Shown here piece after piece: positions 1 to 64,000 of a DNA stretch of 64,000 bases (positions within the stretch are counted from its first letter, which is position 1; every line of letters starts with the position of its first letter). The stretch spans positions 2,712,288 through 2,776,287 of the forward strand of contig NZ_CP094473.1 of NCBI RefSeq assembly GCF_023347535.1, given 5' to 3'. The notes beneath the pieces are model-generated. The model did not search any database, was not told where the DNA came from, and saw only the letters and a list, made by a program, of their open reading frames with translations. The position numbers and the translations under genes were made by a program. Source of the DNA: Faecalibacterium sp. HTF-F. GTDB taxonomy: Bacteria > Bacillota > Clostridia > Oscillospirales > Ruminococcaceae.

Positions 1-375
1 CTGCTCACCGGCTGCGCTGAGCAGATGGATCTGCGGCTGCTCTTTGGCCAGCACCTCCAGCAGCTTGTCCACGTCGCGCTCATCCTTGAAGTTGCACTGC
101 TTCTGCTTGCCGCCGTCGTACTCTACCACAAGGTAGGCCATGGAGGCAAACATGCCCTTGCCGGTAAAGCCGCCGGAGCTCATAGCCACCCGCTTGAACA
201 CGCGGCTGATGCTGCCGTAGGGCAGATAATAGCGGCGGTCGATGTAAAAGCTGTTGAGGTACAGCGCCTTTTTGCCAACGCCGCAGGGGCCGATCTTTTT
301 GCAGGACTTTTTGTCCTCCACCAGCTCCTGTTGATCAAGCTTTGCCATACCCAGCTGTGCAGGTTTGAAGATCAT
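1..375 (-). CDS. Hypothetical protein, N-terminal part only
   Basis: The gene enters from the left edge; 125 codons are visible and its stop lies outside the window. The chosen ATG is preceded by an AAGAAGGGAA ribosome-binding stretch. The protein starts MIFKPAQLGMAKL and contains a Lys/Cys-rich segment (DKKSCKKIGPCG, about residues 21-32), then alternating hydrophobic and basic residues that could form a small beta domain (IDRRYYLPYGSISRVFKRV). There is no signal peptide and no membrane segment. I do not recognise the family. The next gene on this strand, cstA, ends about 230 bases upstream behind its own terminator, so this is probably a separate transcription unit. Confidence 0.55.
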   Translation of the reverse strand, partial: MIFKPAQLGMAKLDQQELVEDKKSCKKIGPCGVGKKALYLNSFYIDRRYYLPYGSISRVFKRVAMSSGGFTGKGMFASMAYLVVEYDGGKQKQCNFKDERDVDKLLEVLAKEQPQIHLLSAAGEQ

Positions 376-530
376 GGAAGTTCCCTTCTTTACTGTTAGT
401 TTCCGGTCCGGCCGCAGATGCTGCAGCCATTCCAAATAAGATCACCGGTTCTATTTTCGCACCGCAGCCCTTAAAATGCAACCCCTCCGGCTGCTAAGAT
501 TTGCACAAAAGGTTTGTCTGTTATGTCAAA

Positions 531-566
531 ACACCCCCGTCACTGCAAGCACAGCGGCGGGGGTGT
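531..566 (-). terminator. Terminator of first cstA gene
   Basis: Inverted repeat ACACCCCCG / CGGGGGTGT, followed on the minus strand by TTTTG, just after the stop codon of the cstA copy at 602. Confidence 0.7.
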
Positions 567-601
567 CAAAGTTTAAGGCTTATGCGGTGCGGCAGACGTC
601 C

Positions 602-2107
602 TTATGCCTTCTGGGAAGCGGTGTGCTTCTTGGTAGCATGGATGAAGAGTGCCAGCATTGCGATTGCAAAGATGATGCCGATGGGGTATGCAACGGCGGT
701 GTTGTAAGCGACCAGCTTGCCGTCTGCATAAGTATTGATCATCTTGCCCAGGCACTCAGGTGCCAGCACGAAGTAGGTGCAGGACACAGCGCTCATGAAG
801 GTAGCGGGCACAGCGGTGATCCAGAAGTTCTTCTTCTCCTTGAACAGGTACATGGAAGCAGCCCACAGGACGATCATAGCCAGCGTCTGGTTGGTCCAGC
901 TGAAGTAACGCCAGATGACGGTGTAGTTGATGAAGCCCAGTGCGTTGCCGATGCCCAGGAAAGCGCCGACACCCAGAACGGGGACACAGAGCTTCAGGCG
1001 GTTTGCGTAGCTGTCCTGATCGATCTTGAGCCAGTCGGACAGGGTCAGACGAGCGGAACGGAAGGCGGTATCACCAGAGGTGATGGGGCAGATAACGACA
1101 CCGATCATAGCCAGTGCCACGCCAACCTTACCCATGGTCTTGAGGCAGACGTCGTAGATAGCGGCAGACTGACCGGCAGCCAGAGCCTCGGCCAGACCGA
1201 CCATCTTGCCGTCGGTAATGGTGTACAGTGCGCAGCCAGCAGCAGCCCAGATCAGAGCGATGATGCCCTCGCTGACCATTGCACCGTAGAACACGAAGTG
1301 ACCCTGCTTCTCACTCTTCATGCAACGAGCCATCAGAGGCGACTGGGTGGAGTGGAAACCGGAGATAGCACCACAGGCAACGGTGATGAACATGAAGCTC
1401 CAGATGGGGGTGTTAGAGGGATGCATATTGCTGAAGTTTGCCCAGATCTCGGGGATGGTGTAGGCGGGGTTGGTAAAGATGCCGAAGATAACGCCCACAG
1501 CCATGATGATCAGGCAGATGCCGAACAGGGGGTAGATCTTACCGATGATGGCATCGATGGAGATAAAGGTGGCGATGAAGTAGTACACCAGAATGATGAT
1601 CAGCCAGAACAGGGTGGTGGTCACAACACCGGACATACCGCCGTTCTTGCACAGGGTAACGATCAGGCCTGCGGGGCCCACTGCGAACACGGTACCGACC
1701 ATGATCAGCAGCACAACAGAGAACACACGCATGATGTTCTGCATGACAGGTCCGAGGTATCTGCCGGTGACCTCAGCGATGGATGCGCCATCGTTGCGCT
1801 CGCTCATCATACCGGAGAAGTAGTCATGCACACCACCTGCAAAGATGGTGCCGAAGGTGATCCACAGGAACACCACGGGACCCCACAGAGCACCCTGCAG
1901 TGCACCAAAGATGGGGCCCAGACCTGCAATGTTCAGCAGCTGGACGAGGAACAGCTTCCACTGGGGCATCACAACGTAGTCAACGCCGTCGTTGATGCGC
2001 ACAGCAGGAGTTTCGCGGTCGTCCGGTCCGAACGTGTTGTCAACGATCTTGCCATAGACAAAGTAGCCGATGATCAAGAGCGCCAGACAGAGTAAGAAAC
2101 TAATCAT
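602..2107 (-). CDS. cstA: CstA/BtsT-family carrier (carbon starvation protein), copy 1
   Basis: This 501-residue polytopic membrane protein belongs to the CstA family, whose members take up peptides or pyruvate in proton-coupled fashion. The N-terminus MISFLLCLALLIIGYFVYGKI is the first membrane helix. Family hallmarks include TPAVRINDGVDYV near residue 35, an IFAGGVHDYFSGMMS segment and a GDTAFRSARL segment. The start has a strong AAAGGAGGT site. The protein is almost the same as its neighbour at 2537-4036; differences concentrate in one extracellular-like loop and the C-terminus. It has its own promoter and terminator, so the two copies can be expressed separately. Substrate (pyruvate or peptide) cannot be told from sequence. 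Confidence 0.93.
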   Translation of the reverse strand: MISFLLCLALLIIGYFVYGKIVDNTFGPDDRETPAVRINDGVDYVVMPQWKLFLVQLLNIAGLGPIFGALQGALWGPVVFLWITFGTIFAGGVHDYFSGMMSERNDGASIAEVTGRYLGPVMQNIMRVFSVVLLIMVGTVFAVGPAGLIVTLCKNGGMSGVVTTTLFWLIIILVYYFIATFISIDAIIGKIYPLFGICLIIMAVGVIFGIFTNPAYTIPEIWANFSNMHPSNTPIWSFMFITVACGAISGFHSTQSPLMARCMKSEKQGHFVFYGAMVSEGIIALIWAAAGCALYTITDGKMVGLAEALAAGQSAAIYDVCLKTMGKVGVALAMIGVVICPITSGDTAFRSARLTLSDWLKIDQDSYANRLKLCVPVLGVGAFLGIGNALGFINYTVIWRYFSWTNQTLAMIVLWAASMYLFKEKKNFWITAVPATFMSAVSCTYFVLAPECLGKMINTYADGKLVAYNTAVAYPIGIIFAIAMLALFIHATKKHTASQKA

Positions 2108-2187
2108 ACCAGAAACCTCCTTTTTGATTCAAACCACAGCCAGCATTTTGCGTGCCCAGCTGCGGCTCTGACCAATCTCTGGCTTCA

Positions 2188-2245
2188 TGTTAACACTTTT
2201 TTCATAAAGCAGTTAATATTTTTCTGGTATGGTTCCCATATCAAA
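2188..2245 (-). promoter_or_regulatory. Promoter and dyad operator of cstA copy 1
   Basis: On the minus strand TTGATA is followed after 18 bases by AATATT, with a dyad GATATG-N5-CATACC just downstream of the -35 box and a TGTTAACA palindrome further down. The same blocks in the same order and nearly the same spacing precede cstA copy 2, while the sequence between them differs. Confidence 0.6.
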
Positions 2246-2456
2246 AAGTATATGGCAAGATGCTTCCGCGGAATACCTGCAAAGAATTTTTATCGCATTT
2301 ACGGCAATTTTTCTTAACTCTCCGGCAAAGACCTTTCCCGGAACCGGTCAAAACCGCTGCTGCCAAACTTTCCAGTCTGTTTTTGTGCAAGTTGCTCAAT
2401 CGTTTTCGATTTTCTCCGCAAATCGTGATTTCTTTGCCTGAAACGCCGAAAAATAC

Positions 2457-2496
2457 AAGGCACCCTCCGCCGAGCCGTTTCAGCGGAGGGTGCCTT
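2457..2496 (-). terminator. Terminator of second cstA gene
   Basis: Long inverted repeat AAGGCACCCTCCGC / GCGGAGGGTGCCTT after the cstA stop codon at 2537. It separates the two cstA copies. Confidence 0.8.
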
Positions 2497-2536
2497 ATTC
2501 AGCAGATCATTTGTATATATGTTTGTATATATCGTG

Positions 2537-4036
2537 TCATGCCTTCTGGGCTGCCTTCTTCGTTGCGTGGAGGAAGACCGCCAGCATTGCAATGGCAAAG
2601 ATGACACCGATGGGGTATGCCACTGCAGTGTTGTAAATGGTGGCGCCCTCTGCGGTCTTGCTGTTCAGCAGGCCGCCCAGGCATTCGGGAGCCAGAATGA
2701 AGTAGGTAGAAGAGACCGCACTCATGAAGGTGGCAGGCACAGCGGTGATCCAGTAGTTCTTCTTTTCCTTGAAGAGGTACATGGATGCAGCCCACAGAAC
2801 GATCATGGCCAGCGTCTGGTTGGTCCAGCTGAAGTAGCGCCAGATCACAGTGTAGTTGATGAAGCCCAGCGCGTTGCCGATGCCCAGGAAAGCGCCCACG
2901 CCCAGAACCGGGACACAGAGCTTCAGGCGGTTTGCGTAGCTGTCCTGATCGATCTTGAGCCAGTCGGCCAGAGTCAGACGTGCGGAGCGGAATGCGGTAT
3001 CGCCGGAGGTGATGGGGCACACCACAACGCCGACCATTGCCAGCGCGATGCCCACACCGCCCATGGTCTTGGAGCAGACATCATAAATGGCCTTGGATTG
3101 GCCCATGGCCAGCGCCTGTGCCAGACCGGTGTTCAATCCGCCGGTGACTTCGTACAGACTGCAGCCTGCAGCGGCCCAGATCAGAGCGATAACGCCCTCG
3201 CAGACCATTGCGCCGTAGAACACGAAGTGGCCCTGCTTCTCACTCTTCATGCAGCGGGCCATCAGAGGCGACTGGGTGGAGTGGAAGCCGGAGATCGCAC
3301 CGCAGGCCACCGTGATGAACATGAAGCTCCAGATGGGGGTGCCCGATGGATGCATGCTGCCGAAGTGATCCCAGATCTCCGGGATGGTGTAGGCAGGGTT
3401 GGTGAAGATGCCGAAGATGACGCCGATGGCCATGATGATCAGGCAGATGCCAAAGATGGGGTAGATCTTGCCGATGACCGCGTCGATGGAGATAAAGGTG
3501 GCGATAAAGTAGTACACCAGAATGATGATGAGCCAGAACAGCAGCGAGGTGAGCACGCCGGAAGCACCGCTCTGGCTGCACAGCTCCACGATCAGGCCTG
3601 CGGGGCCTACTGCGAACACAGTGCCCACCATGATGAGCAGCACCACCGAGAACACGCGCATGACGTTCTGCATCACAGGGCCTAAGTATTTGCCGGTGAT
3701 CTCAGCGATGGACGCGCCGTCGTTGCGCTCACTCATCATGCCGGAGAAGTAGTCGTGCACACCACCTGCAAAGATGGTACCGAAGGTGATCCACAAAAAG
3801 ACCACCGGGCCCCACAATGCGCCCTGCATGGCACCAAAAATGGGGCCAAGGCCGGCGATGTTCAGCAGCTGAACGAGGAACAGCTTCCACTGGGGCATCA
3901 CAACGTAGTCCACACCGTCATTGATGCGCACAGCAGGCGTTTCACGGTCGTCCGGGCCGAAGGTGTTGTCCACGATCTTACCATAGACAAAGTAGCCCAC
4001 GATCAGGATCGCCAGACAGAGTAAGAAACTGATCAT
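2537..4036 (-). CDS. cstA: CstA/BtsT-family carrier (carbon starvation protein), copy 2
   Basis: This 499-residue CstA-family membrane carrier is a tandem paralogue of the copy at 602-2107. I start it at the ATG in AAAGGAGGTTTCTGGTATG, matching the other copy; the open frame extends 21 codons further upstream but lacks a better site. It has the same TPAVRINDGVDYV, GGVHDYFSGMMS and GDTAFRSARL blocks. Variable positions are around residues 165-175 and 345-365 and at the C-terminus, where a short KTAEGATIYNTA stretch differs. A LysR regulator lies immediately upstream on the same strand. In other bacteria btsT/cstA genes respond to pyruvate or carbon limitation; here only the shared promoter dyad is visible. 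Confidence 0.93.
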   Translation of the reverse strand: MISFLLCLAILIVGYFVYGKIVDNTFGPDDRETPAVRINDGVDYVVMPQWKLFLVQLLNIAGLGPIFGAMQGALWGPVVFLWITFGTIFAGGVHDYFSGMMSERNDGASIAEITGKYLGPVMQNVMRVFSVVLLIMVGTVFAVGPAGLIVELCSQSGASGVLTSLLFWLIIILVYYFIATFISIDAVIGKIYPIFGICLIIMAIGVIFGIFTNPAYTIPEIWDHFGSMHPSGTPIWSFMFITVACGAISGFHSTQSPLMARCMKSEKQGHFVFYGAMVCEGVIALIWAAAGCSLYEVTGGLNTGLAQALAMGQSKAIYDVCSKTMGGVGIALAMVGVVVCPITSGDTAFRSARLTLADWLKIDQDSYANRLKLCVPVLGVGAFLGIGNALGFINYTVIWRYFSWTNQTLAMIVLWAASMYLFKEKKNYWITAVPATFMSAVSSTYFILAPECLGGLLNSKTAEGATIYNTAVAYPIGVIFAIAMLAVFLHATKKAAQKA

Positions 4037-4121
4037 ACCAGAAACCTCCTTTTTCTTTGTGCCGGAAGGATGGAAGCATTTTCCATATTTTCCATCCATC
4101 CCGGCCAGCTTTCTGGGTCTA

Positions 4122-4178
4122 TGTTAACATATTTTTCATAAAAGTGATAATATGCTTCTGGTATGGGGGCATATCAAA
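4122..4178 (-). promoter_or_regulatory. Promoter and dyad operator of cstA copy 2
   Basis: On the minus strand TTGATA is followed after 17 bases by CATATT, with a dyad GATATG-N4-CATACC and a TGTTAACA palindrome. It matches the block order of the copy 1 promoter. This and the LysR terminator fill the gap 4037-4348. Confidence 0.6.
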
Positions 4179-4240
4179 GGCCATATACCAGCAAAGATTT
4201 TTAGCCGATGCTTCGTCTCTTTTTCGTGCGGTTTATCAAC

Positions 4241-4278
4241 AAAAAGACAGCCGCGGCGCATAAAGCGCCGCGGCTGTC
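4241..4278 (-). terminator. Terminator of LysR gene
   Basis: Perfect 14-bp stem GACAGCCGCGGCGC / GCGCCGCGGCTGTC followed on the minus strand by TTTTTG, about 70 bases after the LysR stop. Confidence 0.85.
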
Positions 4279-4348
4279 GGCCAAATTCCTTTGCTTTCCG
4301 GTTTTTCTGCATTCCGATGTTTTGCCAGTTCTTAACCGGTTTCGGCGG

Positions 4349-5266
4349 TCATTTCACGGTCAGCGCCGCCTGCTTGTGCAGCAGCTGCACAAAGGTCTGT
4401 TCCTCCGGGCGCAGGGTCCCCCTGTCCGGATAGACCAGAACATCCTTCATGCGCTGGCGCTGGGCCGGGCACTTCCTGAGCACCAGATGGTATTGTTCCA
4501 GCGCCCGCTTTGGCATGGGTGACGCCCACATATAGGCATTGGGCAGGTTCTGCAGGATGGAGAACTGGCTGCACCGCTCGTACACATGGATGCGGCGGTT
4601 CGGGTTCGTATGCCAGCGCAGGCCGCTGTCCTCGCCGCCGGGCAGTTGGAAATCACCGTGCAGGACTTCCATATAGCTGTTCAGCTGGGTGATATCGGTC
4701 ACCTCGCACTTTGCCAGCGGGCCTTCGCGGTTGGTCAGCAGCCGGTATTCAAACTCCATTACCGGCTCCCGGTGCAGGCCGTGACGGTCGCAGTAGCGGC
4801 GGTAGTAATCCTCGTCCTCCTCCGCGTAGCGCAGCAGGGCCAGATGATAGCCCCGCCGCAGCACATGGTCCAGCGCTTCCATGGAGCCGGATTCCCGGAT
4901 ATGCACCCGCAGCTGCTGGCTTTCTGCCATCTGCTGCAAAAAATCCACCGTCGCGTAGGAAGCGTAGGTGGCGTGGGGCAGCACCACCCGCAGCTCCGCA
5001 CAGCTGCTCTGCCGGCTGCGGGCGTCCAGATCCAGCCGGTCCACCTCGTCCAGCACCCGCTCTGCCTGCCGGATAAAATGCCGTCCCTGTTCGGTGGGGA
5101 TCATGCCGGTGGACGAGCGCTCAAAGATACGGATGCCGTATTCCTCTTCCAGATTCTTGAGCGCCTTGCTCACATTGGGCTGGGCCGCATACAGCTGCTT
5201 TGCCGCCGCGCTCACCGAGCCCCACTTGCGGATGGCCACCAGATAACGCAGTTCCGTAATATTCAT
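4349..5266 (-). CDS. LysR-family transcriptional regulator
   Basis: This 305-residue regulator has a clear LysR helix-turn-helix at residues 1-60 (MNITELRYLVAIRKWGSVS, then AAKQLYAAQPNVSKALKNLE), followed by a substrate-binding domain. The start is the ATG that opens the HTH; nine upstream codons of the open frame are not needed. It sits between cstA copy 2 (same strand, beyond a terminator) and a divergently transcribed operon starting at 5404. LysR proteins usually control a divergent neighbour, so the PanE-like operon is one target candidate; the shared dyad before both cstA genes makes those the other. The inducer is unknown. Confidence 0.9.
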   Translation of the reverse strand: MNITELRYLVAIRKWGSVSAAAKQLYAAQPNVSKALKNLEEEYGIRIFERSSTGMIPTEQGRHFIRQAERVLDEVDRLDLDARSRQSSCAELRVVLPHATYASYATVDFLQQMAESQQLRVHIRESGSMEALDHVLRRGYHLALLRYAEEDEDYYRRYCDRHGLHREPVMEFEYRLLTNREGPLAKCEVTDITQLNSYMEVLHGDFQLPGGEDSGLRWHTNPNRRIHVYERCSQFSILQNLPNAYMWASPMPKRALEQYHLVLRKCPAQRQRMKDVLVYPDRGTLRPEEQTFVQLLHKQAALTVK

Positions 5267-5338
5267 GTGACTGCCCCCTGTTCCAAAAATCATTCCTATT
5301 TTATCAAGCCGGGCGGCCGGCTGTCAAGCCAAATGCGG

Positions 5339-5367
5339 TTGACGCGCCCCGCGCAGAGCTTTATAAT
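5339..5367 (+). promoter_or_regulatory. Sigma-A-type promoter of the 5404 operon
   Basis: TTGACG, a 17-base spacer, then a perfect TATAAT, about 35 bases before the first gene and inside the LysR/operon divergent gap. Confidence 0.75.
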
Positions 5368-5403
5368 AAAAATGCTGTATTTACAAAAAGGAGTTTAGCT
5401 GCT

Positions 5404-5619
5404 ATGGAGACTACCTACCGCGTTCTGCGCATTGACGAACAGCTGTACGGCTGTGAGGAGCTGCCCGCCGGTCAGCCGGTGCTGTGCGATGTCACGCTGG
5501 CCGACCCCGCCGGGGAGCGGCGCACCCTGCCCTACCCGGACAAAGAGCTCACCCGCCTTGGCATCGACGAGGGCAGCTCGGTCGTCCTGACCGCAGACGG
5601 AACGCTGAAAAAGGCATAA
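5404..5619 (+). CDS. Small hypothetical protein, first gene of reductase operon
   Basis: This 71-residue acidic protein (METTYRVLRIDEQLYGCEEL...) has no signal peptide or membrane segment. Short beta-prone stretches and a glycine near the end (LGIDEGSSVVLTADG) would suit a compact beta-grasp or SH3-like fold, but I recognise no family. It has a clean AAAGGAG site, a good promoter upstream, and only 15 bases separate it from the PanE-like reductase, so translation of the two is probably linked. It may be an accessory of that enzyme; this is inference from position only. Confidence 0.65.
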   Translation: METTYRVLRIDEQLYGCEELPAGQPVLCDVTLADPAGERRTLPYPDKELTRLGIDEGSSVVLTADGTLKKA

Positions 5620-5634
5620 ACACAGGAGGAACAC

Positions 5635-6537
5635 ATGAAAAAGATCAAAACCTCTGCCCTGATCGGTCTGGGTGCACTGGGCATCCTGTTCGGCCGCAAA
5701 ATGCCCGGCGTGCAGGTCATCGCCGACGAGGACCGCATTGCCCGCTACTCTGCCGAACCGGTCGTCTGTAACGGCGAAGAATGCAAGTTCTCTTACGTCA
5801 CCCCCGCCGAGGGCAGGCCGGTAGACCTGCTTCTGGTGGCCGTCAAGGCCACGGTGCTGGAGCAGGCCATTCAGGACATTGCAAAGTTCGTAGGGCCGGA
5901 CACCGTCATCCTCAGCGTGCTGAACGGCATCACCAGCGAGGAGCACATTGACGCAGCCTATCCCGGCCACACCCTGTGGAGCGTTGCCATCGGCATGGAC
6001 GCCACCCGCACCGGGCGCACGCTGGTGTTCAATCAGGCGGGCAAGATCCAGTTCGGCGAGCGCAGCGGCGAAATGACCGACCGTGTGCAGGCCGTGGCCG
6101 ACTATCTGGACGAGTGCGGCATTGCCAACGAGCCCTGCGGGGATATCCTTTACAAACAGTGGAACAAGCTGATGGTGAACGACGGCCTGAATCAGGCCGC
6201 AGCCGCCTTTGACCAGCCTTACGGCGGCCTGCGCCAGCCCGGCGAGGCACAGGACATGATGCGCGCGGCCATGCAGGAGGTCATCCGGCTGGCGAACCTT
6301 GAGGGCGTGCCCCTGCCGCCGGACAACGATGTGAGATTCATCGACACCATGATGCCCACCTTCAACCCCGAAGGCATGCCCAGCATGCGGCAGGATGTGC
6401 TGGCAAAGCGCCCCACCGAGGTGGAGGAGTTTGCCGGTGTGGTGCGCCAGCGGGCCAAGAAGTACGGGATGCCCACCCCTGCCAACGACTTTTTCTACAC
6501 CCGCATCCGCGAGATCGAGGCGGGATATGACCAGTAA
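5635..6537 (+). CDS. Ketopantoate reductase family (PanE/ApbA) protein
   Basis: This 300-residue NAD(P)H-dependent reductase resembles 2-dehydropantoate 2-reductase. The N-terminal Rossmann motif LIGLGALGILFGRKM (about residues 10-24) is of the GxGxxG type, and the C-terminal half has the helical ketopantoate-reductase layout, including KQWNKLMVNDGLNQ with the Lys and Asn expected near the active site. An AGGAGG site precedes the start. True PanE makes pantoate for coenzyme A; many paralogues act on other 2-oxo acids. Its pairing with a small unknown protein and a phosphatase rather than pan genes makes a biosynthetic role uncertain. Confidence 0.82.
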   Translation: MKKIKTSALIGLGALGILFGRKMPGVQVIADEDRIARYSAEPVVCNGEECKFSYVTPAEGRPVDLLLVAVKATVLEQAIQDIAKFVGPDTVILSVLNGITSEEHIDAAYPGHTLWSVAIGMDATRTGRTLVFNQAGKIQFGERSGEMTDRVQAVADYLDECGIANEPCGDILYKQWNKLMVNDGLNQAAAAFDQPYGGLRQPGEAQDMMRAAMQEVIRLANLEGVPLPPDNDVRFIDTMMPTFNPEGMPSMRQDVLAKRPTEVEEFAGVVRQRAKKYGMPTPANDFFYTRIREIEAGYDQ

Positions 6538-6547
6538 GGAGCCGCCC

Positions 6548-7087
6548 ATGCATACGCTTTATTTCACCCGCCACGGAGAGACCGTCTGGAACGTTGAGAA
6601 CAAGATCTGCGGTATGACCGACAGCCCCCTCACCGAGCGGGGCCGCCAGCAGGCCCGGGAGCTGGGCGAAGCCGTCAAAGCCAGCGGGGTGCACATCGAT
6701 GAGATCCTCTACTCTCCCCTGTCCCGCGCCGCCGACACCGCCATGGCCATTGCCGAGGCCACCGGCCTGCCCGCCCGGTGTGAGCCGCGCCTGCGGGAGC
6801 AGTGCTTTGGCAAATACGAGGGCACGCCCCGCAACGGCGGCGAGTTCCGCGTTTCCAAGACCCACTTCGCCGACCGCTACGACGGCGGCGAGAGCATGAT
6901 GCAGCTGGCCCAGCGCATCTATAACCTGCTGGACGAGCTGAAGGCCGACACCGGCAAGACCTATCTGCTGGTGGCCCACAACGGCATCGCCCGGGTGGTG
7001 CAGTCCTATTTCTACGACATGACCAACGAGGAATACGCAGCTGCGGGCATCAGAAACTGCGAACTGGTGGAATATCATTTTGAATAA
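6548..7087 (+). CDS. Histidine phosphatase (phosphoglycerate mutase-like)
   Basis: This 179-residue member of the histidine phosphatase superfamily opens MHTLYFTRHGETVWN, with the catalytic RHG motif at residues 8-10. Other expected residues follow: YSPLSRAADTA (second Arg), an EQCFGKYEG acidic segment and LLVAHNGI (second His, near residue 140). It starts 10 bases after the reductase stop, so it is the last gene of a three-gene operon. Such small proteins are usually broad-specificity or metabolite phosphatases, often misnamed phosphoglycerate mutase. The substrate here is not evident. Confidence 0.88.
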   Translation: MHTLYFTRHGETVWNVENKICGMTDSPLTERGRQQARELGEAVKASGVHIDEILYSPLSRAADTAMAIAEATGLPARCEPRLREQCFGKYEGTPRNGGEFRVSKTHFADRYDGGESMMQLAQRIYNLLDELKADTGKTYLLVAHNGIARVVQSYFYDMTNEEYAAAGIRNCELVEYHFE

Positions 7088-7114
7088 AGTTTCTTCAAAA
7101 TCTTGCACGGCCTC

Positions 7115-7247
7115 GCCCTCTCCGTCACGCCTTGCGGCGTGCCACCTCTCCCAAAGTGAGAGGCTTTGGCATTACGGTCAACTTTCTGGTTCTGCCAAGG
7201 GCTCTCCCTTTGGGAGAGCTGTCGAACAAATGTGAGACTGAGAGGGC
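7115..7247. repeat. Family 2 palindromic repeat, copy A
   Basis: Starts GCCCTCTCCGTCAC and ends GACTGAGAGGGC, so the ends are inverted repeats. Two internal GC-rich arms (CTCTCCCAAAGTGAGAG and CTCCCTTTGGGAG) form hairpins. It lies between convergent genes. Confidence 0.7.
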
Positions 7248-7259
7248 GAGCCCGTTAAC

Positions 7260-7320
7260 AAAAAAGAATCTGCAACTGTCAGCCTGAACTTCGGGCATCA
7301 CAATTGCAGATTCTTTCTTT
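7260..7320. terminator. Bidirectional terminator between convergent genes
   Basis: AAAGAATCTGCAA is mirrored by TTGCAGATTCTTT, with A-runs on the left and T-runs on the right. It can stop the phosphatase operon from one side and the 7328 gene from the other. Confidence 0.75.
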
Positions 7321-7327
7321 TTATGTC

Positions 7328-9034
7328 TTATCCTTTATACAGCCCAAACAGCTTGAGCAGCTTCTGCCAGAAGGTCAGGGTCACAGCCGCCGGTTCCGGC
7401 TGGGCTGCCGGGGCCGGGGCTGTGATGGCGGTGGTCTGCAGCGCAAACTGCACCGCACTCACCTCAGTGTTCTCTGCCGAGGTGAAGCTCTGCACCTCCC
7501 CGCCGCCGGAAAGACTGTTCAGCAGGCTGTCCAGCTGGGCACCCATGTCGATGCTGGAAACGCTGCTGCGCAGCTCGCCGGTGCCGCCGGTCAGCTGAGA
7601 TGCTCCCTCAGCCAGCTGCGCAACGCCCGCTTTCAGCTGGGCTACACCGTCGGTGTAGGCGTTCAGGCCGTCGTCCAGCTGGACGTACTGGGACGCCAGC
7701 TGGTTCACGCCGTCGGTGAGCACCGAGAGATTGCCCAGCATCCCGGTCAGCACACTGGCCAGCTGCCGCACCCCGGCGTCAAACTCGCCGTAGCTGCCGT
7801 TCAGGGTGCTGCTGCCCTCGTGCAGCTGGGCGATGCCGCCGTTCACGGTGTCCAGATAGGTCTGCATGGCGTCGATGTTGGCCGTAGACCCCTGCAAAAG
7901 CAGGATCACATCCTTGAGCTGGGGCATCATCCACACCATGCCCTGAAGCTGCTGGATGGCCTTGGCGTTGCCCTCCTTCACCACATCCAGATCAAGGCCG
8001 TTCTCCCGGAGGATGGCCTTGTAGGCTTCAAAGCTCACCTGCTGCTCCAGCTGTGCCGCGCCCTCATCCAGCCGGGCAATGCCGTCCCGGATCTGGGTGG
8101 AAGCATCCAGCAGGGTGTTCAGCTCGTCGGTGGAGGCCGAGATGCCATTCAGCGCGGTCTGCATCTGGGTGAGGGCGGCACGCACCCGGGCTGAGCCGCC
8201 GGTCAGAGCGGCAGAATTGCCGTTCAGGGTGTCGATGCCCGCCTGCACCTGCGCAATGCCGCCTGCCAGCGCGTTGGCACCATCGTCCAGCTGAACGGAA
8301 CCGCTCTGCAGCTGTTCCAGCATCCCGGTCAGGTCCATATCCCCGAGGTCGAGGTTCAGGTTCAGCCGCACACCGTTCAGGGAAACGGCCTCCATGACAA
8401 AATCCGTCACATCGGCGGTGACGGTCACGTCGCTGTCCGCGCCCGGCAGCAGGATGTAGGAGAGCTGCTTTTTGCTGCCCACATTCGCCGCCGTAGCGCC
8501 CGGTGCGCTGATGTTCCGGGCAAGGCCGGTGTCCAGACTCATGGTCACCTGCAGCGCGTAGTCGTCAAAAAAGCTGCCGGTGCAGTCCGGGTTGCGGCTC
8601 ACCTGCAGCCGGATGGAAAGCGCACCGCTTTTGCCGCCCAGCTCGTCGGGGCTGATCTCTGCCCCGTCCAGCGTATAGGTCAGCTTTACCACCCACGGCA
8701 GGGCCGTGGTGGCGTCCATAGTGCCCTCGTAATAGAGCTTGCCGTCCTCGGTCACATGCACCGTGACCGTATCGCCGCTCTGCTCCACGGCATCGCTCGT
8801 GGTCATGTTGCGCACGGCAGTGTAGCTGCCGTGGTCCGCAACGGTATCCCCCGCCTGCACGGAAAAGCTGTTCACGGCGTACACGCCGGTCACAGCACCG
8901 GAGGCCGTAAGGTTTGCATAAATGACCTCTTCCTTGGCAGCGGAGGCTGCTGCAAAAGCCGGCAGACTGCTGCCCGCCAGCAGGCAGCCTGCCAGTGCCA
9001 GCGCCGACACCCGGCGCACAAATCGATGTTTCAT
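7328..9034 (-). CDS. Secreted coiled-coil protein, partner of MMPL transporter
   Basis: This 568-residue protein has a signal peptide (MKHRFVRRVSALALAGCLLA, cleaved near PAFA-A), a beta-rich N-terminal half of about 230 residues, and then a long heptad-like region of Leu, Ala, Gly and Asp repeats (LAGGIAQVQAGIDTL, LSVLTDGVNQLASQ). Such repeats occur in YhgE/Pip-like extracellular regions that accompany MMPL transporters. The last segment (FWQKLLKLFGLYKG) is hydrophobic and basic and may anchor it to the membrane. I start at the ATG ten bases after GGAGG; a TTG three codons upstream is too close to that site. Only 5 bases separate it from the MMPL gene. A periplasm-like spacer role is inference. 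Confidence 0.72.
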   Translation of the reverse strand: MKHRFVRRVSALALAGCLLAGSSLPAFAAASAAKEEVIYANLTASGAVTGVYAVNSFSVQAGDTVADHGSYTAVRNMTTSDAVEQSGDTVTVHVTEDGKLYYEGTMDATTALPWVVKLTYTLDGAEISPDELGGKSGALSIRLQVSRNPDCTGSFFDDYALQVTMSLDTGLARNISAPGATAANVGSKKQLSYILLPGADSDVTVTADVTDFVMEAVSLNGVRLNLNLDLGDMDLTGMLEQLQSGSVQLDDGANALAGGIAQVQAGIDTLNGNSAALTGGSARVRAALTQMQTALNGISASTDELNTLLDASTQIRDGIARLDEGAAQLEQQVSFEAYKAILRENGLDLDVVKEGNAKAIQQLQGMVWMMPQLKDVILLLQGSTANIDAMQTYLDTVNGGIAQLHEGSSTLNGSYGEFDAGVRQLASVLTGMLGNLSVLTDGVNQLASQYVQLDDGLNAYTDGVAQLKAGVAQLAEGASQLTGGTGELRSSVSSIDMGAQLDSLLNSLSGGGEVQSFTSAENTEVSAVQFALQTTAITAPAPAAQPEPAAVTLTFWQKLLKLFGLYKG

Positions 9035-9039
9035 CTCGG

Positions 9040-11097
9040 TCAAGCCTCCTTCGGCTGTTTTTTCTTTTTTATAATGAGCGGGTCGGCCAGATACAAAAAG
9101 CCCGGCAGTGCCGAAAGCACGATGGCCAGCGACACCAGACTGCCCACGCCCAGAAAATTGCCCAGCTGGCCCAGCAGCTGGTTTGTGGAAATGGCTCCCA
9201 TCAAAAAGCCCACCACCGCCATGGCGCTGCCGGTGGTACTGACCGAGGTGGTCACGGCAGACACCGTGGCCGCAACGGCTTCTTTGCGGCCCAGCGTCTC
9301 CCGGAACTCCTGATAGCGGTCGGAGAAGAGGATGGCGTAATCCACCGTAGCGCCCAGCTGCACCGAGCTGATGATGAGGTAGGCAATGTAGAACACGTAC
9401 TGGCCCCGGAAGTACGGAATGGCCAGATTGATCCAGATGGCGGTCTCGATGCTGAGCACCAGAATGATGGGCAAAAGCAGCTGGCGCTTCATGAGGAGCA
9501 GGATCAGGAACACCGCGCCGATGGCCAGCAGGTTCACCTTGACCATGTCGGCCGTGATGGTGTCCATCAGGTCATAGGTGCTCACGCCCTGACCGGCCAG
9601 ATAATAATTGTCCGGGTAATATTGCTGCACCGTGGCGCGCACCCGCTCCACCAGCGCAAAGGCCCCATCGCCCTCGGTGTCGGCGTCCACGGTCAGCACC
9701 ATGCGGGTGTAGCCGCCGGAGACCAGCAGCCCCAGCGTGTCCCCGGGCACGAACTCCGGCGGGATGGACGCGCCTGCGTTGTCCACATAGGAAAGGATGC
9801 CGGTCACCTCCGGGATGGCGTGCAGTGCATCCGAAAGCTTTTGCTGCGTGGCGGTGTCGCCCTCCGGCACCAGTACAACGTAGGTGTCGCTGCGGCCAAA
9901 GGTCTCCTCGATGGCGGCGGTGTCCGCACCCAGACGGGTGTTCTCGCCAAACATGTGGGCGGCACCGTAGTAATACTGGTTCGAGTTGGAGGCCAGATAG
10001 CTGGGCACCATCAGGATGACCAGCACCAGTGCCATGGGCAGCATGATGCGGGCCACAAAGCGGCCGAACTTGTCAAAGCTGGGCAGCAGGGGCCTGTGGT
10101 GGGTCTTATCCATCCACTTGTAGCACGCCAGCGTCAGCGCGGGCATAAAGGTGAACACGGTGACAAGGCTCAGCACCACGCCCTTTGCCAGCGCAAGGCC
10201 CAGATCCGGGCCGATCTGGAACTGCATGAGCACCAGTGCCAGAAAGCCGATGACGGTGGTCAGGCCGCTGGACAGGATGGAGCCGGTGGATCTGCACAGG
10301 GCGTCCACCATGCACTCCTCCGGGCTGGCACCGGGGTTTTCGGCCCGGCACTCCGCAAAGCGGTGGATCAGGAACACCGAGTAGTCCAGCGAAACCGCCA
10401 GCTGCAGGATGCTGCCCGCCGCATTGGTGACAAAGGAGATGGTGCCGAAGATGAGGTTCGTGCCGTTGTTGAGCAGGATGGCCGCCCCCAGACCCGTCAG
10501 CACCAGCAGCGGCTCTGCCCAGGAATCGGTGGTCAGGATCAGGATGAACAGCACATACACCACCGCGATGGCGGCGATCTTTGCCACCTCGGTCACGGTG
10601 GAGTTGGTGGCAACGGCAGTGGAGACCGCCGCGCCCTCCAGCGCGTTGCCCTCCCCGATCAGATCCCGCACGGCAGCCACGGCTTCCAGACGCTTCTCGT
10701 CCTCCACCGTCACGGTGAACAGGGCGCAGCCATCCTTATAATAGCTCTCCACCGTGGCGGTGTCCTGCATCTGCAAAGGCACTGTCACATCCAGACTGTC
10801 GTCCAGCCATGCAACGGAGGACACTCCGTCGATGGCGGCAAGCTTTTCCTTGTACTCCAGCGCCTGCGGCACCGTCACATCCCGCACCATGACCCGCATG
10901 TTGGGGATGCCGCCGGTGAAAGCACCGTTCATCACCTCGATGGCGGTGGTGGAGGGGGATTCCGGCGGCAGATAGTCGTTGATATCATAATCCACCTGCA
11001 CCCGGCTTGTGGCAGCCATGCTCAGCACAGCCGCCAGTGCAAACACCGCCAGCACCAGCCTGCGGCGGCGCACGATGGCGGTATAAAAACGTTTCAT
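9040..11097 (-). CDS. MMPL/RND-family membrane transporter
   Basis: This 685-residue protein has the MMPL layout: a first helix (residues 12-30), a large extracellular domain beginning VDYDINDYLPPES, a block of five helices, a second extracellular domain around residues 370-500, and a final block of helices. The motif LDYSVFLIHRFAE (about residue 220) and its second-half equivalent VDYAILFSDRYQE carry the conserved Asp-Tyr pair used in proton coupling. Length and duplication are typical of MmpL/YdfJ-type proteins, which export lipids or drugs. It is co-transcribed with the secreted coiled-coil protein that follows. The cargo is unknown. Confidence 0.9.
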   Translation of the reverse strand: MKRFYTAIVRRRRLVLAVFALAAVLSMAATSRVQVDYDINDYLPPESPSTTAIEVMNGAFTGGIPNMRVMVRDVTVPQALEYKEKLAAIDGVSSVAWLDDSLDVTVPLQMQDTATVESYYKDGCALFTVTVEDEKRLEAVAAVRDLIGEGNALEGAAVSTAVATNSTVTEVAKIAAIAVVYVLFILILTTDSWAEPLLVLTGLGAAILLNNGTNLIFGTISFVTNAAGSILQLAVSLDYSVFLIHRFAECRAENPGASPEECMVDALCRSTGSILSSGLTTVIGFLALVLMQFQIGPDLGLALAKGVVLSLVTVFTFMPALTLACYKWMDKTHHRPLLPSFDKFGRFVARIMLPMALVLVILMVPSYLASNSNQYYYGAAHMFGENTRLGADTAAIEETFGRSDTYVVLVPEGDTATQQKLSDALHAIPEVTGILSYVDNAGASIPPEFVPGDTLGLLVSGGYTRMVLTVDADTEGDGAFALVERVRATVQQYYPDNYYLAGQGVSTYDLMDTITADMVKVNLLAIGAVFLILLLMKRQLLLPIILVLSIETAIWINLAIPYFRGQYVFYIAYLIISSVQLGATVDYAILFSDRYQEFRETLGRKEAVAATVSAVTTSVSTTGSAMAVVGFLMGAISTNQLLGQLGNFLGVGSLVSLAIVLSALPGFLYLADPLIIKKKKQPKEA

Positions 11098-11224
11098 CAA
11101 AACAGGAGTTCTCCTTTCCGGATCTATGAAAAAACTTTTATCATTCTAACAGGTTTGATAAACGTTGGGAAGAGACAGTTTATGAATTTTGGCCCCGAAT
11201 GCCGATTTTTTTGATTTTTCCGCC

Positions 11225-11253
11225 TTGACAACAAAAATAAATTCTGATATGCT
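11225..11253 (+). promoter_or_regulatory. Promoter of MATE gene at 11436
   Basis: Perfect TTGACA, 17-base spacer, TATGCT. The expected transcript would carry a 5' leader of roughly 175 bases before the MATE start codon. Confidence 0.7.
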
Positions 11254-11261
11254 CTTTTTTG

Positions 11262-11413
11262 GTTCATCGGAGGACCGTTTTCAACGTAATTTGAAACGGG
11301 CCGGATAAGATGCCGTGCAGACAGCGCCCCGCCGGAGGTTTCGTTGCCGTAGTGACGAAGCAGATCGAGGCAGGGCGTGCACTCGCGGACATTTATCCGG
11401 CCCGTTTTTGCAC
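11262..11413 (+). promoter_or_regulatory. Structured leader with attenuator-like stem before MATE gene
   Basis: AACGGGCCGGATAA at 11295-11308 pairs with TTATCCGGCCCGTT at 11393-11406, which runs straight into TTTTT. Nested inside are GTGC/GCAC, CGCCC/GGGCG and a TTCGT/ACGAA hairpin, giving one long rod. An upstream hairpin CCGTTTTCA / TTGAAACGG overlaps the left arm and would compete with the terminator stem. This is what a transcription attenuator or riboswitch would look like. I could not match it to a known riboswitch consensus. Confidence 0.5.
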
Positions 11414-11435
11414 CTTGTGCAGAAAGGAGGACGCC

Positions 11436-12785
11436 ATGTCCAAGCAGCGGATCCAGCTTTCCGATCACTTTACCTATTCCCGCCTTTTGCGGTTCGTGCT
11501 GCCCTGTATCGGCACCATGCTGTTCACCTCCATCTACGGCATCGTGGACGGCCTGTGTGTCTCCAACTTTGTGGGCAAGACGGCCTTTGCGGCGGTCAAC
11601 CTCATCATGCCGCTGCCCATGCTGCTGGGCACCATCGGCTTTATGCTGGGCACCGGCGGCAGCGCCATCGTGGGCATCACGCTGGGCGAGGGCGACCAGA
11701 AAAAGGCCGACCGCTATTTCACCCTGTTCCTGCTGGCGGCTCTGGTCTCGGTCAGTGTGCTGGCAGTGCTGGGCATTGTGTTCCTGCGGCCCATTGCCGT
11801 GCTGCTGGGCGCAAAGGGAGAGCTTTTGGACTACGCGGTGCGCTATGGACGCATCCTGATGGTGTCCCTGCCCACCTTTGCGCTGCAGAATATGTTCCAG
11901 AGCTTTTTTGTCACCGCCGAAAAGCCGCACCTCGGCTTCTGGTTCACCGTGGGCGCAGGCTGCACCAACATGGTGCTGGATGTGCTGATGGTGGGCGTCT
12001 GGGGCTGGGGCGTGGAGGGCGCTGCCATTGCCACCTTTATCAGCCAGCTGGTGGGCGGCGTGCTGCCGGTGTTCTACTTCATCGACCGCAGCAACACCAG
12101 CCGCCTGCACCTGTGCCAGACGAAAGTTTATGGCGGCGTGCTGCGGGACGCCTGCATCAACGGCTCTTCCGAGCTGATGACCAACCTTTCCATGTCGCTG
12201 GTCAATATCCTGTACAACTTCCAGCTGCTGCGTCTGGCCGGTGAGAACGGCGTGGCCGCCTACGGCGTCATCATGTACGCGGCCTTCCTGTTCGTGGCGG
12301 TGTTCGTGGGCTATGCCGTGGGCAGTGCGCCCATCGTCAGCTTCCACTACGGTGCCCGCAACCACGCCGAGGTGCACAACCTCTACCGCAAGAGCCTGCG
12401 GCTCATCGCCGTGGTGGCTGTGACCCTGACGCTGGCTTCCATGTTCATCATCCCCTGTGTAGCGCGCGTTTTCGTGGGCTACGACGCGGAGCTGCTGGCC
12501 TTGACCAGCCGGGCCTTCCGGCTGTATGCGCTGAGCTTCCTCATCATGGGCTTCAACGTGTATGCGTCCTCCTTCTTCACGGCGCTGGGCGACGGCGTGA
12601 CCAGCGCACTGATCTCCTTTTTGCGCACGCTGGCGTTTCAGGTGATCGCCATTCTCCTGCTGCCGATGCTGCTGGGCATCGATGGCATCTGGCTGGCCGT
12701 CACCGCCGCCGAGCTGGCGGCTCTGGCCGTGAGCGCCGCCATGCTCCTCACCAAGGACAAGGTGTTCCATTACCGAAAGGCCTGA
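11436..12785 (+). CDS. MATE-family efflux transporter
   Basis: This 449-residue protein has twelve predicted helices in two repeats, typical of MATE sodium- or proton-driven exporters of cationic compounds. The first repeat opens RFVLPCIGTMLFTSIYGIVD and contains GTGGSAIVGITLGEGD; the second contains GVIMYAAFLFVAVFVGYAVG. The ATG follows an AAAGGAGGACGCC site; an open frame extending upstream is not used because it would run through the structured leader. It resembles the MepA/DinF-type branch. Expression is probably regulated through the leader, perhaps by the exported compound; the substrate is not evident. Confidence 0.9.
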   Translation: MSKQRIQLSDHFTYSRLLRFVLPCIGTMLFTSIYGIVDGLCVSNFVGKTAFAAVNLIMPLPMLLGTIGFMLGTGGSAIVGITLGEGDQKKADRYFTLFLLAALVSVSVLAVLGIVFLRPIAVLLGAKGELLDYAVRYGRILMVSLPTFALQNMFQSFFVTAEKPHLGFWFTVGAGCTNMVLDVLMVGVWGWGVEGAAIATFISQLVGGVLPVFYFIDRSNTSRLHLCQTKVYGGVLRDACINGSSELMTNLSMSLVNILYNFQLLRLAGENGVAAYGVIMYAAFLFVAVFVGYAVGSAPIVSFHYGARNHAEVHNLYRKSLRLIAVVAVTLTLASMFIIPCVARVFVGYDAELLALTSRAFRLYALSFLIMGFNVYASSFFTALGDGVTSALISFLRTLAFQVIAILLLPMLLGIDGIWLAVTAAELAALAVSAAMLLTKDKVFHYRKA

Positions 12786-12787
12786 TA

Positions 12788-12831
12788 AAATCCCCTGCTT
12801 TCTGCGAAACGGCGAAAAGCAGGGGATTTTT
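12788..12831 (+). terminator. Terminator of MATE gene
   Basis: AAAATCCCCTGCTTT is mirrored by AAAGCAGGGGATTTTTTT straight after the stop codon. Confidence 0.85.
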
Positions 12832-12915
12832 TTGGTGATTCTGGCTCTGCCGCTGCAGGGCAAATCGTGTTAGAATGGACACAGCTTCTTATTCACTGTT
12901 TTACGAGGGATCATT

Positions 12916-13653
12916 ATGACATTGTTTTTGACCAGCAGCCCCAGCGGCTGCCCCTTTGAGCCGGGGCCTGCAGTGCCGGTGCTGGACACCCGCAACCACT
13001 TTGTGGCGAACCTGCGGGCCGTCTGGCCGGACCACGCCGTGCTGGGCCTTGCCATTGCGGCAGACCCCCACGCCTACGAGCAGAACGACGAGATGTGCCG
13101 GGTGTTTGCCCAGAGCTTTGCGAATGCCCACCTGCCCCTGACGGCGCTCATTCCCTGCGACGCCCGCAACGCCGAGGAAATCGGTTCTCTTCTGTCCCAG
13201 AGCGGCTTTGTGATGCTGTGCGGCGGGCATGTGCCCACCCAGAACCACTTTTTTGCTCAGCTGGGCCTGCCGGGGCTTTTCCACAACTACCACGGCATCG
13301 TGCTGGGCGTGAGTGCCGGCAGCATGAACGCCGCCCACATCGTGTACGCCGCGCCCGAGGAACCGGGCGAAGCCGCCGACCCCCATTACTCCCGCTGGAT
13401 GAACGGCCTTGGCCTGACCGAGACCCGCATCCTGCCCCACTACCAGTTCATCCGGGACCATCTGCTGGACGGACAGAAGGTGGAGGATATCGCCCTTGCC
13501 GACAGCAAAAAGCGGCATTTTCTCGCTTTGCCGGACGGCTCGTATATCCTGTGCGCCGACGGCAGCGAGGCACTGTACGGCAAAGGCTGGTACTTTGCGG
13601 ACGGGATGATGGAAGAGATCAACGAAGATGAAGATGTGCTGCCCTTGCGGTAA
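12916..13653 (+). CDS. Peptidase S51-like (dipeptidase E / cyanophycinase fold) protein
   Basis: This 245-residue protein belongs to the type 1 glutamine amidotransferase-like S51 group. The nucleophile elbow is GVSAGSMN near residue 135, with the serine between Val and Ala, preceded by the strand LCGGHVPTQNHFF and followed by LPHYQFIRDH, whose His suits the catalytic triad. Family members are intracellular serine peptidases (PepE cleaves Asp-X dipeptides; cyanophycinase cleaves the Asp-Arg polymer). Length is close to PepE. No signal peptide is present. It stands alone between two terminators. Confidence 0.8.
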   Translation: MTLFLTSSPSGCPFEPGPAVPVLDTRNHFVANLRAVWPDHAVLGLAIAADPHAYEQNDEMCRVFAQSFANAHLPLTALIPCDARNAEEIGSLLSQSGFVMLCGGHVPTQNHFFAQLGLPGLFHNYHGIVLGVSAGSMNAAHIVYAAPEEPGEAADPHYSRWMNGLGLTETRILPHYQFIRDHLLDGQKVEDIALADSKKRHFLALPDGSYILCADGSEALYGKGWYFADGMMEEINEDEDVLPLR

Positions 13654-13662
13654 AGCATGACA

Positions 13663-13703
13663 AAAAGAGAACACCCGCTGCATCCGCAGCGGGTGTTCTC
13701 TTT
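13663..13703. terminator. Bidirectional terminator between S51 peptidase and jet operon
   Basis: AAAGAGAACACCCGCTGC is mirrored by GCAGCGGGTGTTCTCTTT, flanked by A-runs and T-runs. The two flanking genes converge here. Confidence 0.85.
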
Positions 13704-13789
13704 CTTGAGCAAGGGTGGGGTGACGCTTCCCACATCTCCTAACGCTGGGCGACGGCTGCCTGTTCCGTCCTCCGTTGCTCATATCTATA

Positions 13790-16700
13790 TTACTCCAATT
13801 TGATAAACGGCGCGATGGCGTTGGCGTCGCCGTGGCGGACGATGGAGTAGGTGATGTCGCAGTAGGGCTGGATGGCGGTGCTCTTTTCCACGGTGGAGAT
13901 GAGCAGCACCTGCAGCTGCAGGCGGCGGAACAGCTCCATCATGGGGCGGATGCGGTCGCTGGTCATCTTGCTGAAGGCTTCGTCCAGCAGCACAAGGCGG
14001 ATGCTGTTCTCGCTCTTCTCATAAATTTGCAGCAGAGACGCGCAGATGGCCACATAGAAGGGGGCCTGATTCTCGCCGCCGGAGGAATCGCGGCTGACCC
14101 GGGACAGGTACGCCTGCTGGCCGGTGACCCGGTTGGTCACCTTGATGTCGTAGTCCAGATAGGTGCGGTAATCCACATAGTCCGAGAGGGTCACGCCGCC
14201 GGTGCGGCCCTCCTGCCGGGCGCGGGTGTTCTCGTCCACGTCCGCCATGATCTTTTCCATCAGCTCGTCCACCTGCCGCTCATAGGCCGGGTCGGCGGTG
14301 GCGGCAAGGTTGTCCAGCGAGTCGCCCTCGGTCATCTGCTGGTTGCCCTTGTCCACGATGACCTGATAGAAGGCCGCCAGTTGCGGGTCGCGGCTGGGCT
14401 CCAGCTCAAAGCGGTAGACCTCCTCGCCGTAGGTCAGCTGTTCCATCACCTTGTTCAGCTCCCGGAACTGCCGCCGTGCGTTGAAGATATCGTCCTTCAT
14501 GCGGAACAGGATATCCTTGCGGAAGCGGTCCTTGCAGTCCCGCTGGGCCTGCTCCAGACGGGCGGCGTAGCGTTCCAGATCGATGCGCACAAGGCTCTCG
14601 TGCTGGGCGCGGTACTGGTCCAGCCCTGCAAGGCCCAGCGGATAATCGCACACATAGTGCTCGTTGTAGGCCTTCTGGGCCGGTTCCAGCGTACCGGTCA
14701 GATAGACGGCCAGCGCATCGTCCAGCTTGGCCTGCGCCTTTTCCGCAGCCTGTGCGGCGGCGCAGGGCTTATCTGCCGGGGCCAGCGCCAGCATCCGGGT
14801 GCGGGCCAGCGGCTCCACCAGCGGGTGCGCCGCAAAGAAGCTCCGGGCAGCATCGGCGCTCTGCTGTGCCGTCTCCCCTGCCTTTTTCTGCTCCGCTTCG
14901 CAGGAGGCGATCTGCTTTTCGCACACGCGGATGTCACCGCCCGCCTGCTCCACGGCGGCGCGGGCAGCCTCCCACGCGGCTTCGCGGGCTTCTTCCTCCT
15001 TGTAAAGTTGCTGCAGCAGCGGGTTCTCGCGGCACTCGGTGAGCTTTGCTTCCTGTTCGGTCACAGCATTCTGTGCAGCAGTCAGGGCGGCACGGGCGTC
15101 CCACAAAGCAGCCAGCTCATCCAGCGCTGTGCCCCGCAGCAGGGTCTGGTACTGGTTATAGGCGGCTTTCAGATTCTGTTCTGTCTGGGCGGCAGCACGG
15201 GCGCTTTCTCCCAGAGCTTCCAGCTCGGCCGACAGCGCACCGGCGCGGGCGCGGCGGGCGTCCAGACCGATGTACCGCTGGGGGGTGCGCAGCCGTTCCA
15301 GCCGGAAAGGATGGTGGCGCAGAAGGTCGCGGGTGGCGCTGTCAGGATGCTGTTCCAGCGTATCGGGGGTGTCGCAGCAGACGATGCGGCCCAGAATGGT
15401 CTGGGCATACTGTGCAGCCAGCGGATTTTCGCTGCTCACCTGCGCAGCAAGGCTGTCCGGGCCGTATTTGTCGGCGCGGCGGTTGGCCTTGCGGATGCCC
15501 GGGGTGTCCAGCAGGCTGATAGGCCCGACTTTATCCTTCAGGGCCACAAAGGCGCTCTTGGCGGCTTCGTAGTGGGTGGGCGGCACAAGGATATCAAAGC
15601 GGCGGTCCCCAAGGCAGGCTTCCACGCAGTCCTGCCAGCTCTCGTCCTCCACGTTCAACAGCTCGCAGAAAATTTTCGCGTCCGGCTGCATGCCCCGGCT
15701 CTTCAGTTCGGCGTTGACCGCATCCCGCACCCGGGTGGCGGCATCGTCGTGGGGGTAGACCCACTTGCCGCCGGACACGGCGTCCAGCTCCGCACGCTTG
15801 CCGGTCTGCTCCCGGTGCAGGGCGGCGGTGTTCTGGCGGGCGGCAAAATAGGCTTCTTCCAGCGGCTTTTCCTGCGCGGAGAGCCACGCCGTCAGCTGCG
15901 GCAGCTCCTCGGCGGTGAGCGTTTCGGCCCGGATGCCGGACGCAAAGCCGCTGCGGCGCAGCACTGCCAGCAGGCTCTGGGTGCGGGCAAGGGCGCTTTC
16001 TGCCTTTTCGGCTTTGCGTGCAGCGGCGTCCCGCGCCGTTTTGCGGCGGGAAAGCTCCTCGGTCAGGGCGTCCAGTGCCCGGCCCTCGCCGCTGGCGCTG
16101 GCGGCACCGTGGGCGGAAAGATAGGCCCGGCGGGCTTCCGCTTCGGCATTTTTGGCGTCCGCATAGCGGGCGTTCAGCTGTTCCAGCTGGCGGCGGCCTG
16201 CGTCCAGATGCTCCTGCCAGACCGTCTGTTCGCCGCCGTCGGCAGCGGCGCGGGCCAGCAGCGCCGCGCCCCGGTTCACAAGGGTCTGGGTCTGCTTTTC
16301 GGCAGCTTCGCGGCCAAAGTTCACGATCTCTTCCAGCGCGTCGGCGCGGGTCTGGGCCTCGGCCAGCACGGCGTGCAGATTTTCCAGCTCCAGCCGGTCG
16401 CCCTGCAGCGCGTCCAGATCCAGCTCCGGCTGGGGCAGGATGTACTGGTACAAAAACTCCCGGAAGTTGGGGATCTCGTCCATGCTGGTGCCCATCTGGA
16501 ACACCTCGTTGAACTTTTTGCCCAGCGGGCTGGACGCCCGCCCGATGCCCAGCGCCCGGCAGATGCGGTCCCGCGCTTCGCTGGGGCTGCGGGTGTAGGA
16601 AAGGCGGCCTGTTTCGGGCTTGAAATCCTCCTTGGCGCTGGGTGCGCCGGTGCGCGGGTCGATGAAGGGCAGCTGTTCCAGCGTGATGCCGTCCTCGGAG

Positions 16701-17077
16701 AGGTACCAGGTCTGGTCGCCGGGGTGCAGCTCCTGCATGGGGCCTTCGGACTCCACCCGCACCGCGATGACAAAGGGGGTGCGCTTGACGCTGTCCCAGA
16801 ACTCGGCCCCGATATAGGCCACGGTATGGCCCGGGCGGCGGTAGGCGTTCTCGCCGCGCTGCTTGGCGTGGACAGAGCCCTGCAGGGTGCGTCCGCTCTT
16901 TTTGTTGCCCAGCGCATTGAAATTGCGGTTGGTGGTCAGGCAGTAGCGGATGGCGTCCAGAATGGTGGTCTTGCCCACGGCGTTGACGCCGATCATATAG
17001 GTCAGGCGGGCGCAGTCAAAGGTGACGTTTTCAAAGTTGTGCCAGTTGATGAGTTTCAGCCGTTTGAGTTCGATCAT
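13790..17077 (-). CDS. jetC: JetC-like SMC ATPase (MukB/Wadjet type)
   Basis: This 1095-residue SMC-like ATPase has a Walker A motif MIGVNAVGKTTIL at about residues 28-40, two long coiled-coil stretches rich in Ala, Glu, Arg and Gln, a globular hinge-like middle (DRRFDILVPPTHYEAA, near 490), an ABC signature RDSSGGENQAPF near 1000 and a Walker B RLVLLDEAFSKM near 1045. In Wadjet, JetC is the motor of a condensin-like complex that extrudes loops on plasmid DNA. It overlaps JetB by four bases (ATGA), so translation is coupled. No JetD nuclease follows; a terminator and an unrelated peptidase do. It could instead be a MukB/MksB-type chromosome condensin. Confidence 0.88.
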   Translation of the reverse strand: MIELKRLKLINWHNFENVTFDCARLTYMIGVNAVGKTTILDAIRYCLTTNRNFNALGNKKSGRTLQGSVHAKQRGENAYRRPGHTVAYIGAEFWDSVKRTPFVIAVRVESEGPMQELHPGDQTWYLSEDGITLEQLPFIDPRTGAPSAKEDFKPETGRLSYTRSPSEARDRICRALGIGRASSPLGKKFNEVFQMGTSMDEIPNFREFLYQYILPQPELDLDALQGDRLELENLHAVLAEAQTRADALEEIVNFGREAAEKQTQTLVNRGAALLARAAADGGEQTVWQEHLDAGRRQLEQLNARYADAKNAEAEARRAYLSAHGAASASGEGRALDALTEELSRRKTARDAAARKAEKAESALARTQSLLAVLRRSGFASGIRAETLTAEELPQLTAWLSAQEKPLEEAYFAARQNTAALHREQTGKRAELDAVSGGKWVYPHDDAATRVRDAVNAELKSRGMQPDAKIFCELLNVEDESWQDCVEACLGDRRFDILVPPTHYEAAKSAFVALKDKVGPISLLDTPGIRKANRRADKYGPDSLAAQVSSENPLAAQYAQTILGRIVCCDTPDTLEQHPDSATRDLLRHHPFRLERLRTPQRYIGLDARRARAGALSAELEALGESARAAAQTEQNLKAAYNQYQTLLRGTALDELAALWDARAALTAAQNAVTEQEAKLTECRENPLLQQLYKEEEAREAAWEAARAAVEQAGGDIRVCEKQIASCEAEQKKAGETAQQSADAARSFFAAHPLVEPLARTRMLALAPADKPCAAAQAAEKAQAKLDDALAVYLTGTLEPAQKAYNEHYVCDYPLGLAGLDQYRAQHESLVRIDLERYAARLEQAQRDCKDRFRKDILFRMKDDIFNARRQFRELNKVMEQLTYGEEVYRFELEPSRDPQLAAFYQVIVDKGNQQMTEGDSLDNLAATADPAYERQVDELMEKIMADVDENTRARQEGRTGGVTLSDYVDYRTYLDYDIKVTNRVTGQQAYLSRVSRDSSGGENQAPFYVAICASLLQIYEKSENSIRLVLLDEAFSKMTSDRIRPMMELFRRLQLQVLLISTVEKSTAIQPYCDITYSIVRHGDANAIAPFIKLE

Positions 17078-17670
17078 TCTTCACCCTCCCCTGCTTCGTC
17101 TGCACGTTCGTATAAGCCAAGCTCTGTGCGGGTGCGGCCGCTCTCGGCGGCGGCATCCGCAAGGTCGGCGTCCGGCAGGGCCAGCAGCACAGTGGGAAAT
17201 ACTTCAATGCGGCTGTCCAGCCCGGAAAGCCGCCCCACAGGCCGCGCCAGATTGTACCGGCGCAGGGTGCGCATGAGGTTTTCCAGCGTTTTCTGGTCCA
17301 GACGGCGGGGCAGGTTCATCTTCTGCAGCTCGGTCTGCACCTCTTCCACCGTCACCAGTACTTCGTCTGCATTGACGGCAAGGCTCTCGCGCTTTTGCAG
17401 GTACAAGAGCCGCAGCACCAGCAGCAGGATGCTCTCGTATTTCAGCAGCCGGGCCTGACTGCCCTCGTGGCCGTTGACCAGAGCCGCCGCCTGCAGGGGT
17501 GCCGGGTACAGCAGCACCAAATAGCCCAGCGGCGCGAACACGGCGCGGACCTCGTCCAGATGGTCCTGCACGTAGAGATATTTTGCCCGCTGATCCTCCA
17601 CGCTGCCCAGCAGAAAGCAGTGGTTCAGCAGGTAGTTTGCGGTTTCTTCCAGCATGTTAATGGTTGCCAT
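17074..17670 (-). CDS. jetB: JetB-like (DUF4194, MukE/KITE-type) subunit
   Basis: This 198-residue protein is of the DUF4194 type, the small winged-helix KITE subunit that bridges the SMC heads and the kleisin in Wadjet and Muk complexes. I start at MATINMLEETANYLLNH, which overlaps the end of jetA by 14 bases; the longer open frame is only jetA read in another frame. Helical segments LLKYESILLLVLRLLYLQKR (residues 80-100) and EVQTELQKMNLPRRLD followed by LENLMRTLRRYNLARPVGR fit tandem winged helices. The C-terminus is acidic. Overlaps on both sides show a tightly coupled operon in the order A-B-C. Confidence 0.85.
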   Translation of the reverse strand: MATINMLEETANYLLNHCFLLGSVEDQRAKYLYVQDHLDEVRAVFAPLGYLVLLYPAPLQAAALVNGHEGSQARLLKYESILLLVLRLLYLQKRESLAVNADEVLVTVEEVQTELQKMNLPRRLDQKTLENLMRTLRRYNLARPVGRLSGLDSRIEVFPTVLLALPDADLADAAAESGRTRTELGLYERADEAGEGEE

Positions 17671-19084
17671 TTTCTTCCTCCCTGCGGCGGGTGAGGACAA
17701 AGTCCTCAAAGCGGAAGCCGCCGCGCTCCACCCAATTGCCGGTGAGCTGAATGTCGTAGTCCCGGTGCGGCGACTGCGAGTAGGTGTGCAGGCCGATGAT
17801 GCGGGCAAAATCGCCCGGGTATTCCTCTGCCAGCGACGATGCGTTCACCTGCGGGCGGGCGGCAAGGGCCTGCCGGGCCAGCAGGGCCACGTTCTCCTCG
17901 GTGACGGCAAGGCGGGCGTAGTCCAGCAGCAGCTGCTGTTCTCTGCGCAGCTGTTCCGGGTCAAAGGCTTCAGTGCGCACGGGGGCCAGCGGCTCAGCGG
18001 TGCGCTGGGCGGCGGGCGGATAGAGGAATTTCTCCCCGAACACTGCCGCCGGGTACAGGTGCAGCCGCTTTGCCACCGGGCCGTCGTCCGGCTCAAACAG
18101 CTGCTCCGGGGTGCGGATGTCCTCGGCGTAGCGGCGCAGCAGGGCGGTGACGCTGCCCTGCGACGAGCGGTCGCTCAGCAGCAGGAACTGTGCCCGCTGC
18201 ACGGCCCGCTTGCGGTAGCGGATGTGGCTGGCATCGATCTGGCGCATGAGCAGGCTCATCTCTTCCAGCGCGTCCCGCTGCTTCTGCAGCAGGGCTTTCA
18301 CCCGGGGCGTGGCCTCGTTCGGGGCGCAGCGCTCCACCCGGGCGTAGTCCAGCGCCAGCCGGGGCAGCTGGTTTTCCTCGCAGTCGTCCAGTTCTTCTTC
18401 CAGATAGGCGCGGTAGTTGAACAGGTTGTCGCTGGTCTTGAAGCGGTGGTAGGCCGCCGCCACCACCTTTTCCTCGTACTGGTCGAACAGTTCCAGCACC
18501 TCCTGCGGGGTGCGGTTGCGGGTGAGACGGTCAATGTAGTGGCCGATGGAGGCGTTGAGCGCCCGGAGAGAGCGGTTCAGGGCGTCAAGGTCGGAATCCA
18601 CCTCCCGCAGAACGTTCTCATAGGGGCTTTTTTCCTGCCCGATGCCGCCCAGCAGCTGCCATGCCTTGTACAGCTTGCCGGTGTAGGTGACTACGCGGGG
18701 GTTCAGGATCTCTTCCAGCGCTTCCAGCAGCGGAGCCACCTCCGGCACAAAGGCAAGGGACGCTTCGCCCTCATAGCTGCCGGGGGTCTCTTCCAGCCAG
18801 CCGGTGCGGCGCAGCCGCAGCAGAAAGCCCACCGCCAGCGTGTGGGGGTCGCGGGTGGGCTGCTCGTCCTCATCGCCCGCACCGTCCGCGTCCAGCGCAA
18901 GGGGCTTTGCCAGCGCGGCAAAGTAATCTTCGGCACGGCTCACCGCCTCTGCCCGGGAGATGCTGTAGTCCGCCGTATGGCGGCATTCCTCCCAGAGCAG
19001 AAGCAGCAGCTCGGCATAAAACGCCCGGTTCGGCCCCGCCAGCGGGCGGAACAAGCGCGGGGACACCAGTTCAAACAGCTGCAT
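17657..19084 (-). CDS. jetA: JetA-like (MukF/kleisin-type) subunit of a Wadjet-like complex
   Basis: This 475-residue protein starts MQLFELVSPRLFRPLAGPNR, as in the JetA family that carries the kleisin role in Wadjet systems. It is largely helical, with acidic and basic helices such as VLELFDQYEEKVVAAAYHRF, and ends with a beta segment (YDIQLTGNWVERGGFRFEDF). It is the first gene of the operon, with AAAGGAC before the ATG. In complete Wadjet loci the three Jet condensin subunits work with JetD, a Toprim-type nuclease that cuts circular DNA; JetD is not found here or elsewhere in the window. Assignment rests on recognisable family features plus gene order. Confidence 0.8.
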   Translation of the reverse strand: MQLFELVSPRLFRPLAGPNRAFYAELLLLLWEECRHTADYSISRAEAVSRAEDYFAALAKPLALDADGAGDEDEQPTRDPHTLAVGFLLRLRRTGWLEETPGSYEGEASLAFVPEVAPLLEALEEILNPRVVTYTGKLYKAWQLLGGIGQEKSPYENVLREVDSDLDALNRSLRALNASIGHYIDRLTRNRTPQEVLELFDQYEEKVVAAAYHRFKTSDNLFNYRAYLEEELDDCEENQLPRLALDYARVERCAPNEATPRVKALLQKQRDALEEMSLLMRQIDASHIRYRKRAVQRAQFLLLSDRSSQGSVTALLRRYAEDIRTPEQLFEPDDGPVAKRLHLYPAAVFGEKFLYPPAAQRTAEPLAPVRTEAFDPEQLRREQQLLLDYARLAVTEENVALLARQALAARPQVNASSLAEEYPGDFARIIGLHTYSQSPHRDYDIQLTGNWVERGGFRFEDFVLTRRREEENGNH

Positions 19085-19157
19085 GGAAACGTCCTTTCTG
19101 TCTTGGTTCGATACCCTTTTATTGTACCACAGCAGGCGGAGTTTGTCACAAAAAGGC

Positions 19158-19196
19158 GAAAAAAAGCCCCGGAGGGCGATTGCTCTCCGGGGCGGG
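19158..19196 (-). terminator. Terminator of lipoprotein gene 1
   Basis: GCCCCGGAG / CTCCGGGGC hairpin running into TTTTTTT on the minus strand. The same terminator design recurs after each gene in this lipoprotein array. Confidence 0.85.
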
Positions 19197-19221
19197 TATG
19201 CAAGTTTTGAGAGGGTGCGCT

Positions 19222-19725
19222 TTATTCGCTGACCACGAAGAAAATCAGAGTGTAGTCCTTCTGCTCGGTAACGGTAACACCGAACTTGGTCGGTTTCTCA
19301 ATGCCAGCCTTCATCAAAGCGTTCTGAATATCATTCATTTTCACCTGAACAACCTGGGCCAGAACCTCCTTGGTGAGTTCCGCTCCGTTCAATTCAAGCA
19401 CCATATCCACCCGCGCAACCTTCGTTCCTACAGCAAAAACATCATCCAACTCATTCTGTGCGGCACCAAAAGCCTCCCAATCCTCAGCCATAATAGCATC
19501 CCGCCGCTTGACTTCGGTGGGCAGGTACTTAGCGCTCATCGCCATCAATTCATCATCAACGGTCAGCTCCAGATTTGCGTCCTTGCCCAGTTCCACAGTC
19601 CATTGGGCAACGTTCTTTCCCAGCGCTTCATCGCGCGTTACAGGAGTACCGTCGCAAGCGGTGAGCACTGCCAGTGCCATGATGCCGGCCAGAAGAACGG
19701 CCACAAGACGTTTCATCTTTTTCAT
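19222..19725 (-). CDS. Tandem-array lipoprotein 1
   Basis: This 167-residue protein begins MKKMKRLVAVLLAGIMALAV and has the lipobox LTAC at about residues 23-26, so it is a predicted lipoprotein anchored outside the membrane. The ATG seven bases after GGAGGAA is chosen; a second ATG five codons upstream overlaps that site. The mature part ends in an aromatic/hydrophobic strand (DYTLIFFVVSE), the counterpart of the YVAIA tail of its relatives. This is the most divergent of five related genes on one strand. Its upstream 150 bases are nearly identical to those of gene 3, showing recent duplication. No known function; surface sensing or ligand binding is speculation. Confidence 0.8.
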   Translation of the reverse strand: MKKMKRLVAVLLAGIMALAVLTACDGTPVTRDEALGKNVAQWTVELGKDANLELTVDDELMAMSAKYLPTEVKRRDAIMAEDWEAFGAAQNELDDVFAVGTKVARVDMVLELNGAELTKEVLAQVVQVKMNDIQNALMKAGIEKPTKFGVTVTEQKDYTLIFFVVSE

Positions 19726-19796
19726 GTTAGATTCCTCCATAATAAAATAAATTACAGGCCTTTCCAGCGCTCCAAACGCCCGGACGGCCTATGTTT

Positions 19797-19827
19797 ATTT
19801 TACAACACACCCCCACCCCCGTGTCAA
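19797..19827 (-). promoter_or_regulatory. Lipoprotein 1 promoter with G-rich 19-base spacer
   Basis: Minus strand: TTGACA, then a 19-base spacer made of two GGGGGTG units and a short GT run, then TAAAAT. The equivalent promoter of lipoprotein 3 has 17 bases, the difference falling in the repeat tract. Confidence 0.7.
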
Positions 19828-19887
19828 TGTGCAGACTGCCTATATTTTCCAGTTATTTTCGGGCAGATAAGTCCGTTCCTTGGACAC

Positions 19888-19921
19888 AAAAAGCCCCGGA
19901 GGGCGGGAGCTCTCCGGGGCG
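19888..19921 (-). terminator. Terminator of lipoprotein gene 2
   Basis: GCCCCGGAG / CTCCGGGGC stem running into TTTTTG on the minus strand after the stop at 19947. Confidence 0.85.
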
Positions 19922-19946
19922 GGATGTGATTCAATTACTGTGCAGA

Positions 19947-20477
19947 TCAACCTTCCACTCTAAAGCCGATAGCAACATAGGTCTTGCCGTTGATGGTCTT
20001 TGCGCCAACGCCCAGCGCGGTAAACTTGGCTGTATTACCAACTTGCCCTCTCTTCATCTGAGCAAGGTTCAAAAAGGCCTTAATGGTCGTCTCGTCCGGC
20101 GTGATCGTTTCTGCCTTACCCGCCTCATAGGAGGACTTCACATACGCTTTGCCGTTGCTCTGGCTCACATCGTAACAAATCATTACCCAATTCTGGGTCT
20201 TTTCAGTCAGTTTTTCTTCCGCCCAAAGTTCATCCATGCTCAGAGTTTCTTTGCTGGCCATTGCTTCAATATGCTTGACAGCCAAATTCTTAATGGCGTC
20301 ATCGTTTTTGAACTCCTTACCAAAAGCATCATTCAGTTTTGCCATATAGACCTGCTCGGCCTTGGCTTCAAACTTCGCGGTGGCTGCATCGTTGCCGGTA
20401 CCGCCGCACGCGGTGAGCATTGCCAGTGCCATGATGCCGGCCAGAAGCAGGGAGGTCAGTTTTGTAAGCTTCTTCAT
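19947..20477 (-). CDS. Tandem-array lipoprotein 2
   Basis: This 176-residue predicted lipoprotein starts MKKLTKLTSLLLAGIMALAM and has lipobox LTAC followed by GGTGND. The mature region is mostly helical and lysine/alanine-rich, and it ends GKTYVAIGFRVEG, matching the (T/V)YVAIAF tail of genes 3, 4 and 5. It shares the signal-peptide sequence of its neighbours almost residue for residue, as expected if the array arose by duplication and the mature parts then diverged. Its promoter region lacks the TTGACA/G-tract arrangement of genes 1, 3 and 4. Function unknown. Confidence 0.8.
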   Translation of the reverse strand: MKKLTKLTSLLLAGIMALAMLTACGGTGNDAATAKFEAKAEQVYMAKLNDAFGKEFKNDDAIKNLAVKHIEAMASKETLSMDELWAEEKLTEKTQNWVMICYDVSQSNGKAYVKSSYEAGKAETITPDETTIKAFLNLAQMKRGQVGNTAKFTALGVGAKTINGKTYVAIGFRVEG

Positions 20478-20642
20478 AGGGTACTTCCTTTCTTTGGCGC
20501 CGAATGCGCAACTGCTTTCTTATACTATAAGCATAACAGATATTTTTCCGGCGTGCAAGCGTTATTCACGCTGTTTTCAGGGGCATTCACGCAGAGCTGC
20601 CAAAGTTTTTTCGCCGTTTTTGTAAAGGGTGCACAAGGGTTG

Positions 20643-20771
20643 ACCCTCTCCGTCATCGCTGCGCGATGCCACCTCCCCCGAAAGGGGGAGGTTTTACTCT
20701 GCTTACCGCCAGATAGCGAAAAGCTCCCCTTTCGGGGGAGCTGGCACGGCGTAAGCCGTGACTGAGAGGGT
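20643..20771. repeat. Family 2 palindromic repeat, copy B
   Basis: Complete copy: ACCCTCTCCGTCA at the left, TGACTGAGAGGGT at the right, with two inverted CTCCCCCGAAAGGGGGAG-type arms inside. It lies between lipoprotein genes 2 and 3. Confidence 0.75.
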
Positions 20772-20777
20772 TCATGC

Positions 20778-20811
20778 AAAAAAGCCCCGGAGGGCGGGAG
20801 CTCTCCGGGGC
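20778..20811 (-). terminator. Terminator of lipoprotein gene 3
   Basis: GCCCCGGAG / CTCCGGGGC stem running into TTTTTTG on the minus strand, directly beside family 2 copy B. Confidence 0.85.
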
Positions 20812-20843
20812 GGGGCGTCAAATATTATCGGATACTTCTGTTT

Positions 20844-21338
20844 TTACTTCATCAGGTTCATATCCTTCGTCATGGCAATGGCAACATAGACTTTGTCGCC
20901 TTTCTTTACAGCACCAACGGCGAGACCGGTCGTGACCTTCTTGGTGGTTTGGTCAACATTAACAATCACTTTGTCCTTATTAGCCAGCTCCTCGCTGGTA
21001 ATACCGTAGGGGACTTTTTTGTTTCCCTGCTGTGCAAGAATCGTGACAACTCTATAGACCGAGTTGCCGGCATCCTCGCTAAAGATCATTCCCTTGCCGT
21101 TCTTCAGGGTGCCATCCTCATTCAGGCTGTCATCCAGAACCTGCTTCGCCAGCTTTTCCAGATCTGCATCATTCTCATAATTGGTGCCCAGCGCAGTATT
21201 GAAAGCATCCATATACAAAGCTTCTGCCTTTTCCACGTCACTTGTCGGCGTAAACGAACCGCCGCCGCACGCGGTGAGCATTGCCAGTGCCATGATGCCG
21301 GCCAGAAGAACAGCCACAAGACGTTTCATCTTTTTCAT
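20844..21338 (-). CDS. Tandem-array lipoprotein 3
   Basis: This 164-residue predicted lipoprotein (MKKMKRLVAVLLAGIMALAM, lipobox LTAC-GGG) has a mature domain starting SFTPTSDVEKAEALYMDAFN, a segment clearly shared with gene 4. It ends VGAVKKGDKVYVAIAMTKDM, again like gene 4. The start follows GGAGGAA; the upstream in-frame ATG is disregarded as for gene 1. The signal peptide and 5' flank match gene 1 while the mature domain matches gene 4, which suggests recombination or shuffling within the array. Function unknown. Confidence 0.82.
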   Translation of the reverse strand: MKKMKRLVAVLLAGIMALAMLTACGGGSFTPTSDVEKAEALYMDAFNTALGTNYENDADLEKLAKQVLDDSLNEDGTLKNGKGMIFSEDAGNSVYRVVTILAQQGNKKVPYGITSEELANKDKVIVNVDQTTKKVTTGLAVGAVKKGDKVYVAIAMTKDMNLMK

Positions 21339-21409
21339 GTTAGATTCCTCCATAATAAAATAAACTACAGGCCTTTTCCGCGTCCCAAACGCCCGGACGG
21401 CCTATGTTT

Positions 21410-21438
21410 ATTTTACAACACACACACCCCCGTGTCAA
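21410..21438 (-). promoter_or_regulatory. Lipoprotein 3 promoter with GT-repeat 17-base spacer
   Basis: Minus strand: TTGACA, a 17-base spacer of GGGGG plus a GT-dinucleotide run, then TAAAAT. At 17 bases it is at the optimum for sigma-A. Confidence 0.72.
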
Positions 21439-21502
21439 TATGCAGACTGCCTATATTTTCCAGTTATTTTCGGGCAGATAAGTCCGTCCCCTGGACACAA
21501 AA

Positions 21503-21532
21503 AGCCCCGGGGAGCGGGGTGCTCCTCGGGGC
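21503..21532 (-). terminator. Terminator of lipoprotein gene 4
   Basis: GCCCCGGGGAGC / GCTCCTCGGGGC stem followed by TTTTTG on the minus strand after the stop at 21565. Confidence 0.8.
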
Positions 21533-21564
21533 GGTATTTCAGATGTTATTGAATGATTTTTTCG

Positions 21565-22110
21565 TTACTGCAGCACACCCGAAAGGTCCATAGTCATAGC
21601 GACTGCAACATAGGTCTTATCGCCCTTCTTGACAGCGCCAACGGCCATCTTCGTTGTGCAATTCTTAATCATTGCCAGGCTGTTGCCAGTCTGAGCTTTG
21701 AGTTCTGCAATTGTAGCATCCTTTTGCGCCATTGCCTGAGTCAACTGCTCGCTGGTAAGACCAAGGGGGGTGGAACTGTTTGCGTCTGCAGGAAGAATCG
21801 TAATAGCGGTCTGAACAAAAATATTGTCAGACTCCTGAGTAACAGTCATTTTCTTACCGCTCTTCAAGGCGCCGTTATCATCCAGACTGTCTTCCAGAAG
21901 CTTTTTTGCCTCTGCCTTCAAGGTTGTATCGTTCTGATATTCGGCCTCCAGCATAGCATTGTAGACATCCATATAAAATGCTTCTGCTTTTTCTACATCG
22001 CTTCCCGGTACAATCGGGCTTCCGCTACCGCTGCCACCGCAAGCGGTGAGCATTGCCAGAGCCATCACGCCGACCAGAAGGGCGGCTGCGAAACGTTTGA
22101 ACATTTTCAT
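21565..22110 (-). CDS. Tandem-array lipoprotein 4
   Basis: This 181-residue predicted lipoprotein starts MKMFKRFAAALLVGVMALAM with lipobox LTAC-GGSGSG. The ATG follows AGGAGGAACATTACA; sixteen upstream codons in the open frame are ignored. The mature part shares SDVEKAEAFYMDVYNAML with gene 3 and ends KKGDKTYVAVAMTMDLSG. Compared with gene 3 it has an extra helical stretch (TQAMAQKDATIAELKAQTG). Its promoter spacer holds a run of nine G residues, so expression may be unstable between cells. Function unknown. Confidence 0.82.
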   Translation of the reverse strand: MKMFKRFAAALLVGVMALAMLTACGGSGSGSPIVPGSDVEKAEAFYMDVYNAMLEAEYQNDTTLKAEAKKLLEDSLDDNGALKSGKKMTVTQESDNIFVQTAITILPADANSSTPLGLTSEQLTQAMAQKDATIAELKAQTGNSLAMIKNCTTKMAVGAVKKGDKTYVAVAMTMDLSGVLQ

Positions 22111-22180
22111 TGTAATGTTCCTCCTGCTTTCAAATTCTGACGGTTTGGGCGACCCCAAATCGCTTTACCCGTCTGAGTTT

Positions 22181-22210
22181 ATTTTAGCCATACCCCCCCC
22201 CGCATGTCAA
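22181..22210 (-). promoter_or_regulatory. Lipoprotein 4 promoter with nine-G homopolymer in an 18-base spacer
   Basis: Minus strand: TTGACA, an 18-base spacer containing G9, then TAAAAT. A homopolymer of this length between the boxes is a classic slip-strand target. Confidence 0.72.
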
Positions 22211-22263
22211 CAGGCATATCGCCCAAATTCCGCAGTTCTTTTTGGCAATTGTCCCCAAACGCA

Positions 22264-22298
22264 AAAGCCCCGGGGAGCGGGGGTGCTCCACGGGGGAT
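22264..22298 (-). terminator. Orphan terminator of the lipoprotein-array type
   Basis: GCCCCGGGGAGC with an imperfect partner GCTCCACGGGG, like the terminators after each lipoprotein gene, but no lipoprotein gene precedes it on the minus strand. The toxin locus lies there instead, so this may mark a lost array member. Confidence 0.5.
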
Positions 22299-22316
22299 AT
22301 GAAAGGTGCACTTTAC

Positions 22317-22345
22317 TTGACAAACCAATCAAAAAACACTATACT
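22317..22345 (+). promoter_or_regulatory. Promoter of antisense RNA opposite the small toxin gene
   Basis: Perfect TTGACA, 17-base spacer, TATACT on the plus strand. The only thing downstream is a short untranslated stretch ending in a terminator that overlaps the 3' end of the toxin gene. Confidence 0.75.
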
Positions 22346-22351
22346 ACAAAC

Positions 22352-22448
22352 AGAAAAGGTGCTGGCCGCATGGTCAGCTTCCTTCGGCTGAGATAATCAA
22401 AAAGAATGACCGCTCAGGGTTGGAAGTCTGGGGCGGTCATTTCTTTTT
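22352..22448 (+). ncRNA. Putative antitoxin antisense RNA
   Basis: About 97 bases from the predicted start to a rho-independent terminator (stem AATGACCGC / GCGGTCATT, then TTCTTTTT). It is convergent with the toxin gene and overlaps the toxin's last codons and 3' end. This is the layout of type I antitoxins that pair with the 3' end of a toxin mRNA (txpA/RatA style). The ends are inferred from promoter and terminator only. Confidence 0.55.
22399..22448. terminator. Shared bidirectional terminator of toxin mRNA and antisense RNA
   Basis: AAAGAATGACCGC is mirrored by GCGGTCATTTCTTT, with T-runs leaving on both strands. Confidence 0.7.
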
Positions 22449-22538
22449 GCCGTTAGAAATTGTCCATGTAATCTGGAACGTGACATAAATTGCCCCGCCA
22501 ATCAGCGAGAGCAGCAATACGACCTGTTCAAACGTCAT
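22437..22538 (-). CDS. Small hydrophobic type I toxin-like (holin-like) peptide
   Basis: This 33-residue peptide starts MTFEQVVLLLSLIGGAIY and ends NGKKK: a charged start, one membrane helix and a basic tail, the shape of the small TxpA/holin-like type I toxins of Firmicutes. A GGGGGG ribosome-binding stretch lies 8 bases upstream. On the minus strand TTGTAA and TAAAAT with a 17-base spacer (22678-22706) give a promoter, so the mRNA would have a leader of about 130 bases that opens with a strong AACGCCG/CGGCGTT stem, as is common for type I toxin mRNAs. A plus-strand RNA is predicted opposite its 3' end. Toxicity is inferred from architecture. Confidence 0.62.
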   Translation of the reverse strand: MTFEQVVLLLSLIGGAIYVTFQITWTISNGKKK

Positions 22539-22649
22539 GAATCATCCCCCCTTTCCGCTTTCGCGTCAAGGGGAAGCAAAAGAGATTTTCGTCCCCGCCG
22601 ACGCGCAGCCGGAGGGAGCATGACCACCTGCACTTGCAGACAGCACCTT

Positions 22650-22706
22650 AACGCCGCCTTTGAAGGACGGCGTTTTTATTTTAACACACTCCGCTGAACA
22701 TTACAA
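22650..22706 (-). promoter_or_regulatory. Toxin promoter and 5' stem-loop
   Basis: Minus strand: TTGTAA (22701-22706), 17 bases, TAAAAT (22678-22683); the transcript would begin at a hairpin AACGCCGTCC / GGCGGCGTT. Read on the plus strand the same hairpin is followed by TTTTTATTTT and could act as a terminator. Confidence 0.5.
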
Positions 22707-22711
22707 CGCAA

Positions 22712-22752
22712 AAAAGCCCCGGAGGACGGCCATGCAGCCACGCTCCGGGGGA
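22712..22752 (-). terminator. Terminator of lipoprotein gene 5
   Basis: CCCCGGAG and CTCCGGGG arms around a loop, then TTTTTTG on the minus strand, just past the stop at 22769. Confidence 0.75.
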
Positions 22753-22768
22753 AAAAGGTGAGGAGTTT

Positions 22769-23278
22769 TTACTTGTTGGGGTTCTCGATCTGGAATGCCA
22801 CTGCGATGTAGCTGTGAGTGCCGTCCGACCGGACAACAACGCCAAGCTTCGTCCAGCTGCCCTTGCCCTTCACATCAACTTTTGTGCCGGGGATTTCCTT
22901 GCCGACCTTTTCCTGGATCTCATTCAGGATCGTGTTCACAATATAGCCATACTCATAGTTGCCAGTCACCGTGATGGTCAAGTATTCCTGATCCTTGCCA
23001 TCCACATGGACTTTGCCGACCAGCTTTGCGCCAAGGAAGTCAACTCTGGAGTTCAGGTCCTTCTGCAGATATCCATCCGCAACAGCCTGCAGGCTCTTAT
23101 CGTTTTCTTTCACGCTACCTGCCTGTGCCATGCTCGTAAACTTGCCAAAGGCTTCATCTTCTTTATCCTGGTCTCTGTGACCAAAGCTGCTGCCGCCACC
23201 GCCGCTGCAGGCGGTGAACAGGAGCATGGTCAGCGCGCCTGCCAGAAGCAGGGCAACGATCTTGGAAAGCTTCTTCAT
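22769..23278 (-). CDS. Tandem-array lipoprotein 5
   Basis: This 169-residue predicted lipoprotein begins MKKLSKIVALLLAGALTMLL with lipobox FTAC-SGGGG. The mature region has a charged helix (HRDQDKEDEAFGKFTSM) and ends SYIAVAFQIENPNK, the shared C-terminal strand of the array. The start follows GGAGGGATACCC. Its promoter (23365-23394) has TTGACA and TATAAT with an ordinary mixed-sequence 18-base spacer, unlike genes 1, 3 and 4. It is the first gene of the array in transcription order, but each member has its own promoter and terminator, so this is not an operon. Function unknown. Confidence 0.8.
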   Translation of the reverse strand: MKKLSKIVALLLAGALTMLLFTACSGGGGSSFGHRDQDKEDEAFGKFTSMAQAGSVKENDKSLQAVADGYLQKDLNSRVDFLGAKLVGKVHVDGKDQEYLTITVTGNYEYGYIVNTILNEIQEKVGKEIPGTKVDVKGKGSWTKLGVVVRSDGTHSYIAVAFQIENPNK

Positions 23279-23364
23279 AGGGTATCCCTCCAGTCTGATG
23301 ATTTTGTGGATATGTTTCGCAGTTCAGAAGGCTGCGTCCCTTTCGGGGCGCTCCTCTTGCCTTG

Positions 23365-23394
23365 ATTATATCCAACTGGAGTCGGAATTGTCAA
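23365..23394 (-). promoter_or_regulatory. Lipoprotein 5 promoter
   Basis: Minus strand TTGACA, 18-base non-repetitive spacer, TATAAT. The rest of the gap to the nspC stop at 23569 shows no further feature. Confidence 0.72.
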
Positions 23395-23568
23395 TGGGGA
23401 AGTTTCCCAAAAACAGGAAGGCTTCTTCGTGAAAAAGGCACGAAAACAGGTGCTATTTGTTGCGGTATTGTAATTGTTATACCGGACTTCGCAAAGAATC
23501 TTTGCCGTCTGCCATTTCCTGCCAGACGCCGGAGACGGAACCCTGTTTTTATGGCAGAGACCGCCCGC

Positions 23569-24816
23569 TTAAATTTGGACGGATGTTGTGGGCTGGGCGC
23601 TGCCGCCCCGGCTCCCCAGACGGTACTTGAAATCCCCGTAGCCAAAGTGCGCCAGACGCCGGAGCGTCCCATCCGCGCACAGCTGCCAGATGTCCGGCAG
23701 GGGCATCCCGTTGAAGGTGTTGTTCTTGCAGGTGGAATAGATGGCCATATCGCCGAAGATGAGCCGCTGCCCCTCGGTGAGGGGGGCAGCAAAGCTGTAA
23801 TCGCCGATCACATCCCCCGCAAGGCAGGTGGGCCCGCCCAGACGGACGGTGCAGGGCTTCTCCCCCGGTTCGCCCGCGTCCAGCAGCGGCGGGCGGTAGG
23901 GCATCTCGATGACGTCCGGCGTGTGGCAGGCGGCAGACAGATCCAGAATGGCAAGGCTGGTGTCGCCGTTTTGCAAAGTGTCCAGCACCGTGGTGACGAG
24001 ATAGCCCGCGTTCAGCGCCCATGCCTCGCCCGGTTCCAGATACACCTGCACGCCGTATTTTGCCTGCATCACGGTGATGCATTTTTCCAGCAGGGACAGG
24101 TCGTAATCCGGGCGGGTGATATGGTGCCCGCCGCCGAAATTGAGCCATTTCATGCGGGGCAGAAGGTCGCCGAAGGCGGCTTCCACCGCCGGGAGCGTCT
24201 CGGCCAGCGCATCTGCGTTCTGTTCACACAGGGTGTGGAAGTGCAGGCCGTCCAGCAGGGCGGGCAGCTCCGGGTGCTGCTGCACAGCGGCGTCCCACTG
24301 GGCGCGGGTGGTGCCAAGGCGGCTGCCCGGGGCGCAGGGGTCGTAGATCTCATGGCCGTCCTGCGTGGAGCGCTGCGGATTGATGCGCAGGCCCACGCTT
24401 TTGCCTGCCGCCTTTGCCGCCGGGCCGAACTTTGCCAGCTGGCTGGGCGAGTTGAACACGATGTGGTCGGCGTACTGCAGCAGCTCCGGGAACTCGTCTG
24501 TCCGGTAGGCCGCGCAGAACACATGGTTTTCCTTCTCCGGCAGCTCCTCCCGGCCAAGGCGGCTCTCGTACAGGCCGCTGGCTTCGGTGCCTGCCAGATA
24601 GGGCGCCAGCACCGGGTAGAGATCAAAGTTGGAAAATGCCTTCTGCGCCAGCAGGATGCGGCAGCCGGTGCGCTGCTGTACCCCCAGCAGAATTTCGCCG
24701 TTGCGGCGCAGCTGTGCTTCGTCCAGCAGATAGCAGGGCGTGGGCAGAGAGGCCAGTGCTTCGTCCGTCAGGTTCGCAAGGCCCGCAAAGGGCGGGCGGC
24801 TGTCGTGCACCTGCAT
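23569..24816 (-). CDS. nspC: Carboxynorspermidine decarboxylase
   Basis: This 415-residue PLP-dependent decarboxylase of the alanine racemase-like fold removes the carboxyl group of carboxynorspermidine or carboxyspermidine to give the free polyamine. PTPCYLLDE (residues 26-34) opens the barrel and LLAQKAFSNF holds the PLP lysine near residue 59. WLNFGGGHH and EPGEAW are cofactor-binding blocks, and GPTCLAGDV carries the catalytic Cys. It overlaps the dehydrogenase stop by one base (TGATG), so the two enzymes are translationally coupled. It is the last gene of the polyamine operon. Confidence 0.9.
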   Translation of the reverse strand: MQVHDSRPPFAGLANLTDEALASLPTPCYLLDEAQLRRNGEILLGVQQRTGCRILLAQKAFSNFDLYPVLAPYLAGTEASGLYESRLGREELPEKENHVFCAAYRTDEFPELLQYADHIVFNSPSQLAKFGPAAKAAGKSVGLRINPQRSTQDGHEIYDPCAPGSRLGTTRAQWDAAVQQHPELPALLDGLHFHTLCEQNADALAETLPAVEAAFGDLLPRMKWLNFGGGHHITRPDYDLSLLEKCITVMQAKYGVQVYLEPGEAWALNAGYLVTTVLDTLQNGDTSLAILDLSAACHTPDVIEMPYRPPLLDAGEPGEKPCTVRLGGPTCLAGDVIGDYSFAAPLTEGQRLIFGDMAIYSTCKNNTFNGMPLPDIWQLCADGTLRRLAHFGYGDFKYRLGSRGGSAQPTTSVQI

Positions 24817-26075
24817 CAGTCCACCAGAGCCGGGCTGTGGCTCTCGGAGCGGGGCAGGCCGTACTTGTCCAGAGCGTCCAGATACGGGTCCGGATCAAAC
24901 TCTTCCACGGTGTGCACGCCCTTGGTGGTCCACTTGCCGGTGAGCAGCATCAGTGCGCCGCACATGGCAGGCACGCCGGTGGTGTAGCTGATGGCCTGAC
25001 TGCCCACCTCCTTGTAGCACTCCTGATGGTCGCAGACGTTGTAGATGTAGTAGGTCTTTTCCTTGCCGTCCTTTTTGCCGGTGAAGATGCAGCCGATGTT
25101 GGTCTTGCCCTTGGTGCGGGGGCCGAGGCTGGCGGGGTCCGGCAGGAGCGCTTTCAGGAACTGGATGGGCACGATCTCCTGACCATTGAAGTTGACCGGG
25201 GTGGTGGACAGCATGCCCACATCCTCCAGACAGCGCATGTGGTCGAGGTAGCTCTGGCCGAAGGTCATGAAGAAGCGGATGCGCTTTGCCTCCGGGATGT
25301 TCTTGGCAAGGGACTCGATCTCCTCGTGGTGCAGCAGGTACATATCCTTGTCGCCCACCTGATCGAAGTTGTACTCCCGCTTGATGCTCATGGCCGGGAT
25401 CTCCACCCAGTGGCCGTTCTCCCAGTAGCTGCCGGGAGCAGACACCTCGCGCAGATTGATCTCCGGGTTGAAGTTGGTGGCAAAGGCATAGCCGTGGTCG
25501 CCGCCGTTGCAGTCCAGAATGTCGATGGTGTCGATGGTATCGAACTCGTGCTTCTTTGCGTAGGCGCAGTAAGCCTGGGTCACGCCCGGGTCGAAGCCGC
25601 TGCCCAGCAGGGCAGTCAGGCCGGCTTCCTCGAACTTCTTGGCGTAGGCCCACTGCCAGCTGTAATCAAAGTAGGCAGAGAAACCTGCCTCCTTGCAGCG
25701 CTTCTCGTAGATGGCGCGCCACTGGGGGTCGTCGGTGTTCTCCGGCTCGTAGTTGGCGGTATCCATGTAGTTGACGCCGCAGGCAAGGCAGGCATCCATG
25801 ATGGTCAGGTCCTGATAGGGCAGGGCGATGTTCATTACGAGGTCGGGCTGATACGCCTTGATGAGGGCAATGACCTCTTCCACCTTGTCGGCGTCCACCT
25901 GTGCGGTGGTGATCTTGGTGGCGGTCTTGGGAGCCAGCTCTGCAGCCAGCTTGTCGCACTTGGACTTGGTACGGCTGGCGATGCAGATCTCGGTGAACAC
26001 CTCGGGCACCTGACAGCACTTGTGGATGGCAACGGAGGCCACGCCGCCGCAGCCGATGATCAGAACTTTGCTCAT
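24816..26075 (-). CDS. Carboxynorspermidine/carboxyspermidine dehydrogenase (saccharopine dehydrogenase family)
   Basis: This 419-residue NAD(P)H enzyme joins a diamine with aspartate semialdehyde to give carboxy(nor)spermidine. The Rossmann start MSKVLIIGCGGVASVAIHKC follows AAAGGAGATATCACA; 13 upstream codons of the open frame are discarded. Other saccharopine dehydrogenase-like blocks are CGVNYMDTANYEP (about residues 95-107) and LLGSGFDPGVTQAYCAYA. Its direct coupling to nspC points to carboxynorspermidine dehydrogenase rather than lysine metabolism. With arginine or ornithine-derived putrescine it would make carboxyspermidine, then spermidine. Confidence 0.88.
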   Translation of the reverse strand: MSKVLIIGCGGVASVAIHKCCQVPEVFTEICIASRTKSKCDKLAAELAPKTATKITTAQVDADKVEEVIALIKAYQPDLVMNIALPYQDLTIMDACLACGVNYMDTANYEPENTDDPQWRAIYEKRCKEAGFSAYFDYSWQWAYAKKFEEAGLTALLGSGFDPGVTQAYCAYAKKHEFDTIDTIDILDCNGGDHGYAFATNFNPEINLREVSAPGSYWENGHWVEIPAMSIKREYNFDQVGDKDMYLLHHEEIESLAKNIPEAKRIRFFMTFGQSYLDHMRCLEDVGMLSTTPVNFNGQEIVPIQFLKALLPDPASLGPRTKGKTNIGCIFTGKKDGKEKTYYIYNVCDHQECYKEVGSQAISYTTGVPAMCGALMLLTGKWTTKGVHTVEEFDPDPYLDALDKYGLPRSESHSPALVD

Positions 26076-26100
26076 TGTGATATCTCCTTTACTGGTTTGG

Positions 26101-26156
26101 ACCCTCTCAGTCATCGCTGCGCGATGCCAGCTCCCCCGAAAGGGGGGAGCTTTTAC
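26101..26156. repeat. Family 2 palindromic repeat, half copy C
   Basis: Only the left half is present: ACCCTCTCAGTCATCGC, then the CTCCCCCGAAAGG hairpin. It sits inside the polyamine operon between speE and the dehydrogenase. Confidence 0.65.
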
Positions 26157-26226
26157 TTTTTGAGGGAGAAGTATTCTTCTATTGAACGATATTTTTTATC
26201 GAGATCGCTTTGAACCTGAGAGGTTT

Positions 26227-27078
26227 TTATTCCACTTCTTCCAGCATCTGTTCCAGAAATGCCGGCAGGTAAAATGCACCCACATGCAGCTTGGTGGTGT
26301 AGTAGCGGGTGCGCATGTTCAGGGCCTTCCATGCCGCCGCATCCAGATCATCGATGGGATGATACTTCTTGCTTGCAAAACCGAACAGCCAGTAGCCCGC
26401 GGCAAAGGTGGGGATGTGGGCCTGATACACCCGGCTGATGGGGAAGGTGCTGGCAATGCGCTTGTGGCTGCGCTGCATGGCGCTGGCGTCCTCGGCGTAG
26501 AAGGGGCTGCCCTGCTGGTTGACCATGATGCCGTCCTCTTTCAGGGCGTTGAAGCAGCTGCCGTAGAACTCGCGGGTGAACAGACCCTCGGAGGGGCCGA
26601 AGGGATCAGAGGAGTCCACGATGATAAGGTCGTACTCCTCCTCGCAGCGGCGGATGTACTTGAGGGCGTTCTCAAAGTAGATGTGCACCCGGCGGTCATC
26701 CATGCGGCAGGCATTGCCGGGCAGGTAGGCGCGGCAGGCTTCCACCACCTGCGGGTCCATCTCCACAAGGTCGATGCGCTCCACCCGGTCGTAGCGGGTC
26801 AGCTCCCGCACCACGCCGCCGTCGCCGGCACCGATGACAAGGATATCCTTGGCCTCCTTGTGCACCGCCATGGGCACGTGCACGATCATTTCATCGTAGA
26901 TGAACTCGTCCCGCTCGGTCAGCATCACGTTGCCGTCCAGCGTGAGCACCCGGCCAAACTCCGGGGTCTCAAAGATGTCGATGCGCTGGTAATCGCTCTG
27001 CCGGGAATAGAGCTGTTTGTTCACCCGGATGCTGTGCTTTACGTCCGGGGTGTGAAACTCCGAAAACCAAAATTCCAT
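26227..27078 (-). CDS. speE: Spermidine synthase (polyamine aminopropyltransferase)
   Basis: This 283-residue enzyme moves an aminopropyl group from decarboxylated S-adenosylmethionine to putrescine. The N-terminal beta domain holds YQRIDIFETPEFGRVLTLDG, a typical SpeE signature, followed by YDEMIVHVP, the cofactor loop VIGAGDGGVVRE (about residues 82-93) and the catalytic-site block IIVDSSDPFGPSEGL near 152. Length matches bacterial SpeE. It lies 13 bases after speA. Its aminopropyl donor requires SpeD, which is not in this window, while a donor-free route (the two genes downstream) is in the same operon. Confidence 0.93.
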   Translation of the reverse strand: MEFWFSEFHTPDVKHSIRVNKQLYSRQSDYQRIDIFETPEFGRVLTLDGNVMLTERDEFIYDEMIVHVPMAVHKEAKDILVIGAGDGGVVRELTRYDRVERIDLVEMDPQVVEACRAYLPGNACRMDDRRVHIYFENALKYIRRCEEEYDLIIVDSSDPFGPSEGLFTREFYGSCFNALKEDGIMVNQQGSPFYAEDASAMQRSHKRIASTFPISRVYQAHIPTFAAGYWLFGFASKKYHPIDDLDAAAWKALNMRTRYYTTKLHVGAFYLPAFLEQMLEEVE

Positions 27079-27091
27079 CTGCGTTCCCTCC

Positions 27092-28549
27092 TTATGCCAG
27101 AACGTTCAGCCGCTCGATGTCCGGGTCCTCGGGGCCGGTCATGCTGCAGCCCTTGGCCTTGGCGTACTCGATGTAGTTCAGGATCTCCTTTGTGATGCGC
27201 TCGCCGGGGGCCAGAATGGGGATGCCCGGCGGGTAGCACATGACGAACTCGCTGCACACCATGCCCTCGGTCTCCCGGAGGGGCAGGCTCTTTTTGGGGG
27301 CATAGAAAGCCTCCTGCGGGCTGGCAGCCACAACGGGGTCGATGTATTCCTGACTCAGCAGGCCGGAGCCGTCGGTCTGGTAGCGGCGCTTGATCTCGGC
27401 CAGTGCGCTGACCAGACGCTCCACCTCCTGCGGGCGGTCGCCGATGGAAAGATAGGCAAGGATGTTGCCGATATCGCCGAACTCGATCTGGATATCGTAC
27501 TCGTCCCGCAGAATGTCGTAGACCTCGATGCCCGCAAGGCCGATGTCCAGCGTGTGGACGCTGAGCTTGGTGGTGTCAAAGTCAAAGACGGAGTTGCCGT
27601 TGCACAGCTCCTTGCCAAAGGCGTAGTAGCCGCCCACGGCGTTGATCTCCTCACGGGCATACTCGGCCATGTCTGCCACCTGGTGGAACACCTGCCGACC
27701 CCGCAAAGCAAGGTTGCGGCGGGAGATATCCAGACTGGACATGAGCAGGTAGCTGCCGGAGGTGGTCTGGGTCAGGTTGATGATCTGCCGCACATAGCCC
27801 GGGTGCACGTTGGGGCCGATGAGCAGCAGGCTGGACTGGGTCAGGCTGCCGCCGCTCTTGTGCATGGAAACGGAGGCCATATCCGCGCCCGCCGCCATGG
27901 CAGACACCGGCAGGCCGCCGCCGAAGTAGAAGTGGGTGCCGTGGGCTTCGTCCGCAAGGCAGAGCATCCCGGCGTCGTGGGCCATCTTGACGATGGCGCG
28001 CAGGTCGGAGCAGATGCCGTAGTAGGTGGGGTTGTTCACCAGCACGGCCACCGCATTGGGGTGCTCCCGGATGGCCTTTTCCACCTGTTCCCGCTTCATG
28101 CCCAGCGAAATGCCAAGGCGCTTGTCCACCTCGGGGTTCACGTACACCGGCACCGCGCCGCACAGCACCAGCGCGTTCAGCACGCTGCGGTGCACGTTGC
28201 GGGGCAGAATGATCTCATCGCCCCGCTTGCAGGCGGTGAGCACCATGCTCTGCACGCTGCTGGTGGTACCGCCCACCATGAGGAACGCGTGGGCAGCGCC
28301 AAAGGCGTCTGCGGCCAGCTCCTCTGCTTCCCGGATGACCGATACCGGGTGGCAGAGATTATCCAGCGGCTTCATGCTGTTCACGTCCACACCCACGCAC
28401 TGCTGGCCCAGAAAGGCCGTCAGCTCCGGGTTGCCGCGGCCCCGCTTGTGTCCGGGCACATCAAAGGGCACCACCCGCATCTTCCGGAACCGCTCCAGCG
28501 CCTCGTAAATGGGGGCGCGGTTCTGGTTGAGCTTTTGTTTTTTGTTCAT
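27092..28549 (-). CDS. speA: Orn/Lys/Arg decarboxylase (SpeA/YaaO type)
   Basis: This 485-residue PLP enzyme of the aspartate-aminotransferase-fold decarboxylases resembles Bacillus SpeA. The start MNKKQKLNQNRAPIYEAL follows GAGGTGG. Hallmarks are FDVPGHKRGRGNPEL (residues 29-43), LMVGGTTSSVQ, ADEAHGTHF and the PLP lysine in SVSMHKSGGSLTQ (near residue 230). Position at the head of a polyamine operon favours arginine decarboxylase, giving agmatine, but no agmatinase or agmatine deiminase is nearby, so ornithine or lysine as substrate cannot be excluded. A strong terminator lies between the long leader and this start codon, suggesting attenuation. Confidence 0.88.
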   Translation of the reverse strand: MNKKQKLNQNRAPIYEALERFRKMRVVPFDVPGHKRGRGNPELTAFLGQQCVGVDVNSMKPLDNLCHPVSVIREAEELAADAFGAAHAFLMVGGTTSSVQSMVLTACKRGDEIILPRNVHRSVLNALVLCGAVPVYVNPEVDKRLGISLGMKREQVEKAIREHPNAVAVLVNNPTYYGICSDLRAIVKMAHDAGMLCLADEAHGTHFYFGGGLPVSAMAAGADMASVSMHKSGGSLTQSSLLLIGPNVHPGYVRQIINLTQTTSGSYLLMSSLDISRRNLALRGRQVFHQVADMAEYAREEINAVGGYYAFGKELCNGNSVFDFDTTKLSVHTLDIGLAGIEVYDILRDEYDIQIEFGDIGNILAYLSIGDRPQEVERLVSALAEIKRRYQTDGSGLLSQEYIDPVVAASPQEAFYAPKKSLPLRETEGMVCSEFVMCYPPGIPILAPGERITKEILNYIEYAKAKGCSMTGPEDPDIERLNVLA

Positions 28550-28581
28550 CCATTCCACCTCTTTTTTACGACCCGGCACAC

Positions 28582-28632
28582 AAAAAAACACGGGCCGGCT
28601 GAACAGCACAAAGACCGTTCTGCTGACCCGTG
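28582..28632 (-). terminator. Terminator/attenuator directly upstream of speA
   Basis: CACGGG with partner CCCGTG and inner GCAGAAC/TGTTC pairing, followed by T7 on the minus strand, ending about 30 bases before the speA start codon. A transcript started upstream must read through this to express speA. Confidence 0.65.
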
Positions 28633-28990
28633 AAGGCAGTTCCCAATGTTCCCCTGCCCAAAGCGCGCCAAATTTCCCGGCGCATTGCGCGGGAAACAGA
28701 AGCAGGCTATTGCGGCAGGACATCGAGATGAAGTTTTGTCAGAGTCTATATAGCACTTACTACTTTTACTACTCTTATTGACCGTTTCACAAGTCAGCGC
28801 AGCGGGCGCTGTTCGGTTTGTAAGAAACCAACTTATAAAATTTGAGCTTTGAACTCAATCAATAATGGCAGCTTGCGCCGCCGGTCGGCAGTGAACCCGG
28901 CTGTCCGTATGGCCTTGACTCCCTGACGGAGTGGTTCGAGTGTAATGCTCCTGGAAAGACCCTGATAGCTCTTCATCTCTCCAAAATCGT
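28582..28990 (-). promoter_or_regulatory. Long structured region upstream of speA
   Basis: Minus strand, two parts. Part one (28990 to about 28780) has successive hairpins: ACTCC/GGGAGT, GGCGGC/GCTGCC, TTGAG/CTCAA, GGTTT/AAACC and AGCGC/GCGCT. Part two starts near a TATATA box (28747-28752) and folds as CGATGT-CCTGCC paired to GGCAGG-ACATTG around an apical TTTCCCG-CGC / GCG-CGGGAAA hairpin, then the terminator. Part two could be a separate small RNA of about 165 bases. I could not match either to a known riboswitch, T-box or 6S consensus. No protein-coding gene is seen here. Confidence 0.45.
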
Positions 28991-29145
28991 GTTGATTTTA
29001 GCATACCCGGGGGCCTGTGTCAACAAAATTTTATCAACTGCCCTCGATTTTACAAAATTACGCCCAAAAACTTTGCTTGTTTACACATTTTTAACATTTT
29101 TGCGTGGTAAAATGAGGTCGTAAAAAGAAAAAGGATGTGGAACAC

Positions 29146-29817
29146 ATGCAACACTGTCCCGCCCGCGCGGCACAGCGGCTGGCGGCGGCAGTTCTGGCGC
29201 TGTGCCTTGTGCTGGCTCTGGCCATTCCCCATGCTCATGCAGCTGCCCTGCAGGAGACACACGGTATCCGGATGCTGGAGTTCAACACCAGCCATATCCT
29301 CTCCATCGGCAACCAGACCTCCGGCAAATGCAGCTGGTACGCACTGCGTTACGCACGCACCATTCTGGACGGAAAAACCTGCTCCGGCAGCGGCATGTGG
29401 TCGAACGGGGCGGTCTGGTCGGCAGGCGGGTACTACGGTTACTCCGGCAGCCTGTCCGAGTGCCTGCAGAAGCTCTACACCGAGCTTTCCGCCGGGCGTC
29501 CGGTGATCGTACATCTGAAAAACACTGCGGTGAGCGGCGTAAAACGGCACACGAACCGCACTTCTACTTATGAATATCACCTGACCGGCTCCGGCTGGAA
29601 CGAGGTGAACTACCCCCATATCGCCACCAGCGCTGCGTATGGCCACTGGGTCTGCGTGGTGGGCATCCGTGCGGATGCAGACCCTGCAAACCTGAAGGAA
29701 AGCGATTTCTACGCGCTGGACCCGGCACGCGTCTCGGCAAACGGCACACTGGCTGTGACCCGACTGCTGGACGGCACCATCTGGACTGACAATTCTCCGC
29801 TGAAAACAGCAGGCTGA
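29146..29817 (+). CDS. Secreted C39-like cysteine peptidase-fold protein
   Basis: This 223-residue exported protein has a signal peptide (AAQRLAAAVLALCLVLALAI, cleavage near AHA-AAL). The mature domain has a papain-like triad arrangement: Cys in SGKCSWYALRYARTI (about residue 60), His in AYGHWVCVVGI (about 165) and Asp in FYALDPARV. GRPVIVHLK just before the His block is usual for C39-like peptidases. I use the ATG nine bases after AAGGA; an in-frame GTG three codons upstream is too close to that site. It may cleave a peptide or cell-wall-linked substrate. It is a single gene followed by its own terminator. Confidence 0.75.
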   Translation: MQHCPARAAQRLAAAVLALCLVLALAIPHAHAAALQETHGIRMLEFNTSHILSIGNQTSGKCSWYALRYARTILDGKTCSGSGMWSNGAVWSAGGYYGYSGSLSECLQKLYTELSAGRPVIVHLKNTAVSGVKRHTNRTSTYEYHLTGSGWNEVNYPHIATSAAYGHWVCVVGIRADADPANLKESDFYALDPARVSANGTLAVTRLLDGTIWTDNSPLKTAG

Positions 29818-29829
29818 CAAAATTAGAAA

Positions 29830-29868
29830 AGCAAAAAAGCTGACGCTTCTGCGTCAGCTTTTTTGTTT
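29830..29868 (+). terminator. Terminator of secreted peptidase-like gene
   Basis: AAAAAAGCTGACGC / GCGTCAGCTTTTTT stem and T-run just after the stop codon; it can also serve the acylphosphatase gene from the other strand. Confidence 0.8.
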
Positions 29869-29891
29869 GTACAGGCCCGCTCGGTCTCGCA

Positions 29892-30218
29892 TCAATATCC
29901 CCGTACCGAGAAGCCGCGCTCCCACGGGTCGGGCGGCAGATCCTTCTGGCGGATGCCGGTGATCCGGATGTAATCGCTTTTCTGGATCATGGCGAACAGC
30001 CGCATGAATTGATCCGGGTCGCCCTGCACTTCCAGCGTCACACTGCCATCGTCCTCGTTCTCCACCCAGCCGGTCAGCTCCAGTGTCTGGGCCGCATAGC
30101 GGGCACGGTAGCGGAAGCCCACCCCCTGCACCTGCCCTTCGATGGAATAGCGGCGGCGCACCGTTCCCTGCGGCAGAGCAGGCGGCGTGCGGTCTTTTTT
30201 GTTTAAAAAGTTAAACAT
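29892..30218 (-). CDS. acyP: Acylphosphatase
   Basis: This 108-residue protein contains a complete acylphosphatase domain at residues 20-108, which hydrolyses acyl phosphates such as acetyl phosphate or carbamoyl phosphate. The catalytic Arg lies in the motif GQVQGVGFRYRAR and the catalytic Asn in ELTGWVENEDDGSV. A short N-terminal extension (MFNFLNKKDRTPPALPQG) precedes the domain. The start follows a weak AAAGG site; the open frame reaches further upstream only because it reads through a family 2 repeat. It stands alone. Confidence 0.9.
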   Translation of the reverse strand: MFNFLNKKDRTPPALPQGTVRRRYSIEGQVQGVGFRYRARYAAQTLELTGWVENEDDGSVTLEVQGDPDQFMRLFAMIQKSDYIRITGIRQKDLPPDPWERGFSVRGY

Positions 30219-30242
30219 AGCATTTAAACCTTTACCGGGCTC

Positions 30243-30421
30243 GCCCTCTCCGTCATTGCTCCGCAATGCCACCTCTCCCAGAGTGAGAGGCTTTGGCAGT
30301 CCATACAACGTTTGCGGTTTTGCCAAGGGCTCCCCCTTTGAGGAAAGACTTCCCCCGCTCCGGGGGAAGATGTCGCGCAGCGACAAAAGGGGGAATCTGG
30401 CGCGTTAGAGACTGAGAGGGC
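30243..30421. repeat. Family 2 palindromic repeat, copy D (with insertion)
   Basis: GCCCTCTCCGTCATTGC at the left and GACTGAGAGGGC at the right; the right arm carries an additional TTCCCCCGCTCCGGGGGAAG hairpin and a CTGTCGC-like palindrome, making it longer than other copies. Confidence 0.7.
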
Positions 30422-30440
30422 GAAGAAGCTTTCCTTTCCC

Positions 30441-32096
30441 TCAAAGCTCCTGATAGGCAGTCATCAGCGCCGGGATGAACTGCTTTTTGCGGCTCACCAC
30501 ACCGGGCAGCGTAAAGCTGCCGTCCTCGGCGGGCTGGGTCTCAAAGCCGTCGGCCAGCACCTCGGAGGCATAGCGGCCATCGCTGATGACCACGCTTTCT
30601 TCCTTGGGCACGTCGGTGAGCAGCATGTAGATGTCCTCCACGTTCTGCTTGTTGCGGGCTTCTTCCAGATAGGGCTGCAGCAGCGCTTCGGCGGCCTGCA
30701 GGTTCTTGCGGGTCATGTAGCTGCCCTGTGCCACGCCAAAGCGGATATCGCCGCACATGAACACCTTGAAATCCTGCAGGAACACTTCCTCGGCGGTCTT
30801 GCCGTCCAGCTTTTCGCCTGCCTCAAACATCTCGCTGGCAAACTCGTCGATCTCCACCCCGGCGATCTTTGCCAGACGCTTTGCAAGGGCCTCGTCCAGC
30901 GGCGTGCAGGTGGGGCTGCGGAACACCAGCGTATCCGACAAAATCGCCGCCAGCAGAAGACCTGCGATCTGCGGCGGGATCTCCACGCCGTTCTCGTCGT
31001 ACATCTGGGTGATGATGGTGGCAGTGCAGCCCACCGGCTGGTTGCGGAAGTACACCGGGCCGCTGGTCTCCAGACTGCCGATGCGGTGGTGATCGATGAT
31101 CTCCAGGATCTCGGCCTGATCGAAGCCCTCCACGGCCTGCGTGGCTTCGTTGTGGTCCACCAGAATAATGCGGCGCTTGCGCAGCGCAATGATGTTGCGG
31201 CGGCTGACCATGCCGCAGTATTTGCCGTCCTCGTCCAGAATGGGGAAATAGCGGTGGCGCACCTTGGCCATCACACGGGTAACATCGGCCACCGGCGTGA
31301 CGAGGGTGAACTTCATGATGTCGCTGCGGGTCATATAGTAGGAAATGGGTGCGCACTGGCTGATGAGCTTACCGGCAGCATAGGTATCCACCGGGGTGGT
31401 CATGATGGCAACGCCGGTCTCCTCGGCAATGCGCTGGATGGTGCGGCCCACCTTGGCGTTGTTGCACAGGATGAGCAGAGAGGCTTCCTTCTCAATGGCG
31501 CACAGCTGGCTCTCGTAGCGGTTGGTCAGGATGACGATATCGCCCTTTTCCATGCTGTTTTCCAGCATTTCCGGGGTGGCGGTGCCAATGCGGATGTGCC
31601 CGGTGGTGCACACCGCGTCCTCGCTGCCCACCGCCATGGTGGCCCCCAGTGTTTCCAGAATGTTCTTGTAGCTGGTGCGGCTCTTGGCAAGGATACCGGT
31701 ATCGAACAGGTCCATGTTGGCGGTGGCGATGTCCTTCACCGTGATCAGACCTTCCAGCTCGTTGTCCGCTGCCGTCACCGGCAGGGTGTCGATCTTGCGG
31801 TCGCGCATGATCTCCCACGCCTTGCGCAGGCTGGTGGAGCCGGGGATGCCGGGCATTTCGCGGTAGTCCACATCCCGGATCTTGGGGTTGACGTCCGTGC
31901 ACATGCGCGGGGGCCTGACCCCGAATTTTTTGAGCACGAACTCGGTCTCCTGATTCATTTTGCCTGCACGGCGGGGTTCGCAGACCAGATCACTGGTCTT
32001 GTTTTTCAGTTCTGCATAGGCAATGGCCGAGCAGATGGAGTCGGTGTCCGGATTGCGATGTCCGATGACAACGACCTTATGGGCTGTTTTGGGCAT
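30441..32096 (-). CDS. ppaC: Manganese-dependent inorganic pyrophosphatase with CBS/DRTGG insert
   Basis: This 551-residue family II pyrophosphatase splits pyrophosphate to phosphate. The DHH domain is divided: IGHRNPDTDSICSAIAYAEL (residues 11-30) holds metal ligands, and LEIIDHHRIGSLE (near 330) is the DHH motif. Between them lie a CBS domain (SLRKAWEIMRDRKIDTLPVT), a DRTGG-like domain and a second CBS motif (YCGMVSRRNIIAL), as in the CBS-PPases of Clostridia that are inhibited or activated by adenine nucleotides. The C-terminal DHHA2 domain carries RKNLQAAEALL. It is a single gene; a family 2 repeat lies beyond its stop. Confidence 0.93.
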   Translation of the reverse strand: MPKTAHKVVVIGHRNPDTDSICSAIAYAELKNKTSDLVCEPRRAGKMNQETEFVLKKFGVRPPRMCTDVNPKIRDVDYREMPGIPGSTSLRKAWEIMRDRKIDTLPVTAADNELEGLITVKDIATANMDLFDTGILAKSRTSYKNILETLGATMAVGSEDAVCTTGHIRIGTATPEMLENSMEKGDIVILTNRYESQLCAIEKEASLLILCNNAKVGRTIQRIAEETGVAIMTTPVDTYAAGKLISQCAPISYYMTRSDIMKFTLVTPVADVTRVMAKVRHRYFPILDEDGKYCGMVSRRNIIALRKRRIILVDHNEATQAVEGFDQAEILEIIDHHRIGSLETSGPVYFRNQPVGCTATIITQMYDENGVEIPPQIAGLLLAAILSDTLVFRSPTCTPLDEALAKRLAKIAGVEIDEFASEMFEAGEKLDGKTAEEVFLQDFKVFMCGDIRFGVAQGSYMTRKNLQAAEALLQPYLEEARNKQNVEDIYMLLTDVPKEESVVISDGRYASEVLADGFETQPAEDGSFTLPGVVSRKKQFIPALMTAYQEL

Positions 32097-32317
32097 ATTG
32101 TTCCCCCTTTGGGTCCTGGTTTACCTTCTATGTTGATCTCATTTACCATGGTGCACTCCCCGCTCCTGCACAGCGCGGTGCACCTCAGATTTATTTTAGC
32201 ACAATTGCCTGCACGGGTAAAGCGGAACAAACACGCTGCGGTGCGGCTTTCGGCTCCCGGACAAGGCGGTGTTCCATGCTTATAAAAACAGCTTCTCCGA
32301 TTTGTTGTATCCATCTC

Positions 32318-32346
32318 TTGTAATTCTGCGCGTTCTGCTGTATGAT
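32318..32346 (+). promoter_or_regulatory. Promoter of second MATE gene
   Basis: TTGTAA, 17-base spacer, TATGAT, about 45 bases before the start codon. Confidence 0.6.
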
Positions 32347-32393
32347 ATAGGTCATGTATCCAAGTGCATCTCGTTACCGTTACGGAGGAACCT

Positions 32394-33761
32394 ATGACAG
32401 CAACCAAAACGCCCTCGTTCCATAAGCCGCCGCTGTTCACCCGGCAGCAGCTCATTGCCCTGCTGCTGCCGCTGATCGCAGAGCAGGCGCTCAGCGTGAC
32501 CATCGGTCTGGCGGACACCCTGATGGTGTCCTCGGTGGGAGAAGCCGCCGTGTCGGGCGTGAGCCTTGTGGACAGCTTCAACACCCTGATGATCCAGATC
32601 ATGAGCGCACTGGCCACCGGCGGCGCGGTGGTCACCAGCCAGTACATCGGCCGGCAGGAACCCCGTGACGCCCGGAACGCCGCCGCGCAGATCCTGTTCA
32701 TCCTGTCCAGCTTCAGCCTGCTGGTGGCCGCCGTTGTGGTGGCGGGCCGCCATGCCATCCTGCAGGGCATCTTCGGCTCCATCGACGCGGACGTGATGCG
32801 CTATGCCGAGACCTACTTTCTGCTCTCGGCCCTGAGCTACCCCTTCATCGGCCTGTACAACGCCGGTGCGGCCCTGTTCCGGGCGCAGGGCAACAGCAAG
32901 ATCAGCATGCTGTCCAGTCTGGTGATGAACGTGGTGAACATCGGCGGCAACGCCGTGCTGATCTACGGCTTCAGAATGGGCGTCATGGGCGCAGCGCTGG
33001 CAAGCCTTGTATCCCGCGCCATTGCCTGCTTTGCCGTGCTGTACCTGCTGCAGAAGCCCGACTGCCCGCTGCGCGTGGACGGCCTGCGTGCACTGGCCCC
33101 CAAAGCACGGCTCATCCGGCAGATCCTGCGGGTGGGCATCCCGGCCGGCATCGAGAACGGCATGTTCCAGATCGGCAAGCTGTCCGTTTCCAGCCTGACC
33201 TCCACGTTGGGCACCGCCGCCATTGCGGCCAACGCCGTGGCAAACACCACCACCACCTTTTTGAACATCCCGGCCAACGCCGTGGGCATGGCCGCGCTGA
33301 CCGTGGTGGGCCAGTGCCTTGGCGCAGGCGAAAAGGATCAGGCCGTGTATTACTCCCGCCGCCTGATGCTGTTTGCCTACTGCGGCGCATGGTTCATGAA
33401 CCTTTCGGCCTTCCTGTTTGCCAACAAATTCGCACTGGGCCTGTTCAGCCTCTCGCCCGAGGCCTACGCCATGGCGCTGGAAGTGATGGTGTGGTTCAAC
33501 ATCGTTTCGCTGTTCATCTGGCCTTCCAGCTTTACCATGCCCAACATCCTGCGTGCGGCAGGCGACGCCCGCTTTACCATGACCGTGAGCATCGTGTCCA
33601 TGTGGGCCTTCCGGGTGGGCTTCTGCTACCTGTGTGTGCTGGCCTTCCACGGCGGCCTGCTGGCCATCTGGATGGGCATGTATCTGGACTGGGCGTTCCG
33701 CTCCCTGTGCTTCTTTGTGCGCTTCGTGCGCGGCAAGTGGCTGGAACAGAATGTGATCTGA
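32394..33761 (+). CDS. MATE-family efflux transporter
   Basis: This 455-residue twelve-helix protein of the MATE family is distinct from the copy at 11436. Its N-terminus ALLLPLIAEQALSVTIGLAD is typical of the NorM-like branch, with VSGVSLVDSFNTLMIQIMSA in helix 2 and the inter-domain segment RFTMTVSIVSMWAFRVGF in the C-terminal half. The start follows GGAGGAACCT. Such proteins export cationic drugs or metabolites with Na+ or H+. There is no structured leader here, in contrast to the other MATE gene, and the gene ends at a short terminator before the restriction island. Confidence 0.9.
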   Translation: MTATKTPSFHKPPLFTRQQLIALLLPLIAEQALSVTIGLADTLMVSSVGEAAVSGVSLVDSFNTLMIQIMSALATGGAVVTSQYIGRQEPRDARNAAAQILFILSSFSLLVAAVVVAGRHAILQGIFGSIDADVMRYAETYFLLSALSYPFIGLYNAGAALFRAQGNSKISMLSSLVMNVVNIGGNAVLIYGFRMGVMGAALASLVSRAIACFAVLYLLQKPDCPLRVDGLRALAPKARLIRQILRVGIPAGIENGMFQIGKLSVSSLTSTLGTAAIAANAVANTTTTFLNIPANAVGMAALTVVGQCLGAGEKDQAVYYSRRLMLFAYCGAWFMNLSAFLFANKFALGLFSLSPEAYAMALEVMVWFNIVSLFIWPSSFTMPNILRAAGDARFTMTVSIVSMWAFRVGFCYLCVLAFHGGLLAIWMGMYLDWAFRSLCFFVRFVRGKWLEQNVI

Positions 33762-33776
33762 AATTTCTCAAAAGGC

Positions 33777-33799
33777 TGTCAGCATGACAGTCTTTTTTA
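33777..33799 (+). terminator. Terminator of second MATE gene
   Basis: GGCTGTCA-GCA-TGACAGTC followed by TTTTTT. Confidence 0.8.
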
Positions 33800-33822
33800 G
33801 TTTTTGGCTGTTATCTGTCTTT

Positions 33823-33837
33823 CAATTATGCTATAAT
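33823..33837 (+). promoter_or_regulatory. Extended -10 promoter of restriction-modification genes
   Basis: TGCTATAAT is a perfect extended -10; no clear -35 box is seen upstream. Confidence 0.55.
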
Positions 33838-33870
33838 TTAAGCAAAGTTTTTCACGCATAGGAGTTTATT

Positions 33871-35019
33871 GTGAAAGATACCAAAAAATCTATTTCTTTA
33901 TTTTCCGGTGCCATGGGTTTAGATATTGGCCTACAGCAAGCTGGAATCGATATTCAAATCGGGCAGGATTTTAACAAAGCCTGTGTCAACACTATGTTTC
34001 AAAATGGGCATAAGGCTATTTTAGGTGATATTTGCAGAATCGAGCCAGAAGAATTACTTTCTGCTGCAGGGCTAACGTTCGGGGAACCGTTCCTTATCTG
34101 TGGTGGTCCACCTTGTCAGCCTTTTTCGACCGCCGGAAAGCGTCTTGGCATCAATGATCCACGTGGAAGCCTTTTTCGCGAATATGTACGAATGATCGAT
34201 GTTATCCGGCCTCGCTTCTTCGTAATGGAGAATGTAAAAGGTTTAATGAGTTCTCCTCTAAAAGATGCTGATGGTAAAAACACAGCTGGTAAGGTTATCG
34301 ACATTATCCTAGAAGAGTTTGCAAAACTAAACTATAAAACAGTATATGGTGTTTTAGATTCTGTAAATTATGGTGTTCCCCAATTTCGCGAACGTTTTGT
34401 TATGATTGGCAGTCGGGATAATGAAGATATATTTTTACCTATTCCTACCCATTTTCAAATGCATCAAAACGCGGCATACCGTTGGAGTACCCTTGGCGAT
34501 TGTATACGTGATTTAGAAAACACTCCTGGTGAGTGCGCAGATTTCACTCCTCTTCGTCTAAAGTATTTGAAAATGGTTCCCGAAGGAGGAAATTGGAAAA
34601 ATCTTCCTCCCGACATTTTAAAGGAAGCCATGGGTGGAGCTTATTCGTCCGGCGGTGGAAAGGTTGGTTTTTATCGACGACTTTCTTATTCTCAGCCTTC
34701 ACCTACTGTTGTCACAAGCCCTATTCAAAAGGCAACTATGATGTGTCACCCTACGAAAGATCGGCCTTTAAGTGTTGCTGAATATGCTCGTATCCAGCAA
34801 TTTCCAAATGATTGGAAGTTTACCGGAACACTTGTAGATAAATATAGACAAATTGGAAACGCTGTTCCTGTTGGGCTAGCCAAAGCTATCGGCGAAGCCA
34901 TTGTTGCCACAGCCGATAATACTGCAACTGTTAAAGTAAAACGTATCCGTGGAACCGGCATTCACGAAAAGATTCAGGAAGCTATTCGATTGGGAGGTAT
35001 AAATCATGCTGACGATTGA
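33871..35019 (+). CDS. Type II DNA (cytosine-5) methyltransferase
   Basis: This 382-residue C5 methyltransferase protects host DNA from the nuclease encoded next. Motif I is SLFSGAMGLDIGLQQAGI (residues 8-25), motif IV GGPPCQPFSTAGKR holds the catalytic Cys near residue 85, motif VI is MENVKG, motif VIII QFRERF, and motif X QIGNAVPVGLAKAIGEAI closes the fold. The target-recognition region lies around residues 210-290. The start codon is GTG after AGGAG. The gene is clearly richer in A and T and uses different codons from its neighbours, a sign of recent transfer. The sequence recognised cannot be read from this. Confidence 0.95.
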   Translation: MKDTKKSISLFSGAMGLDIGLQQAGIDIQIGQDFNKACVNTMFQNGHKAILGDICRIEPEELLSAAGLTFGEPFLICGGPPCQPFSTAGKRLGINDPRGSLFREYVRMIDVIRPRFFVMENVKGLMSSPLKDADGKNTAGKVIDIILEEFAKLNYKTVYGVLDSVNYGVPQFRERFVMIGSRDNEDIFLPIPTHFQMHQNAAYRWSTLGDCIRDLENTPGECADFTPLRLKYLKMVPEGGNWKNLPPDILKEAMGGAYSSGGGKVGFYRRLSYSQPSPTVVTSPIQKATMMCHPTKDRPLSVAEYARIQQFPNDWKFTGTLVDKYRQIGNAVPVGLAKAIGEAIVATADNTATVKVKRIRGTGIHEKIQEAIRLGGINHADD

Positions 35020-35749
35020 ACCATTAAATTCTTCTTACGATGAAAAGCAGGTTCTAGCTGCCATTTCTGTTGCACTGAATGATTTTTATTCTTCTCTCAC
35101 CGAAAACCTCAACAATATCAATCTTAATAAAATTCTAAAACGTAAAAATCCGTATTTATATCGAGCAAAAGGAATCAACAACGCTACTCAAGTCGTGGAT
35201 AACATTCTTTCTGCCTATGTTTCTTCAAGTGAAGAAACCATTTTCGGCAATACATTCTTTGAACCAATTGCTATTGTTGTTTCTGGCGGACAAAAGGCTG
35301 TTACAGAAGGTGTTGATATTACAGTGGATAAAAACAACACAATTTATAGCATCGCTGTAAAGAGTGGTACATCTGTTTTTAACGCCGACAGTCGAAAGCG
35401 TCAGGAACAAAATTTTCAATCCGCACAGAAGCGCGCCCAACAAGCTCATCGTGCATTTATGCCCGTTGTCGGATATGGTTATGGAAAGAAAAAAGTTTCA
35501 TCAAAAAACGAAAAATTTTACAAAGAGCTTGCCGGAAAAGATTTTTGGGAATGGTTAACCGGTGATTCTAGTTTTTATACCAAGATCATCGATTACATGG
35601 GGCAGAAACCCGAACAATTTGCAGCCTCTTTTGAAGATGCGTATAATAAAGCCCAAAATCGCATGGTGCGAGATTTTACTCTTACATATTGTAAGGAAGA
35701 TGGTTCCATCGATTGGGAAAAACTCATCCAATACAATAGCGGTGATTAA
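35006..35749 (+). CDS. Type II restriction endonuclease
   Basis: This 247-residue protein overlaps the methyltransferase by 14 bases and is its likely cognate nuclease. It resembles PmeII-like endonucleases. The catalytic core appears to be GVDITVDKNNTIYSIAVKSG (about residues 95-114), a variant PD-(D/E)XK motif with Asp and Lys in place and Val before the Lys. A basic stretch SRKRQEQNFQSAQKRAQQA follows and may contact DNA. It shares the AT-rich composition of the methyltransferase. The coupling order, methyltransferase first, would protect DNA before the nuclease is made. Cleavage site unknown. Confidence 0.8.
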   Translation: MLTIEPLNSSYDEKQVLAAISVALNDFYSSLTENLNNINLNKILKRKNPYLYRAKGINNATQVVDNILSAYVSSSEETIFGNTFFEPIAIVVSGGQKAVTEGVDITVDKNNTIYSIAVKSGTSVFNADSRKRQEQNFQSAQKRAQQAHRAFMPVVGYGYGKKKVSSKNEKFYKELAGKDFWEWLTGDSSFYTKIIDYMGQKPEQFAASFEDAYNKAQNRMVRDFTLTYCKEDGSIDWEKLIQYNSGD

Positions 35750-35756
35750 ACGCTTT

Positions 35757-35787
35757 CAAGTGCCTGCCTTCGTGGCGGGCACTTTTT
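35757..35787 (+). terminator. Terminator of restriction-modification operon
   Basis: AAGTGCCTGCC / GGCGGGCACTT imperfect stem, then TTTTTT. Confidence 0.8.
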
Positions 35788-36060
35788 TCAATTCTGTGCA
35801 GTATTTCGGTGTTCTGATCCGTATTGTAACCAAAGGCCCGTCGGGTTCCGTTTTAATCCCCGTCGTGTCTGTCTGTGGTGCAGCAGGAACATTGGGTCGG
35901 GGAACCGCCCGCGGTTGCGCTGCGGATTTACCCCATTTTTTACGCAATACGCACAAATAATTCATTTGTTTTTCAGCAATGTTGTCCGCTTTCCTTCTTG
36001 TTTTTGTCACATTCCCGGCGTATAATTTCTCAATGCTAAGAGATTTTGCTTCTGCAAAAA
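35788..36060. other. Gap between restriction island and PAP2 gene
   Basis: Composition returns to normal within this stretch. An 84-codon minus-strand frame starting with GTG is open here but lacks a convincing ribosome-binding site and family resemblance, so it is not annotated. A TATAAT-like box near 36020 probably serves the PAP2 gene. Confidence 0.4.
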
Positions 36061-36073
36061 GGAGGCTTTTTCA

Positions 36074-36736
36074 ATGAAGCGCAGTTGGTTTTCGCGCCAT
36101 CCCATCTGTTTCATGGCGCTTTATCTGTTATTTTATCTTTCCGCATTCAATTTTCTGGAGACGCGGATCTCCATGCCCCATCTGGTGCTGGTGCACTGCC
36201 GGCTGGACGACCTGATCCCCTTCTGCAAATATGCCGTCATCCCCTATTTTGCATGGTTTGTGTGGATCCCGTTCACACTGTTCTATCTGCTGTGGCGTGC
36301 CCCGCGGGAGGACTTCTGGCGGCTGTGCCTGCCGCTGTTTGCCGGCATGACCATCGCACTGGCCTGCTATGTCATTCTTCCCACCGGCCTTGCCCTGCGG
36401 CCCTATTATGTGCCGGGCAACGACTTTTTTGCCCGCACCGTGCGGACGCTGTACCGCACCGATACCCCCACCAACGTGTGCCCGTCCATCCATGTGTTCA
36501 ACTCGGTAACGCTGCTGCTGGCGTACTACCGCTGCCGTATTTTTGAGCAGCCGCGCCGCCGCTGGATGCGTCCGGCCGCTGCCGTGCTGTGCATTTCCAT
36601 CGTGTGCTCCACCGTGCTGCTCAAGCAGCACAGCTGCATCGATGTGGCGCTGGGCGCCTTGCTGGCACTGGCACTGGATGCCCTGTTTACCCGCTCCGAG
36701 GAGCGCAGCGAAGTGCCGCAGATGCGGTGGAACTGA
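36074..36736 (+). CDS. PAP2-superfamily membrane phosphatase
   Basis: This 220-residue protein has five or six membrane helices and PAP2 signatures: TPTNVCPSIHVFNSV (about residues 130-144) carries the conserved Ser-His pair and LLKQHSCIDVALGALLA near 190 carries the second His-x3-Asp block. The usual first motif, KxxxxxxRP, is represented loosely by the segment ending LALRPYY. Such proteins remove phosphates from lipid phosphates or act in phospholipid headgroup exchange. AAGGAGG precedes the ATG. It is transcribed alone and shares a terminator with gluQ. Confidence 0.85.
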   Translation: MKRSWFSRHPICFMALYLLFYLSAFNFLETRISMPHLVLVHCRLDDLIPFCKYAVIPYFAWFVWIPFTLFYLLWRAPREDFWRLCLPLFAGMTIALACYVILPTGLALRPYYVPGNDFFARTVRTLYRTDTPTNVCPSIHVFNSVTLLLAYYRCRIFEQPRRRWMRPAAAVLCISIVCSTVLLKQHSCIDVALGALLALALDALFTRSEERSEVPQMRWN

Positions 36737-36742
36737 TACGCA

Positions 36743-36780
36743 AAAAGAGAGCGCCGTCCAACGACGGCGCTCTCTTTTTG
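36743..36780. terminator. Bidirectional terminator between PAP2 gene and gluQ
   Basis: AAAGAGAGCGCCGTC / GACGGCGCTCTCTTT with A- and T-runs on opposite sides, between convergent genes. Confidence 0.85.
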
Positions 36781-36782
36781 CT

Positions 36783-37763
36783 TTAAAACAGCCCTTCCGG
36801 CAGGCAGACATCCTGCTTTGGCACCTTTGCCCAGGAAAACTCTCCGATCAGGCTTTCCGGCGTGCGGGGCGCAGGTTCCGGCTGCAGACCGTAGGCGTAG
36901 GCAAGCTTGCCCACGATCTCCTGCGCGGTGTATTTTGTGCGCAGGTTTTCCAGGCTCTGGTCGCCGTCCCGCTTGGACAGCCGCCGCCCATCCGGGGCCA
37001 GCAGCAGCGGGCAGTGGGCAAACCCCGGTGCCTGCAGGCCCAGCAGGCGGTACAGGTACAGCTGCCGTGCCGTGGAGGACAGCAGGTCTGACCCGCGCAC
37101 CACTTCGGTGACGCCCATGCGGGCATCGTCCACCACCACGGCCAGCTGATAGGCAAACACGCCGTCTGCCCGGCGCAGGTAGAAATCGCCGCAGTCCCGC
37201 AGCAGGTTCTCGGTGTGCAGGCCCATGCAGCCGTCCACGAATGTGATCTCTTCATCCGGCACCATCAAGCGGTAGGCCGGGGCTTTCTTTTTGCGTTTTT
37301 CTGCAATTTCGGCGGCGGTCAGGCCCCGGCAGGTGCCGGGGTAAATGACATTGCCGTCTGAGGTATGGGGCGCACTGGCCGCGTGCAGCTGGGCGCGGGA
37401 GCAAAAGCACGGGTACACCAGCCCCCTGTCCTCCAGCTTCCGGAAGCTGGAGGCGTAGATCTCCGCGCACTCGCTCTGGTAATAGGGGCCGTTCGGCCCG
37501 CCGGTGCTGCCGCCCTCGTCCCAGACAAGGCCCAGCCAGTCGAGGTCCTGCTCCAGCAGGTCGGCGTAGACTCGCGGGCAGCGCTCGGCGTCCAGATCCT
37601 CAATGCGCAGTACGATGCGTCCACCCCGGCTTCTGGCACTGAGCCACGCCAGCAGGCTGCAGGCCAGATTGCCCAGATGCAGCCGACCGCTGGGGCTGGG
37701 GGCAAAGCGGCCGGTTGGCGGTACAGGCTCTGTTTTTTGCGTAAAAACTGCTTGTTCTTGCAT
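36783..37763 (-). CDS. gluQ: Glutamyl-Q tRNA(Asp) synthetase
   Basis: This 326-residue paralogue of glutamyl-tRNA synthetase lacks the anticodon-binding domain and attaches glutamate to queuosine in tRNA-Asp. The class I signature is GRFAPSPSGRLHLGNLACSL (residues 18-37, HLGN as HIGH) and the KMSKS equivalent is LSKRDGDQSL near 260. A zinc site is visible as PCFCSRAQL with the further cysteine in YPGTCRG. Length is close to the family norm. AAAGGATACAC precedes the ATG. No queuosine gene lies next to it. A family 1 repeat separates it from the PTS gene upstream. Confidence 0.92.
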   Translation of the reverse strand: MQEQAVFTQKTEPVPPTGRFAPSPSGRLHLGNLACSLLAWLSARSRGGRIVLRIEDLDAERCPRVYADLLEQDLDWLGLVWDEGGSTGGPNGPYYQSECAEIYASSFRKLEDRGLVYPCFCSRAQLHAASAPHTSDGNVIYPGTCRGLTAAEIAEKRKKKAPAYRLMVPDEEITFVDGCMGLHTENLLRDCGDFYLRRADGVFAYQLAVVVDDARMGVTEVVRGSDLLSSTARQLYLYRLLGLQAPGFAHCPLLLAPDGRRLSKRDGDQSLENLRTKYTAQEIVGKLAYAYGLQPEPAPRTPESLIGEFSWAKVPKQDVCLPEGLF

Positions 37764-37784
37764 GTGTATCCTTTCAGCCGCCGG

Positions 37785-38046
37785 ACGATTTAAAATTGCC
37801 GACGCGTCCGCTTTGGCAATATCAGCGGAAATATTATTTTATATATTCGCGTTTGTCGCGCTCTGCGGAGCGCTCCAAACGCATTTTCACGGGAAGGGGT
37901 CGTAACGGGAAACGGCATATGCTGACGCTGGCTCCCTGCGGGAGCATTCGCGTCAGCATGAAAACATGCTGTTGCCCTTACGTTTCGTCACGCAGCGACT
38001 TAAAACCGGCGGAACACAAAAAATCCTTTCGCTCTGCGCGGGAAGC
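37785..38046 (+). repeat. Family 1 structured element, copy a
   Basis: Interleaved pairs ATTGCC/GGCAAT and TCCGCT/AGCGGA, then a GCGTTTG...CAAACGC hairpin with a CTGCGG loop followed by TTTTCACGGG, then a GCTGACGC/GCGTCAGC stem, a CAGCATG/CATGCTG stem and a tail ending CTCTGCGCGGGAAG. It fills the gap between the PTS gene and gluQ, antisense to both. Confidence 0.75.
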
Positions 38047-38083
38047 CGCTTTTTCCCTATTATAGTTGCCCGTCCGCCAAAGG

Positions 38084-39628
38084 TCAACAGACCACCCTGT
38101 CCAGCCGCTGCTCCACCGCCTGCCGGACCTGTGGCGCACGGATGCCGAAAACGATCTGCACATTGCAGCCGTTTTGCACCACCCCGCTGCAGGGCAGCTC
38201 CCTCAGCGCCTGCTCCCGGACAAAGGCCGCATCCTGCACCGTGACCCGCAGGCGGGTAAAGCAGTTGTCCACCGTGCAGATGTTCTCCCGCCCGCCGAGG
38301 GCGGCGATGAGCTTTTCCACCCCGGCATCGTCCAGCGGTGCCGCTTCCGGCCGGACAGGCTCCTCCGGGCGTCGGCCCGGCGTGGGCAGGTCCAGCGCTT
38401 TGATAAGCGCCGTGAAGACCACAAAGTACACTGCGATCTGGGCAAGGCCCAGCAGATAGAGCACCGGATAATGGGTGCGGGCCACACCGGCAGAGAGGTT
38501 CATTGCCAGCGAACCCAGAAGGTTGGAGGTAAAGGCGGTCACATGGCACAGGTGCAGCAGCACGATGAACGCACCGGAAATGGCCGCGTGAGCCAGCCAC
38601 AGCACCGGTGCCGAAAAGCAGAACAGAAAATCCATCGGCTCGGTGATCGAGGCCAGCGATGCCGTGAAGGCCAGCGGCAGCAGCTGGGCCGCCGTTTTGC
38701 GGCGGCTGCCGCGCCGGGCACAGAAGATGAATGCCGCCGCAATGCCAAAGTAACCAAACGTCTTGGTAAAGCCGGTGTACATCCACACGATGCCATCGGA
38801 GAAGGGCAGGTTCAGATTGTACTCGGTCATCATGACCACATAGGCACCGGTATAGGTGACGCTGCCCACCGTGAGCTGACCGCCCAGCTGCGAGAACTGG
38901 AAGGGCATATACACCAGATGGTGCAGGCCTGTGGGGATGAGCAGCCGCTCCAGAAAGCCGTACAGGAACAGACCGATATTGCCGGACGCCGCAAGGAAGC
39001 CGGTAAGGGCAGCAATGGCCTTTTGCACCGGAGGCCAGACAAAACAGGCCCCAAAGCCCAGCACCGCCGCCAGCGCTGCCATGCAGGTAAAGGACCACCG
39101 CTCCCCGGAAAACACGCCGCCCAGGATCCCCCTGTGGGCCTTTTTACAGGTGTGGTCATACACATGGGCCGTCAGCAGGCCCAGCAGCACGCCGCCGAAT
39201 ACGCCGGTATCCACGGTCTGGATGCCCAGCACACTGGTCTGGCCTGCACCGTACAGGCCGGTCAGGCCGTCCGGCTGCGCCAGCAGGCCCAGCTCGGCAA
39301 GGGTGACATTGCCGGCGGTGAGATAGATGAAGTAGCTCATCAGCGCAATGAACGCCGCCTGATGCTTTTCCTGCTTTGCCAGCGACGCCGCAAGCCCGGT
39401 GCAGAACAGCACGCTGAGGTTGGAGATGACCGCCGACAGGCATTTGTAAAGGATCCTGCCCATCAGCCGCACCGGCCCCCACTGCAGCAGCGGCAGCGCC
39501 CCGGACAGCGCGGTGCTGGTGAGCAGGGCCCCTGCTGCCAGCAGCAGGCCCGCCGCCGAAAGATAGGTCAGCGGGGCCAGCATCGCGCGGGAAAACCGCT
39601 CCAGTGCGGCCGTGAACCGGTGTTTCAT
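38084..39628 (-). CDS. PTS transporter subunit IICB (glucose/maltose/N-acetylglucosamine family)
   Basis: This 514-residue fusion has an EIIC channel domain (residues 1-400, about ten helices, including GGVLLGLLTAHVYDHTCKKA and ITEPMDFLFCFSAPVLW, the latter with the conserved Glu-Pro) and a C-terminal EIIB domain. The phosphocysteine sits in ENICTVDNCFTRLRV near residue 456. It imports and phosphorylates a sugar, with phosphate passed from EIIA, which is not fused and not in this window. The family is that of glucose, maltose and N-acetylglucosamine carriers; the exact sugar is unclear. No catabolic enzyme is next to it. Confidence 0.92.
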   Translation of the reverse strand: MKHRFTAALERFSRAMLAPLTYLSAAGLLLAAGALLTSTALSGALPLLQWGPVRLMGRILYKCLSAVISNLSVLFCTGLAASLAKQEKHQAAFIALMSYFIYLTAGNVTLAELGLLAQPDGLTGLYGAGQTSVLGIQTVDTGVFGGVLLGLLTAHVYDHTCKKAHRGILGGVFSGERWSFTCMAALAAVLGFGACFVWPPVQKAIAALTGFLAASGNIGLFLYGFLERLLIPTGLHHLVYMPFQFSQLGGQLTVGSVTYTGAYVVMMTEYNLNLPFSDGIVWMYTGFTKTFGYFGIAAAFIFCARRGSRRKTAAQLLPLAFTASLASITEPMDFLFCFSAPVLWLAHAAISGAFIVLLHLCHVTAFTSNLLGSLAMNLSAGVARTHYPVLYLLGLAQIAVYFVVFTALIKALDLPTPGRRPEEPVRPEAAPLDDAGVEKLIAALGGRENICTVDNCFTRLRVTVQDAAFVREQALRELPCSGVVQNGCNVQIVFGIRAPQVRQAVEQRLDRVVC

Positions 39629-39786
39629 GGCGTTTCCTTCCTTTCCGGCCGCCGATGCGGCAAAGTCCTATCTGTAGTCAACCGATTTTTGCGGAAAATG
39701 TCAAGAATGCAAAGCTCCTAAAAATGCCGCCGTTCTTTGTGCAGGGTGCCGATTCCCCCACTTGAAATTCGTTCTGCCCCGTCCGA

Positions 39787-39815
39787 TTGACAACCGCTGC
39801 CGCAGAACGTATACT
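39787..39815 (+). promoter_or_regulatory. Promoter of lipoprotein gene at 39881
   Basis: Perfect TTGACA, 17-base spacer, TATACT. Confidence 0.8.
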
Positions 39816-39880
39816 TAGGGTGTATCGTTTTGAGGTGCTGCGGCCTCTGCGCCAAGGCACTGCTCATGGAGGACACTGCT

Positions 39881-40489
39881 ATGAAATCAAGATATACCCG
39901 CATCCTCTCTGTTCTGCTGTGCGCCGCACTGGCCTGCAGCATTCTGGCCGGCTGCAGCACTGCTGCCAGCAGCTCCGAAGTGCCCAGCTCTGCCAGCAGT
40001 TCTGCAAGCTCCGCTGCTTCCGGCGAAGTGCTGCCCGATTCCACCACCCGGGCCGACACCTCCGGGCTGAACCCCGGTGATTTTGACGAGAACTCCATCT
40101 TCTCCATCACCGGCACCTCTGCCGCCTTCGAGCCCTGCCTCGGCTGGGGCCCGGGCGTGTCCGGCTGCTCGCTGAAATCGGTGATCGCAGCGGCATCCCT
40201 GCTGCAGTGGGCGGAAGACGCCCGTCTTGCCTCCCGCACGCCGGATGCTGTGCAGGAAGCCTTCTACAACTGGTACGACACCCTGGACGCCGACGAGCAG
40301 GAGAGCTTTGCCGAGGCCTGGACGATGATCGAGCCGGACGCGCTGAGCCTGCTGAGCGACAAGGAGAGCATGACCGGCCGCATCGAGGACGCCGGCCTTG
40401 ACCCGGACGCTTTGCCCGGCTGCACCCTGAAGAACTGGCAGGCCCTGCAGACCGTGCTGGACGACTGCGTGCCCGCAGTGGGCCAGTGA
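39881..40489 (+). CDS. Predicted lipoprotein of unknown function
   Basis: This 202-residue protein starts MKSRYTRILSVLLCAALACS with lipobox ILAGC near residue 24, followed by a Ser/Ala-rich linker (about residues 28-52) typical of surface-displayed lipoproteins. The mature domain is acidic and helical (FYNWYDTLDADEQESFAEAW) and has several cysteines (FEPCLGW, SGCSLKS). It is not part of the tandem lipoprotein array at 19-23 kb: it lacks the YVAIAF tail. The ATG follows GGAGGACACTGCT. It has its own strong promoter and terminator. I do not recognise the family. Confidence 0.8.
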   Translation: MKSRYTRILSVLLCAALACSILAGCSTAASSSEVPSSASSSASSAASGEVLPDSTTRADTSGLNPGDFDENSIFSITGTSAAFEPCLGWGPGVSGCSLKSVIAAASLLQWAEDARLASRTPDAVQEAFYNWYDTLDADEQESFAEAWTMIEPDALSLLSDKESMTGRIEDAGLDPDALPGCTLKNWQALQTVLDDCVPAVGQ

Positions 40490-40498
40490 ACCCAACAT

Positions 40499-40536
40499 AA
40501 AAAGAAGCTGACCGGACTGGTCAGCTTCTTTTTGTT
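40499..40536 (+). terminator. Terminator of lipoprotein gene at 39881
   Basis: AAAAAGAAGCTGACC / GGTCAGCTTCTTTTT perfect stem. Confidence 0.85.
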
Positions 40537-40566
40537 TTTGCGAAAAGGCCGGGGCCGCCTGCGGCA

Positions 40567-41691
40567 TCAGACCTTCTTCAGCACATACTGGCGGGTGCCC
40601 ATGCCGATCTTTTCGGCCTGCTCCAGCGTGGCCTTCCACTCAATATTGGGGTTGGAATCCTTGAAGTTGTCATGGTGGCAGTTCCAGCCGGGCTTTGCAA
40701 GGTTCTGGCCCAGCTGGCTGTTCGGCAGCGGCTGTGCATTCAGGCAGGCGTCCGCGCAGGCCTGATCCAGCGCCACCGGGTCAAAGGACGCAAAGATGCC
40801 GATATCCGGCAGGATGGGAGCATCGTTCTCGCAGTGGCAGTCGCAGTTGGGGCTGATGTCCTGCACCAGAGAAATATGGAAGCAGGGACGACCGGCGCAC
40901 ACGGCAGCCGCATACTCGGCCATCTTGCGGTCCAGCATCTCATTGGCGCTGTCGCACTGGGAATAGATGGCGTCAAAGTTGCAGGCACCGATGCAGCGGC
41001 CGCAGCCCTTGCACTTGGTCTGGTCAATGACGGCCTTGTTGTTGGCATCGTAGGTGATGGCATCGGAGCCGCACTCCTTGGCGCAGCGGTGGCAGCCGCG
41101 GCACAGGCTCTGCTGCACCTCCGGGTGTCCGGCGGCGTGCTGTATCATCTTGCCCGCGCGGGAGCCGCAGCCCATGCCGATGTTCTTGAGAGTACCGCCG
41201 AAGCCGGTGGATTCGTGGCCCTTGAAATGGGTCAGGCTGATAAAGATATCCGCATCCATGATGGCGCGGCCGATCTTTGCCGTCTTGCAGTATTCGCCGT
41301 TCGGCACCGGCACCTCTGCCTCATCGGTGCCGCGCAGGCCGTCCGCAATGATGACCTGACAGCCGGTGGTCATGGGCCAGAAGCCGTTCAGCTGGGCACA
41401 GGTGAGGTGCTCCAGTGCGTTCTTGCGGCTGCCCGGGTACAGGGTGTTGCAGTCGGTCAGGAACGGCAGACCGCCCTGCTCCTTGCACAGGTCAGCCACC
41501 ACCTTGGCGTAGTTGGGGCGCAGGAATGCCAGATTGCCCAGCTCACCGAAATGCATCTTGATGGCAACGAATTTGCCATCCATATCAATGTCCTTGATGC
41601 CGGCAGCAATGCACACGCGGCGCAGCTTGTCCAGCAGGCTGGTGCCCACGGGACAGCGGAAATCTGTATAATAAACTTTGGATGCTTCCAT
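40567..41691 (-). CDS. DUF362-type iron-sulfur protein
   Basis: This 374-residue protein has a DUF362 domain (KLRRVCIAAGIKDIDMDGKF, and MHFGELGNLAFLRPNY near residue 50) and a two-cluster ferredoxin segment: LCRGCHRCAKEC and CKGCGRCIGACNFD at about residues 190-240, so it should bind two [4Fe-4S] clusters. It is common in anaerobes, where its electron partner is unknown. The ATG follows GGAGGAAACTGCT; 23 upstream codons are left out. There are no membrane helices. It stands alone between a terminator and a family 1 repeat. Confidence 0.87.
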   Translation of the reverse strand: MEASKVYYTDFRCPVGTSLLDKLRRVCIAAGIKDIDMDGKFVAIKMHFGELGNLAFLRPNYAKVVADLCKEQGGLPFLTDCNTLYPGSRKNALEHLTCAQLNGFWPMTTGCQVIIADGLRGTDEAEVPVPNGEYCKTAKIGRAIMDADIFISLTHFKGHESTGFGGTLKNIGMGCGSRAGKMIQHAAGHPEVQQSLCRGCHRCAKECGSDAITYDANNKAVIDQTKCKGCGRCIGACNFDAIYSQCDSANEMLDRKMAEYAAAVCAGRPCFHISLVQDISPNCDCHCENDAPILPDIGIFASFDPVALDQACADACLNAQPLPNSQLGQNLAKPGWNCHHDNFKDSNPNIEWKATLEQAEKIGMGTRQYVLKKV

Positions 41692-41818
41692 AGCAGTTTC
41701 CTCCATTTTGCTTTGTACGGCACGCTGCCGCATACTCTCTCTTTTACCAGTATAGCACAAAGTTTTTCAAAGAAAAAGAGCGGGATAAAGGCGGCGGGCA
41801 CCCCTCTGTGTCCCACGA

Positions 41819-42000
41819 TCAGAATGGCCTCCGCTGATCGCTCTGGCCATATTTAGCGGAACTATTATTTCATAAGGAAAGAAAGCCGGAAATCTGCGGA
41901 TTTCCGGCTTTCTTTTTTCACGGGAAAGAGCCGTGGCGGGCAGCGGCATCTTGCAAAAGGCATGAAACCTTAAACACGCGACTACGCTCTGTGCGGGAAG
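41819..42000 (+). repeat. Family 1 structured element, copy d
   Basis: Pairs ATGGCC/GGCCAT and CCGCT/AGCGG, then a GAAAGCCGGAAAT hairpin with a CTGCGG loop and T6 before CACGGG, then the TTTGCAAAA...CACGCGACTACGCTCTG tail that is also present in copy e. It occupies the gap between uppP and the DUF362 gene. Confidence 0.75.
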
Positions 42001-42009
42001 CATTCCAAA

Positions 42010-42840
42010 TCAGAAGATTGCCGTCACAGCCGCCACTGCCAGCACGATAATGCCCAGCACAATGCGGTAGACGCCAAAGAACTTGAAATCGTGGCGCTTC
42101 ACATAGTCCATCAGGAAGCGGATGGCGGCAAGGCTGACGCCAAAGGCCACCACACAGCCCACTGCCAGCACGGCCACCTCGGTGCCGGTCATCACGGAGC
42201 CGCTGACGGCGAACTTGACCACCTTGAGCAGGGATGCGCCCGCCATGACCGGGATGGCCAGATAGAAGGTGAACTCTGCCACGCAGGCGCGGGACAGGCC
42301 CAGCAGCAGGCCGCCCACGATGGTGGCACCGGAGCGGGAGGTGCCCGGGATGATGGCCAGACACTGCCACAGGCCGATGATGAGGGCATCGCGGTAGGTG
42401 ATCTGCTCCAGCTTTGTCACATGGGGCGTGATGCGGCGGTTTTCCACCACGAAGAACAGGATGCCGTACAGGATCAGCATGGCCGCAACGGTGATGTAAT
42501 TGTAAAAGTGATCTTCCATCCAGTTGTCCAGCGGGCTGATGACAAGCACCGGCAGGGTGGCGGCCACCACCTTGAACCACAGGCTCCAGACGCTGGGCTT
42601 GGAAATGACGCGGCCCCGCTTCATGCCAAAGGGCCACAGCTTGCCCCAGAACAGCACCACCACCGCCATGATGGCACCCAGCTGGATGACCACCCGGAAC
42701 ATGGACATGAACTCTTCACTTGCATTGAATTTGATGACCTGCTCCAGCAGGATCATATGACCGGTGGACGAGATGGGGAGCCATTCGGTAATGCCCTCCA
42801 CAATGCCCATCAGGATCGCTTTGATGATCTCGAAAAACGT
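42010..42840 (-). CDS. uppP: Undecaprenyl-diphosphatase (BacA/UppP)
   Basis: This integral membrane protein of about 276 residues dephosphorylates undecaprenyl diphosphate to recycle the cell-wall lipid carrier and gives bacitracin tolerance. Motifs are EGITEWLPISSTGH (about residues 15-28) and IPGTSRSGATI near residue 165. The start is unusual: the only well-placed ribosome-binding site (AAGGAGGGG) sits seven bases before an ACG codon at 42840, whose position matches the family's usual start. A TTG at 42861 lies upstream of the site and is less likely. Either ACG is used, or a single T-to-C change has altered an ATG. Confidence 0.88.
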   Translation of the reverse strand, partial: TFFEIIKAILMGIVEGITEWLPISSTGHMILLEQVIKFNASEEFMSMFRVVIQLGAIMAVVVLFWGKLWPFGMKRGRVISKPSVWSLWFKVVAATLPVLVISPLDNWMEDHFYNYITVAAMLILYGILFFVVENRRITPHVTKLEQITYRDALIIGLWQCLAIIPGTSRSGATIVGGLLLGLSRACVAEFTFYLAIPVMAGASLLKVVKFAVSGSVMTGTEVAVLAVGCVVAFGVSLAAIRFLMDYVKRHDFKFFGVYRIVLGIIVLAVAAVTAIF

Positions 42841-43088
42841 AAAGACCCCTCCTTGTGCCAAAGCACAGCGCTTATTTTGTACCAGTATACCATACTATGC
42901 CTTTCTGCGCACGCCGAATGCGAAAATTTTACCGGAAGGCCCTCTGCCGCTCTGCGGGCTGTAACTGCGCCCCAAAATGTGATATACTGATGCAAAGACC
43001 CTTTGTCTCCGGTTTTATCCGCAGAACCGAGCAGAAAGCAAGCACTGCTCGTATTTTTATCAGGTTATTTTACAATGAGGTGAACTGC

Positions 43089-43502
43089 ATGAACATTCTG
43101 GTGATCGGCTGCGATCAGGTGGGCGCTTCTCTGGTCCGTGATCTGGAGCACATCGGACACGATATCTCCCTGATCGAAAAAGACCCCGAGCAGCTCAAAC
43201 GGCTGGATGCTTTCGACGACTACCGCTTCCGTGGCACGGCACTGGTGGGCGACCCCACCGACCCGGATACCCTGCGGCAGGGCGGCATCGACAACTGCGA
43301 TGCCGTGGCCGCTGTGAGCGAGGACGACTCGGTGAACCTGATGGCGGCACAGATCGCAAAAAGCATCTTCCGCCGGGAAAAGGTCATCTGCCGCGTGTCC
43401 GACCCGCATCTGCAGGTGTTGTACCACAAGGCCTACGAGATCGACACCATCTGCCCCACCGTGCTCACCGAGCAATCGGTGTTCCGCGCACTGGCAAAGT
43501 AA
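43089..43502 (+). CDS. TrkA-N domain protein (potassium uptake regulator), first of pair
   Basis: This 137-residue single Rossmann (RCK/TrkA-N) domain starts MNILVIGCDQVGASLVRDLE, where GCDQVG is the NAD-binding loop, and continues FRGTALVGDPTDPDTLRQGG, the usual beta-alpha-beta segment. It regulates a potassium channel or transporter through nucleotide binding. It lacks the TrkA-C domain. The ATG follows GAGG. Fifteen bases separate it from a second, longer TrkA protein, so the two probably form one complex. The membrane subunit (TrkH/KtrB) is not adjacent. Confidence 0.85.
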   Translation: MNILVIGCDQVGASLVRDLEHIGHDISLIEKDPEQLKRLDAFDDYRFRGTALVGDPTDPDTLRQGGIDNCDAVAAVSEDDSVNLMAAQIAKSIFRREKVICRVSDPHLQVLYHKAYEIDTICPTVLTEQSVFRALAK

Positions 43503-43517
43503 AAGCGAGGGAAGCAT

Positions 43518-44183
43518 ATGAAAGTTTGTATTGCAGGCGGCGGCAAAGTGGGCATGTATCTGGCCCAGAGCCTGCTGGCCCACCACCACAAAGTGACCAT
43601 CATCGAGCCGCAGGAGATGCTCTGCCGCACGCTGGCGGATTCGCTGGATATCCCGGTGATCTGCGGCGATGCCATCAGCTTTGACACCATGCGCACGGCC
43701 GACGTAGCCAGCTGCGACGCCTTTGTGGCCGTGACCGGTGCGGACGAGAACAACCTTGTTGCCTGCCAGATCGCAAAGCGGGAGTTTGGCGTGAACCGCA
43801 CCGTGGCCCGGGCCTCCAACCCCAAGAACCGGGAGCTGCTGCACACGCTGGGCGTGGATACCGTGGTGTGCGGCACCGACAACCTGAGCCACATCCTCGA
43901 GCGCGAGATCGAGACCGACACCATCCGTCAGCTGCTGTCGCTGGGCGGCGGCACGGCCAGCCTGAACGAGATCCTGCTGCCGGAGAACTTCCAGTTTGCA
44001 GGGCAGGCGGTCAAGGACATCCCCATGCCGGGCGACGTCATTCTGGTGTGCATCACCCGCGATGCGGAGTTTATCATCCCCCACGGCAACACCACCCTGC
44101 TGCCATGGGACCGCATCCTCTGCCTGACCCAGGATGACACCCTGCACCTGCTGATGGACGCATGGGGCCTTTCCGGCAAATGA
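43518..44183 (+). CDS. trkA: TrkA-like potassium uptake regulator (TrkA-N plus TrkA-C)
   Basis: This 221-residue protein contains an RCK domain (MKVCIAGGGKVGMYLAQSLL with the GGGKVG nucleotide loop, residues 1-130) and a C-terminal TrkA-C domain (FAGQAVKDIPMPGDVILVCI, then REAEFIIPHGNTTLLPWDRI-like strands, residues 150-215). Its stop overlaps the next gene's start (ATGA). Together with the preceding single-domain protein it looks like a split version of the two-repeat TrkA of proteobacteria. The two membrane proteins downstream are co-transcribed but are not recognisable Trk channels. Confidence 0.88.
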   Translation: MKVCIAGGGKVGMYLAQSLLAHHHKVTIIEPQEMLCRTLADSLDIPVICGDAISFDTMRTADVASCDAFVAVTGADENNLVACQIAKREFGVNRTVARASNPKNRELLHTLGVDTVVCGTDNLSHILEREIETDTIRQLLSLGGGTASLNEILLPENFQFAGQAVKDIPMPGDVILVCITRDAEFIIPHGNTTLLPWDRILCLTQDDTLHLLMDAWGLSGK

Positions 44184-44611
44184 CCGAGGGGGATCTGCTG
44201 CGCACCGCGCTGATCATCCCGCCCAGGGGCCGGGCCGTTGTGTGCAGCTGGGCCAGTGTGCCCGGTGTGTTCTGCGCGCCCTTCGTGTTCTGGCAGAGCC
44301 GCTTTGCCGGATGTATTTTCTGCGCCCTGTGGGCGGGCCTGGTCTTCGCTGTGTGGGCACGGGCCTGCAGCTTTGCAGCACTGCTCACGGCACAGGATCT
44401 GGCTGTGCAGGCAGGCATCGCCTTTGCCGTCACGCGGCAGCTGCCCCGCCGGGCCGTGACCGGCGTGTGGGCCCTGCGCACGCCGCTTCTGTGGCTGGCG
44501 GGGTGCAGCGTGCTGGTGGTGCGGGGCCCGGGCGTACAGCTGTTCCTGCCGGGCGTGGACGCCCTGCAGGCGCAGGCCCTTGCCGCTGTGCTGATGGAGG
44601 ACACGCCATGA
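44180..44611 (+). CDS. Membrane protein of the YdbS-like kind, small partner
   Basis: This 143-residue protein starts MTEGDLLRTALIIPPRGRAV with the ATG overlapping the trkA stop. Two hydrophobic helices (about residues 25-70) precede a beta-prone domain with AIAFAVTRQLPRRAVTGVWA and LVVRGPGVQLFLPGVDA, the layout of small PH-like (bPH2) membrane proteins such as YdbS. It overlaps the following gene in ATGA form as well. The pair of small and large PH-like proteins is common in Firmicutes, with no firm function; coupling to trkA may be just operon history. Confidence 0.6.
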   Translation: MTEGDLLRTALIIPPRGRAVVCSWASVPGVFCAPFVFWQSRFAGCIFCALWAGLVFAVWARACSFAALLTAQDLAVQAGIAFAVTRQLPRRAVTGVWALRTPLLWLAGCSVLVVRGPGVQLFLPGVDALQAQALAAVLMEDTP

Positions 44612-45960
44612 CCGAACGCAGCTTTCACCCGTTTGCGGTGCTGCATTTTCTGCGCAAGACCATCCTGCTCTATCTGCTGCCGCTTTTGCAGGTGCTGTTT
44701 GCCCGCAACTGGGCGGCGCTGCGCACGGCTCTGGTGCAGGGCGCGGCACTGCTGGCGGTGATTGCTGCCGTGAGTGCTGCCGTGCTCCATACAAGCCGCT
44801 GGCAGGTGGATGAACACGGGACCCTGCGGGTGTGCTGGCGGCTGGGTGTGCGGCTGGACCGCTGCCTGAAGGCCGGGCAGCTGGCAGCGGTCACGCTGGA
44901 ACGGCCCCTGCTTTACCGGCTGGCCGGTGCAAGCCGGGTGGTGCTGTACCCTGCCGGGCAAAAGCGCACCCTGACCCTGCTTTTGAACGCACAGGACGCA
45001 CAGCTTCTGGCCGACTGCATGATGCCGCGCCGGGACGCCGTGGCCCACACCCCGCGCGGCGGCGAAAAGCTGGCCTTTGCGGTGCTGGGTGCCAACGGCC
45101 TTTCCACCCTTGCCCTTCTGGCGCTGGCCGTCAGGCAGAGCAGGCCCTATGTGCCGGACGCACAGACGGCCGCCTTTGCCCACCTGAACCAGCTGGCAGC
45201 GTGGGCGGCACGCTGGCTGCCCATGGGCACGGCATGGCTGCTGGTGCTGGGCGGCGTGCTGTTCTGCGCAAGCCTTGCGCGCAGCGCGGCCCATGCAGCC
45301 CACTACACCGTGTGGCGCACCGAGAGCCATCTTGGCAGCCGGGGCGGCTTTGTGCACCGGTACGAAATGCGCCTTGCGCTGGAGCACCTGAGCTATGCAG
45401 ACCTGCGCCGCTCGCCTGCCACCCGGGCGCTGGGCTGCTGTCCGGTGTTCGTCACGGCAGGCAGCTGCCGACCCGAGATCCCGCTTCTGGTCTGGCGGGA
45501 GGACAGTCCCTTTCTGCAGGAGCTGCTGCCCGGCTTTGCCCTGCCGCCCAAAGCGCCGGTGGACACAGCAGGCCGCAGCATCCCGGCGTATTTTCTGCCT
45601 GCCGGCATCCCCTGCGGGCTGTGTCTGCTGCTGACGGCGGTATCCCGCTACACCCTGCCCGCCCTCACGGTGCCGCTGCTGGTGGTCACCGCCGTGTTTG
45701 CGGCCCTGCTTGCAGGTGCGGCTGTCGGCTACCGCAGGGAGGGCATCTGGCTGCAGGACGGGCATCTGACCCTGCGCCGGCAGCGCGGCTTTCACCTGCA
45801 CGAGATCTGTGTGCTGTGCCCTGCACCGGCCCTGACGGCCCTGCGCTCCCCCTGGGCAGCGGCGGTGGGGCGCACCGATCTTACCCTCACCTTTCCGGGC
45901 GGGGTGAAGTGCAAGGTGCGCAGCGTGAAGTGCAGTGAATTGCCTTTTTTGCTTTTCTGA
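44608..45960 (+). CDS. PH-domain (YdbT-like) membrane protein, large partner
   Basis: This 450-residue protein has paired hydrophobic helices at about residues 35-60, 160-175, 195-220 and 335-380, alternating with beta-rich cytoplasmic domains (DEHGTLRVCWRLGVRLDRCL; REGIWLQDGHLTLRRQRGFH), the bPH2 repeat arrangement of YdbT-type proteins. It overlaps the smaller partner by ATGA. The C-terminus (KCKVRSVKCSELPFLLF) looks like a degenerate extension, perhaps from a short duplication. It is the last gene of the trkA operon. Function is unknown. Confidence 0.6.
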   Translation: MTERSFHPFAVLHFLRKTILLYLLPLLQVLFARNWAALRTALVQGAALLAVIAAVSAAVLHTSRWQVDEHGTLRVCWRLGVRLDRCLKAGQLAAVTLERPLLYRLAGASRVVLYPAGQKRTLTLLLNAQDAQLLADCMMPRRDAVAHTPRGGEKLAFAVLGANGLSTLALLALAVRQSRPYVPDAQTAAFAHLNQLAAWAARWLPMGTAWLLVLGGVLFCASLARSAAHAAHYTVWRTESHLGSRGGFVHRYEMRLALEHLSYADLRRSPATRALGCCPVFVTAGSCRPEIPLLVWREDSPFLQELLPGFALPPKAPVDTAGRSIPAYFLPAGIPCGLCLLLTAVSRYTLPALTVPLLVVTAVFAALLAGAAVGYRREGIWLQDGHLTLRRQRGFHLHEICVLCPAPALTALRSPWAAAVGRTDLTLTFPGGVKCKVRSVKCSELPFLLF

Positions 45961-45981
45961 AACTGTAAGGAGTCTTTTTCT

Positions 45982-46638
45982 GTGATAAAAACTGTATTAT
46001 TCGATCTGGACGGCACCCTTCTGAACACCATCGACGACCTTTCCGATGCGGGAAACTGGGTATGTGAACAGCACGGCTGGCCCACCTTTACGGTGGAACA
46101 GTTCAAGCACATGGTGGGCAACGGCATCCCGAAGCTGGTGGAGCGCTTCTCGCCGGAGAATGCCCGCACGCCGGAGCAGCTGGCGGCCACGCTGGCTGAG
46201 TTCACCGCCCGGTACGACGCCCACAAGGAGGACAAGACGGCCCCCTATCCCGGCATCCCGGAGCTGCTGGACGCGCTGCGGGCAAAAGGCATCCAGTGCG
46301 CAGTGTTCTCCAACAAGGCCGACCCTCTGTGCGGCAAGATCATCGCCCACTATTTCGGCACCGGCCGCTTTGATGCTGTGCGCGGCAGCAGGCCCGGCGT
46401 GCCCACCAAGCCGGACCCCGCCGGGCTCTATGCGCTGATGGACGAGATCGGTGCGGACCGCTCTGCCACCCTGTTCGTGGGCGACAGCGATGTGGACATC
46501 CTCACCGGGCACAATGCCGGACTGCCCGCCATGGGCGCGCTGTGGGGCTTCCGGGGCCGTGCAGAGCTGACCGCTGCCGGTGCGGATGCACTGGCGGCAG
46601 TGCCGGAGGATATTTTTACCTATATCCAGAAGAGTTGA
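45982..46638 (+). CDS. HAD-family phosphatase (phosphoglycolate phosphatase-like)
   Basis: This 218-residue HAD hydrolase has motif I LFDLDGTLLNT (residues 6-16) with both catalytic Asp residues, motif II VFSNKAD, motif III Lys in GVPTKPDP and motif IV VGDSDVDIL near residue 165. A helical cap domain lies at residues 18-85. The start is GTG after AAGGAG. Its closest functional group is the Gph/PGP-like enzymes, which also act on other small phosphate esters. It starts 21 bases after the membrane protein gene and may be in the same transcript. A family 1 element begins at its stop codon. Confidence 0.87.
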   Translation: MIKTVLFDLDGTLLNTIDDLSDAGNWVCEQHGWPTFTVEQFKHMVGNGIPKLVERFSPENARTPEQLAATLAEFTARYDAHKEDKTAPYPGIPELLDALRAKGIQCAVFSNKADPLCGKIIAHYFGTGRFDAVRGSRPGVPTKPDPAGLYALMDEIGADRSATLFVGDSDVDILTGHNAGLPAMGALWGFRGRAELTAAGADALAAVPEDIFTYIQKS

Positions 46639-46819
46639 CGATTTAAAATTGTCTCCGCTTCGCTCTGACAATATCAGCGGAAAAATCATTTTTGATATTG
46701 CAAATCCGGAATGACTGCGGTCATTCCGGATTTGCTTTTTCACGGGAAGGGGTCGTGGCGGGAAGCGGCATCTGCTGCTGTCGGCCTGTTTCCGCCGCTG
46801 GCGGCGGTCAGCTCAGCTG
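46637..46819 (+). repeat. Family 1 structured element, copy b
   Basis: Pairs ATTGTC/GACAAT and TCCGCT/AGCGGA, then the hairpin GCAAATCCGGAATGA...TCATTCCGGATTTGC around a CTGCGG loop, T5 and CACGGG, and a GTCGGCC...GGCGG stem. Its first base overlaps the stop region of the phosphatase gene, so it could serve as that gene's terminator. Confidence 0.78.
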
Positions 46820-46962
46820 CAATTCCCGTATGGGTTGCATGAAACAGCAACCACATTAGACATTCCTAGCCGTTGGGACCCGCGGGCTAACCAAAGCCCC
46901 ACCGGGGCTTTGGTTGCGGTGCTGCGCACCGCCGCCCTGTTCGATTCCCGTATGGGTCAAAT
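46820..46962. other. tRNA-like remnant and three-hairpin structure
   Basis: Two copies of ATTCCCGTATGGGT resemble the T-arm and 3' end of the adjacent tRNA-Glu, but on the other strand. Between them GGGC/GCCC closes over two perfect hairpins, CCAAAGCCCC/GGGGCTTTGG and GCGGTGC/GCACCGC, giving a possible three-way junction. No complete tRNA can be folded. Confidence 0.45.
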
Positions 46963-46998
46963 TAAAAACGCCCTTGCGCAATGCGCAAAGGCGTTTTT
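46963..46998 (-). terminator. Terminator of tRNA operon
   Basis: AAAAACGCC-TTTGCGCA / TGCGCAAGGGCGTTTTT, just after tRNA-Glu on the minus strand. Confidence 0.85.
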
Positions 46999-46999
46999 A

Positions 47000-47071
47000 T
47001 GACCCGTACGGGAATCGAACCCATGTTACAGCCGTGAAAGGGCCGTGTCTTAACCGCTTGACCAACGGGCC
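47000..47071 (-). tRNA. tRNA-Glu (anticodon TTC)
   Basis: A 72-base cloverleaf: acceptor GGCCCGT paired with ACGGGTC plus discriminator A, anticodon loop CTTTCAC giving TTC, and T-arm ATGGG-TTCGATT-CCCGT. CCA is not encoded. Confidence 0.95.
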
Positions 47072-47163
47072 TTAGAAATACAGAGCTTCGCTAAAACCTC
47101 CGACATCCATCGCCCACTACTGCGGACGACCGTCCCCCTAACCTTAGCGAAACTCTGTAAAAG
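47072..47163 (-). other. Inter-tRNA spacer with long stem
   Basis: ACAGAGTTTCGCTAA at one end pairs with TTAGCGAAGCTCTGT at the other (15 bp with a single G-T). They enclose about 50 bases with a small internal hairpin. It lies between tRNA-Met and tRNA-Glu in the same transcript. Confidence 0.55.
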
Positions 47164-47240
47164 TGGTAGCGGTAACTGGATTTGAACCGGTGACACTTCG
47201 GGTATGAACCGAATGCTCTAGCCAACTGAGCTATACCGCC
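47164..47240 (-). tRNA. tRNA-Met (anticodon CAT)
   Basis: A 77-base gene including an encoded CCA: acceptor GGCGGTA with TACCGCT, anticodon stem TTCGG/CCGAA around TTCATAC, T-arm CCGG-TTCAAAT-CCAG. It lacks the C1-A72 mismatch of initiator tRNA, so it is elongator Met or a CAT tRNA-Ile. Confidence 0.95.
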
Positions 47241-47274
47241 ACATATTGTTTGTGCACTTGAACAGTGCTCTATT

Positions 47275-47303
47275 ATTATATCCATAGATAGGCCTTTTGT
47301 CAA
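47275..47303 (-). promoter_or_regulatory. Consensus promoter of tRNA operon
   Basis: Perfect TTGACA, 17-base spacer and perfect TATAAT on the minus strand, about 28 bases before tRNA-Met. Confidence 0.9.
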
Positions 47304-47410
47304 CACATATTTTCAAAAAATTTTGCGTTTTTTCAATATCTCGATTTTATTCACGCAGCTTCGTTGAAATATTGCATTTTCCTTCATTTTTGCAGAGGTT
47401 TGCGGCAAAA

Positions 47411-47587
47411 AACGATTTGAAATGGCCTCCGCTGTGCTCTGGCCATAATCAGCGGAAAGATTATTTTTATTTGTAGTTCCGAAACACCTGCGGGCGTTTC
47501 GGAACTACTTTTTCACGGGAGGGGCCGTAAAGGAAAACGGCATTTGCAGCGCCGCTTTCTGCGAAAGCGCGGCGCTGCGGTCAGCAT
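47411..47587 (+). repeat. Family 1 structured element, copy c
   Basis: Pairs ATGGCC/GGCCAT and TCCGCT/AGCGGA, then the hairpin GTAGTTCCGAAAC...GTTTCGGAACTAC, T5 and CACGGG, then a GCAGCGCCGC/GCGGCGCTGC stem. It ends four bases before a family 2 copy. Confidence 0.78.
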
Positions 47588-47591
47588 CCTC

Positions 47592-47662
47592 GCCCTCTCC
47601 GTCACCTGCGGTGACACCTCTCCCTTTGGGAGAGCTGCCGAGCAAAGCAAGGCTGAGAGGGC
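47592..47662. repeat. Family 2 palindromic repeat, short copy E
   Basis: GCCCTCTCCGTCACC ... GGCTGAGAGGGC with one central CTCTCCCTTTGGGAGAG hairpin; about half the usual length. Confidence 0.7.
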
Positions 47663-47680
47663 AAGCACCCTTCCCACGCA

Positions 47681-47719
47681 AAAAAGCACCGCTTTCCGTG
47701 AGGAAAGCGGTGCTTTTTT
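47681..47719 (-). terminator. Terminator of serS
   Basis: AAAAAAGCACCGCTTTCC / GGAAAGCGGTGCTTTTTT after the serS stop. Confidence 0.85.
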
Positions 47720-47759
47720 CAACCCTTTTCTGTCCGGATGTGGAAAACCCGGTGCAGTT

Positions 47760-49091
47760 TTAGTTCTTCTTGTGGGTGGGGACCATGACCTTCAGGCCGC
47801 CCATATACGGCTGCAGCACTTCGGGAATGGTCACGGTGCCGTCGGCCTGCAGGTGGTTCTCCAGGAAGGCGATCAGCATACGCGGAGGTGCCACGCAGGT
47901 GTTGTTCAGGGTGTGGGCCAGATAGGTCTTGCCGTCCTTGCCCTTCACGCGGATGTGCAGGCGGCGTGCCTGTGCATCGCCCAAATTGGAGCAGGAGCAG
48001 ACCTCGAAGTACTTCTGCTGGCGGGGGCTCCAAGCCTCGATATCGCAGCTCTTCACCTTCAGGTCGGCCAGGTCGCCGGAGCAGCAGTTCAGCTGACGCA
48101 CCGGGATCTCCATGCTGCGGAACAGTTCCACAGAGTTCTTCCACAGCTTCTCGTACCAGTCAGCGCTCTCGTCGGGGCGGCAGACCACGATCATTTCCTG
48201 CTTCTCGAACTGGTGGATGCGGTAAATGCCGCGCTCCTCGATGCCGTGAGCGCCCTTTTCCTTGCGGAAGCAGGGGCTGTAGGAGGTCAGGGTCAGGGGC
48301 AGAGTGGCCTCGTCCAGAGTCTGGTCGATGAAGCGGCCGATCATGGTGTGCTCGCTGGTGCCGATCAGGTACAGGTCCTCACCCTCGATCTTATACATCA
48401 TGGCATCCATTTCCGGGAAGGACATGACGCCCTGCACCACGTTGCCGTGCATCATGAAGGGAGGGATCACGTAGGTGAAGCCCTTATCGATCATAAAGTC
48501 GCGGGCATAGGCCAGCACAGCCTCGTGCAGGCGGGCGATGTTGCCCAGCAGATAGTAGAAACCGTTGCCGGCCACGCGGCCTGCGGCGTCCATATCGATG
48601 CCGTCGAAGCTCTCCATGATCTCGGTGTGGTACGGGATGGGGAAATCGGGGACCACAGGCTCACCAAAGCGCTGTGCTTCCACGTTGTAGGTATCATCCG
48701 GGCCGATGGGCACGCTGGGATCGATCATCTGCGGGATGGTGTACATGATCTCCTGAATGCGTGCGGACAGGGTCTCTTCTTCCTTTTCCAGCTCAGCCAT
48801 CTTGTCGGCGTCGGCCTTGACGGCGGCATTGTTGGCATCGATCTGAGCCTGCAGCTCAGCCTTCTGTGCCTCATCCGTGCACTTCTTCAGCTGGCCGAAC
48901 AGGGGGCCGTTGGCCTTGCTCAGCTTGTTGCGGGCAGCCTTGAGGGCTTCCACTTCCTTCAGGCATGCGCGGTACTTGGCATCCTTCTCGATGACCTCGT
49001 CCACCAGCGGGAGCTTTGCATCCTGAAACTTCTTCTTGATGTTTTCCTTGACAGCGTCCGGATTTTCACGGACAAATTTGATATCAAGCAT
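47760..49091 (-). CDS. serS: Seryl-tRNA synthetase
   Basis: This 443-residue class II synthetase charges tRNA-Ser. The N-terminal coiled-coil arm (residues 25-110, AELQAQIDANNAAVKADADK) recognises the long variable arm. Motif 2 is FRKEKGAHGIEERGIYRIHQ and motif 3 contains NNTCVAPPRMLIAFLE. No T-box leader is seen in the 90 bases upstream. The gene starts with MLDIKFVRENPDAVKENIKK, a textbook SerS N-terminus. It stands after parB in the origin-proximal block and ends at its own terminator. Confidence 0.96.
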   Translation of the reverse strand: MLDIKFVRENPDAVKENIKKKFQDAKLPLVDEVIEKDAKYRACLKEVEALKAARNKLSKANGPLFGQLKKCTDEAQKAELQAQIDANNAAVKADADKMAELEKEEETLSARIQEIMYTIPQMIDPSVPIGPDDTYNVEAQRFGEPVVPDFPIPYHTEIMESFDGIDMDAAGRVAGNGFYYLLGNIARLHEAVLAYARDFMIDKGFTYVIPPFMMHGNVVQGVMSFPEMDAMMYKIEGEDLYLIGTSEHTMIGRFIDQTLDEATLPLTLTSYSPCFRKEKGAHGIEERGIYRIHQFEKQEMIVVCRPDESADWYEKLWKNSVELFRSMEIPVRQLNCCSGDLADLKVKSCDIEAWSPRQQKYFEVCSCSNLGDAQARRLHIRVKGKDGKTYLAHTLNNTCVAPPRMLIAFLENHLQADGTVTIPEVLQPYMGGLKVMVPTHKKN

Positions 49092-49177
49092 GATTGACTC
49101 TCCTTGCTCTATTTCGGTTCGCGCAGAGGATCCCCTCCCCTGCGCCGTTCAAAGACGGTCGCCCGCCTTGGATCGCT

Positions 49178-50047
49178 TTATTCTTCGTTCTGGTACTGTC
49201 CCAGCAGGTTGGCAAAGGCCCGCAGCTGCTCGTCTGAATAGAAATGCACGGTCAGCTTGCCCTTGCCGTCGTGGTAGGCCACGTTCACCTCGCTGCCCAG
49301 CACCTGCTTGAGGCTTTCTTCCACCTCCACCGGCAGAGTGCCGCGCGGCTGGGGCTCTCTGGGCTCCTTTGCGGGCTTTGCCAGCTTTTTGCACAGTGCC
49401 TCGGCCTGACGCACGTTCAGCTGGTTGTCCGCGATGATCTGCGCCGCCTGCTCCTGCAGCTCCGGCGTGGGCAGGCTCAGGATCACCTTTGCATGGCCGA
49501 TATTGATGAAGCCGCTTTTCAGCAGTTCCAGCACGTTTTCCGGCAGGTTCAGCAGGCGCAGGCTGTTGGCCAGTGCGCTGCGGCTCTTGCCCAGCTTCTG
49601 TGCCGCCTGCTCCTGCGTCAGGCCGCAGCGGGTCATCAGCTCCCGGATGCCGGCCGCTTCTTCCACCGGGTCCAGATCCTCGCGCTGCAGGTTTTCCACC
49701 AGAGCCAGCTCCATGGCCTGCTCGTCGCTGACCTCCTTGATGACCACCGGCACATCGTTCAGCCCTGCCATACGGCAGGCACGCCAGCGGCGCTCACCCG
49801 CCACGATGCTGTAGCCGCCCCGCGGACGTGGACGCACCGCGATGGGCTGCAGCAGGCCGTGCTCTGCAATGCTTGCGGCCAGCTCGCCCAGCGTTTCCTC
49901 GTCAAAGGTCTTGCGCGGCTGTTCCGGGTCCGGTTCGATCTCACGCAGGGGCAAGGTATCTACCTTTGCGCCGGACTCAAAAACCGGGGCGGCATCTTCA
50001 AACAGACTGTCCAGCCCGCGGCCAAGCCCTCCTTTTCCTCTTGCCAT
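49178..50047 (-). CDS. parB: Chromosome-partitioning protein ParB (Spo0J)
   Basis: This 289-residue ParB has the CTP-binding region IEPDPEQPRKTFDEE (residues 37-51) and the GERRWRA box near 88, a helix-turn-helix in LTQEQAAQKLGKSRSALANS near 150, and a C-terminal dimerisation domain. It loads on parS sites, clamps around DNA as a CTP switch and recruits SMC for chromosome segregation. It follows parA by 18 bases. Three parS-like palindromes lie within 5 kb. It differs from Noc at 51523 in having an N-terminal ParA-interacting stretch (MARGKGGLGRGLDSLFED). Confidence 0.94.
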   Translation of the reverse strand: MARGKGGLGRGLDSLFEDAAPVFESGAKVDTLPLREIEPDPEQPRKTFDEETLGELAASIAEHGLLQPIAVRPRPRGGYSIVAGERRWRACRMAGLNDVPVVIKEVSDEQAMELALVENLQREDLDPVEEAAGIRELMTRCGLTQEQAAQKLGKSRSALANSLRLLNLPENVLELLKSGFINIGHAKVILSLPTPELQEQAAQIIADNQLNVRQAEALCKKLAKPAKEPREPQPRGTLPVEVEESLKQVLGSEVNVAYHDGKGKLTVHFYSDEQLRAFANLLGQYQNEE

Positions 50048-50065
50048 TCATGTTCCCCCTGAGGT

Positions 50066-50899
50066 TTAATCTTCCAGAGCATTTTTCGTCTGCTCTGCGA
50101 CGGGTGCACTTTTGCTGCGGGCCTTTTTGGGCTCGTGCGGGCGGTTGTTCTTGACAAATTCGATTGCCAGATCCATGTACGCTTCGCTGCCCTTGCCCTT
50201 GGGCTCATAGAAATTGATGGGCTGGCCGTAGCTGGGCGCCTCCGAAATGCGGATGGAGCGCGGGATGGTGGTCTTGTACACCTTGGAGCCGAAATACTTC
50301 TGCACCTGCTCCACCACCTGCACGGTCAGGTTATACCGCAGCGAGAACATGGTGAACACCACGCCCTCGATATCCAGATACGGATTGTACTTTTTGCGGA
50401 TGGTCTTTAAGGTGCTGATCAGCTCCGAAAGGCCCTCCAGCGCGTAATACTCACACTGCACCGGAATGAGAACGCTGTCGCAGGCACTCAGGCCGTTCAG
50501 GGTGAGCAGGTCCAGACTGGGCGGACAATCGATAAAGATGAAGTCATAGTCCTTCTGCACCTCGGCCAGCGCCTTGCGCAGGCGGCTCTCGCGAGCGGGC
50601 AGGTCGATCATTTCCAGACTGGCACCGGCCAGACGGGTGTTGGAGCCGATGACATCGGTGCGGTACTCGGTCTTACGGATGGCCTCGGAGGCCCGTGCCT
50701 CACCGATCAGGATCTCGTAGGTCCCCTTTTCCACGCTGCGCTTCGGGATGCCGTAGCCGGTGGTGGTATTGCCCTGCGGATCAAGGTCTACGATGAGCAC
50801 CCGCTTGCCCAGCGCCGCAACGCAGGACGACAGGTTGACGGCGGTGGTGGTTTTGCCAACGCCGCCCTTCTGGTTCGCAATTGCTACAATTTTTGCCAC
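50066..50899 (-). CDS. parA: Chromosome-partitioning ATPase ParA (Soj)
   Basis: This 277-residue deviant-Walker ATPase forms DNA-bound dimers that pull ParB-parS complexes. The start is taken as GTG, which gives the canonical AKIVAIANQKGGVGKTTTAV, with Walker A KGGVGKTT at residues 10-17; an AAGGAAG site is just upstream. DFIFIDCPPSLDLLTLNG carries the Walker B Asp. The longer open frame adds a non-family N-terminus that runs through a parS site. It forms an operon with parB. The C-terminal tail (residues 250-277) is basic and alanine-rich. Confidence 0.94.
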   Translation of the reverse strand: MAKIVAIANQKGGVGKTTTAVNLSSCVAALGKRVLIVDLDPQGNTTTGYGIPKRSVEKGTYEILIGEARASEAIRKTEYRTDVIGSNTRLAGASLEMIDLPARESRLRKALAEVQKDYDFIFIDCPPSLDLLTLNGLSACDSVLIPVQCEYYALEGLSELISTLKTIRKKYNPYLDIEGVVFTMFSLRYNLTVQVVEQVQKYFGSKVYKTTIPRSIRISEAPSYGQPINFYEPKGKGSEAYMDLAIEFVKNNRPHEPKKARSKSAPVAEQTKNALED

Positions 50900-50929
50900 G
50901 CACAATTCTTCCTTCCGGGAAAATTTAAT

Positions 50930-50945
50930 TGTTCCATGTGGAACA
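50930..50945. promoter_or_regulatory. parS-like site 1
   Basis: TGTTCCATGTGGAACA, a 16-bp near-palindrome of parS type, about 30 bases upstream of parA. Being this close to the start, binding of ParB or Noc could affect parA transcription. Confidence 0.8.
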
Positions 50946-51484
50946 TTCGCAGTCATGCCTGCCGGTTTCCCGTCCATACAGGCACCTTAACACCTAGTAT
51001 AGCACATCCAAATCGGTTTTTGAACCATCTGAAGCGTTTTTCCGCTGGATTTTTAACTTTTAGAGGTGGGAAAATCAAAAAACGCATGGTTTTGGGAGCC
51101 GAATCAACGATTTGGAATGCGCGGCGGGAAGCTGGCTAGCCCTCTCAGTCACGGCTTACGCCGTGAGAAACTCCCCCAGTCATCTCGCTTTGCTCGATGC
51201 CAGCCCTCTCTGGGATGGGGCCCTTGACATGGCGGCAAAGCTACCGGGTAAACTGCAAAGTTAGCCGTACCGGAAAGGACGGTTACCCTCTCAGTCACGG
51301 CTTACGCCGTGCCAGCTCCCCCGAAAGGGGGAGCTTTTGGACATCTTCCGGTCAGCGCGAATAAAGCTCCCCCTTCGGGGGAGCTGGCTGCGACCAGCGG
51401 GAGCAGACTGAGAGGGTCGGCTCCCTCTCCGGGGGAGCTGGCAAACCCGCAGGGTTTGACTGAGAGGGTCAAACCACTGCCGTT
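50946..51484. repeat. Cluster of family 2 repeats F, G and H between parA and noc
   Basis: A 600-base gene-free stretch. Copy F begins at 51140 and is degenerate. Copy G (51285-51417) is complete with ACCCTCTCAGTCACGG and AGACTGAGAGGGT ends. Copy H (about 51418-51470) is a right half. No gene is seen; 50946-51139 holds only the probable parA upstream region. Confidence 0.65.
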
Positions 51485-51503
51485 TTTCCAGTCCCTCCGC
51501 CCC

Positions 51504-51519
51504 TGTTCCACATGGAACA
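51504..51519. promoter_or_regulatory. parS-like site 2
   Basis: TGTTCCACATGGAACA, the exact reverse complement of site 1, immediately beyond the noc stop codon. Confidence 0.8.
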
Positions 51520-51522
51520 ATT

Positions 51523-52320
51523 TTACCGTTCGGCGGCCGCAGTGGGAATGCGCACCGTATACTCGATATACCCGTCCTTCTCTTCCCGATGAGCGGTAGC
51601 GGGCACGCCGTTGTCGGTCATCAAGCGGATGGCATGGTCGATGGTGTTCACAAAAATGCGCACATCCTTGACCATGGAAACACGGTGCCTGCCTTTTGCA
51701 GGGGTGTTGAGCAGCTGTTCAATGTAGAGGTCGGTCTGCCGGGCGTTCATGCGGCGCTTGGCAATGTTGATCAAGGCTTCGCTGCGGCGGTTCTCCGGCA
51801 GACGCAGCACCGCCCGGGCATGGCGCTCGGTGAGGTTGTTGTCCAGCACGAACTGCCGCTGATCGGCGTTCAGCTGCAAGAGCCGCAGCTTGTTGGCAAG
51901 GGTGGGCTGCGCCATGCCCAGACGTTTGGCGGCCTCGGCCTGGGTGCAGTCCCACAGCACCATCACATCCTTCATGCCCTGTGCCTGTTCAAAGGGGTTC
52001 AGGTCGGCCCGCTGGATGTTTTCCAGCAGGCCCAGCGCCGCGGTCTGCTCGTCGCCGTAATTGCAGAGGATGGCCGGGATGGTGGTCATCTTTGCCAGCC
52101 TGCAGGCACGGAGCCGCCGCTCCCCTGCCACCAGCTCATAGCCGCCATCCGACAGCTTCCGCACCGTGACCGGCTGCAGCAGGCCGTTCTCCCGGATGCT
52201 CTGCGCCAGTGCCGCAAGCTCCTGCTCGCTGAATTCCCGCCGTGCCTGAAATGGCGACGGTCTGATCTGGTCGATGGGCAGGAAATAAATTTTGCCCGCC
52301 TGCTTTTTGCGTTCAAACAT
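51523..52320 (-). CDS. noc: Nucleoid occlusion protein Noc (ParB-like)
   Basis: This 265-residue ParB paralogue probably acts as Noc, which binds its own sites and blocks cell division over the nucleoid. It has the IRPSPFQARREFSEQE and AGERRLRACRLA nucleotide-binding boxes and the HTH segment CTQAEAAKRLGMAQPTLANK. It lacks the ParB N-terminal ParA-interacting stretch but has a short basic N-terminus (MFERKKQAGKIYFLP), where Noc has its membrane-targeting helix. The ATG follows AAAGGGGGAG. The position between rsmG and parA is that of noc in Bacillus. Confidence 0.88.
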   Translation of the reverse strand: MFERKKQAGKIYFLPIDQIRPSPFQARREFSEQELAALAQSIRENGLLQPVTVRKLSDGGYELVAGERRLRACRLAKMTTIPAILCNYGDEQTAALGLLENIQRADLNPFEQAQGMKDVMVLWDCTQAEAAKRLGMAQPTLANKLRLLQLNADQRQFVLDNNLTERHARAVLRLPENRRSEALINIAKRRMNARQTDLYIEQLLNTPAKGRHRVSMVKDVRIFVNTIDHAIRLMTDNGVPATAHREEKDGYIEYTVRIPTAAAER

Positions 52321-52420
52321 GAATGTACTCCCCCTTTGCAGTTTTGCCGGGTCTGTTTTCCACATTTTCCCGGGAAAGCGTGGAAAATCTCAGGCTTCAG
52401 CCACAGTGTACCACACAAAG

Positions 52421-52461
52421 AAAGACCCTGCCAGACAAATCGTTCGGCAGGGTCTTTCAGA
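52421..52461 (-). terminator. Terminator of rsmG
   Basis: AAAGACCCTGCCGAACG / TGGCAGGGTCTTT after the rsmG stop, so noc is transcribed separately. Confidence 0.85.
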
Positions 52462-52478
52462 ATACGTTCATTGCTGCG

Positions 52479-53186
52479 TTATTTCAGCGGACTTTTCGCG
52501 ATTTTACCGCCGTTTCTGGGGTAAGCTGTCGGAGTCTGCGAAATCTTTTTGCACAGGATCAGGGTGCGGGTATCGCCGCCCGGCAGGTGCAGGGTGCGGG
52601 TCTCCCTGTACTCACCGCCCAGCTTTTTGATGGCACCGCGCGCTGCGGTCAGTTCTTCCTCACCGGAGGAGCCCTTCATGGCAAGGAAGTTCCCCCCTAC
52701 CTTTACCAGCGGCAGGCAGTATTCGGCCAGCATGGGCAGCGCAGCCACAGCCCGGGCAGATGCCAGATCGAACTGCTCACGCCACGCCTTGCGGGCGGCT
52801 TCCTCGGCGCGCTCCTTGGCAAACTCCACGCCGACAAGGCCCAGCTGGGCGCAGGCGTACTTCAAAAACTCCACCCGCTTGCCAGTGGGCTCCATCAGGG
52901 TCAGCTGCAGCTCCGGCTTGAAAATTTTGGTCACGATGCCCGGGAAGCCTGCGCCTGCGCCCACATCCACCATGCGGCCTGCCACTTCCGGCTGGCTGGC
53001 AAAAAGCAGGCTGTCGAGGAAGTGCTTATCCTCAATCCCCTCGGGGTCGGTGATGGCGGTCAGGTTGACCTTCTGGTTGTAATCCACCAGAATTTCGGCA
53101 AAGGCATCCAGCTGGTCCAGCTGGGTGCCGGTGAGGGTGATGTTCCATGTGGAACATTTTGCTTCCAGACGCTGTTTGTCGATCAT
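52479..53186 (-). CDS. rsmG: 16S rRNA m7G527 methyltransferase
   Basis: This 235-residue enzyme methylates G527 of 16S rRNA using S-adenosylmethionine. The cofactor loop is MVDVGAGAGFPGIVTKIF (about residues 70-87), followed by LTLMEPTGKRVEFLKYA, and SARAVAALPMLAEYCLPLV near 150. AAAGGACAACACCC precedes the chosen ATG; seven upstream codons are omitted. Loss of this gene elsewhere gives low-level streptomycin resistance. A parS-like site lies inside its first codons. It is 17 bases downstream of the YbaK-like gene. Confidence 0.94.
   Translation of the reverse strand: MIDKQRLEAKCSTWNITLTGTQLDQLDAFAEILVDYNQKVNLTAITDPEGIEDKHFLDSLLFASQPEVAGRMVDVGAGAGFPGIVTKIFKPELQLTLMEPTGKRVEFLKYACAQLGLVGVEFAKERAEEAARKAWREQFDLASARAVAALPMLAEYCLPLVKVGGNFLAMKGSSGEEELTAARGAIKKLGGEYRETRTLHLPGGDTRTLILCKKISQTPTAYPRNGGKIAKSPLK
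53141..53156. promoter_or_regulatory. parS-like site 3, inside rsmG
   Basis: TGTTCCATGTGGAACA, identical to site 1 and located within the rsmG coding region near its start (encoding KCSTWNI). Intragenic parS sites are normal in Firmicutes. Confidence 0.8.
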
Positions 53187-53203
53187 GGGTGTTGTCCTTT
53201 CTT

Positions 53204-53761
53204 TCATTCACCGGTCAGCTGGACGAAAATGGGCTCGTGGTGGACGGCAGGCAGGAAAATTTCCAGCACATCTGCCGTGCGCAGCTTGAGCGAAGAGGTG
53301 TTGATGCAGGGGTGGCAGCCAAGGTACTCCCCCTTCTTCACATCCTCGTCCATCAGCAGCTGCACCTTGTTTTCGGTGTCGTTGGCAAGCCCCATGATGG
53401 AGGAGGAGCCGGGCGTGCAGTCCAGATACTGCTCCATATCCTCGGGCGAAGCAAAGCTCAGGCGGGCAATGCCCAGCTGATGGGAGAGCTCTTTGGTCTT
53501 GAAGGGCTTGTTCCCGGGCATCATGAGCAGATAAAAGTTCGTCTTCTGCCGGTTGCACAGGAACAGGTTCTTGCAGACGGTGGCATTCAGACAGGCATCG
53601 ATCACATGGCAGTCCTCCATGGTGTCGGCCTTCATCCAGCCGTGGTCGGTGCGCCAGAATTGGATGCCCAGCTTGTCCAGCAGGTCATAGGTGCGGATCT
53701 CTTTTTCCAGCCGCCCGGTGCAGTCGGCGGGACGGCCCTCGTAAAGCTTCAGTTCTTCCAT
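53204..53761 (-). CDS. Prolyl-tRNA editing / YbaK-family deacylase
   Basis: This 185-residue protein of the YbaK/ProXp-ala group hydrolyses mischarged tRNA, most often Ala-tRNA-Pro. It has KLGIQFWRTDHGWMKADTME at the start of the domain, VCKNLFLCNRQKTNFYLLMM with the conserved Lys of the active site (about residues 82-101), and a TPGSSSIMGLANDTENKVQL segment with the Gly-Ser-rich loop. Length agrees with ProX/PrdX-type free-standing deacylases. It is just ahead of rsmG, probably in the same transcript. Substrate specificity is inferred. Confidence 0.85.
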   Translation of the reverse strand: MEELKLYEGRPADCTGRLEKEIRTYDLLDKLGIQFWRTDHGWMKADTMEDCHVIDACLNATVCKNLFLCNRQKTNFYLLMMPGNKPFKTKELSHQLGIARLSFASPEDMEQYLDCTPGSSSIMGLANDTENKVQLLMDEDVKKGEYLGCHPCINTSSLKLRTADVLEIFLPAVHHEPIFVQLTGE

Positions 53762-53812
53762 TGGTTGCAGCTTCTTTCTATGGGTACGATTTTAAATTGC
53801 ATTTATAGAGAA

Positions 53813-53935
53813 ACCCTCTCAGGCCGCTTCGCGTCCAGCTCCCCCGAAGGGGGAGCTTTTTGCATCTGGGGGAACGCTCATAAAGCTCCCCCCCTTGGGG
53901 GAGCTGGCAAAGCCGGCAGGCTTTGACTGAGAGGA
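53813..53935. repeat. Family 2 palindromic repeat, copy I
   Basis: Begins ACCCTCTCAGGCCGC and ends TTTGACTGAGAGGA; two inverted CTCCCCCGAAGGGGGAG arms lie inside. It separates the YbaK-like gene from mnmG. Confidence 0.75.
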
Positions 53936-53945
53936 TTCAGCAAAG

Positions 53946-55814
53946 TCATTTCCTCGCTGCCAGCGCAATGCTCAGCTGCGCCACATCGGAGGGCGATACG
54001 CCCGGGATGCGGCCCGCCTGACCGAGGTTCTTCGGCCGGATGCGGGCCAGCTTTTCGCGGGCTTCCAGCGTCAGGCCAGCCAGATCCGCATATTCAAAGT
54101 CGTCCGGGATCAGGGTCTTTTCATGCCGGGCCACGTCCCGGATCATCCGGTCCTGCCGGGCAATGTAGCCCGCATACTTGATCTCGGTCTCCAGCCGCTC
54201 GGCCAGCATGGGGGTGATCTGTTCGCCCCAGCCGATGACACCGGCCAGCAGCGGATAGCTGATCTCCGGGCGGCGCAGCAGCTCTTCCGCAATGCCGCCC
54301 TCGGCAGCAGGGGCAAGACCGGCCGCTTCCATGGCGGTGCGCAGGTCGGCGGTGCGCAGATGCGTCTCGTGCAGGCGGCGGCGCTCCGCTTCCAGAATGC
54401 TCTGGGTGTGCTGGTACTTGGCCCAGCGGTCATCCTGCACAAGGCCGTATTCCCTGCCGATGGGGGTCAGCCGCTGGTCGGCGTTGTCCTGACGCAGGGT
54501 CAGGCGGTACTCGCTGCGGCTGGTCATCATGCGGTAGGGGTCCATGACTCCTTTGGTGACCAGATCGTCCACCAGCGTGCCCAGATAGCTGGTGTGGCGC
54601 GGCAGGATGAGCTGCTCTTTGCCCAGCGCATTGCGGGCGGCGTTCAGTCCAGCCAGCAGGCCCTGGGCGGCGGCTTCCTCGTAGCCGGAGGTGCCGTTGA
54701 ACTGACCCGCACCGTACAGGCCCCGCACCACCTTGCTTTCCAGCGTGGCTTCCAGACTGGTGGGGTCCACGCAGTCGTACTCGATGGCGTAGGCCGGGCG
54801 CATGATCTCGATGTTCTCAAACCCTTTGATACTGCGGTAGAAGGCGTTCTGCACATCCTCCGGCAGGCTGCTGGAGGCTCCCTGCAGATACATCTCCTCG
54901 GTGTTCTCCCCGCAGGGCTCCACAAAAATGGGGTGGCGATCCTTGCCCGCAAAGCGCACCACCTTGTCCTCGATGGAGGGGCAGTAGCGCGGGCCAACGC
55001 CCTCGATCATGCCGCCGTAGAGCGGGCTGCGCTGGATGTTGTCCAGAATGATCCTGTGGGTCTCGGGGTTGGTATAGGCGATCCAGCACTCCACCTTGTT
55101 GTGCATGGGGGCGTCGGTCAGGAAGCTGAAGGGCTGCAGCTCGCTGTCCGGGTCGCCGGGCTGGCATTCCAGCTGGCTGAAATCAATGCTGCGGCGGTGC
55201 ACCCGGGCAGGGGTGCCGGTCTTGAACCGGCGCAGCGGCAGACCGGCGGCCTTCAGGCTGTCGGTCAGGGCGTTGGCGGCGTGCATCCCGTCCGGGCCGG
55301 AAGCGTACCATGCATCACCCACAAAAATTTTGCCGCCCAGATTCGTGCCGGTGGCAATGACCACGCACTTGGCGCTGTATTCGCCGTTCAGCTGGGTCAC
55401 GACGCCCTTCACACGGCCGTTCTCGGTCTCAATGCCCACGACCTCTGCCTGATGGATGGCAAGGCCGGGCGTCAGCTCAAGGGCGTGCTTCATATATTCG
55501 TGGTAGCGCTTGCGGTCGGTCTGCACACGCAGGGCGTGGACAGCCGGGCCCTTGCCCCGGTTGAGCATCCGGCTCTGCAGATAGGTGGCATCCGCAGCAA
55601 GGCCCATCACGCCGCCCAGTGCATCCAATTCACGTACCAGCGTGCCTTTTGCAGTACCGCCAATGCTGGGGTTACAGGGCATGTTGCCAATGGCATCCAG
55701 ACTCATGGTAAACACGGCCGTTTTTGCGCCCAGTGTCGCGGCGGCGTGGGCGGCTTCGATGCCGGCATGGCCGGCACCGATGACGATAACGTCATAATCT
55801 CCTAAGTGGTTCAT
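53946..55814 (-). CDS. mnmG: tRNA uridine-5-carboxymethylaminomethyl modification enzyme MnmG
   Basis: This 622-residue FAD protein works with MnmE to modify U34 of several tRNAs. The FAD motif is YDVIVIGAGHAGIEAAHAAA at residues 8-27, followed by NPSIGGTAKGTLVREL and FQRALE-like GTFLxG regions; the C-terminal MnmE-interacting helices include EIKYAGYIARQDRMI (about 535-549). The ATG starting MNHLGDYD is taken, with GAGGAAA upstream; an in-frame TTG eight codons earlier is less likely. The position beside mnmE is conserved in Firmicutes. Confidence 0.95.
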   Translation of the reverse strand: MNHLGDYDVIVIGAGHAGIEAAHAAATLGAKTAVFTMSLDAIGNMPCNPSIGGTAKGTLVRELDALGGVMGLAADATYLQSRMLNRGKGPAVHALRVQTDRKRYHEYMKHALELTPGLAIHQAEVVGIETENGRVKGVVTQLNGEYSAKCVVIATGTNLGGKIFVGDAWYASGPDGMHAANALTDSLKAAGLPLRRFKTGTPARVHRRSIDFSQLECQPGDPDSELQPFSFLTDAPMHNKVECWIAYTNPETHRIILDNIQRSPLYGGMIEGVGPRYCPSIEDKVVRFAGKDRHPIFVEPCGENTEEMYLQGASSSLPEDVQNAFYRSIKGFENIEIMRPAYAIEYDCVDPTSLEATLESKVVRGLYGAGQFNGTSGYEEAAAQGLLAGLNAARNALGKEQLILPRHTSYLGTLVDDLVTKGVMDPYRMMTSRSEYRLTLRQDNADQRLTPIGREYGLVQDDRWAKYQHTQSILEAERRRLHETHLRTADLRTAMEAAGLAPAAEGGIAEELLRRPEISYPLLAGVIGWGEQITPMLAERLETEIKYAGYIARQDRMIRDVARHEKTLIPDDFEYADLAGLTLEAREKLARIRPKNLGQAGRIPGVSPSDVAQLSIALAARK

Positions 55815-55871
55815 ATACTTTCGGGTTTCCTCTAACAAATGATTTGAAATGCAAATTTTACCTTGGGCTTA

Positions 55872-56046
55872 ACCCTCTCAGTCACGGCTTCCGCCGTGCC
55901 AGCTCCCCCGAAGGGGGAGCTTTATTCGTGCTGACCGGAAGATGCCCAAAAGCTCCCCCTTCGGGGGAGCTGGCTGCGACCATCGGGAGCAGACTGAGAG
56001 GGTTCGCTCCCCCGGGAGGAGCTGTCGAGTGGATGCAAGGCTGAAT
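55872..56046. repeat. Family 2 palindromic repeat, copy J with extra right end
   Basis: Complete unit from ACCCTCTCAGTCACGG to AGACTGAGAGGGT, then a partial second right end. Its middle segment is the reverse complement of that in copy G, while both outer ends keep the same orientation. Confidence 0.75.
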
Positions 56047-56049
56047 GGA

Positions 56050-57420
56050 TCACTTTCCCACGCAGAAACGTTCAAACACCTGTTCGATCACGGCTTCCGA
56101 GGCGTTCTCGCCGGTCAGGTCGCACAGGGCGGCCAGTGCATCGTCCACACAGACAGACACCGCGTCCAGTCCAAAGCCGCCTGCGGCAGCATCCAGTGCA
56201 CCGGCCACGGCATCCCGCGCACGCAGTGCGGCGGAAAGCTGACGCTGGCCGGACAGGCTGGCGGCATGGGCGTCGATCTGGCTGGTGCCCAGCAGCCGGG
56301 CCACCGCAGCGGAGATCACCCTGCGGCTCCCCTCCTCCTGACAGCACACCGGCAGCACCATGGCAAAGAAGGGTGCGATCAACTCTGCGTCAAATTGCGT
56401 TGGTTTATCCTCTTTGTTGATAAGTGCAATGGCCGGACGGCCCTCACAACGCTGTGCAAGCGCCAGATCTTCCCTTGTGGGCGGCTCGGAGCCATCGAAC
56501 ACGGCAAGGATCAGGCCCGCTTCCTCCAGCTTCTTCCAGCTGCGGCGGATGCCCTCCGCTTCAATGGCGTCCTCCGTCTCCCGCAGGCCGGCGGTATCGA
56601 ACAGGTTCAGCCGGACATCCCCCAGCTGCACCGCCTGCTCCACCACGTCGCGGGTGGTGCCAGCCACCGGCGTCACAATGGCCCGGTCGAACCCGGCCAG
56701 CAGATTGAGCAGCGTAGACTTGCCTGCGTTGGGCCGGCCCACGATGGCGCAGTCCACGCCCTCGCGCAGGATGGTGTCTGCCTGATAGTTCCGGATCAGA
56801 CCGTCCAGCTCTGCCTTTACCCCGCTCAGTACCCGGTGCAGGTGGTCATCGTCCAGCTCCGGCACATCCTCCTCGGGAAAATCCACCCATGCGGCAAGGT
56901 GTGCCTGAATGGCGGTGAGCTCCTGCTTTTGAGCATCGATTTTTTTGGCCAGCGCACCGCCCAGCGCCGCATTGGCCAGTGCGGCCCCCTGCCGCCCGTC
57001 TGCCGAGATCAGGTCCATGACGGCTTCGGCCTGAGTCAGGCCCAGCTTGCCGTTCAGGAAGGCGCGGCGGGTGTACTCGCCGGGAGCGGCAGGCTGCGCA
57101 CCGGCAGCAAGGCAGGCTTCCACCAGACGGCGGGCCACCGCATTCCCGCCATGGCAGGAAAGCTCCACCACATCCTCGCCGGTATAGCTGTGGGGCGCAC
57201 GGAAAAACAGGGCCACCCCCTCGTCAAAGGTCTCATTTCCTTCCCGGAAGGTCCCGTACATGGCCGTATAGCCTTTGGCCTGTTCCACTTTTTTTGCGGC
57301 GTTGGCCGGGCAGAACACCCGGGCCGCCACCTGATAGCTCTCCGCACCGGAGAGCCGCACCACGGCAATGCCGCCTGCGCCCGGTGCTGTTGCAATTGCT
57401 GCAATGGTCGCTTCCTGCAT
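56050..57420 (-). CDS. mnmE: tRNA modification GTPase MnmE
   Basis: This 456-residue G protein partners MnmG. The N-terminal tetrahydrofolate-binding domain starts IAAIATAPGAGGIAVVRLSG. The inserted G domain holds Walker A VGRPNAGKSTLLN (about residues 221-233), VAGTTRD and DTAGLRE. The C-terminus ends in VFERFCVGK with the essential CxGK Cys. The ATG matches the family start; nineteen upstream codons are ignored. A family 2 repeat separates it from mnmG, so the two could be transcribed together only by reading through it. Confidence 0.95.
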   Translation of the reverse strand: MQEATIAAIATAPGAGGIAVVRLSGAESYQVAARVFCPANAAKKVEQAKGYTAMYGTFREGNETFDEGVALFFRAPHSYTGEDVVELSCHGGNAVARRLVEACLAAGAQPAAPGEYTRRAFLNGKLGLTQAEAVMDLISADGRQGAALANAALGGALAKKIDAQKQELTAIQAHLAAWVDFPEEDVPELDDDHLHRVLSGVKAELDGLIRNYQADTILREGVDCAIVGRPNAGKSTLLNLLAGFDRAIVTPVAGTTRDVVEQAVQLGDVRLNLFDTAGLRETEDAIEAEGIRRSWKKLEEAGLILAVFDGSEPPTREDLALAQRCEGRPAIALINKEDKPTQFDAELIAPFFAMVLPVCCQEEGSRRVISAAVARLLGTSQIDAHAASLSGQRQLSAALRARDAVAGALDAAAGGFGLDAVSVCVDDALAALCDLTGENASEAVIEQVFERFCVGK

Positions 57421-57588
57421 GGTTTTTTCTGGCTTCCTTTCCGCGCCCGCTCTGGCCGCTTGCTCCCATCTGCCCACAGCAGCGAGACCAATACAGTTTC
57501 ATTGTACCACGAAATGCGGCGGAATGGTACTGTTTTTTCAACCAATTCCCGGGAAACGGTTGAAAATCCGCCCGTTTCTCACGCAAAA

Positions 57589-57626
57589 AAGGGGCTTTCC
57601 GTCCCAACACGGAAAGCCCCTTTTTA
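57589..57626 (-). terminator. Terminator of the 5'-nucleotidase-like gene
   Basis: AAAAAGGGGCTTTCCGTG / CGGAAAGCCCCTTTTTT, just after the stop at 57641. Confidence 0.85.
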
Positions 57627-57640
57627 CAGGAAACTGATTT

Positions 57641-59452
57641 TTAGAACTTGGCGATCTCTGCCGTGGTGATGGCCTTGCCGGGCAGCGTGCGTGCATCGGC
57701 ATTCTCATTCAGGGCCAGCTTGCCCTCGCGCAGCAGCTGCACAGCCTTCTGGTGATCGGCGGCCTTCCAGTTGTTGCCCACGATCTTCCAGTTGTTGTTC
57801 ACGTGCGGCTCGATGGTGCCGCCCTTCACGGTGCGGATGTACTCGCCCAGCAGCTCGCGGACGCCGCCCACATCGCCGCGCACATCGATCTCCAGCAGCT
57901 TGGGCAGATCCTCACCGGGCAGGAAGATGTCCGCAGCCGTCAGCAGCTGGGTGGTGGCGCGGTAGTTGTTCACTGCCACAACAAAGATGTCGGTGTCCTT
58001 CACGGCCTTGCCGTTCGGCCACTTGAGGTTCTTGATGCGGTGGCCCGGCTCCTTGGAGATGTCCAGCTCATAGTTGACGCCCTCAAAAGCATCGTACAGG
58101 TAGTAGCGCACCGAGGGGTCAAAGGCAATGGTCACTTCATCCGGCTTCCATGTCTTGAAGAAGGCTGCGGACCACTCCATAAAGCGGCGCAGCTGCTCGC
58201 CGGTCATCTGCAGCTTGTACAGGGTGTTCTGGTAGGTGTAGATGCTGGCCATATCGCACTTGCGGATGGTGCCCGCGCGCATCTGGGAGGTCATGGAGGT
58301 CAGGGCCGTTGCGGAGACCTGTGCACCGGTGTAGTACATCTGCACTTCGTTGATGAAGTCCAGCAGCGCGGTGTCCTGCACCATGGCCTGCGGCAGGCAG
58401 TCGATCTCGTTTTCGGGGGCCAGATCGCCGCCCTTCAGCTCGCCGATGGGGGTGACAGCGTCTTCCTTGGCGCGGGTGTCGTAAGAAGCCAGCAGAGCGG
58501 TCAGCTCCGGATCGGGCTCGTACTCCTTGATCTGCAGGTTCTCCGAGGTGCGGTTCACGACCTTCCACTTGCCGTCCAGCTGGCGCTCCAGATAGACGTG
58601 GATCTCGGACAGGGTGGCACCGGCGTTCTTGTTCTCCACCACCAGCACGTTGTTGATCATCATGTTGGGGATGCTCCTGTGGCCGTGGCCGCCCACGATG
58701 ACGTCGAACTCAGGGCAGGCATTGGCCAGATCGGTGACGCCGGAGCCATAGACACCGTACTCGTTCTCGGTATCCATGTGCATGACGCCGATCAGAACGT
58801 CCACCTGATCCTTGATCTTATCGATGATCCTGCGGCTCTCGTCCACAGGGTTGGTGACCTTCCAGCCCTCCAGATTCTTGGCATCCCAGCGGATGATGTT
58901 GGGGGTGACCATGCCAATGACGCCGATCTTGACGGTGCCCTTTTTGATGATGGTGTAGCCGTCGGCCAGCGGGGTGCCGTCCGGTGCGTAAACGTTGCCG
59001 GTGAGCACCTTGGCCTTCTGCTGTCCCATGACCTTTTTCAGCACATCCATGCCGTAGTTGTACTCATGGTTGCCGGTGGTCCAGATATCATAGCCGATGG
59101 CATTCATGGCAGCGATCATGGGATGCAGGTCATCGTTCAGGAACAGCTCTGCGGAGTTGGCCTGAATGGTATCGCCTGCATCCACCACCAGCGTGTTCCG
59201 GGTGCGGCACTGCTTGATGGCGGTCGCCTGCTGGGCCACACTGCCGGAAGCATCTGCCTTGTTGGCGGCGTAATCCCAGGGATCGAACTTGCCGTGGGTG
59301 TCGCTGGTGGCAAGGATCTGCAGATCCATGCTCCACAGGGACTTGATGTCACAGGCGGCTGCAGAGGGTGCCATGCAGCTGGCGGCTGCGATGGTGGCGG
59401 ATGCCCCTGCACCACGCAGGAAGCTGCGGCGGGAGATCTTGTTCTGAGCCAT
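57641..59452 (-). CDS. Exported metallophosphatase / 5'-nucleotidase family protein
   Basis: This 603-residue protein starts with a twin-arginine-like signal (SRRSFLRGAGASATIAAAS), then the metallophosphatase domain: LQILATSDTHGKFDPWD (metal-binding DxH), VDAGDTIQAN, TTGNHEYNYGMDVL and IVGGHGHRS. The 5'-nucleotidase C-terminal domain (residues 370-560) includes YTYQNTLYKLQMTGEQLRRF. It should hydrolyse nucleotides or 2',3'-cyclic nucleotides outside the cell. Whether the signal is Tat or Sec cannot be settled; the -RR-F-R motif favours Tat, yet no tat genes lie here. It stands alone, with jag downstream in the origin order. Confidence 0.9.
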   Translation of the reverse strand: MAQNKISRRSFLRGAGASATIAAASCMAPSAAACDIKSLWSMDLQILATSDTHGKFDPWDYAANKADASGSVAQQATAIKQCRTRNTLVVDAGDTIQANSAELFLNDDLHPMIAAMNAIGYDIWTTGNHEYNYGMDVLKKVMGQQKAKVLTGNVYAPDGTPLADGYTIIKKGTVKIGVIGMVTPNIIRWDAKNLEGWKVTNPVDESRRIIDKIKDQVDVLIGVMHMDTENEYGVYGSGVTDLANACPEFDVIVGGHGHRSIPNMMINNVLVVENKNAGATLSEIHVYLERQLDGKWKVVNRTSENLQIKEYEPDPELTALLASYDTRAKEDAVTPIGELKGGDLAPENEIDCLPQAMVQDTALLDFINEVQMYYTGAQVSATALTSMTSQMRAGTIRKCDMASIYTYQNTLYKLQMTGEQLRRFMEWSAAFFKTWKPDEVTIAFDPSVRYYLYDAFEGVNYELDISKEPGHRIKNLKWPNGKAVKDTDIFVVAVNNYRATTQLLTAADIFLPGEDLPKLLEIDVRGDVGGVRELLGEYIRTVKGGTIEPHVNNNWKIVGNNWKAADHQKAVQLLREGKLALNENADARTLPGKAITTAEIAKF

Positions 59453-59756
59453 AGTTGATTACCTCTCTTTTCATCATTCTGTCTGTTCTTCACGAACAGA
59501 GCGCTCTTGACTACAGTATAAATCCTTGACCAATTGTTTTACAATTGCCATTTGAGAGAAAGATTTCGGCAAAAAACAGGCAGTTTCTCCAAATTTTGAG
59601 AAGAATGACTTTTGGCAGGCTCCGTATACCGCAACGGCTGCCCGACCCAAAACCACCTTGGCGTCAGTTTTGGGTAAAATCCTTTTTTGCGTGAAAAAAG
59701 GTCTCCGGAAAATCCGCAGATTTTCCGGAGACCCTGATTTCAAAAGTAATTCCGTA
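59453..59756. other. Gap between nucleotidase gene and jag
   Basis: It holds the jag terminator and the nucleotidase upstream region. I see no gene. Confidence 0.5.
59698..59733 (-). terminator. Terminator of the jag/yidC transcript
   Basis: GGTCTCCGGAAAAT / ATTTTCCGGAGACC around a CTGCGG loop, then TTTTTTCACG on the minus strand. Loop and tail match the central hairpin of family 1 elements, here on the opposite strand. Confidence 0.8.
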
Positions 59757-60911
59757 TTACAGCTCGATCTTGCCAAAGCTGAAATCGGCAAAATCATCCA
59801 CCCGCTCGGTGCGCTTGGGTGCTACCGGTGCGGCATTCTCGGCATCGCGGGGTGCATAGGTGCGCTCCGGCACGCCGGAGGGACGGGGGCCGCGGGGTGC
59901 ACCACTGCGGCTGCCGCGGTAGCCGCCACGGCTGCCATTGCGGTCGCCGTGATCGGAACGGTTTCCGCCGCGATAACCGCCGCTGCGCGGACCGCCGGGA
60001 CGACGGCCATTGCCGCGTCCGCCGCGGGGACGGCGCTCGCCGTAGGTGTTCTCGGTCTGTGCATCGGGTGCGGTGGAGTAGATGACCACACGGCGGTCAC
60101 GGCCTTCGCCCTTGCTCTCGCTGCGCACGCCCTCCATCTTGCTGATGGCAGAGTGGATGATGCGGCGCTCGTAGGGGTTCATGGGCTCCATGGCAAAGCT
60201 GCGGCCGGTCTTGCGCACCTTGGCACCAATGCGCTGTGCCAGTGCGGTCAGGTCGCTCTCGCGCTTGTCGCGGTAGCCGGCAACGTCCAGACCCAGCTTG
60301 ATGTAATCGCCCTCCAGACGGTTTGCCACAAGGCTTGCCAGATAGGACAGGCTCTCCATGGTCTCGCCGCGGCGGCCGATGAGGGCGCCCAGCTTTTCAC
60401 CGTCCAGACGGATGATGGTGGCCTCGCCCTTCTGCACGGCGCTGAAGGAGACGTTCTCCACGCCCATCAGGGCAATGACCTCACGCAGGTAGTCCACTGC
60501 GGCCTTGACCTTGGCGTTTTCCTCAATGTTGATGGGCTCCTCGGTCTCCTCTTCCTCGGCAGCAGGCTGCTGCACTGCGGCAGCTTCCACAGCGGGCGCA
60601 GCAGGCTCCTCGGCCTTGGCTTCCGGCTCTGCCGGTGCAGCGGGTGCTTCCACTGCAGGAGCAGGCGCGGCCTTCTCCTGAACAGGAGCCTTCTTTTCCT
60701 CAACGGCGGGTGCTGCCGGAGCGTCCGGCTCCTCCACGCTCACGCACACCTTGGCGGGGGTGAGCTTCAGGCCCAGAAAACCAGTCTTCTGGGGCATTTC
60801 CAGCACTTCGCAGCTGACATTCAGATCATCGGCCTGCACGCCCAGCAGGGCACAGGCTTTTGCGCGGGCTTCATCGACCGTTTTGCCGGTCGCTTCCTGC
60901 TTACGGATCAT
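59757..60911 (-). CDS. jag: Jag/KhpB RNA-binding protein with RGG-rich tail
   Basis: This 384-residue protein has the Jag N-terminal domain (TGKTVDEARAKACALLGVQA, residues 8-27), an Ala/Glu/Pro-rich linker (about 65-125), a KH domain with LIGRRGETMESLSYLASLV near 185 and an R3H domain ending MNPYERRIIHSAIS (near 260). It binds RNA and affects cell-wall growth and sporulation in other Firmicutes. Unusually, 90 residues follow R3H and contain many RGG/GRG repeats (GGRGNGRRPGGPRSGGYRGG) before an acidic end. It is co-transcribed with yidC, 17 bases apart, as in most Firmicutes. Confidence 0.92.
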   Translation of the reverse strand: MIRKQEATGKTVDEARAKACALLGVQADDLNVSCEVLEMPQKTGFLGLKLTPAKVCVSVEEPDAPAAPAVEEKKAPVQEKAAPAPAVEAPAAPAEPEAKAEEPAAPAVEAAAVQQPAAEEEETEEPINIEENAKVKAAVDYLREVIALMGVENVSFSAVQKGEATIIRLDGEKLGALIGRRGETMESLSYLASLVANRLEGDYIKLGLDVAGYRDKRESDLTALAQRIGAKVRKTGRSFAMEPMNPYERRIIHSAISKMEGVRSESKGEGRDRRVVIYSTAPDAQTENTYGERRPRGGRGNGRRPGGPRSGGYRGGNRSDHGDRNGSRGGYRGSRSGAPRGPRPSGVPERTYAPRDAENAAPVAPKRTERVDDFADFSFGKIEL

Positions 60912-60928
60912 AACCGTTCTCCTCCTTC

Positions 60929-62002
60929 TTATTCTTTATCCTGCTTGTTCAGCTCGCTCAGCGGCACGGTGCGCTCGTCCTTGTAGCGCTCCTCGTCCAG
61001 CTTGCGGGCATACTCCAGCCGGCGCTTGTTCATCTCGCTGGCGGAAAGGTTCTTTTCCGTGGTCTCGCCGGTCTTGGGATCGGTGACCTTGACGGTGGTG
61101 TTCTTCACACCGCGCTTTTCCTGCTTTTTCTTTTCTGCGATCTGCGCTTCGATCTCCTTGCGCATCTTATCGGGGTCGTACACCTTGCGCATGACCTGGG
61201 TCTGCGCGGTCATCACGATGTTGGAAATGACGTAGTACAGAGAGAATGCCAGAGGATAGGTGAAGCAGAAGAACAGGTACATCAGCGGCATCATATACAT
61301 GGTCACCTTCATGCTGCCCTGCATCTGCTGGCCGCTGGCCTTCATGCTGATGTGGGTGGACAGGAGCATGGTGATGACCGACAGCAGCGGCAGCACGATG
61401 TCCAGCGACAGGCCCAGCTTGGGCACGCGGGTCAGGTCGATGCCGAGGAAGGTCATATGACGGCTGAACTCGGTGACAGTCGCGATCTGCTCCGGGGTAA
61501 AGCAGGCAGCCAGACTGCTGTTGCCTGCCACCAGCTGAGAAATAATGGTGGTATCGCGGGTGATGGCGGTAAAGGCGACACCGGAGGCAGTCAGGGCCTC
61601 ACCGGCAGCGGTCAGGGCAGCAGCGCTGATGTGGAAGATGCGCTCCAGCGGATTGTACACGACGCCGATAACGCCAAACATGACCAGGAAGTTCAGCAGC
61701 ATGGGCACACAGCCTGCGGTGGGGTTATAGCCGTAGTTCTGCTGCAGCTTGAGCATTTCTTCCTGCTGCTTTTCAGGCTTGTCCTTGTACTTGTTCTGGA
61801 TCTCCATCATCATGGGCTGGAAGGCCGACATTTTAGCCATGCTCTTCTGCTGGCTCAGCTGCAGAGGGATCTTGACGATGTTGATGAGCAGCGTGAAGAT
61901 GATGATGTCCCAGCCATAGCTCGGGAGCAGCTTGTAGATCCACTCCATGACATAGCCGAGAGGACCGCTCAGGATGTAAAAGAAGTTCATACCTTTGTCC
62001 AT
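60929..62002 (-). CDS. yidC: Membrane protein insertase YidC/Oxa1
   Basis: This 357-residue insertase places proteins in the membrane with or without Sec. Helices lie at about residues 10-50, 95-120, 195-215 and 225-260, with the cytoplasmic coiled hairpin KSMAKMSAFQPMMMEIQNKY after helix 1. A positively charged groove residue is expected in helix 1; here it is the Lys of INIVKIPLQLSQQ, where Bacillus proteins usually have Arg. It lacks a lipoprotein signal, and its C-terminal tail is long and basic (about residues 280-357). It follows yidD only after a large repeat (62085-62534). Confidence 0.93.
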   Translation of the reverse strand: MDKGMNFFYILSGPLGYVMEWIYKLLPSYGWDIIIFTLLINIVKIPLQLSQQKSMAKMSAFQPMMMEIQNKYKDKPEKQQEEMLKLQQNYGYNPTAGCVPMLLNFLVMFGVIGVVYNPLERIFHISAAALTAAGEALTASGVAFTAITRDTTIISQLVAGNSSLAACFTPEQIATVTEFSRHMTFLGIDLTRVPKLGLSLDIVLPLLSVITMLLSTHISMKASGQQMQGSMKVTMYMMPLMYLFFCFTYPLAFSLYYVISNIVMTAQTQVMRKVYDPDKMRKEIEAQIAEKKKQEKRGVKNTTVKVTDPKTGETTEKNLSASEMNKRRLEYARKLDEERYKDERTVPLSELNKQDKE

Positions 62003-62084
62003 TCTGCCCCGTCTGTGGCACGGGACTTGTTATTTTTTATCGTAGGACACGCTGCCCACAGTGCACCGCGTCACAAGAAGCTTT

Positions 62085-62534
62085 ATGATCTAAAATGCCC
62101 TCCGCGTTGCTCTGGGCATATTCAGCGGAAAAATTATTTTATATTTGCGTTTGTCGCGGCCTGTGGGCCGCTCCAAACGCATTTTCACGGGAAAGGTCGT
62201 AACGAAAAACAGCATTTGCTGCCGCTGGCTCCCTGCGGGAGCATTCACGTCAGCATGAAAACATGCTGTTGCCCTTACGTTTCGTCGCGCAGCGACTTAA
62301 AACCGGCGGAACACAAAAAATCCTCTAGCGCAGCGGCTTGGATTTTTTGTATGGAGCCCAACAGCTTTGGGGTTACTAGGGGCGAGCAGCCCCTAGTTCG
62401 TGCCTCCCGCGCCTCGAAAGTAGCGGGTGCTTTTCTGGTTCTCTTTTGGCACGCAAAAGAGAACATACCCGGCGGTGCTGCATTTTGCAAAAACCATGAA
62501 ACTTTAAACACGCGACTACGCTCTGCGCAGGAAG
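62085..62534 (+). repeat. Family 1 structured element, long copy e
   Basis: Pairs ATGCCC/GGGCAT and CCGC/GCGG, then GCGTTTG...CAAACGC around CTGTGG, then the GCTGCCGC...GTCAGC and CAGCATG/CATGCTG stems shared with copy a. A 170-base insert (with GGGGCGAGCAGCCCC and CTCTTTTG...CAAAAGAG palindromes) follows, then the tail of copy d. It splits yidD from yidC. Confidence 0.75.
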
Positions 62535-62537
62535 TCT

Positions 62538-62852
62538 CTATTTTTCCACCTTTTGCCTGTGCCGTGTGGAAAACAGCTTTGCGGGCTGCAGGCGGCGGGC
62601 AGGGTTCTGCCAGCGGCCCGGCTCCGGCACCGGGTCGTAGCCCCATTTGCCGAGGGGATTGCACCGGGCGATGCGCCATGTCCCCAGCAGGATGCCTTTG
62701 ATGCACCCATGGGTCATGATGGCCTGCATGGTGTAGTTGCTGCAGCTGGGCGTAAAACGGCAGCTACGGCCGATCCACGGGCTCAGGGTGTACTGATACA
62801 CCCGGATCAGCCCGCACAGCGCCTTCCTGCAGGCGTTTTGCAGCCCTGTCAT
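62538..62852 (-). CDS. yidD: Membrane protein insertion efficiency factor YidD
   Basis: This 104-residue amphipathic protein assists YidC. The family core is RVYQYTLSPWIGRSCRFTPSCSNYTMQAI (shown in the middle of residues 17-45 with its three conserved Cys), followed by GIKG-type GCIKGILLGTWRIARCNPL. The C-terminal 25 residues (PARRLQPAKLFSTRHRQKVEK) are a less conserved extension. It overlaps the rnpA stop by four bases (ATGA), so the two are translated together. Downstream, a family 1 element intervenes before yidC. Confidence 0.92.
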   Translation of the reverse strand: MTGLQNACRKALCGLIRVYQYTLSPWIGRSCRFTPSCSNYTMQAIMTHGCIKGILLGTWRIARCNPLGKWGYDPVPEPGRWQNPARRLQPAKLFSTRHRQKVEK

Positions 62853-63265
62853 GCGGTGGGCTCCGCCTTTTCCGCCTTTGCCCTGCGTGCCGGGGGCACT
62901 GTGGCGGGCGGCGGTGCATCCGGACGCTTGGCCTTATCGGGCAAACCGGCCTGTGCGAACAGCTTTGCCACTACGCTGCTCAGCTGCCAGCTCTTCAGCC
63001 GCGGGGTCATGCCCCGGGCCACGAAGACCAGATCATAGCCGCCGATGTTGTAATCCAGATGTTCGTCGATGGCCGCCTTCATTACGCGGCGGGCCCGGTT
63101 GCGCTGCACGGCGTGGCCGATCTTTTTGGTGGCGGTCAGGCCCACGCGGGTCTTTTTGCCGCGGGTCTTCAGCACGTACATCACAAGGGCCGGGTTCACG
63201 TAGGACTTGCCGCGGGCATACACTCTGCCAAACTCGCTGTTGCGGCGGATGGGACGATAGCGCAT
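62849..63265 (-). CDS. rnpA: Ribonuclease P protein component
   Basis: This 138-residue basic protein helps the RNase P RNA cut tRNA 5' leaders. The N-terminus RYRPIRRNSEFGRVYARGKS and the RNR motif in GHAVQRNRARRVMKAA (about residues 49-64) are diagnostic. The C-terminus has a Pro/Ala/Lys-rich extension (DAPPPATVPPARRAKAEK) not found in most family members. AAAGGAGG lies ahead of the chosen ATG; sixteen upstream codons are not counted. A terminator lies between rpmH and rnpA, so rnpA is expressed by read-through or its own promoter. Confidence 0.94.
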   Translation of the reverse strand: MRYRPIRRNSEFGRVYARGKSYVNPALVMYVLKTRGKKTRVGLTATKKIGHAVQRNRARRVMKAAIDEHLDYNIGGYDLVFVARGMTPRLKSWQLSSVVAKLFAQAGLPDKAKRPDAPPPATVPPARRAKAEKAEPTA

Positions 63266-63420
63266 GATTCCGCGCCTCCTTTCCGTGACTGGGAACGCAC
63301 CCGGAAGGTGCATTCTTCAGCCAGTATATCAAAAATTTTTCTACTTTGAAAGCCCATGCGGGCATTTTTACAAAAATTCTTTCAAGAATCCGGCAGTTTT
63401 CCGTTTCTCAAAAAAAAAAT

Positions 63421-63452
63421 AAGACCGCCAATCCAGTATCAGCGGTCTTTTG
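63421..63452 (-). terminator. Terminator between rpmH and rnpA
   Basis: AAGACCGC / GCGGTCTT stem, followed on the minus strand by ATTTTTTTTT. It would lower rnpA relative to rpmH expression. Confidence 0.8.
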
Positions 63453-63497
63453 TGCGCATATTCATTTCTGCGCCGGATCCCGTCATAAAGGCAGAGA

Positions 63498-63632
63498 TCA
63501 GACAGTCAGGCTCTTGCGGCCCTTTGCACGGCGAGCATTGATGACCTTGCGGCCGTTCTTGGTGCTCATGCGGGTCAGAAAGCCATGAACTTCCTTGCGC
63601 TGACGCTTCTTGGGCTGAAAAGTTCTCTTCAT
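63498..63632 (-). CDS. rpmH: 50S ribosomal protein L34
   Basis: This 44-residue basic protein reads [20 protein letters not shown] and ends [11 protein letters not shown], the standard L34 sequence including [15 protein letters not shown]. It is a structural protein of the large ribosomal subunit. A GGAGG site precedes the ATG. It opens the rpmH-rnpA-yidD-yidC-jag gene series that leads away from dnaA in Firmicutes, and it is the anchor for placing the window next to the replication origin. Confidence 0.97.
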
Positions 63633-63993
63633 GGTTGTATCCTCCGTAAAAACTTATCCCCGGTATGGGGTCTGATGCGGTCCCAGATTTGGGGACAGGC
63701 TTGCAATTCAACAGTATATCGCATAGTATGGCGTTCTGTCAAGCATTTTTTTCGCTTTTCCGCAAACTTTTTGCGGATTTTTCTGTGAAAAGATTTTCAA
63801 CTTTTTCACCATTTTGCCGTGGAAAACTCTATTGCCACAAGATATTGTGGCCCGGTTTTGCCCCGGACACAACGGCCCTGCAGGGGCTTTTCTTATGTAT
63901 TATAAATTACATTATAGAAATATGGACGCACAGCCATTTTTGTGGTATACTAACCTGGTATCAGCAGCATTGTTGAAAACTTTAACGGAGTGG
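63633..63993. other. rpmH-dnaA intergenic region (origin-proximal)
   Basis: AT-rich divergent gap. It contains the rpmH promoter (TTGACA/TATACT, 18-base spacer, 63713-63742, minus strand) and a dnaA-facing promoter (TGGACG, 17 bases, TATACT near 63946-63951). A GCCACAA/TTGTGGC palindrome is centred near 63845. I see no clear TTATCCACA DnaA boxes, so the DnaA-binding cluster may lie past dnaA. Confidence 0.5.
63713..63742 (-). promoter_or_regulatory. rpmH promoter
   Basis: Perfect TTGACA, 18-base spacer, TATACT on the minus strand about 80 bases before rpmH. Confidence 0.78.
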
Positions 63994-64000
63994 ATGTTTT
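63994..64000 (+). CDS. dnaA: Start of a gene, probably dnaA
   Basis: Only ATGTTTT is visible, preceded by an ACGGAG ribosome-binding site and a promoter. The call as dnaA rests entirely on gene order: in Firmicutes rpmH and dnaA are divergent neighbours. The sequence itself cannot confirm it. Confidence 0.5.

Follow-up and report, generated by a model that had tools for sequence, protein, structure and literature searches.

A high-copy palindromic repeat in part of the genus Faecalibacterium, probably a REPIN/MITE-like DNA element with a portable predicted intrinsic terminator

Five elements in the window, by which we mean the whole analysed stretch of 64,000 nucleotides from Faecalibacterium sp. 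HTF-F, share a frame but not a sequence, and this raises the question of whether they represent a structured RNA or another kind of element selected for its fold. The initial annotation had left both options open and had pointed to compensatory base changes within the stems. The five copies (at 37785, 41819, 46637, 47411 and 62085) are confirmed by our analysis and can be aligned across the whole frame, and the span 37785..62534 which encloses them consists of separate intergenic repeats rather than of one feature. Each copy is composed of an ACGATTT end, a bulged 6-bp hairpin (arm 1), an A/T spacer, a near-perfect central hairpin with a modal stem of 16 bp and the loop C-TGCG-G, a T-run and a tail starting with CACGGG. 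The heads of the family show a defined left boundary.

The head of copy 1 (37786..37829, + strand as for all features of the five copies) comprises a CGATTT end, the arm 1 hairpin ATTGCC/GGCAAT and AGCGGAA, and is followed by a central hairpin of the GTTTGTCGC type with a TC/TC internal loop and the loop CTGCGG (37849..37882), by the tail TTTTCACGGGAAGGGGTCGTAACGGGAAACGGCAT (37884..37918) and by the right-end motif CGCTCTGCGCGGGAAG of the long form (38030..38045). Copy 2 consists of a head with arm 1 ATGGCC/GGCCAT (41815..41861), a central hairpin (41880..41913) which is also carried by the corresponding site of genome G010, T-run and tail (41914..41949) and the right-end motif GACTACGCTCTGTGCGGGAAG (41980..42000). 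The head of copy 3 (46639..46682; arm 1 ATTGTC/GACAAT) lies immediately 3' of the stop codon of a HAD-hydrolase-like gene (45982-46638) and precedes a central hairpin with a 16-bp stem (46700..46735) as well as T-run and tail (46736..46771). In copy 4 the head (47413..47457; arm 1 ATGGCC/GGCCAT) is succeeded by a central hairpin whose 16-bp stem contains one A.C mismatch (47473..47508) and by T-run and tail (47509..47543). Copy 5, finally, has a head with arm 1 ATGCCC/GGGCAT (62086..62131), a central hairpin which is again of the GTTTGTCGC type (62146..62181), T-run and tail (62182..62215) and the right-end motif GCTCTGCGCAGGAAG (62520..62534); it is antisense to both of its neighbours, a YidD-family gene and a 60KD_IMP (YidC-type) gene, just as copies 1 and 2 are antisense to both genes flanking them. 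These three copies show the long form which extends to the right-end motif (last positions 38045, 42000 and 62534), a motif that we rejected as a general end of the element since it is present in just five of 74 unpaired copies.

The arm 1 sequences are thus as initially reported, and so is the common + orientation of the five copies, which is, however, a local feature, as the matches found genome-wide divide into 76 on the + and 62 on the - strand. The five central hairpins indeed differ in sequence with almost perfect pairing, and a T-run precedes CACGGG; the loop reads CTGCGG in copies 1 to 4 and CTGTGG in copy 5. The interleaved pair TCCGCT/AGCGGA is not constant as had been claimed, since copy 5 contains TCCGCG and TCCGCT is displaced in copy 1.

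Genome searches with a covariance model reveal a large interspersed repeat family. Within the own genome at least 138 matches were obtained (150 of 1150 candidates scored), the last few of which are weak and the weakest of which may be chance or plain terminators; in the structure of the model, R1, one hairpin pair is wrong and one other pair is lost. A 19-base pattern taken from the tail yields, with at most one mismatch, 29 matches in this genome versus none for the pattern read backwards; these copy numbers are far in excess of chance. The matches are high-copy, extragenic and imperfectly palindromic. As the closest two of the 121 (out of 138) matches compared are just 89.8% identical over at least 110 nt, recent jumping is not demonstrated. 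Eight of 31 Faecalibacterium genomes contain at least 74 matches each (range at least 74 to at least 103), and a family-level sample of 148 genomes gave a match at E <= 1e-6 in the own genome only; weak R1 matches outside the genus (G030 and G034; E about 1e-4 to 1e-3) were discarded because by eye the frame is absent. The repeat is restricted to part of one genus, Faecalibacterium. Carriage by phages was rejected as well: 13 records designated as phage match, and both of those examined look bacterial, MT836242 being collinear with the own chromosome over 4.8 kb and MT839212 harbouring ABC transporter genes. Plasmid sequences gave no match to the repeat, and viral contigs gave none for one exact 22-base pattern of it. 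In line with the initial statement that no named family is known, Rfam searched at gathering score over the whole window gives no match to the copies; with E up to 5, positions 37000-48000 give only sub-threshold matches over the copies, none of them convincing. Searches of the openly licensed PMC literature brought up no title or abstract dealing with such a Faecalibacterium repeat or RNA.

Neighbouring matches within 1 kb are predominantly arranged tail to tail (30 of 34 pairs, besides three ++ and one -+), such pairs holding 60 of the 138 matches with the remaining 78 outside. In these twins head, spacer, 16-bp hairpin, T-run and tail are followed by the same parts in reverse order, the whole filling the intergenic gap. 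The total length of 24 of the 29 twins less than 500 bp apart amounts to 232-327 bp, and in most of the 29 the opposed heads constitute terminal inverted repeats. Ten twins are located in convergent, 16 in co-directional and three in divergent gaps, set against a background of 109, 295 and 108 such gaps, respectively, in stretches chosen for containing copies. According to gene calls by a simple codon-score script ignoring tRNAs, 58 of 82 heads with an upstream sense gene start no more than 15 nt after the called stop codon (small overlaps included). Unpaired copies in co-directional gaps show no sense bias (22 sense, 19 antisense).

Comparison of the modules reveals that head and hairpin distances are uncorrelated (Mantel r 0.008 and -0.034, p 0.43 and 0.77) in the 87 of 138 copies having all modules, the within-module correlation in these copies being 0.30 inside the hairpin and 0.20 inside the head. 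Weak links (r about 0.1 each) connect the hairpin with the tail and the spacer with the outer hairpin, and copies with the same hairpin sometimes have similar heads too (52523 and 228954). Orthologous sites were compared for 23 of 30 matches, namely those with a two-sided ortholog under 6 kb, the other seven being dropped. At two sites compared, the hairpin differs between sister species and the head is retained. At the site of copy 1, G000 and G046 carry the same hairpin (interrupted in G046) and G010 carries a different one; the sequence following the tail is common to G010 and G046, and the head is identical in all three but for one base. Replacement concerns a minority of sites, as seven of the 11 shared with G010 keep an identical or almost identical hairpin. 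Presence or absence of copies also differs between sister species, and at the site of copy 3 G010 harbours an ordinary terminator-like hairpin instead of a copy. In addition, one hairpin scaffold is encountered in three states, with a TC/TC mismatch (12 copies), with the left-arm letters paired (2671342 and 618437) and with the right-arm letters paired (2599255). Since orthologous hairpins are mostly either near-identical or replaced, stepwise compensatory mutation is, judging from the sequences compared, part of the story only. Given a Mantel r of about 0 and the replacement at fixed sites, the “compensatory change” seems to be due in part to exchange of hairpins, together with the transfer of one arm's sequence to the opposite arm.

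Covariation holds for two arm 1 pairs, for a small pair nested in the arm 1 loop and for the central hairpin, and lacks support for the interleaved pair. In the 92 of 138 heads which carry the sequence anchors, the arm 1 columns 13/31 and 14/30 and the nested pair 20/24 lie above all 2000 shuffles, the other four of the six arm 1 pairs remaining within the shuffles due to little variation or alignment-gap blur. The nested pair is C-G and sometimes T-A, with T.G occurring five times and C.A once. The central hairpin is perfect over 15 bp in 81 of 102 canonical cases, with 1495 of 1530 pairs being Watson-Crick (the 12 hairpins of the TC/TC type and non-canonical ones left out). Folded as isolated RNAs, all five copies reach energies below those of dinucleotide shuffles (z -2.5 to -5.3). 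These energies, the covarying columns, the preference for T.G over C.A at the nested pair and the hairpin loop, which we take to be of the UNCG type, are in favour of a family of cis- or trans-acting structured RNAs, resembling sRNAs or riboswitches, whose 5' module would form a pseudoknot and whose genes would be dispersed. Yet an H-type pseudoknot had to be rejected, as its six interleaved pairs stay within the shuffle range in the 92 heads; column 41 is A in 16 heads which retain G at column 19. The minimum-energy structures contain the central hairpin in all five copies but the arm 1 hairpin in copies 1 and 5 only, and the T-run would end an RNA upstream of the conserved tail. The family hairpins show no preference for G.T over A.C (15 to 12), a strand test which decides little since other terminator-like hairpins give a similar 75 to 57. 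The occurrence on both strands, the lacking sense bias, the inverted twins, the lineage restriction and the shuffling of parts speak against a single functional RNA, and we consider this explanation unlikely; what stands of the initial proposal is the element selected for its fold.

In its form, the central hairpin corresponds to an intrinsic terminator, TTTT being present within 8 nt past the stem in 104 of 114 canonical hairpins. Together with the heads often lying directly past stop codons and the ordinary hairpin replacing copy 3 in G010, this would suit an explanation according to which the copies are ordinary intrinsic terminators of adjacent genes and the shared frame is that of a genus-typical terminator; CTGCGG-type loops occur in a few of the ordinary terminator-like hairpins found in the genus, too. 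However, the conserved head and tail exceed any terminator, the 16 twins in co-directional gaps and the 19 antisense copies among the 41 unpaired ones in such gaps are at odds with service to an adjacent gene, as are copies 1, 2 and 5, and in MT836242 a copy is located between a stop codon and a terminator-like hairpin which is also present in G010. Moreover, the loop C-TGCG-G is found in 106 of 126 family hairpins, but CTGCGG, sought anywhere in the hairpin, in just three of 210 other terminator-like hairpins. This renders ordinary terminators a slightly poorer candidate still than a structured RNA.

No signature of a mover was obtained. Target duplications show no excess over shuffled partners in the 29 twins and no clean case in comparisons of filled and empty sites. 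Y1/RAYT transposases (PF01797) were rejected as movers as none is present in G006 despite at least 103 repeat matches; the one match in G000 resides in a 3.3-kb locus without the family motif, and in G010 two of three Y1 matches adjoin copies, which by eye are both halves of one twin with an IS200-like insertion between them. IS91 (PF04986; a match in one of 17 genomes) and IS110 (PF02371; absent from six of the eight heavy genomes) show no association either. The distribution of the repeat follows none of the three transposase families examined. The least probable of the alternatives is a true MITE with a transposase, in which the copies would be the non-autonomous ends of a transposon or IS that is no longer present, or was not sampled, in its full length: the inverted terminal heads, the defined left boundary, the varying presence between sister species and the second right end of the long form (five of 74 unpaired copies) would fit, but target duplication is absent in the 29 twins, the genes called between eight tail-to-tail pairs of G000 (150-8000 bases apart) are, by eye only, not transposase-like, and no tested transposase family follows the repeat.

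We therefore favour, with a probability of roughly two in three, a REPIN/MITE-like high-copy palindromic DNA repeat which carries a portable predicted intrinsic terminator and occurs in part of Faecalibacterium. Judged by its form, the hairpin is predicted to end transcription in the head-to-tail direction, so that each copy would act as a portable one-way terminator tolerated at the 3' ends of genes. Exchange of hairpins may proceed via short gene conversion, or via recombination, across the conserved A/T spacer and TTTTCACGGG flanks, and the perfection of the stems could be kept by arm-to-arm copying (template switching) together with selection for termination. Tentatively, and with clearly less confidence than in the repeat itself, one may picture a library of over a hundred swappable terminator cassettes in which head and tail serve as sockets and the 16-bp hairpins are converted and refreshed by template switching. 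If so, the hairpin population would evolve in whole steps and give rise to covariation in the absence of compensatory mutations acquired one by one. Covariation is commonly used to prove that an RNA is conserved. In the present case, a strong covariation signal originates in a DNA repeat with dispersed copies, and the stems of this repeat seem to undergo exchange and correction block by block. Since each genome supplies about a hundred natural replicates, and this in several sister species, the family allows swaps, template switching and stepwise mutation to be measured against each other. It may also supply transcription terminators in large numbers to a commensal that is abundant in the gut.

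Among known systems, REPINs and GTAG REP doublets are described as imperfect palindromes of high copy number which lie outside genes as inverted doublets, near gene 3' ends and mostly in convergent and co-directional gaps; the REPIN authors pointed out compensatory changes, and singlets are read as relics (PMC3116915, PMC3733652). The present family resembles the REPINs portrayed there in being high-copy, extragenic and palindromic and in forming inverted doublets near gene 3' ends, mostly in gaps of these two kinds. It differs from them in that no GTAG tag precedes the stem in the heads, the bases at this place reading ACGATTT in the majority of the 83 heads tested, in that a PF01797 RAYT tyrosine transposase flanked by repeats was not found, G006 having no match, and in its longer, composite unit with a second, terminator-like 16-bp hairpin which reassorts with the head, as well as in its Faecalibacterium host. 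CGTC REPs are palindromic extragenic dimers for which no transposase is known and whose stems start with A-T pairs (PMC3733652). Our family shares these properties, but the CGTC stem of 8-9 bp contrasts with one of 6 bp, a bulge and about 2 further bp in a long composite unit, and instead of a tag beside the stem there is a partly conserved ACGA several bases off, with ACG occupying positions -9 to -7 relative to the aligned AAT. MITEs and the ERIC, RUP and BOX repeats are short, non-coding, intergenic and lineage-restricted and possess inverted ends. All of these properties recur in the present family, which departs from them in that no target duplication was found and that its inner hairpin is hypervariable yet nearly always paired. 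With intrinsic (Rho-independent) terminators it shares the stable hairpin followed by a T-run, but in contrast to these its loop, head and tail are common to the copies, which occur in both orientations relative to genes.

The five places at 37785, 41819, 46637, 47411 and 62085 (copies 1 to 5) are copies of one element, as the initial annotation had recognised, and can be aligned in 157 columns with a mean column identity of 74%. Read 5' to 3', this element comprises ACGATTTnnA, arm 1 (six pairs), a loop, arm 1', ATTCAGCGGAAA, an A/T spacer, a long hairpin, a T-run and CACGGGAGGGGTCGTAACGGGAAACGGCAT. The arm-1 versions agree with those listed originally, while the interleaved pair TCCGCT/AGCGGA, then described as constant, is altered in copy 5, which has TCCGCG. 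When the five copies are folded alone as RNA, the central hairpin is present in all minimum-energy structures and the arm-1 hairpin in those of copies 1 and 5 only. According to the gene calls, copy 3 starts immediately downstream of a HAD-hydrolase-like gene, on the base next to its stop codon. The neighbours of copy 5 are a YidD-family gene on one side and a 60KD_IMP (YidC-type) gene on the other, and it is antisense to each of them.

The 19-base tail pattern matches the own genome (G000) 29 times with at most one mismatch, compared to zero times for the reversed pattern. The covariance-model search of Faecalibacterium genomes suggested at the outset reveals a large family: model R1, built from 26 copies and containing one hairpin pair set wrong and one lost, yields at least 138 matches in G000 at E <= 0.1, 135 of them spanning the model and the last few being weak. 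Since 76 of the 138 are on the + and 62 on the - strand, the uniform + orientation reported before holds within the window as a local feature and not as a general rule. Of the 31 genus members scanned, with no more than 103 candidates scored per genome, eight harbour at least 74-103 matches each at E <= 1e-6, two harbour one or two and 21 none; a focused search of genome G010 gave 85 matches at E <= 0.01, and a looser search one or two weak matches each in G005, G016 and G019. In 148 genomes drawn from the taxonomic family, no match at E <= 1e-6 occurs except in the own genome. Literature searches of openly licensed PMC papers, at the level of titles and abstracts, yielded no description of such a Faecalibacterium repeat. 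The family is genuine and confined to one lineage: a palindromic repeat carrying a terminator-like cassette that is portable.

Covariation in arm 1 is borne out by 92 heads (the 5' module, with the ACGATTT end and arm 1) aligned by sequence alone and compared with 2000 shuffles, as columns 13/31 and 14/30 lie above all shuffles in paired cells and both-sides changes. The remaining four arm-1 pairs, affected by low variation or gap blurring, are not above all shuffles. A nested loop pair, column 20/24, exceeds all of them as well (C-G 76, T-A 9, T-G 5, C-A 1). All six pairs of the interleaved pairing claimed initially fall inside the shuffle range, and G at column 19 is retained in 16 heads whose column 41 is A. 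A pseudoknot in the 5' module is rejected on these grounds, and from the alignment we read this module as a probable bulged hairpin. In some heads (G000 329220, 694311, 571919 and 2496218; G010 1576538) arm 1 is opened by an insert of ~120 nt resembling another genus-wide repeat.

Of 126 central hairpins, 71 have a stem of exactly 16 bp without interruption (counting G.T as paired) and 106 have the loop C-TGCG-G. Complementarity is kept, as first noticed, in the 102 canonical hairpins: 1495 of 1530 pairs are Watson-Crick (G.T 15, A.C 12, other 8), and 81 hairpins are perfectly paired over 15 bp. In 210 other terminator-like intergenic hairpins, G.T and A.C amount to 75 and 57, and this wobble test therefore does not separate RNA from DNA. 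CTGCGG is present in 3 of these 210, so that a loop of this type can be regarded as the mark of the family. In 104 of 114 hairpins TTTT occurs no more than 8 nt past the stem.

Module-by-module distances between 87 copies reveal no correlation of head with hairpin (r 0.008 for the outer and -0.034 for the inner half). Within-module controls reach r 0.20 for the head and 0.30 for the hairpin; between modules, the hairpin is correlated with the tail at ~0.10 and the spacer with the outer hairpin at 0.085. Among copies sharing an identical hairpin, heads are mostly as unlike as in any two, though 52523 and 228954 combine an identical hairpin with a similar head. In 12 copies the GTTTGTCGC hairpin type displays a TC/TC mismatch; other versions are paired with either arm's letters. 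Arm-to-arm copying would yield such versions; template switching is described in PMC8794818 as giving rise to perfect stems and to compensatory changes of several bases.

Of 30 matches compared between G000 and G010, 23 possess a two-sided ortholog within 6 kb, and at 11 of these sites G010 has a match. By reading of the sequences, the hairpin is identical or nearly so at seven, including 2771938, a weak match resembling an ordinary terminator. At 2750073 (copy 1) and 2663369 the two genomes share the head but not the hairpin, at 2546116 both parts differ, and at 2560745 G010 has a head without hairpin. The clearest case is the copy 1 site, where the head is identical save one base in G000, G046 and G010. 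Its hairpin reads GCGTTTGTCGCGCTC... in G000 and G046 (insert-interrupted in the latter) and GTAACTCCGAAACGAC... in G010, while the sequence after the tail is common to G010 and G046 and different in G000. Because head and post-tail sequence of G010 match G046 and the hairpin does not, it seems, judged from three genomes, that only the hairpin has changed on the G010 line. In G041 head and hairpin are both different ones here; in the stretch examined, no copy is seen by eye in the other nine genomes compared. The G046 insert is a ~90-nt repeat flanked by a duplication of 11 bases, TTCGCGTTTGT, and one like it lies within a hairpin at the 2663369 site in G010 and G046.

Neighbouring matches less than 1 kb apart are arranged tail-to-tail in 30 pairs, ++ in three and -+ in one. 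Twenty-nine tail-to-tail pairs (twins) are less than 500 bp apart, 24 of them with a total length of 232-327 bp; in the 12 twins that have every module, the two partners resemble each other no more than randomly chosen copies do. As 10 twins occupy convergent, 16 co-directional and three divergent gaps, a pair of convergent-gene terminators does not suffice to explain the arrangement. The head starts at most 15 nt past the called stop codon in 58 of 82 matches with an upstream sense gene (small overlaps included), and unpaired copies in co-directional gaps are sense in 22 and antisense in 19 cases. One twin of G010 (L211/L214, 2319064 and 2362663) seems to have been broken into two halves, with an IS200-like Y1 gene and a further ~43 kb of DNA between them; its apparent intact ortholog is G000 2182978-2183256. 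Genome G007, almost devoid of copies, contains a twin (L072/L083) whose hairpins and flank match G000 1279408-1279648, which suggests transfer of this chromosome piece between species.

Copy occupancy differs between sister species. In G010 the sites of copies 3, 4 and 5 are without a copy; copies 1 and 2 are present in both genomes, with the same hairpin for copy 2 and a different one for copy 1. In MT836242, a metagenomic record labelled phage and collinear with the own chromosome, copy 3 directly follows the same stop codon and is itself followed by a terminator-like hairpin; G010 has that hairpin without the copy. This record (MT836242.1, which matches the window collinearly over 4.8 kb at 91%) and MT839212.1, which carries ABC transporter genes, are unverified 'Bacteriophage sp.' entries (L272, L273) looking like bacterial chromosome. 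The closest pair among 121 G000 copies compared is 89.8% identical over at least 110 nt, which counts against recent movement. No target duplication was found in the 29 twins, and Y1, IS91 and IS110 transposases (PF01797, PF04986, PF02371) do not track the repeat across the genomes tested. We infer transcription termination by the hairpin, and likewise a mechanism of exchange and a mover.

Another repeat family, with CCCTCTCAGTCA ... GACTGAGAGGG hairpins (D4, D8, D15), occurs at window 20642, 26100, 30242, 51285, 55871 and elsewhere, often directly behind the studied repeats or in their place, including at orthologous sites. Between 19649 and 23284, five ~83-nt repeats spaced by ~0.8-1.2 kb, with terminator-like GCCCCGGAG hairpins nearby (D2, D3, D10), perhaps belong to a run of paralogous genes. 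Rfam matches on the - strand are SpF59 (ldcC) sRNA, a Streptococcus family, at 28885-28937 (65.5 bits, above the gathering score) and skipping-rope RNA at 13708-13779 (54 bits).

The repeat resembles REPINs, as described in PMC3116915 and PMC3733652, in forming inverted doublets of imperfect palindromes close to gene 3' ends; compensatory changes are noted for REPINs there too. It differs from GTAG REPs and REPINs in the GTAG and RAYT tests and from CGTC REPs in the stem and tag tests, and is therefore not filed as a REPIN/REP member. Two features are new: the unit is composite, with a terminator-like hairpin of its own, and this hairpin reassorts.
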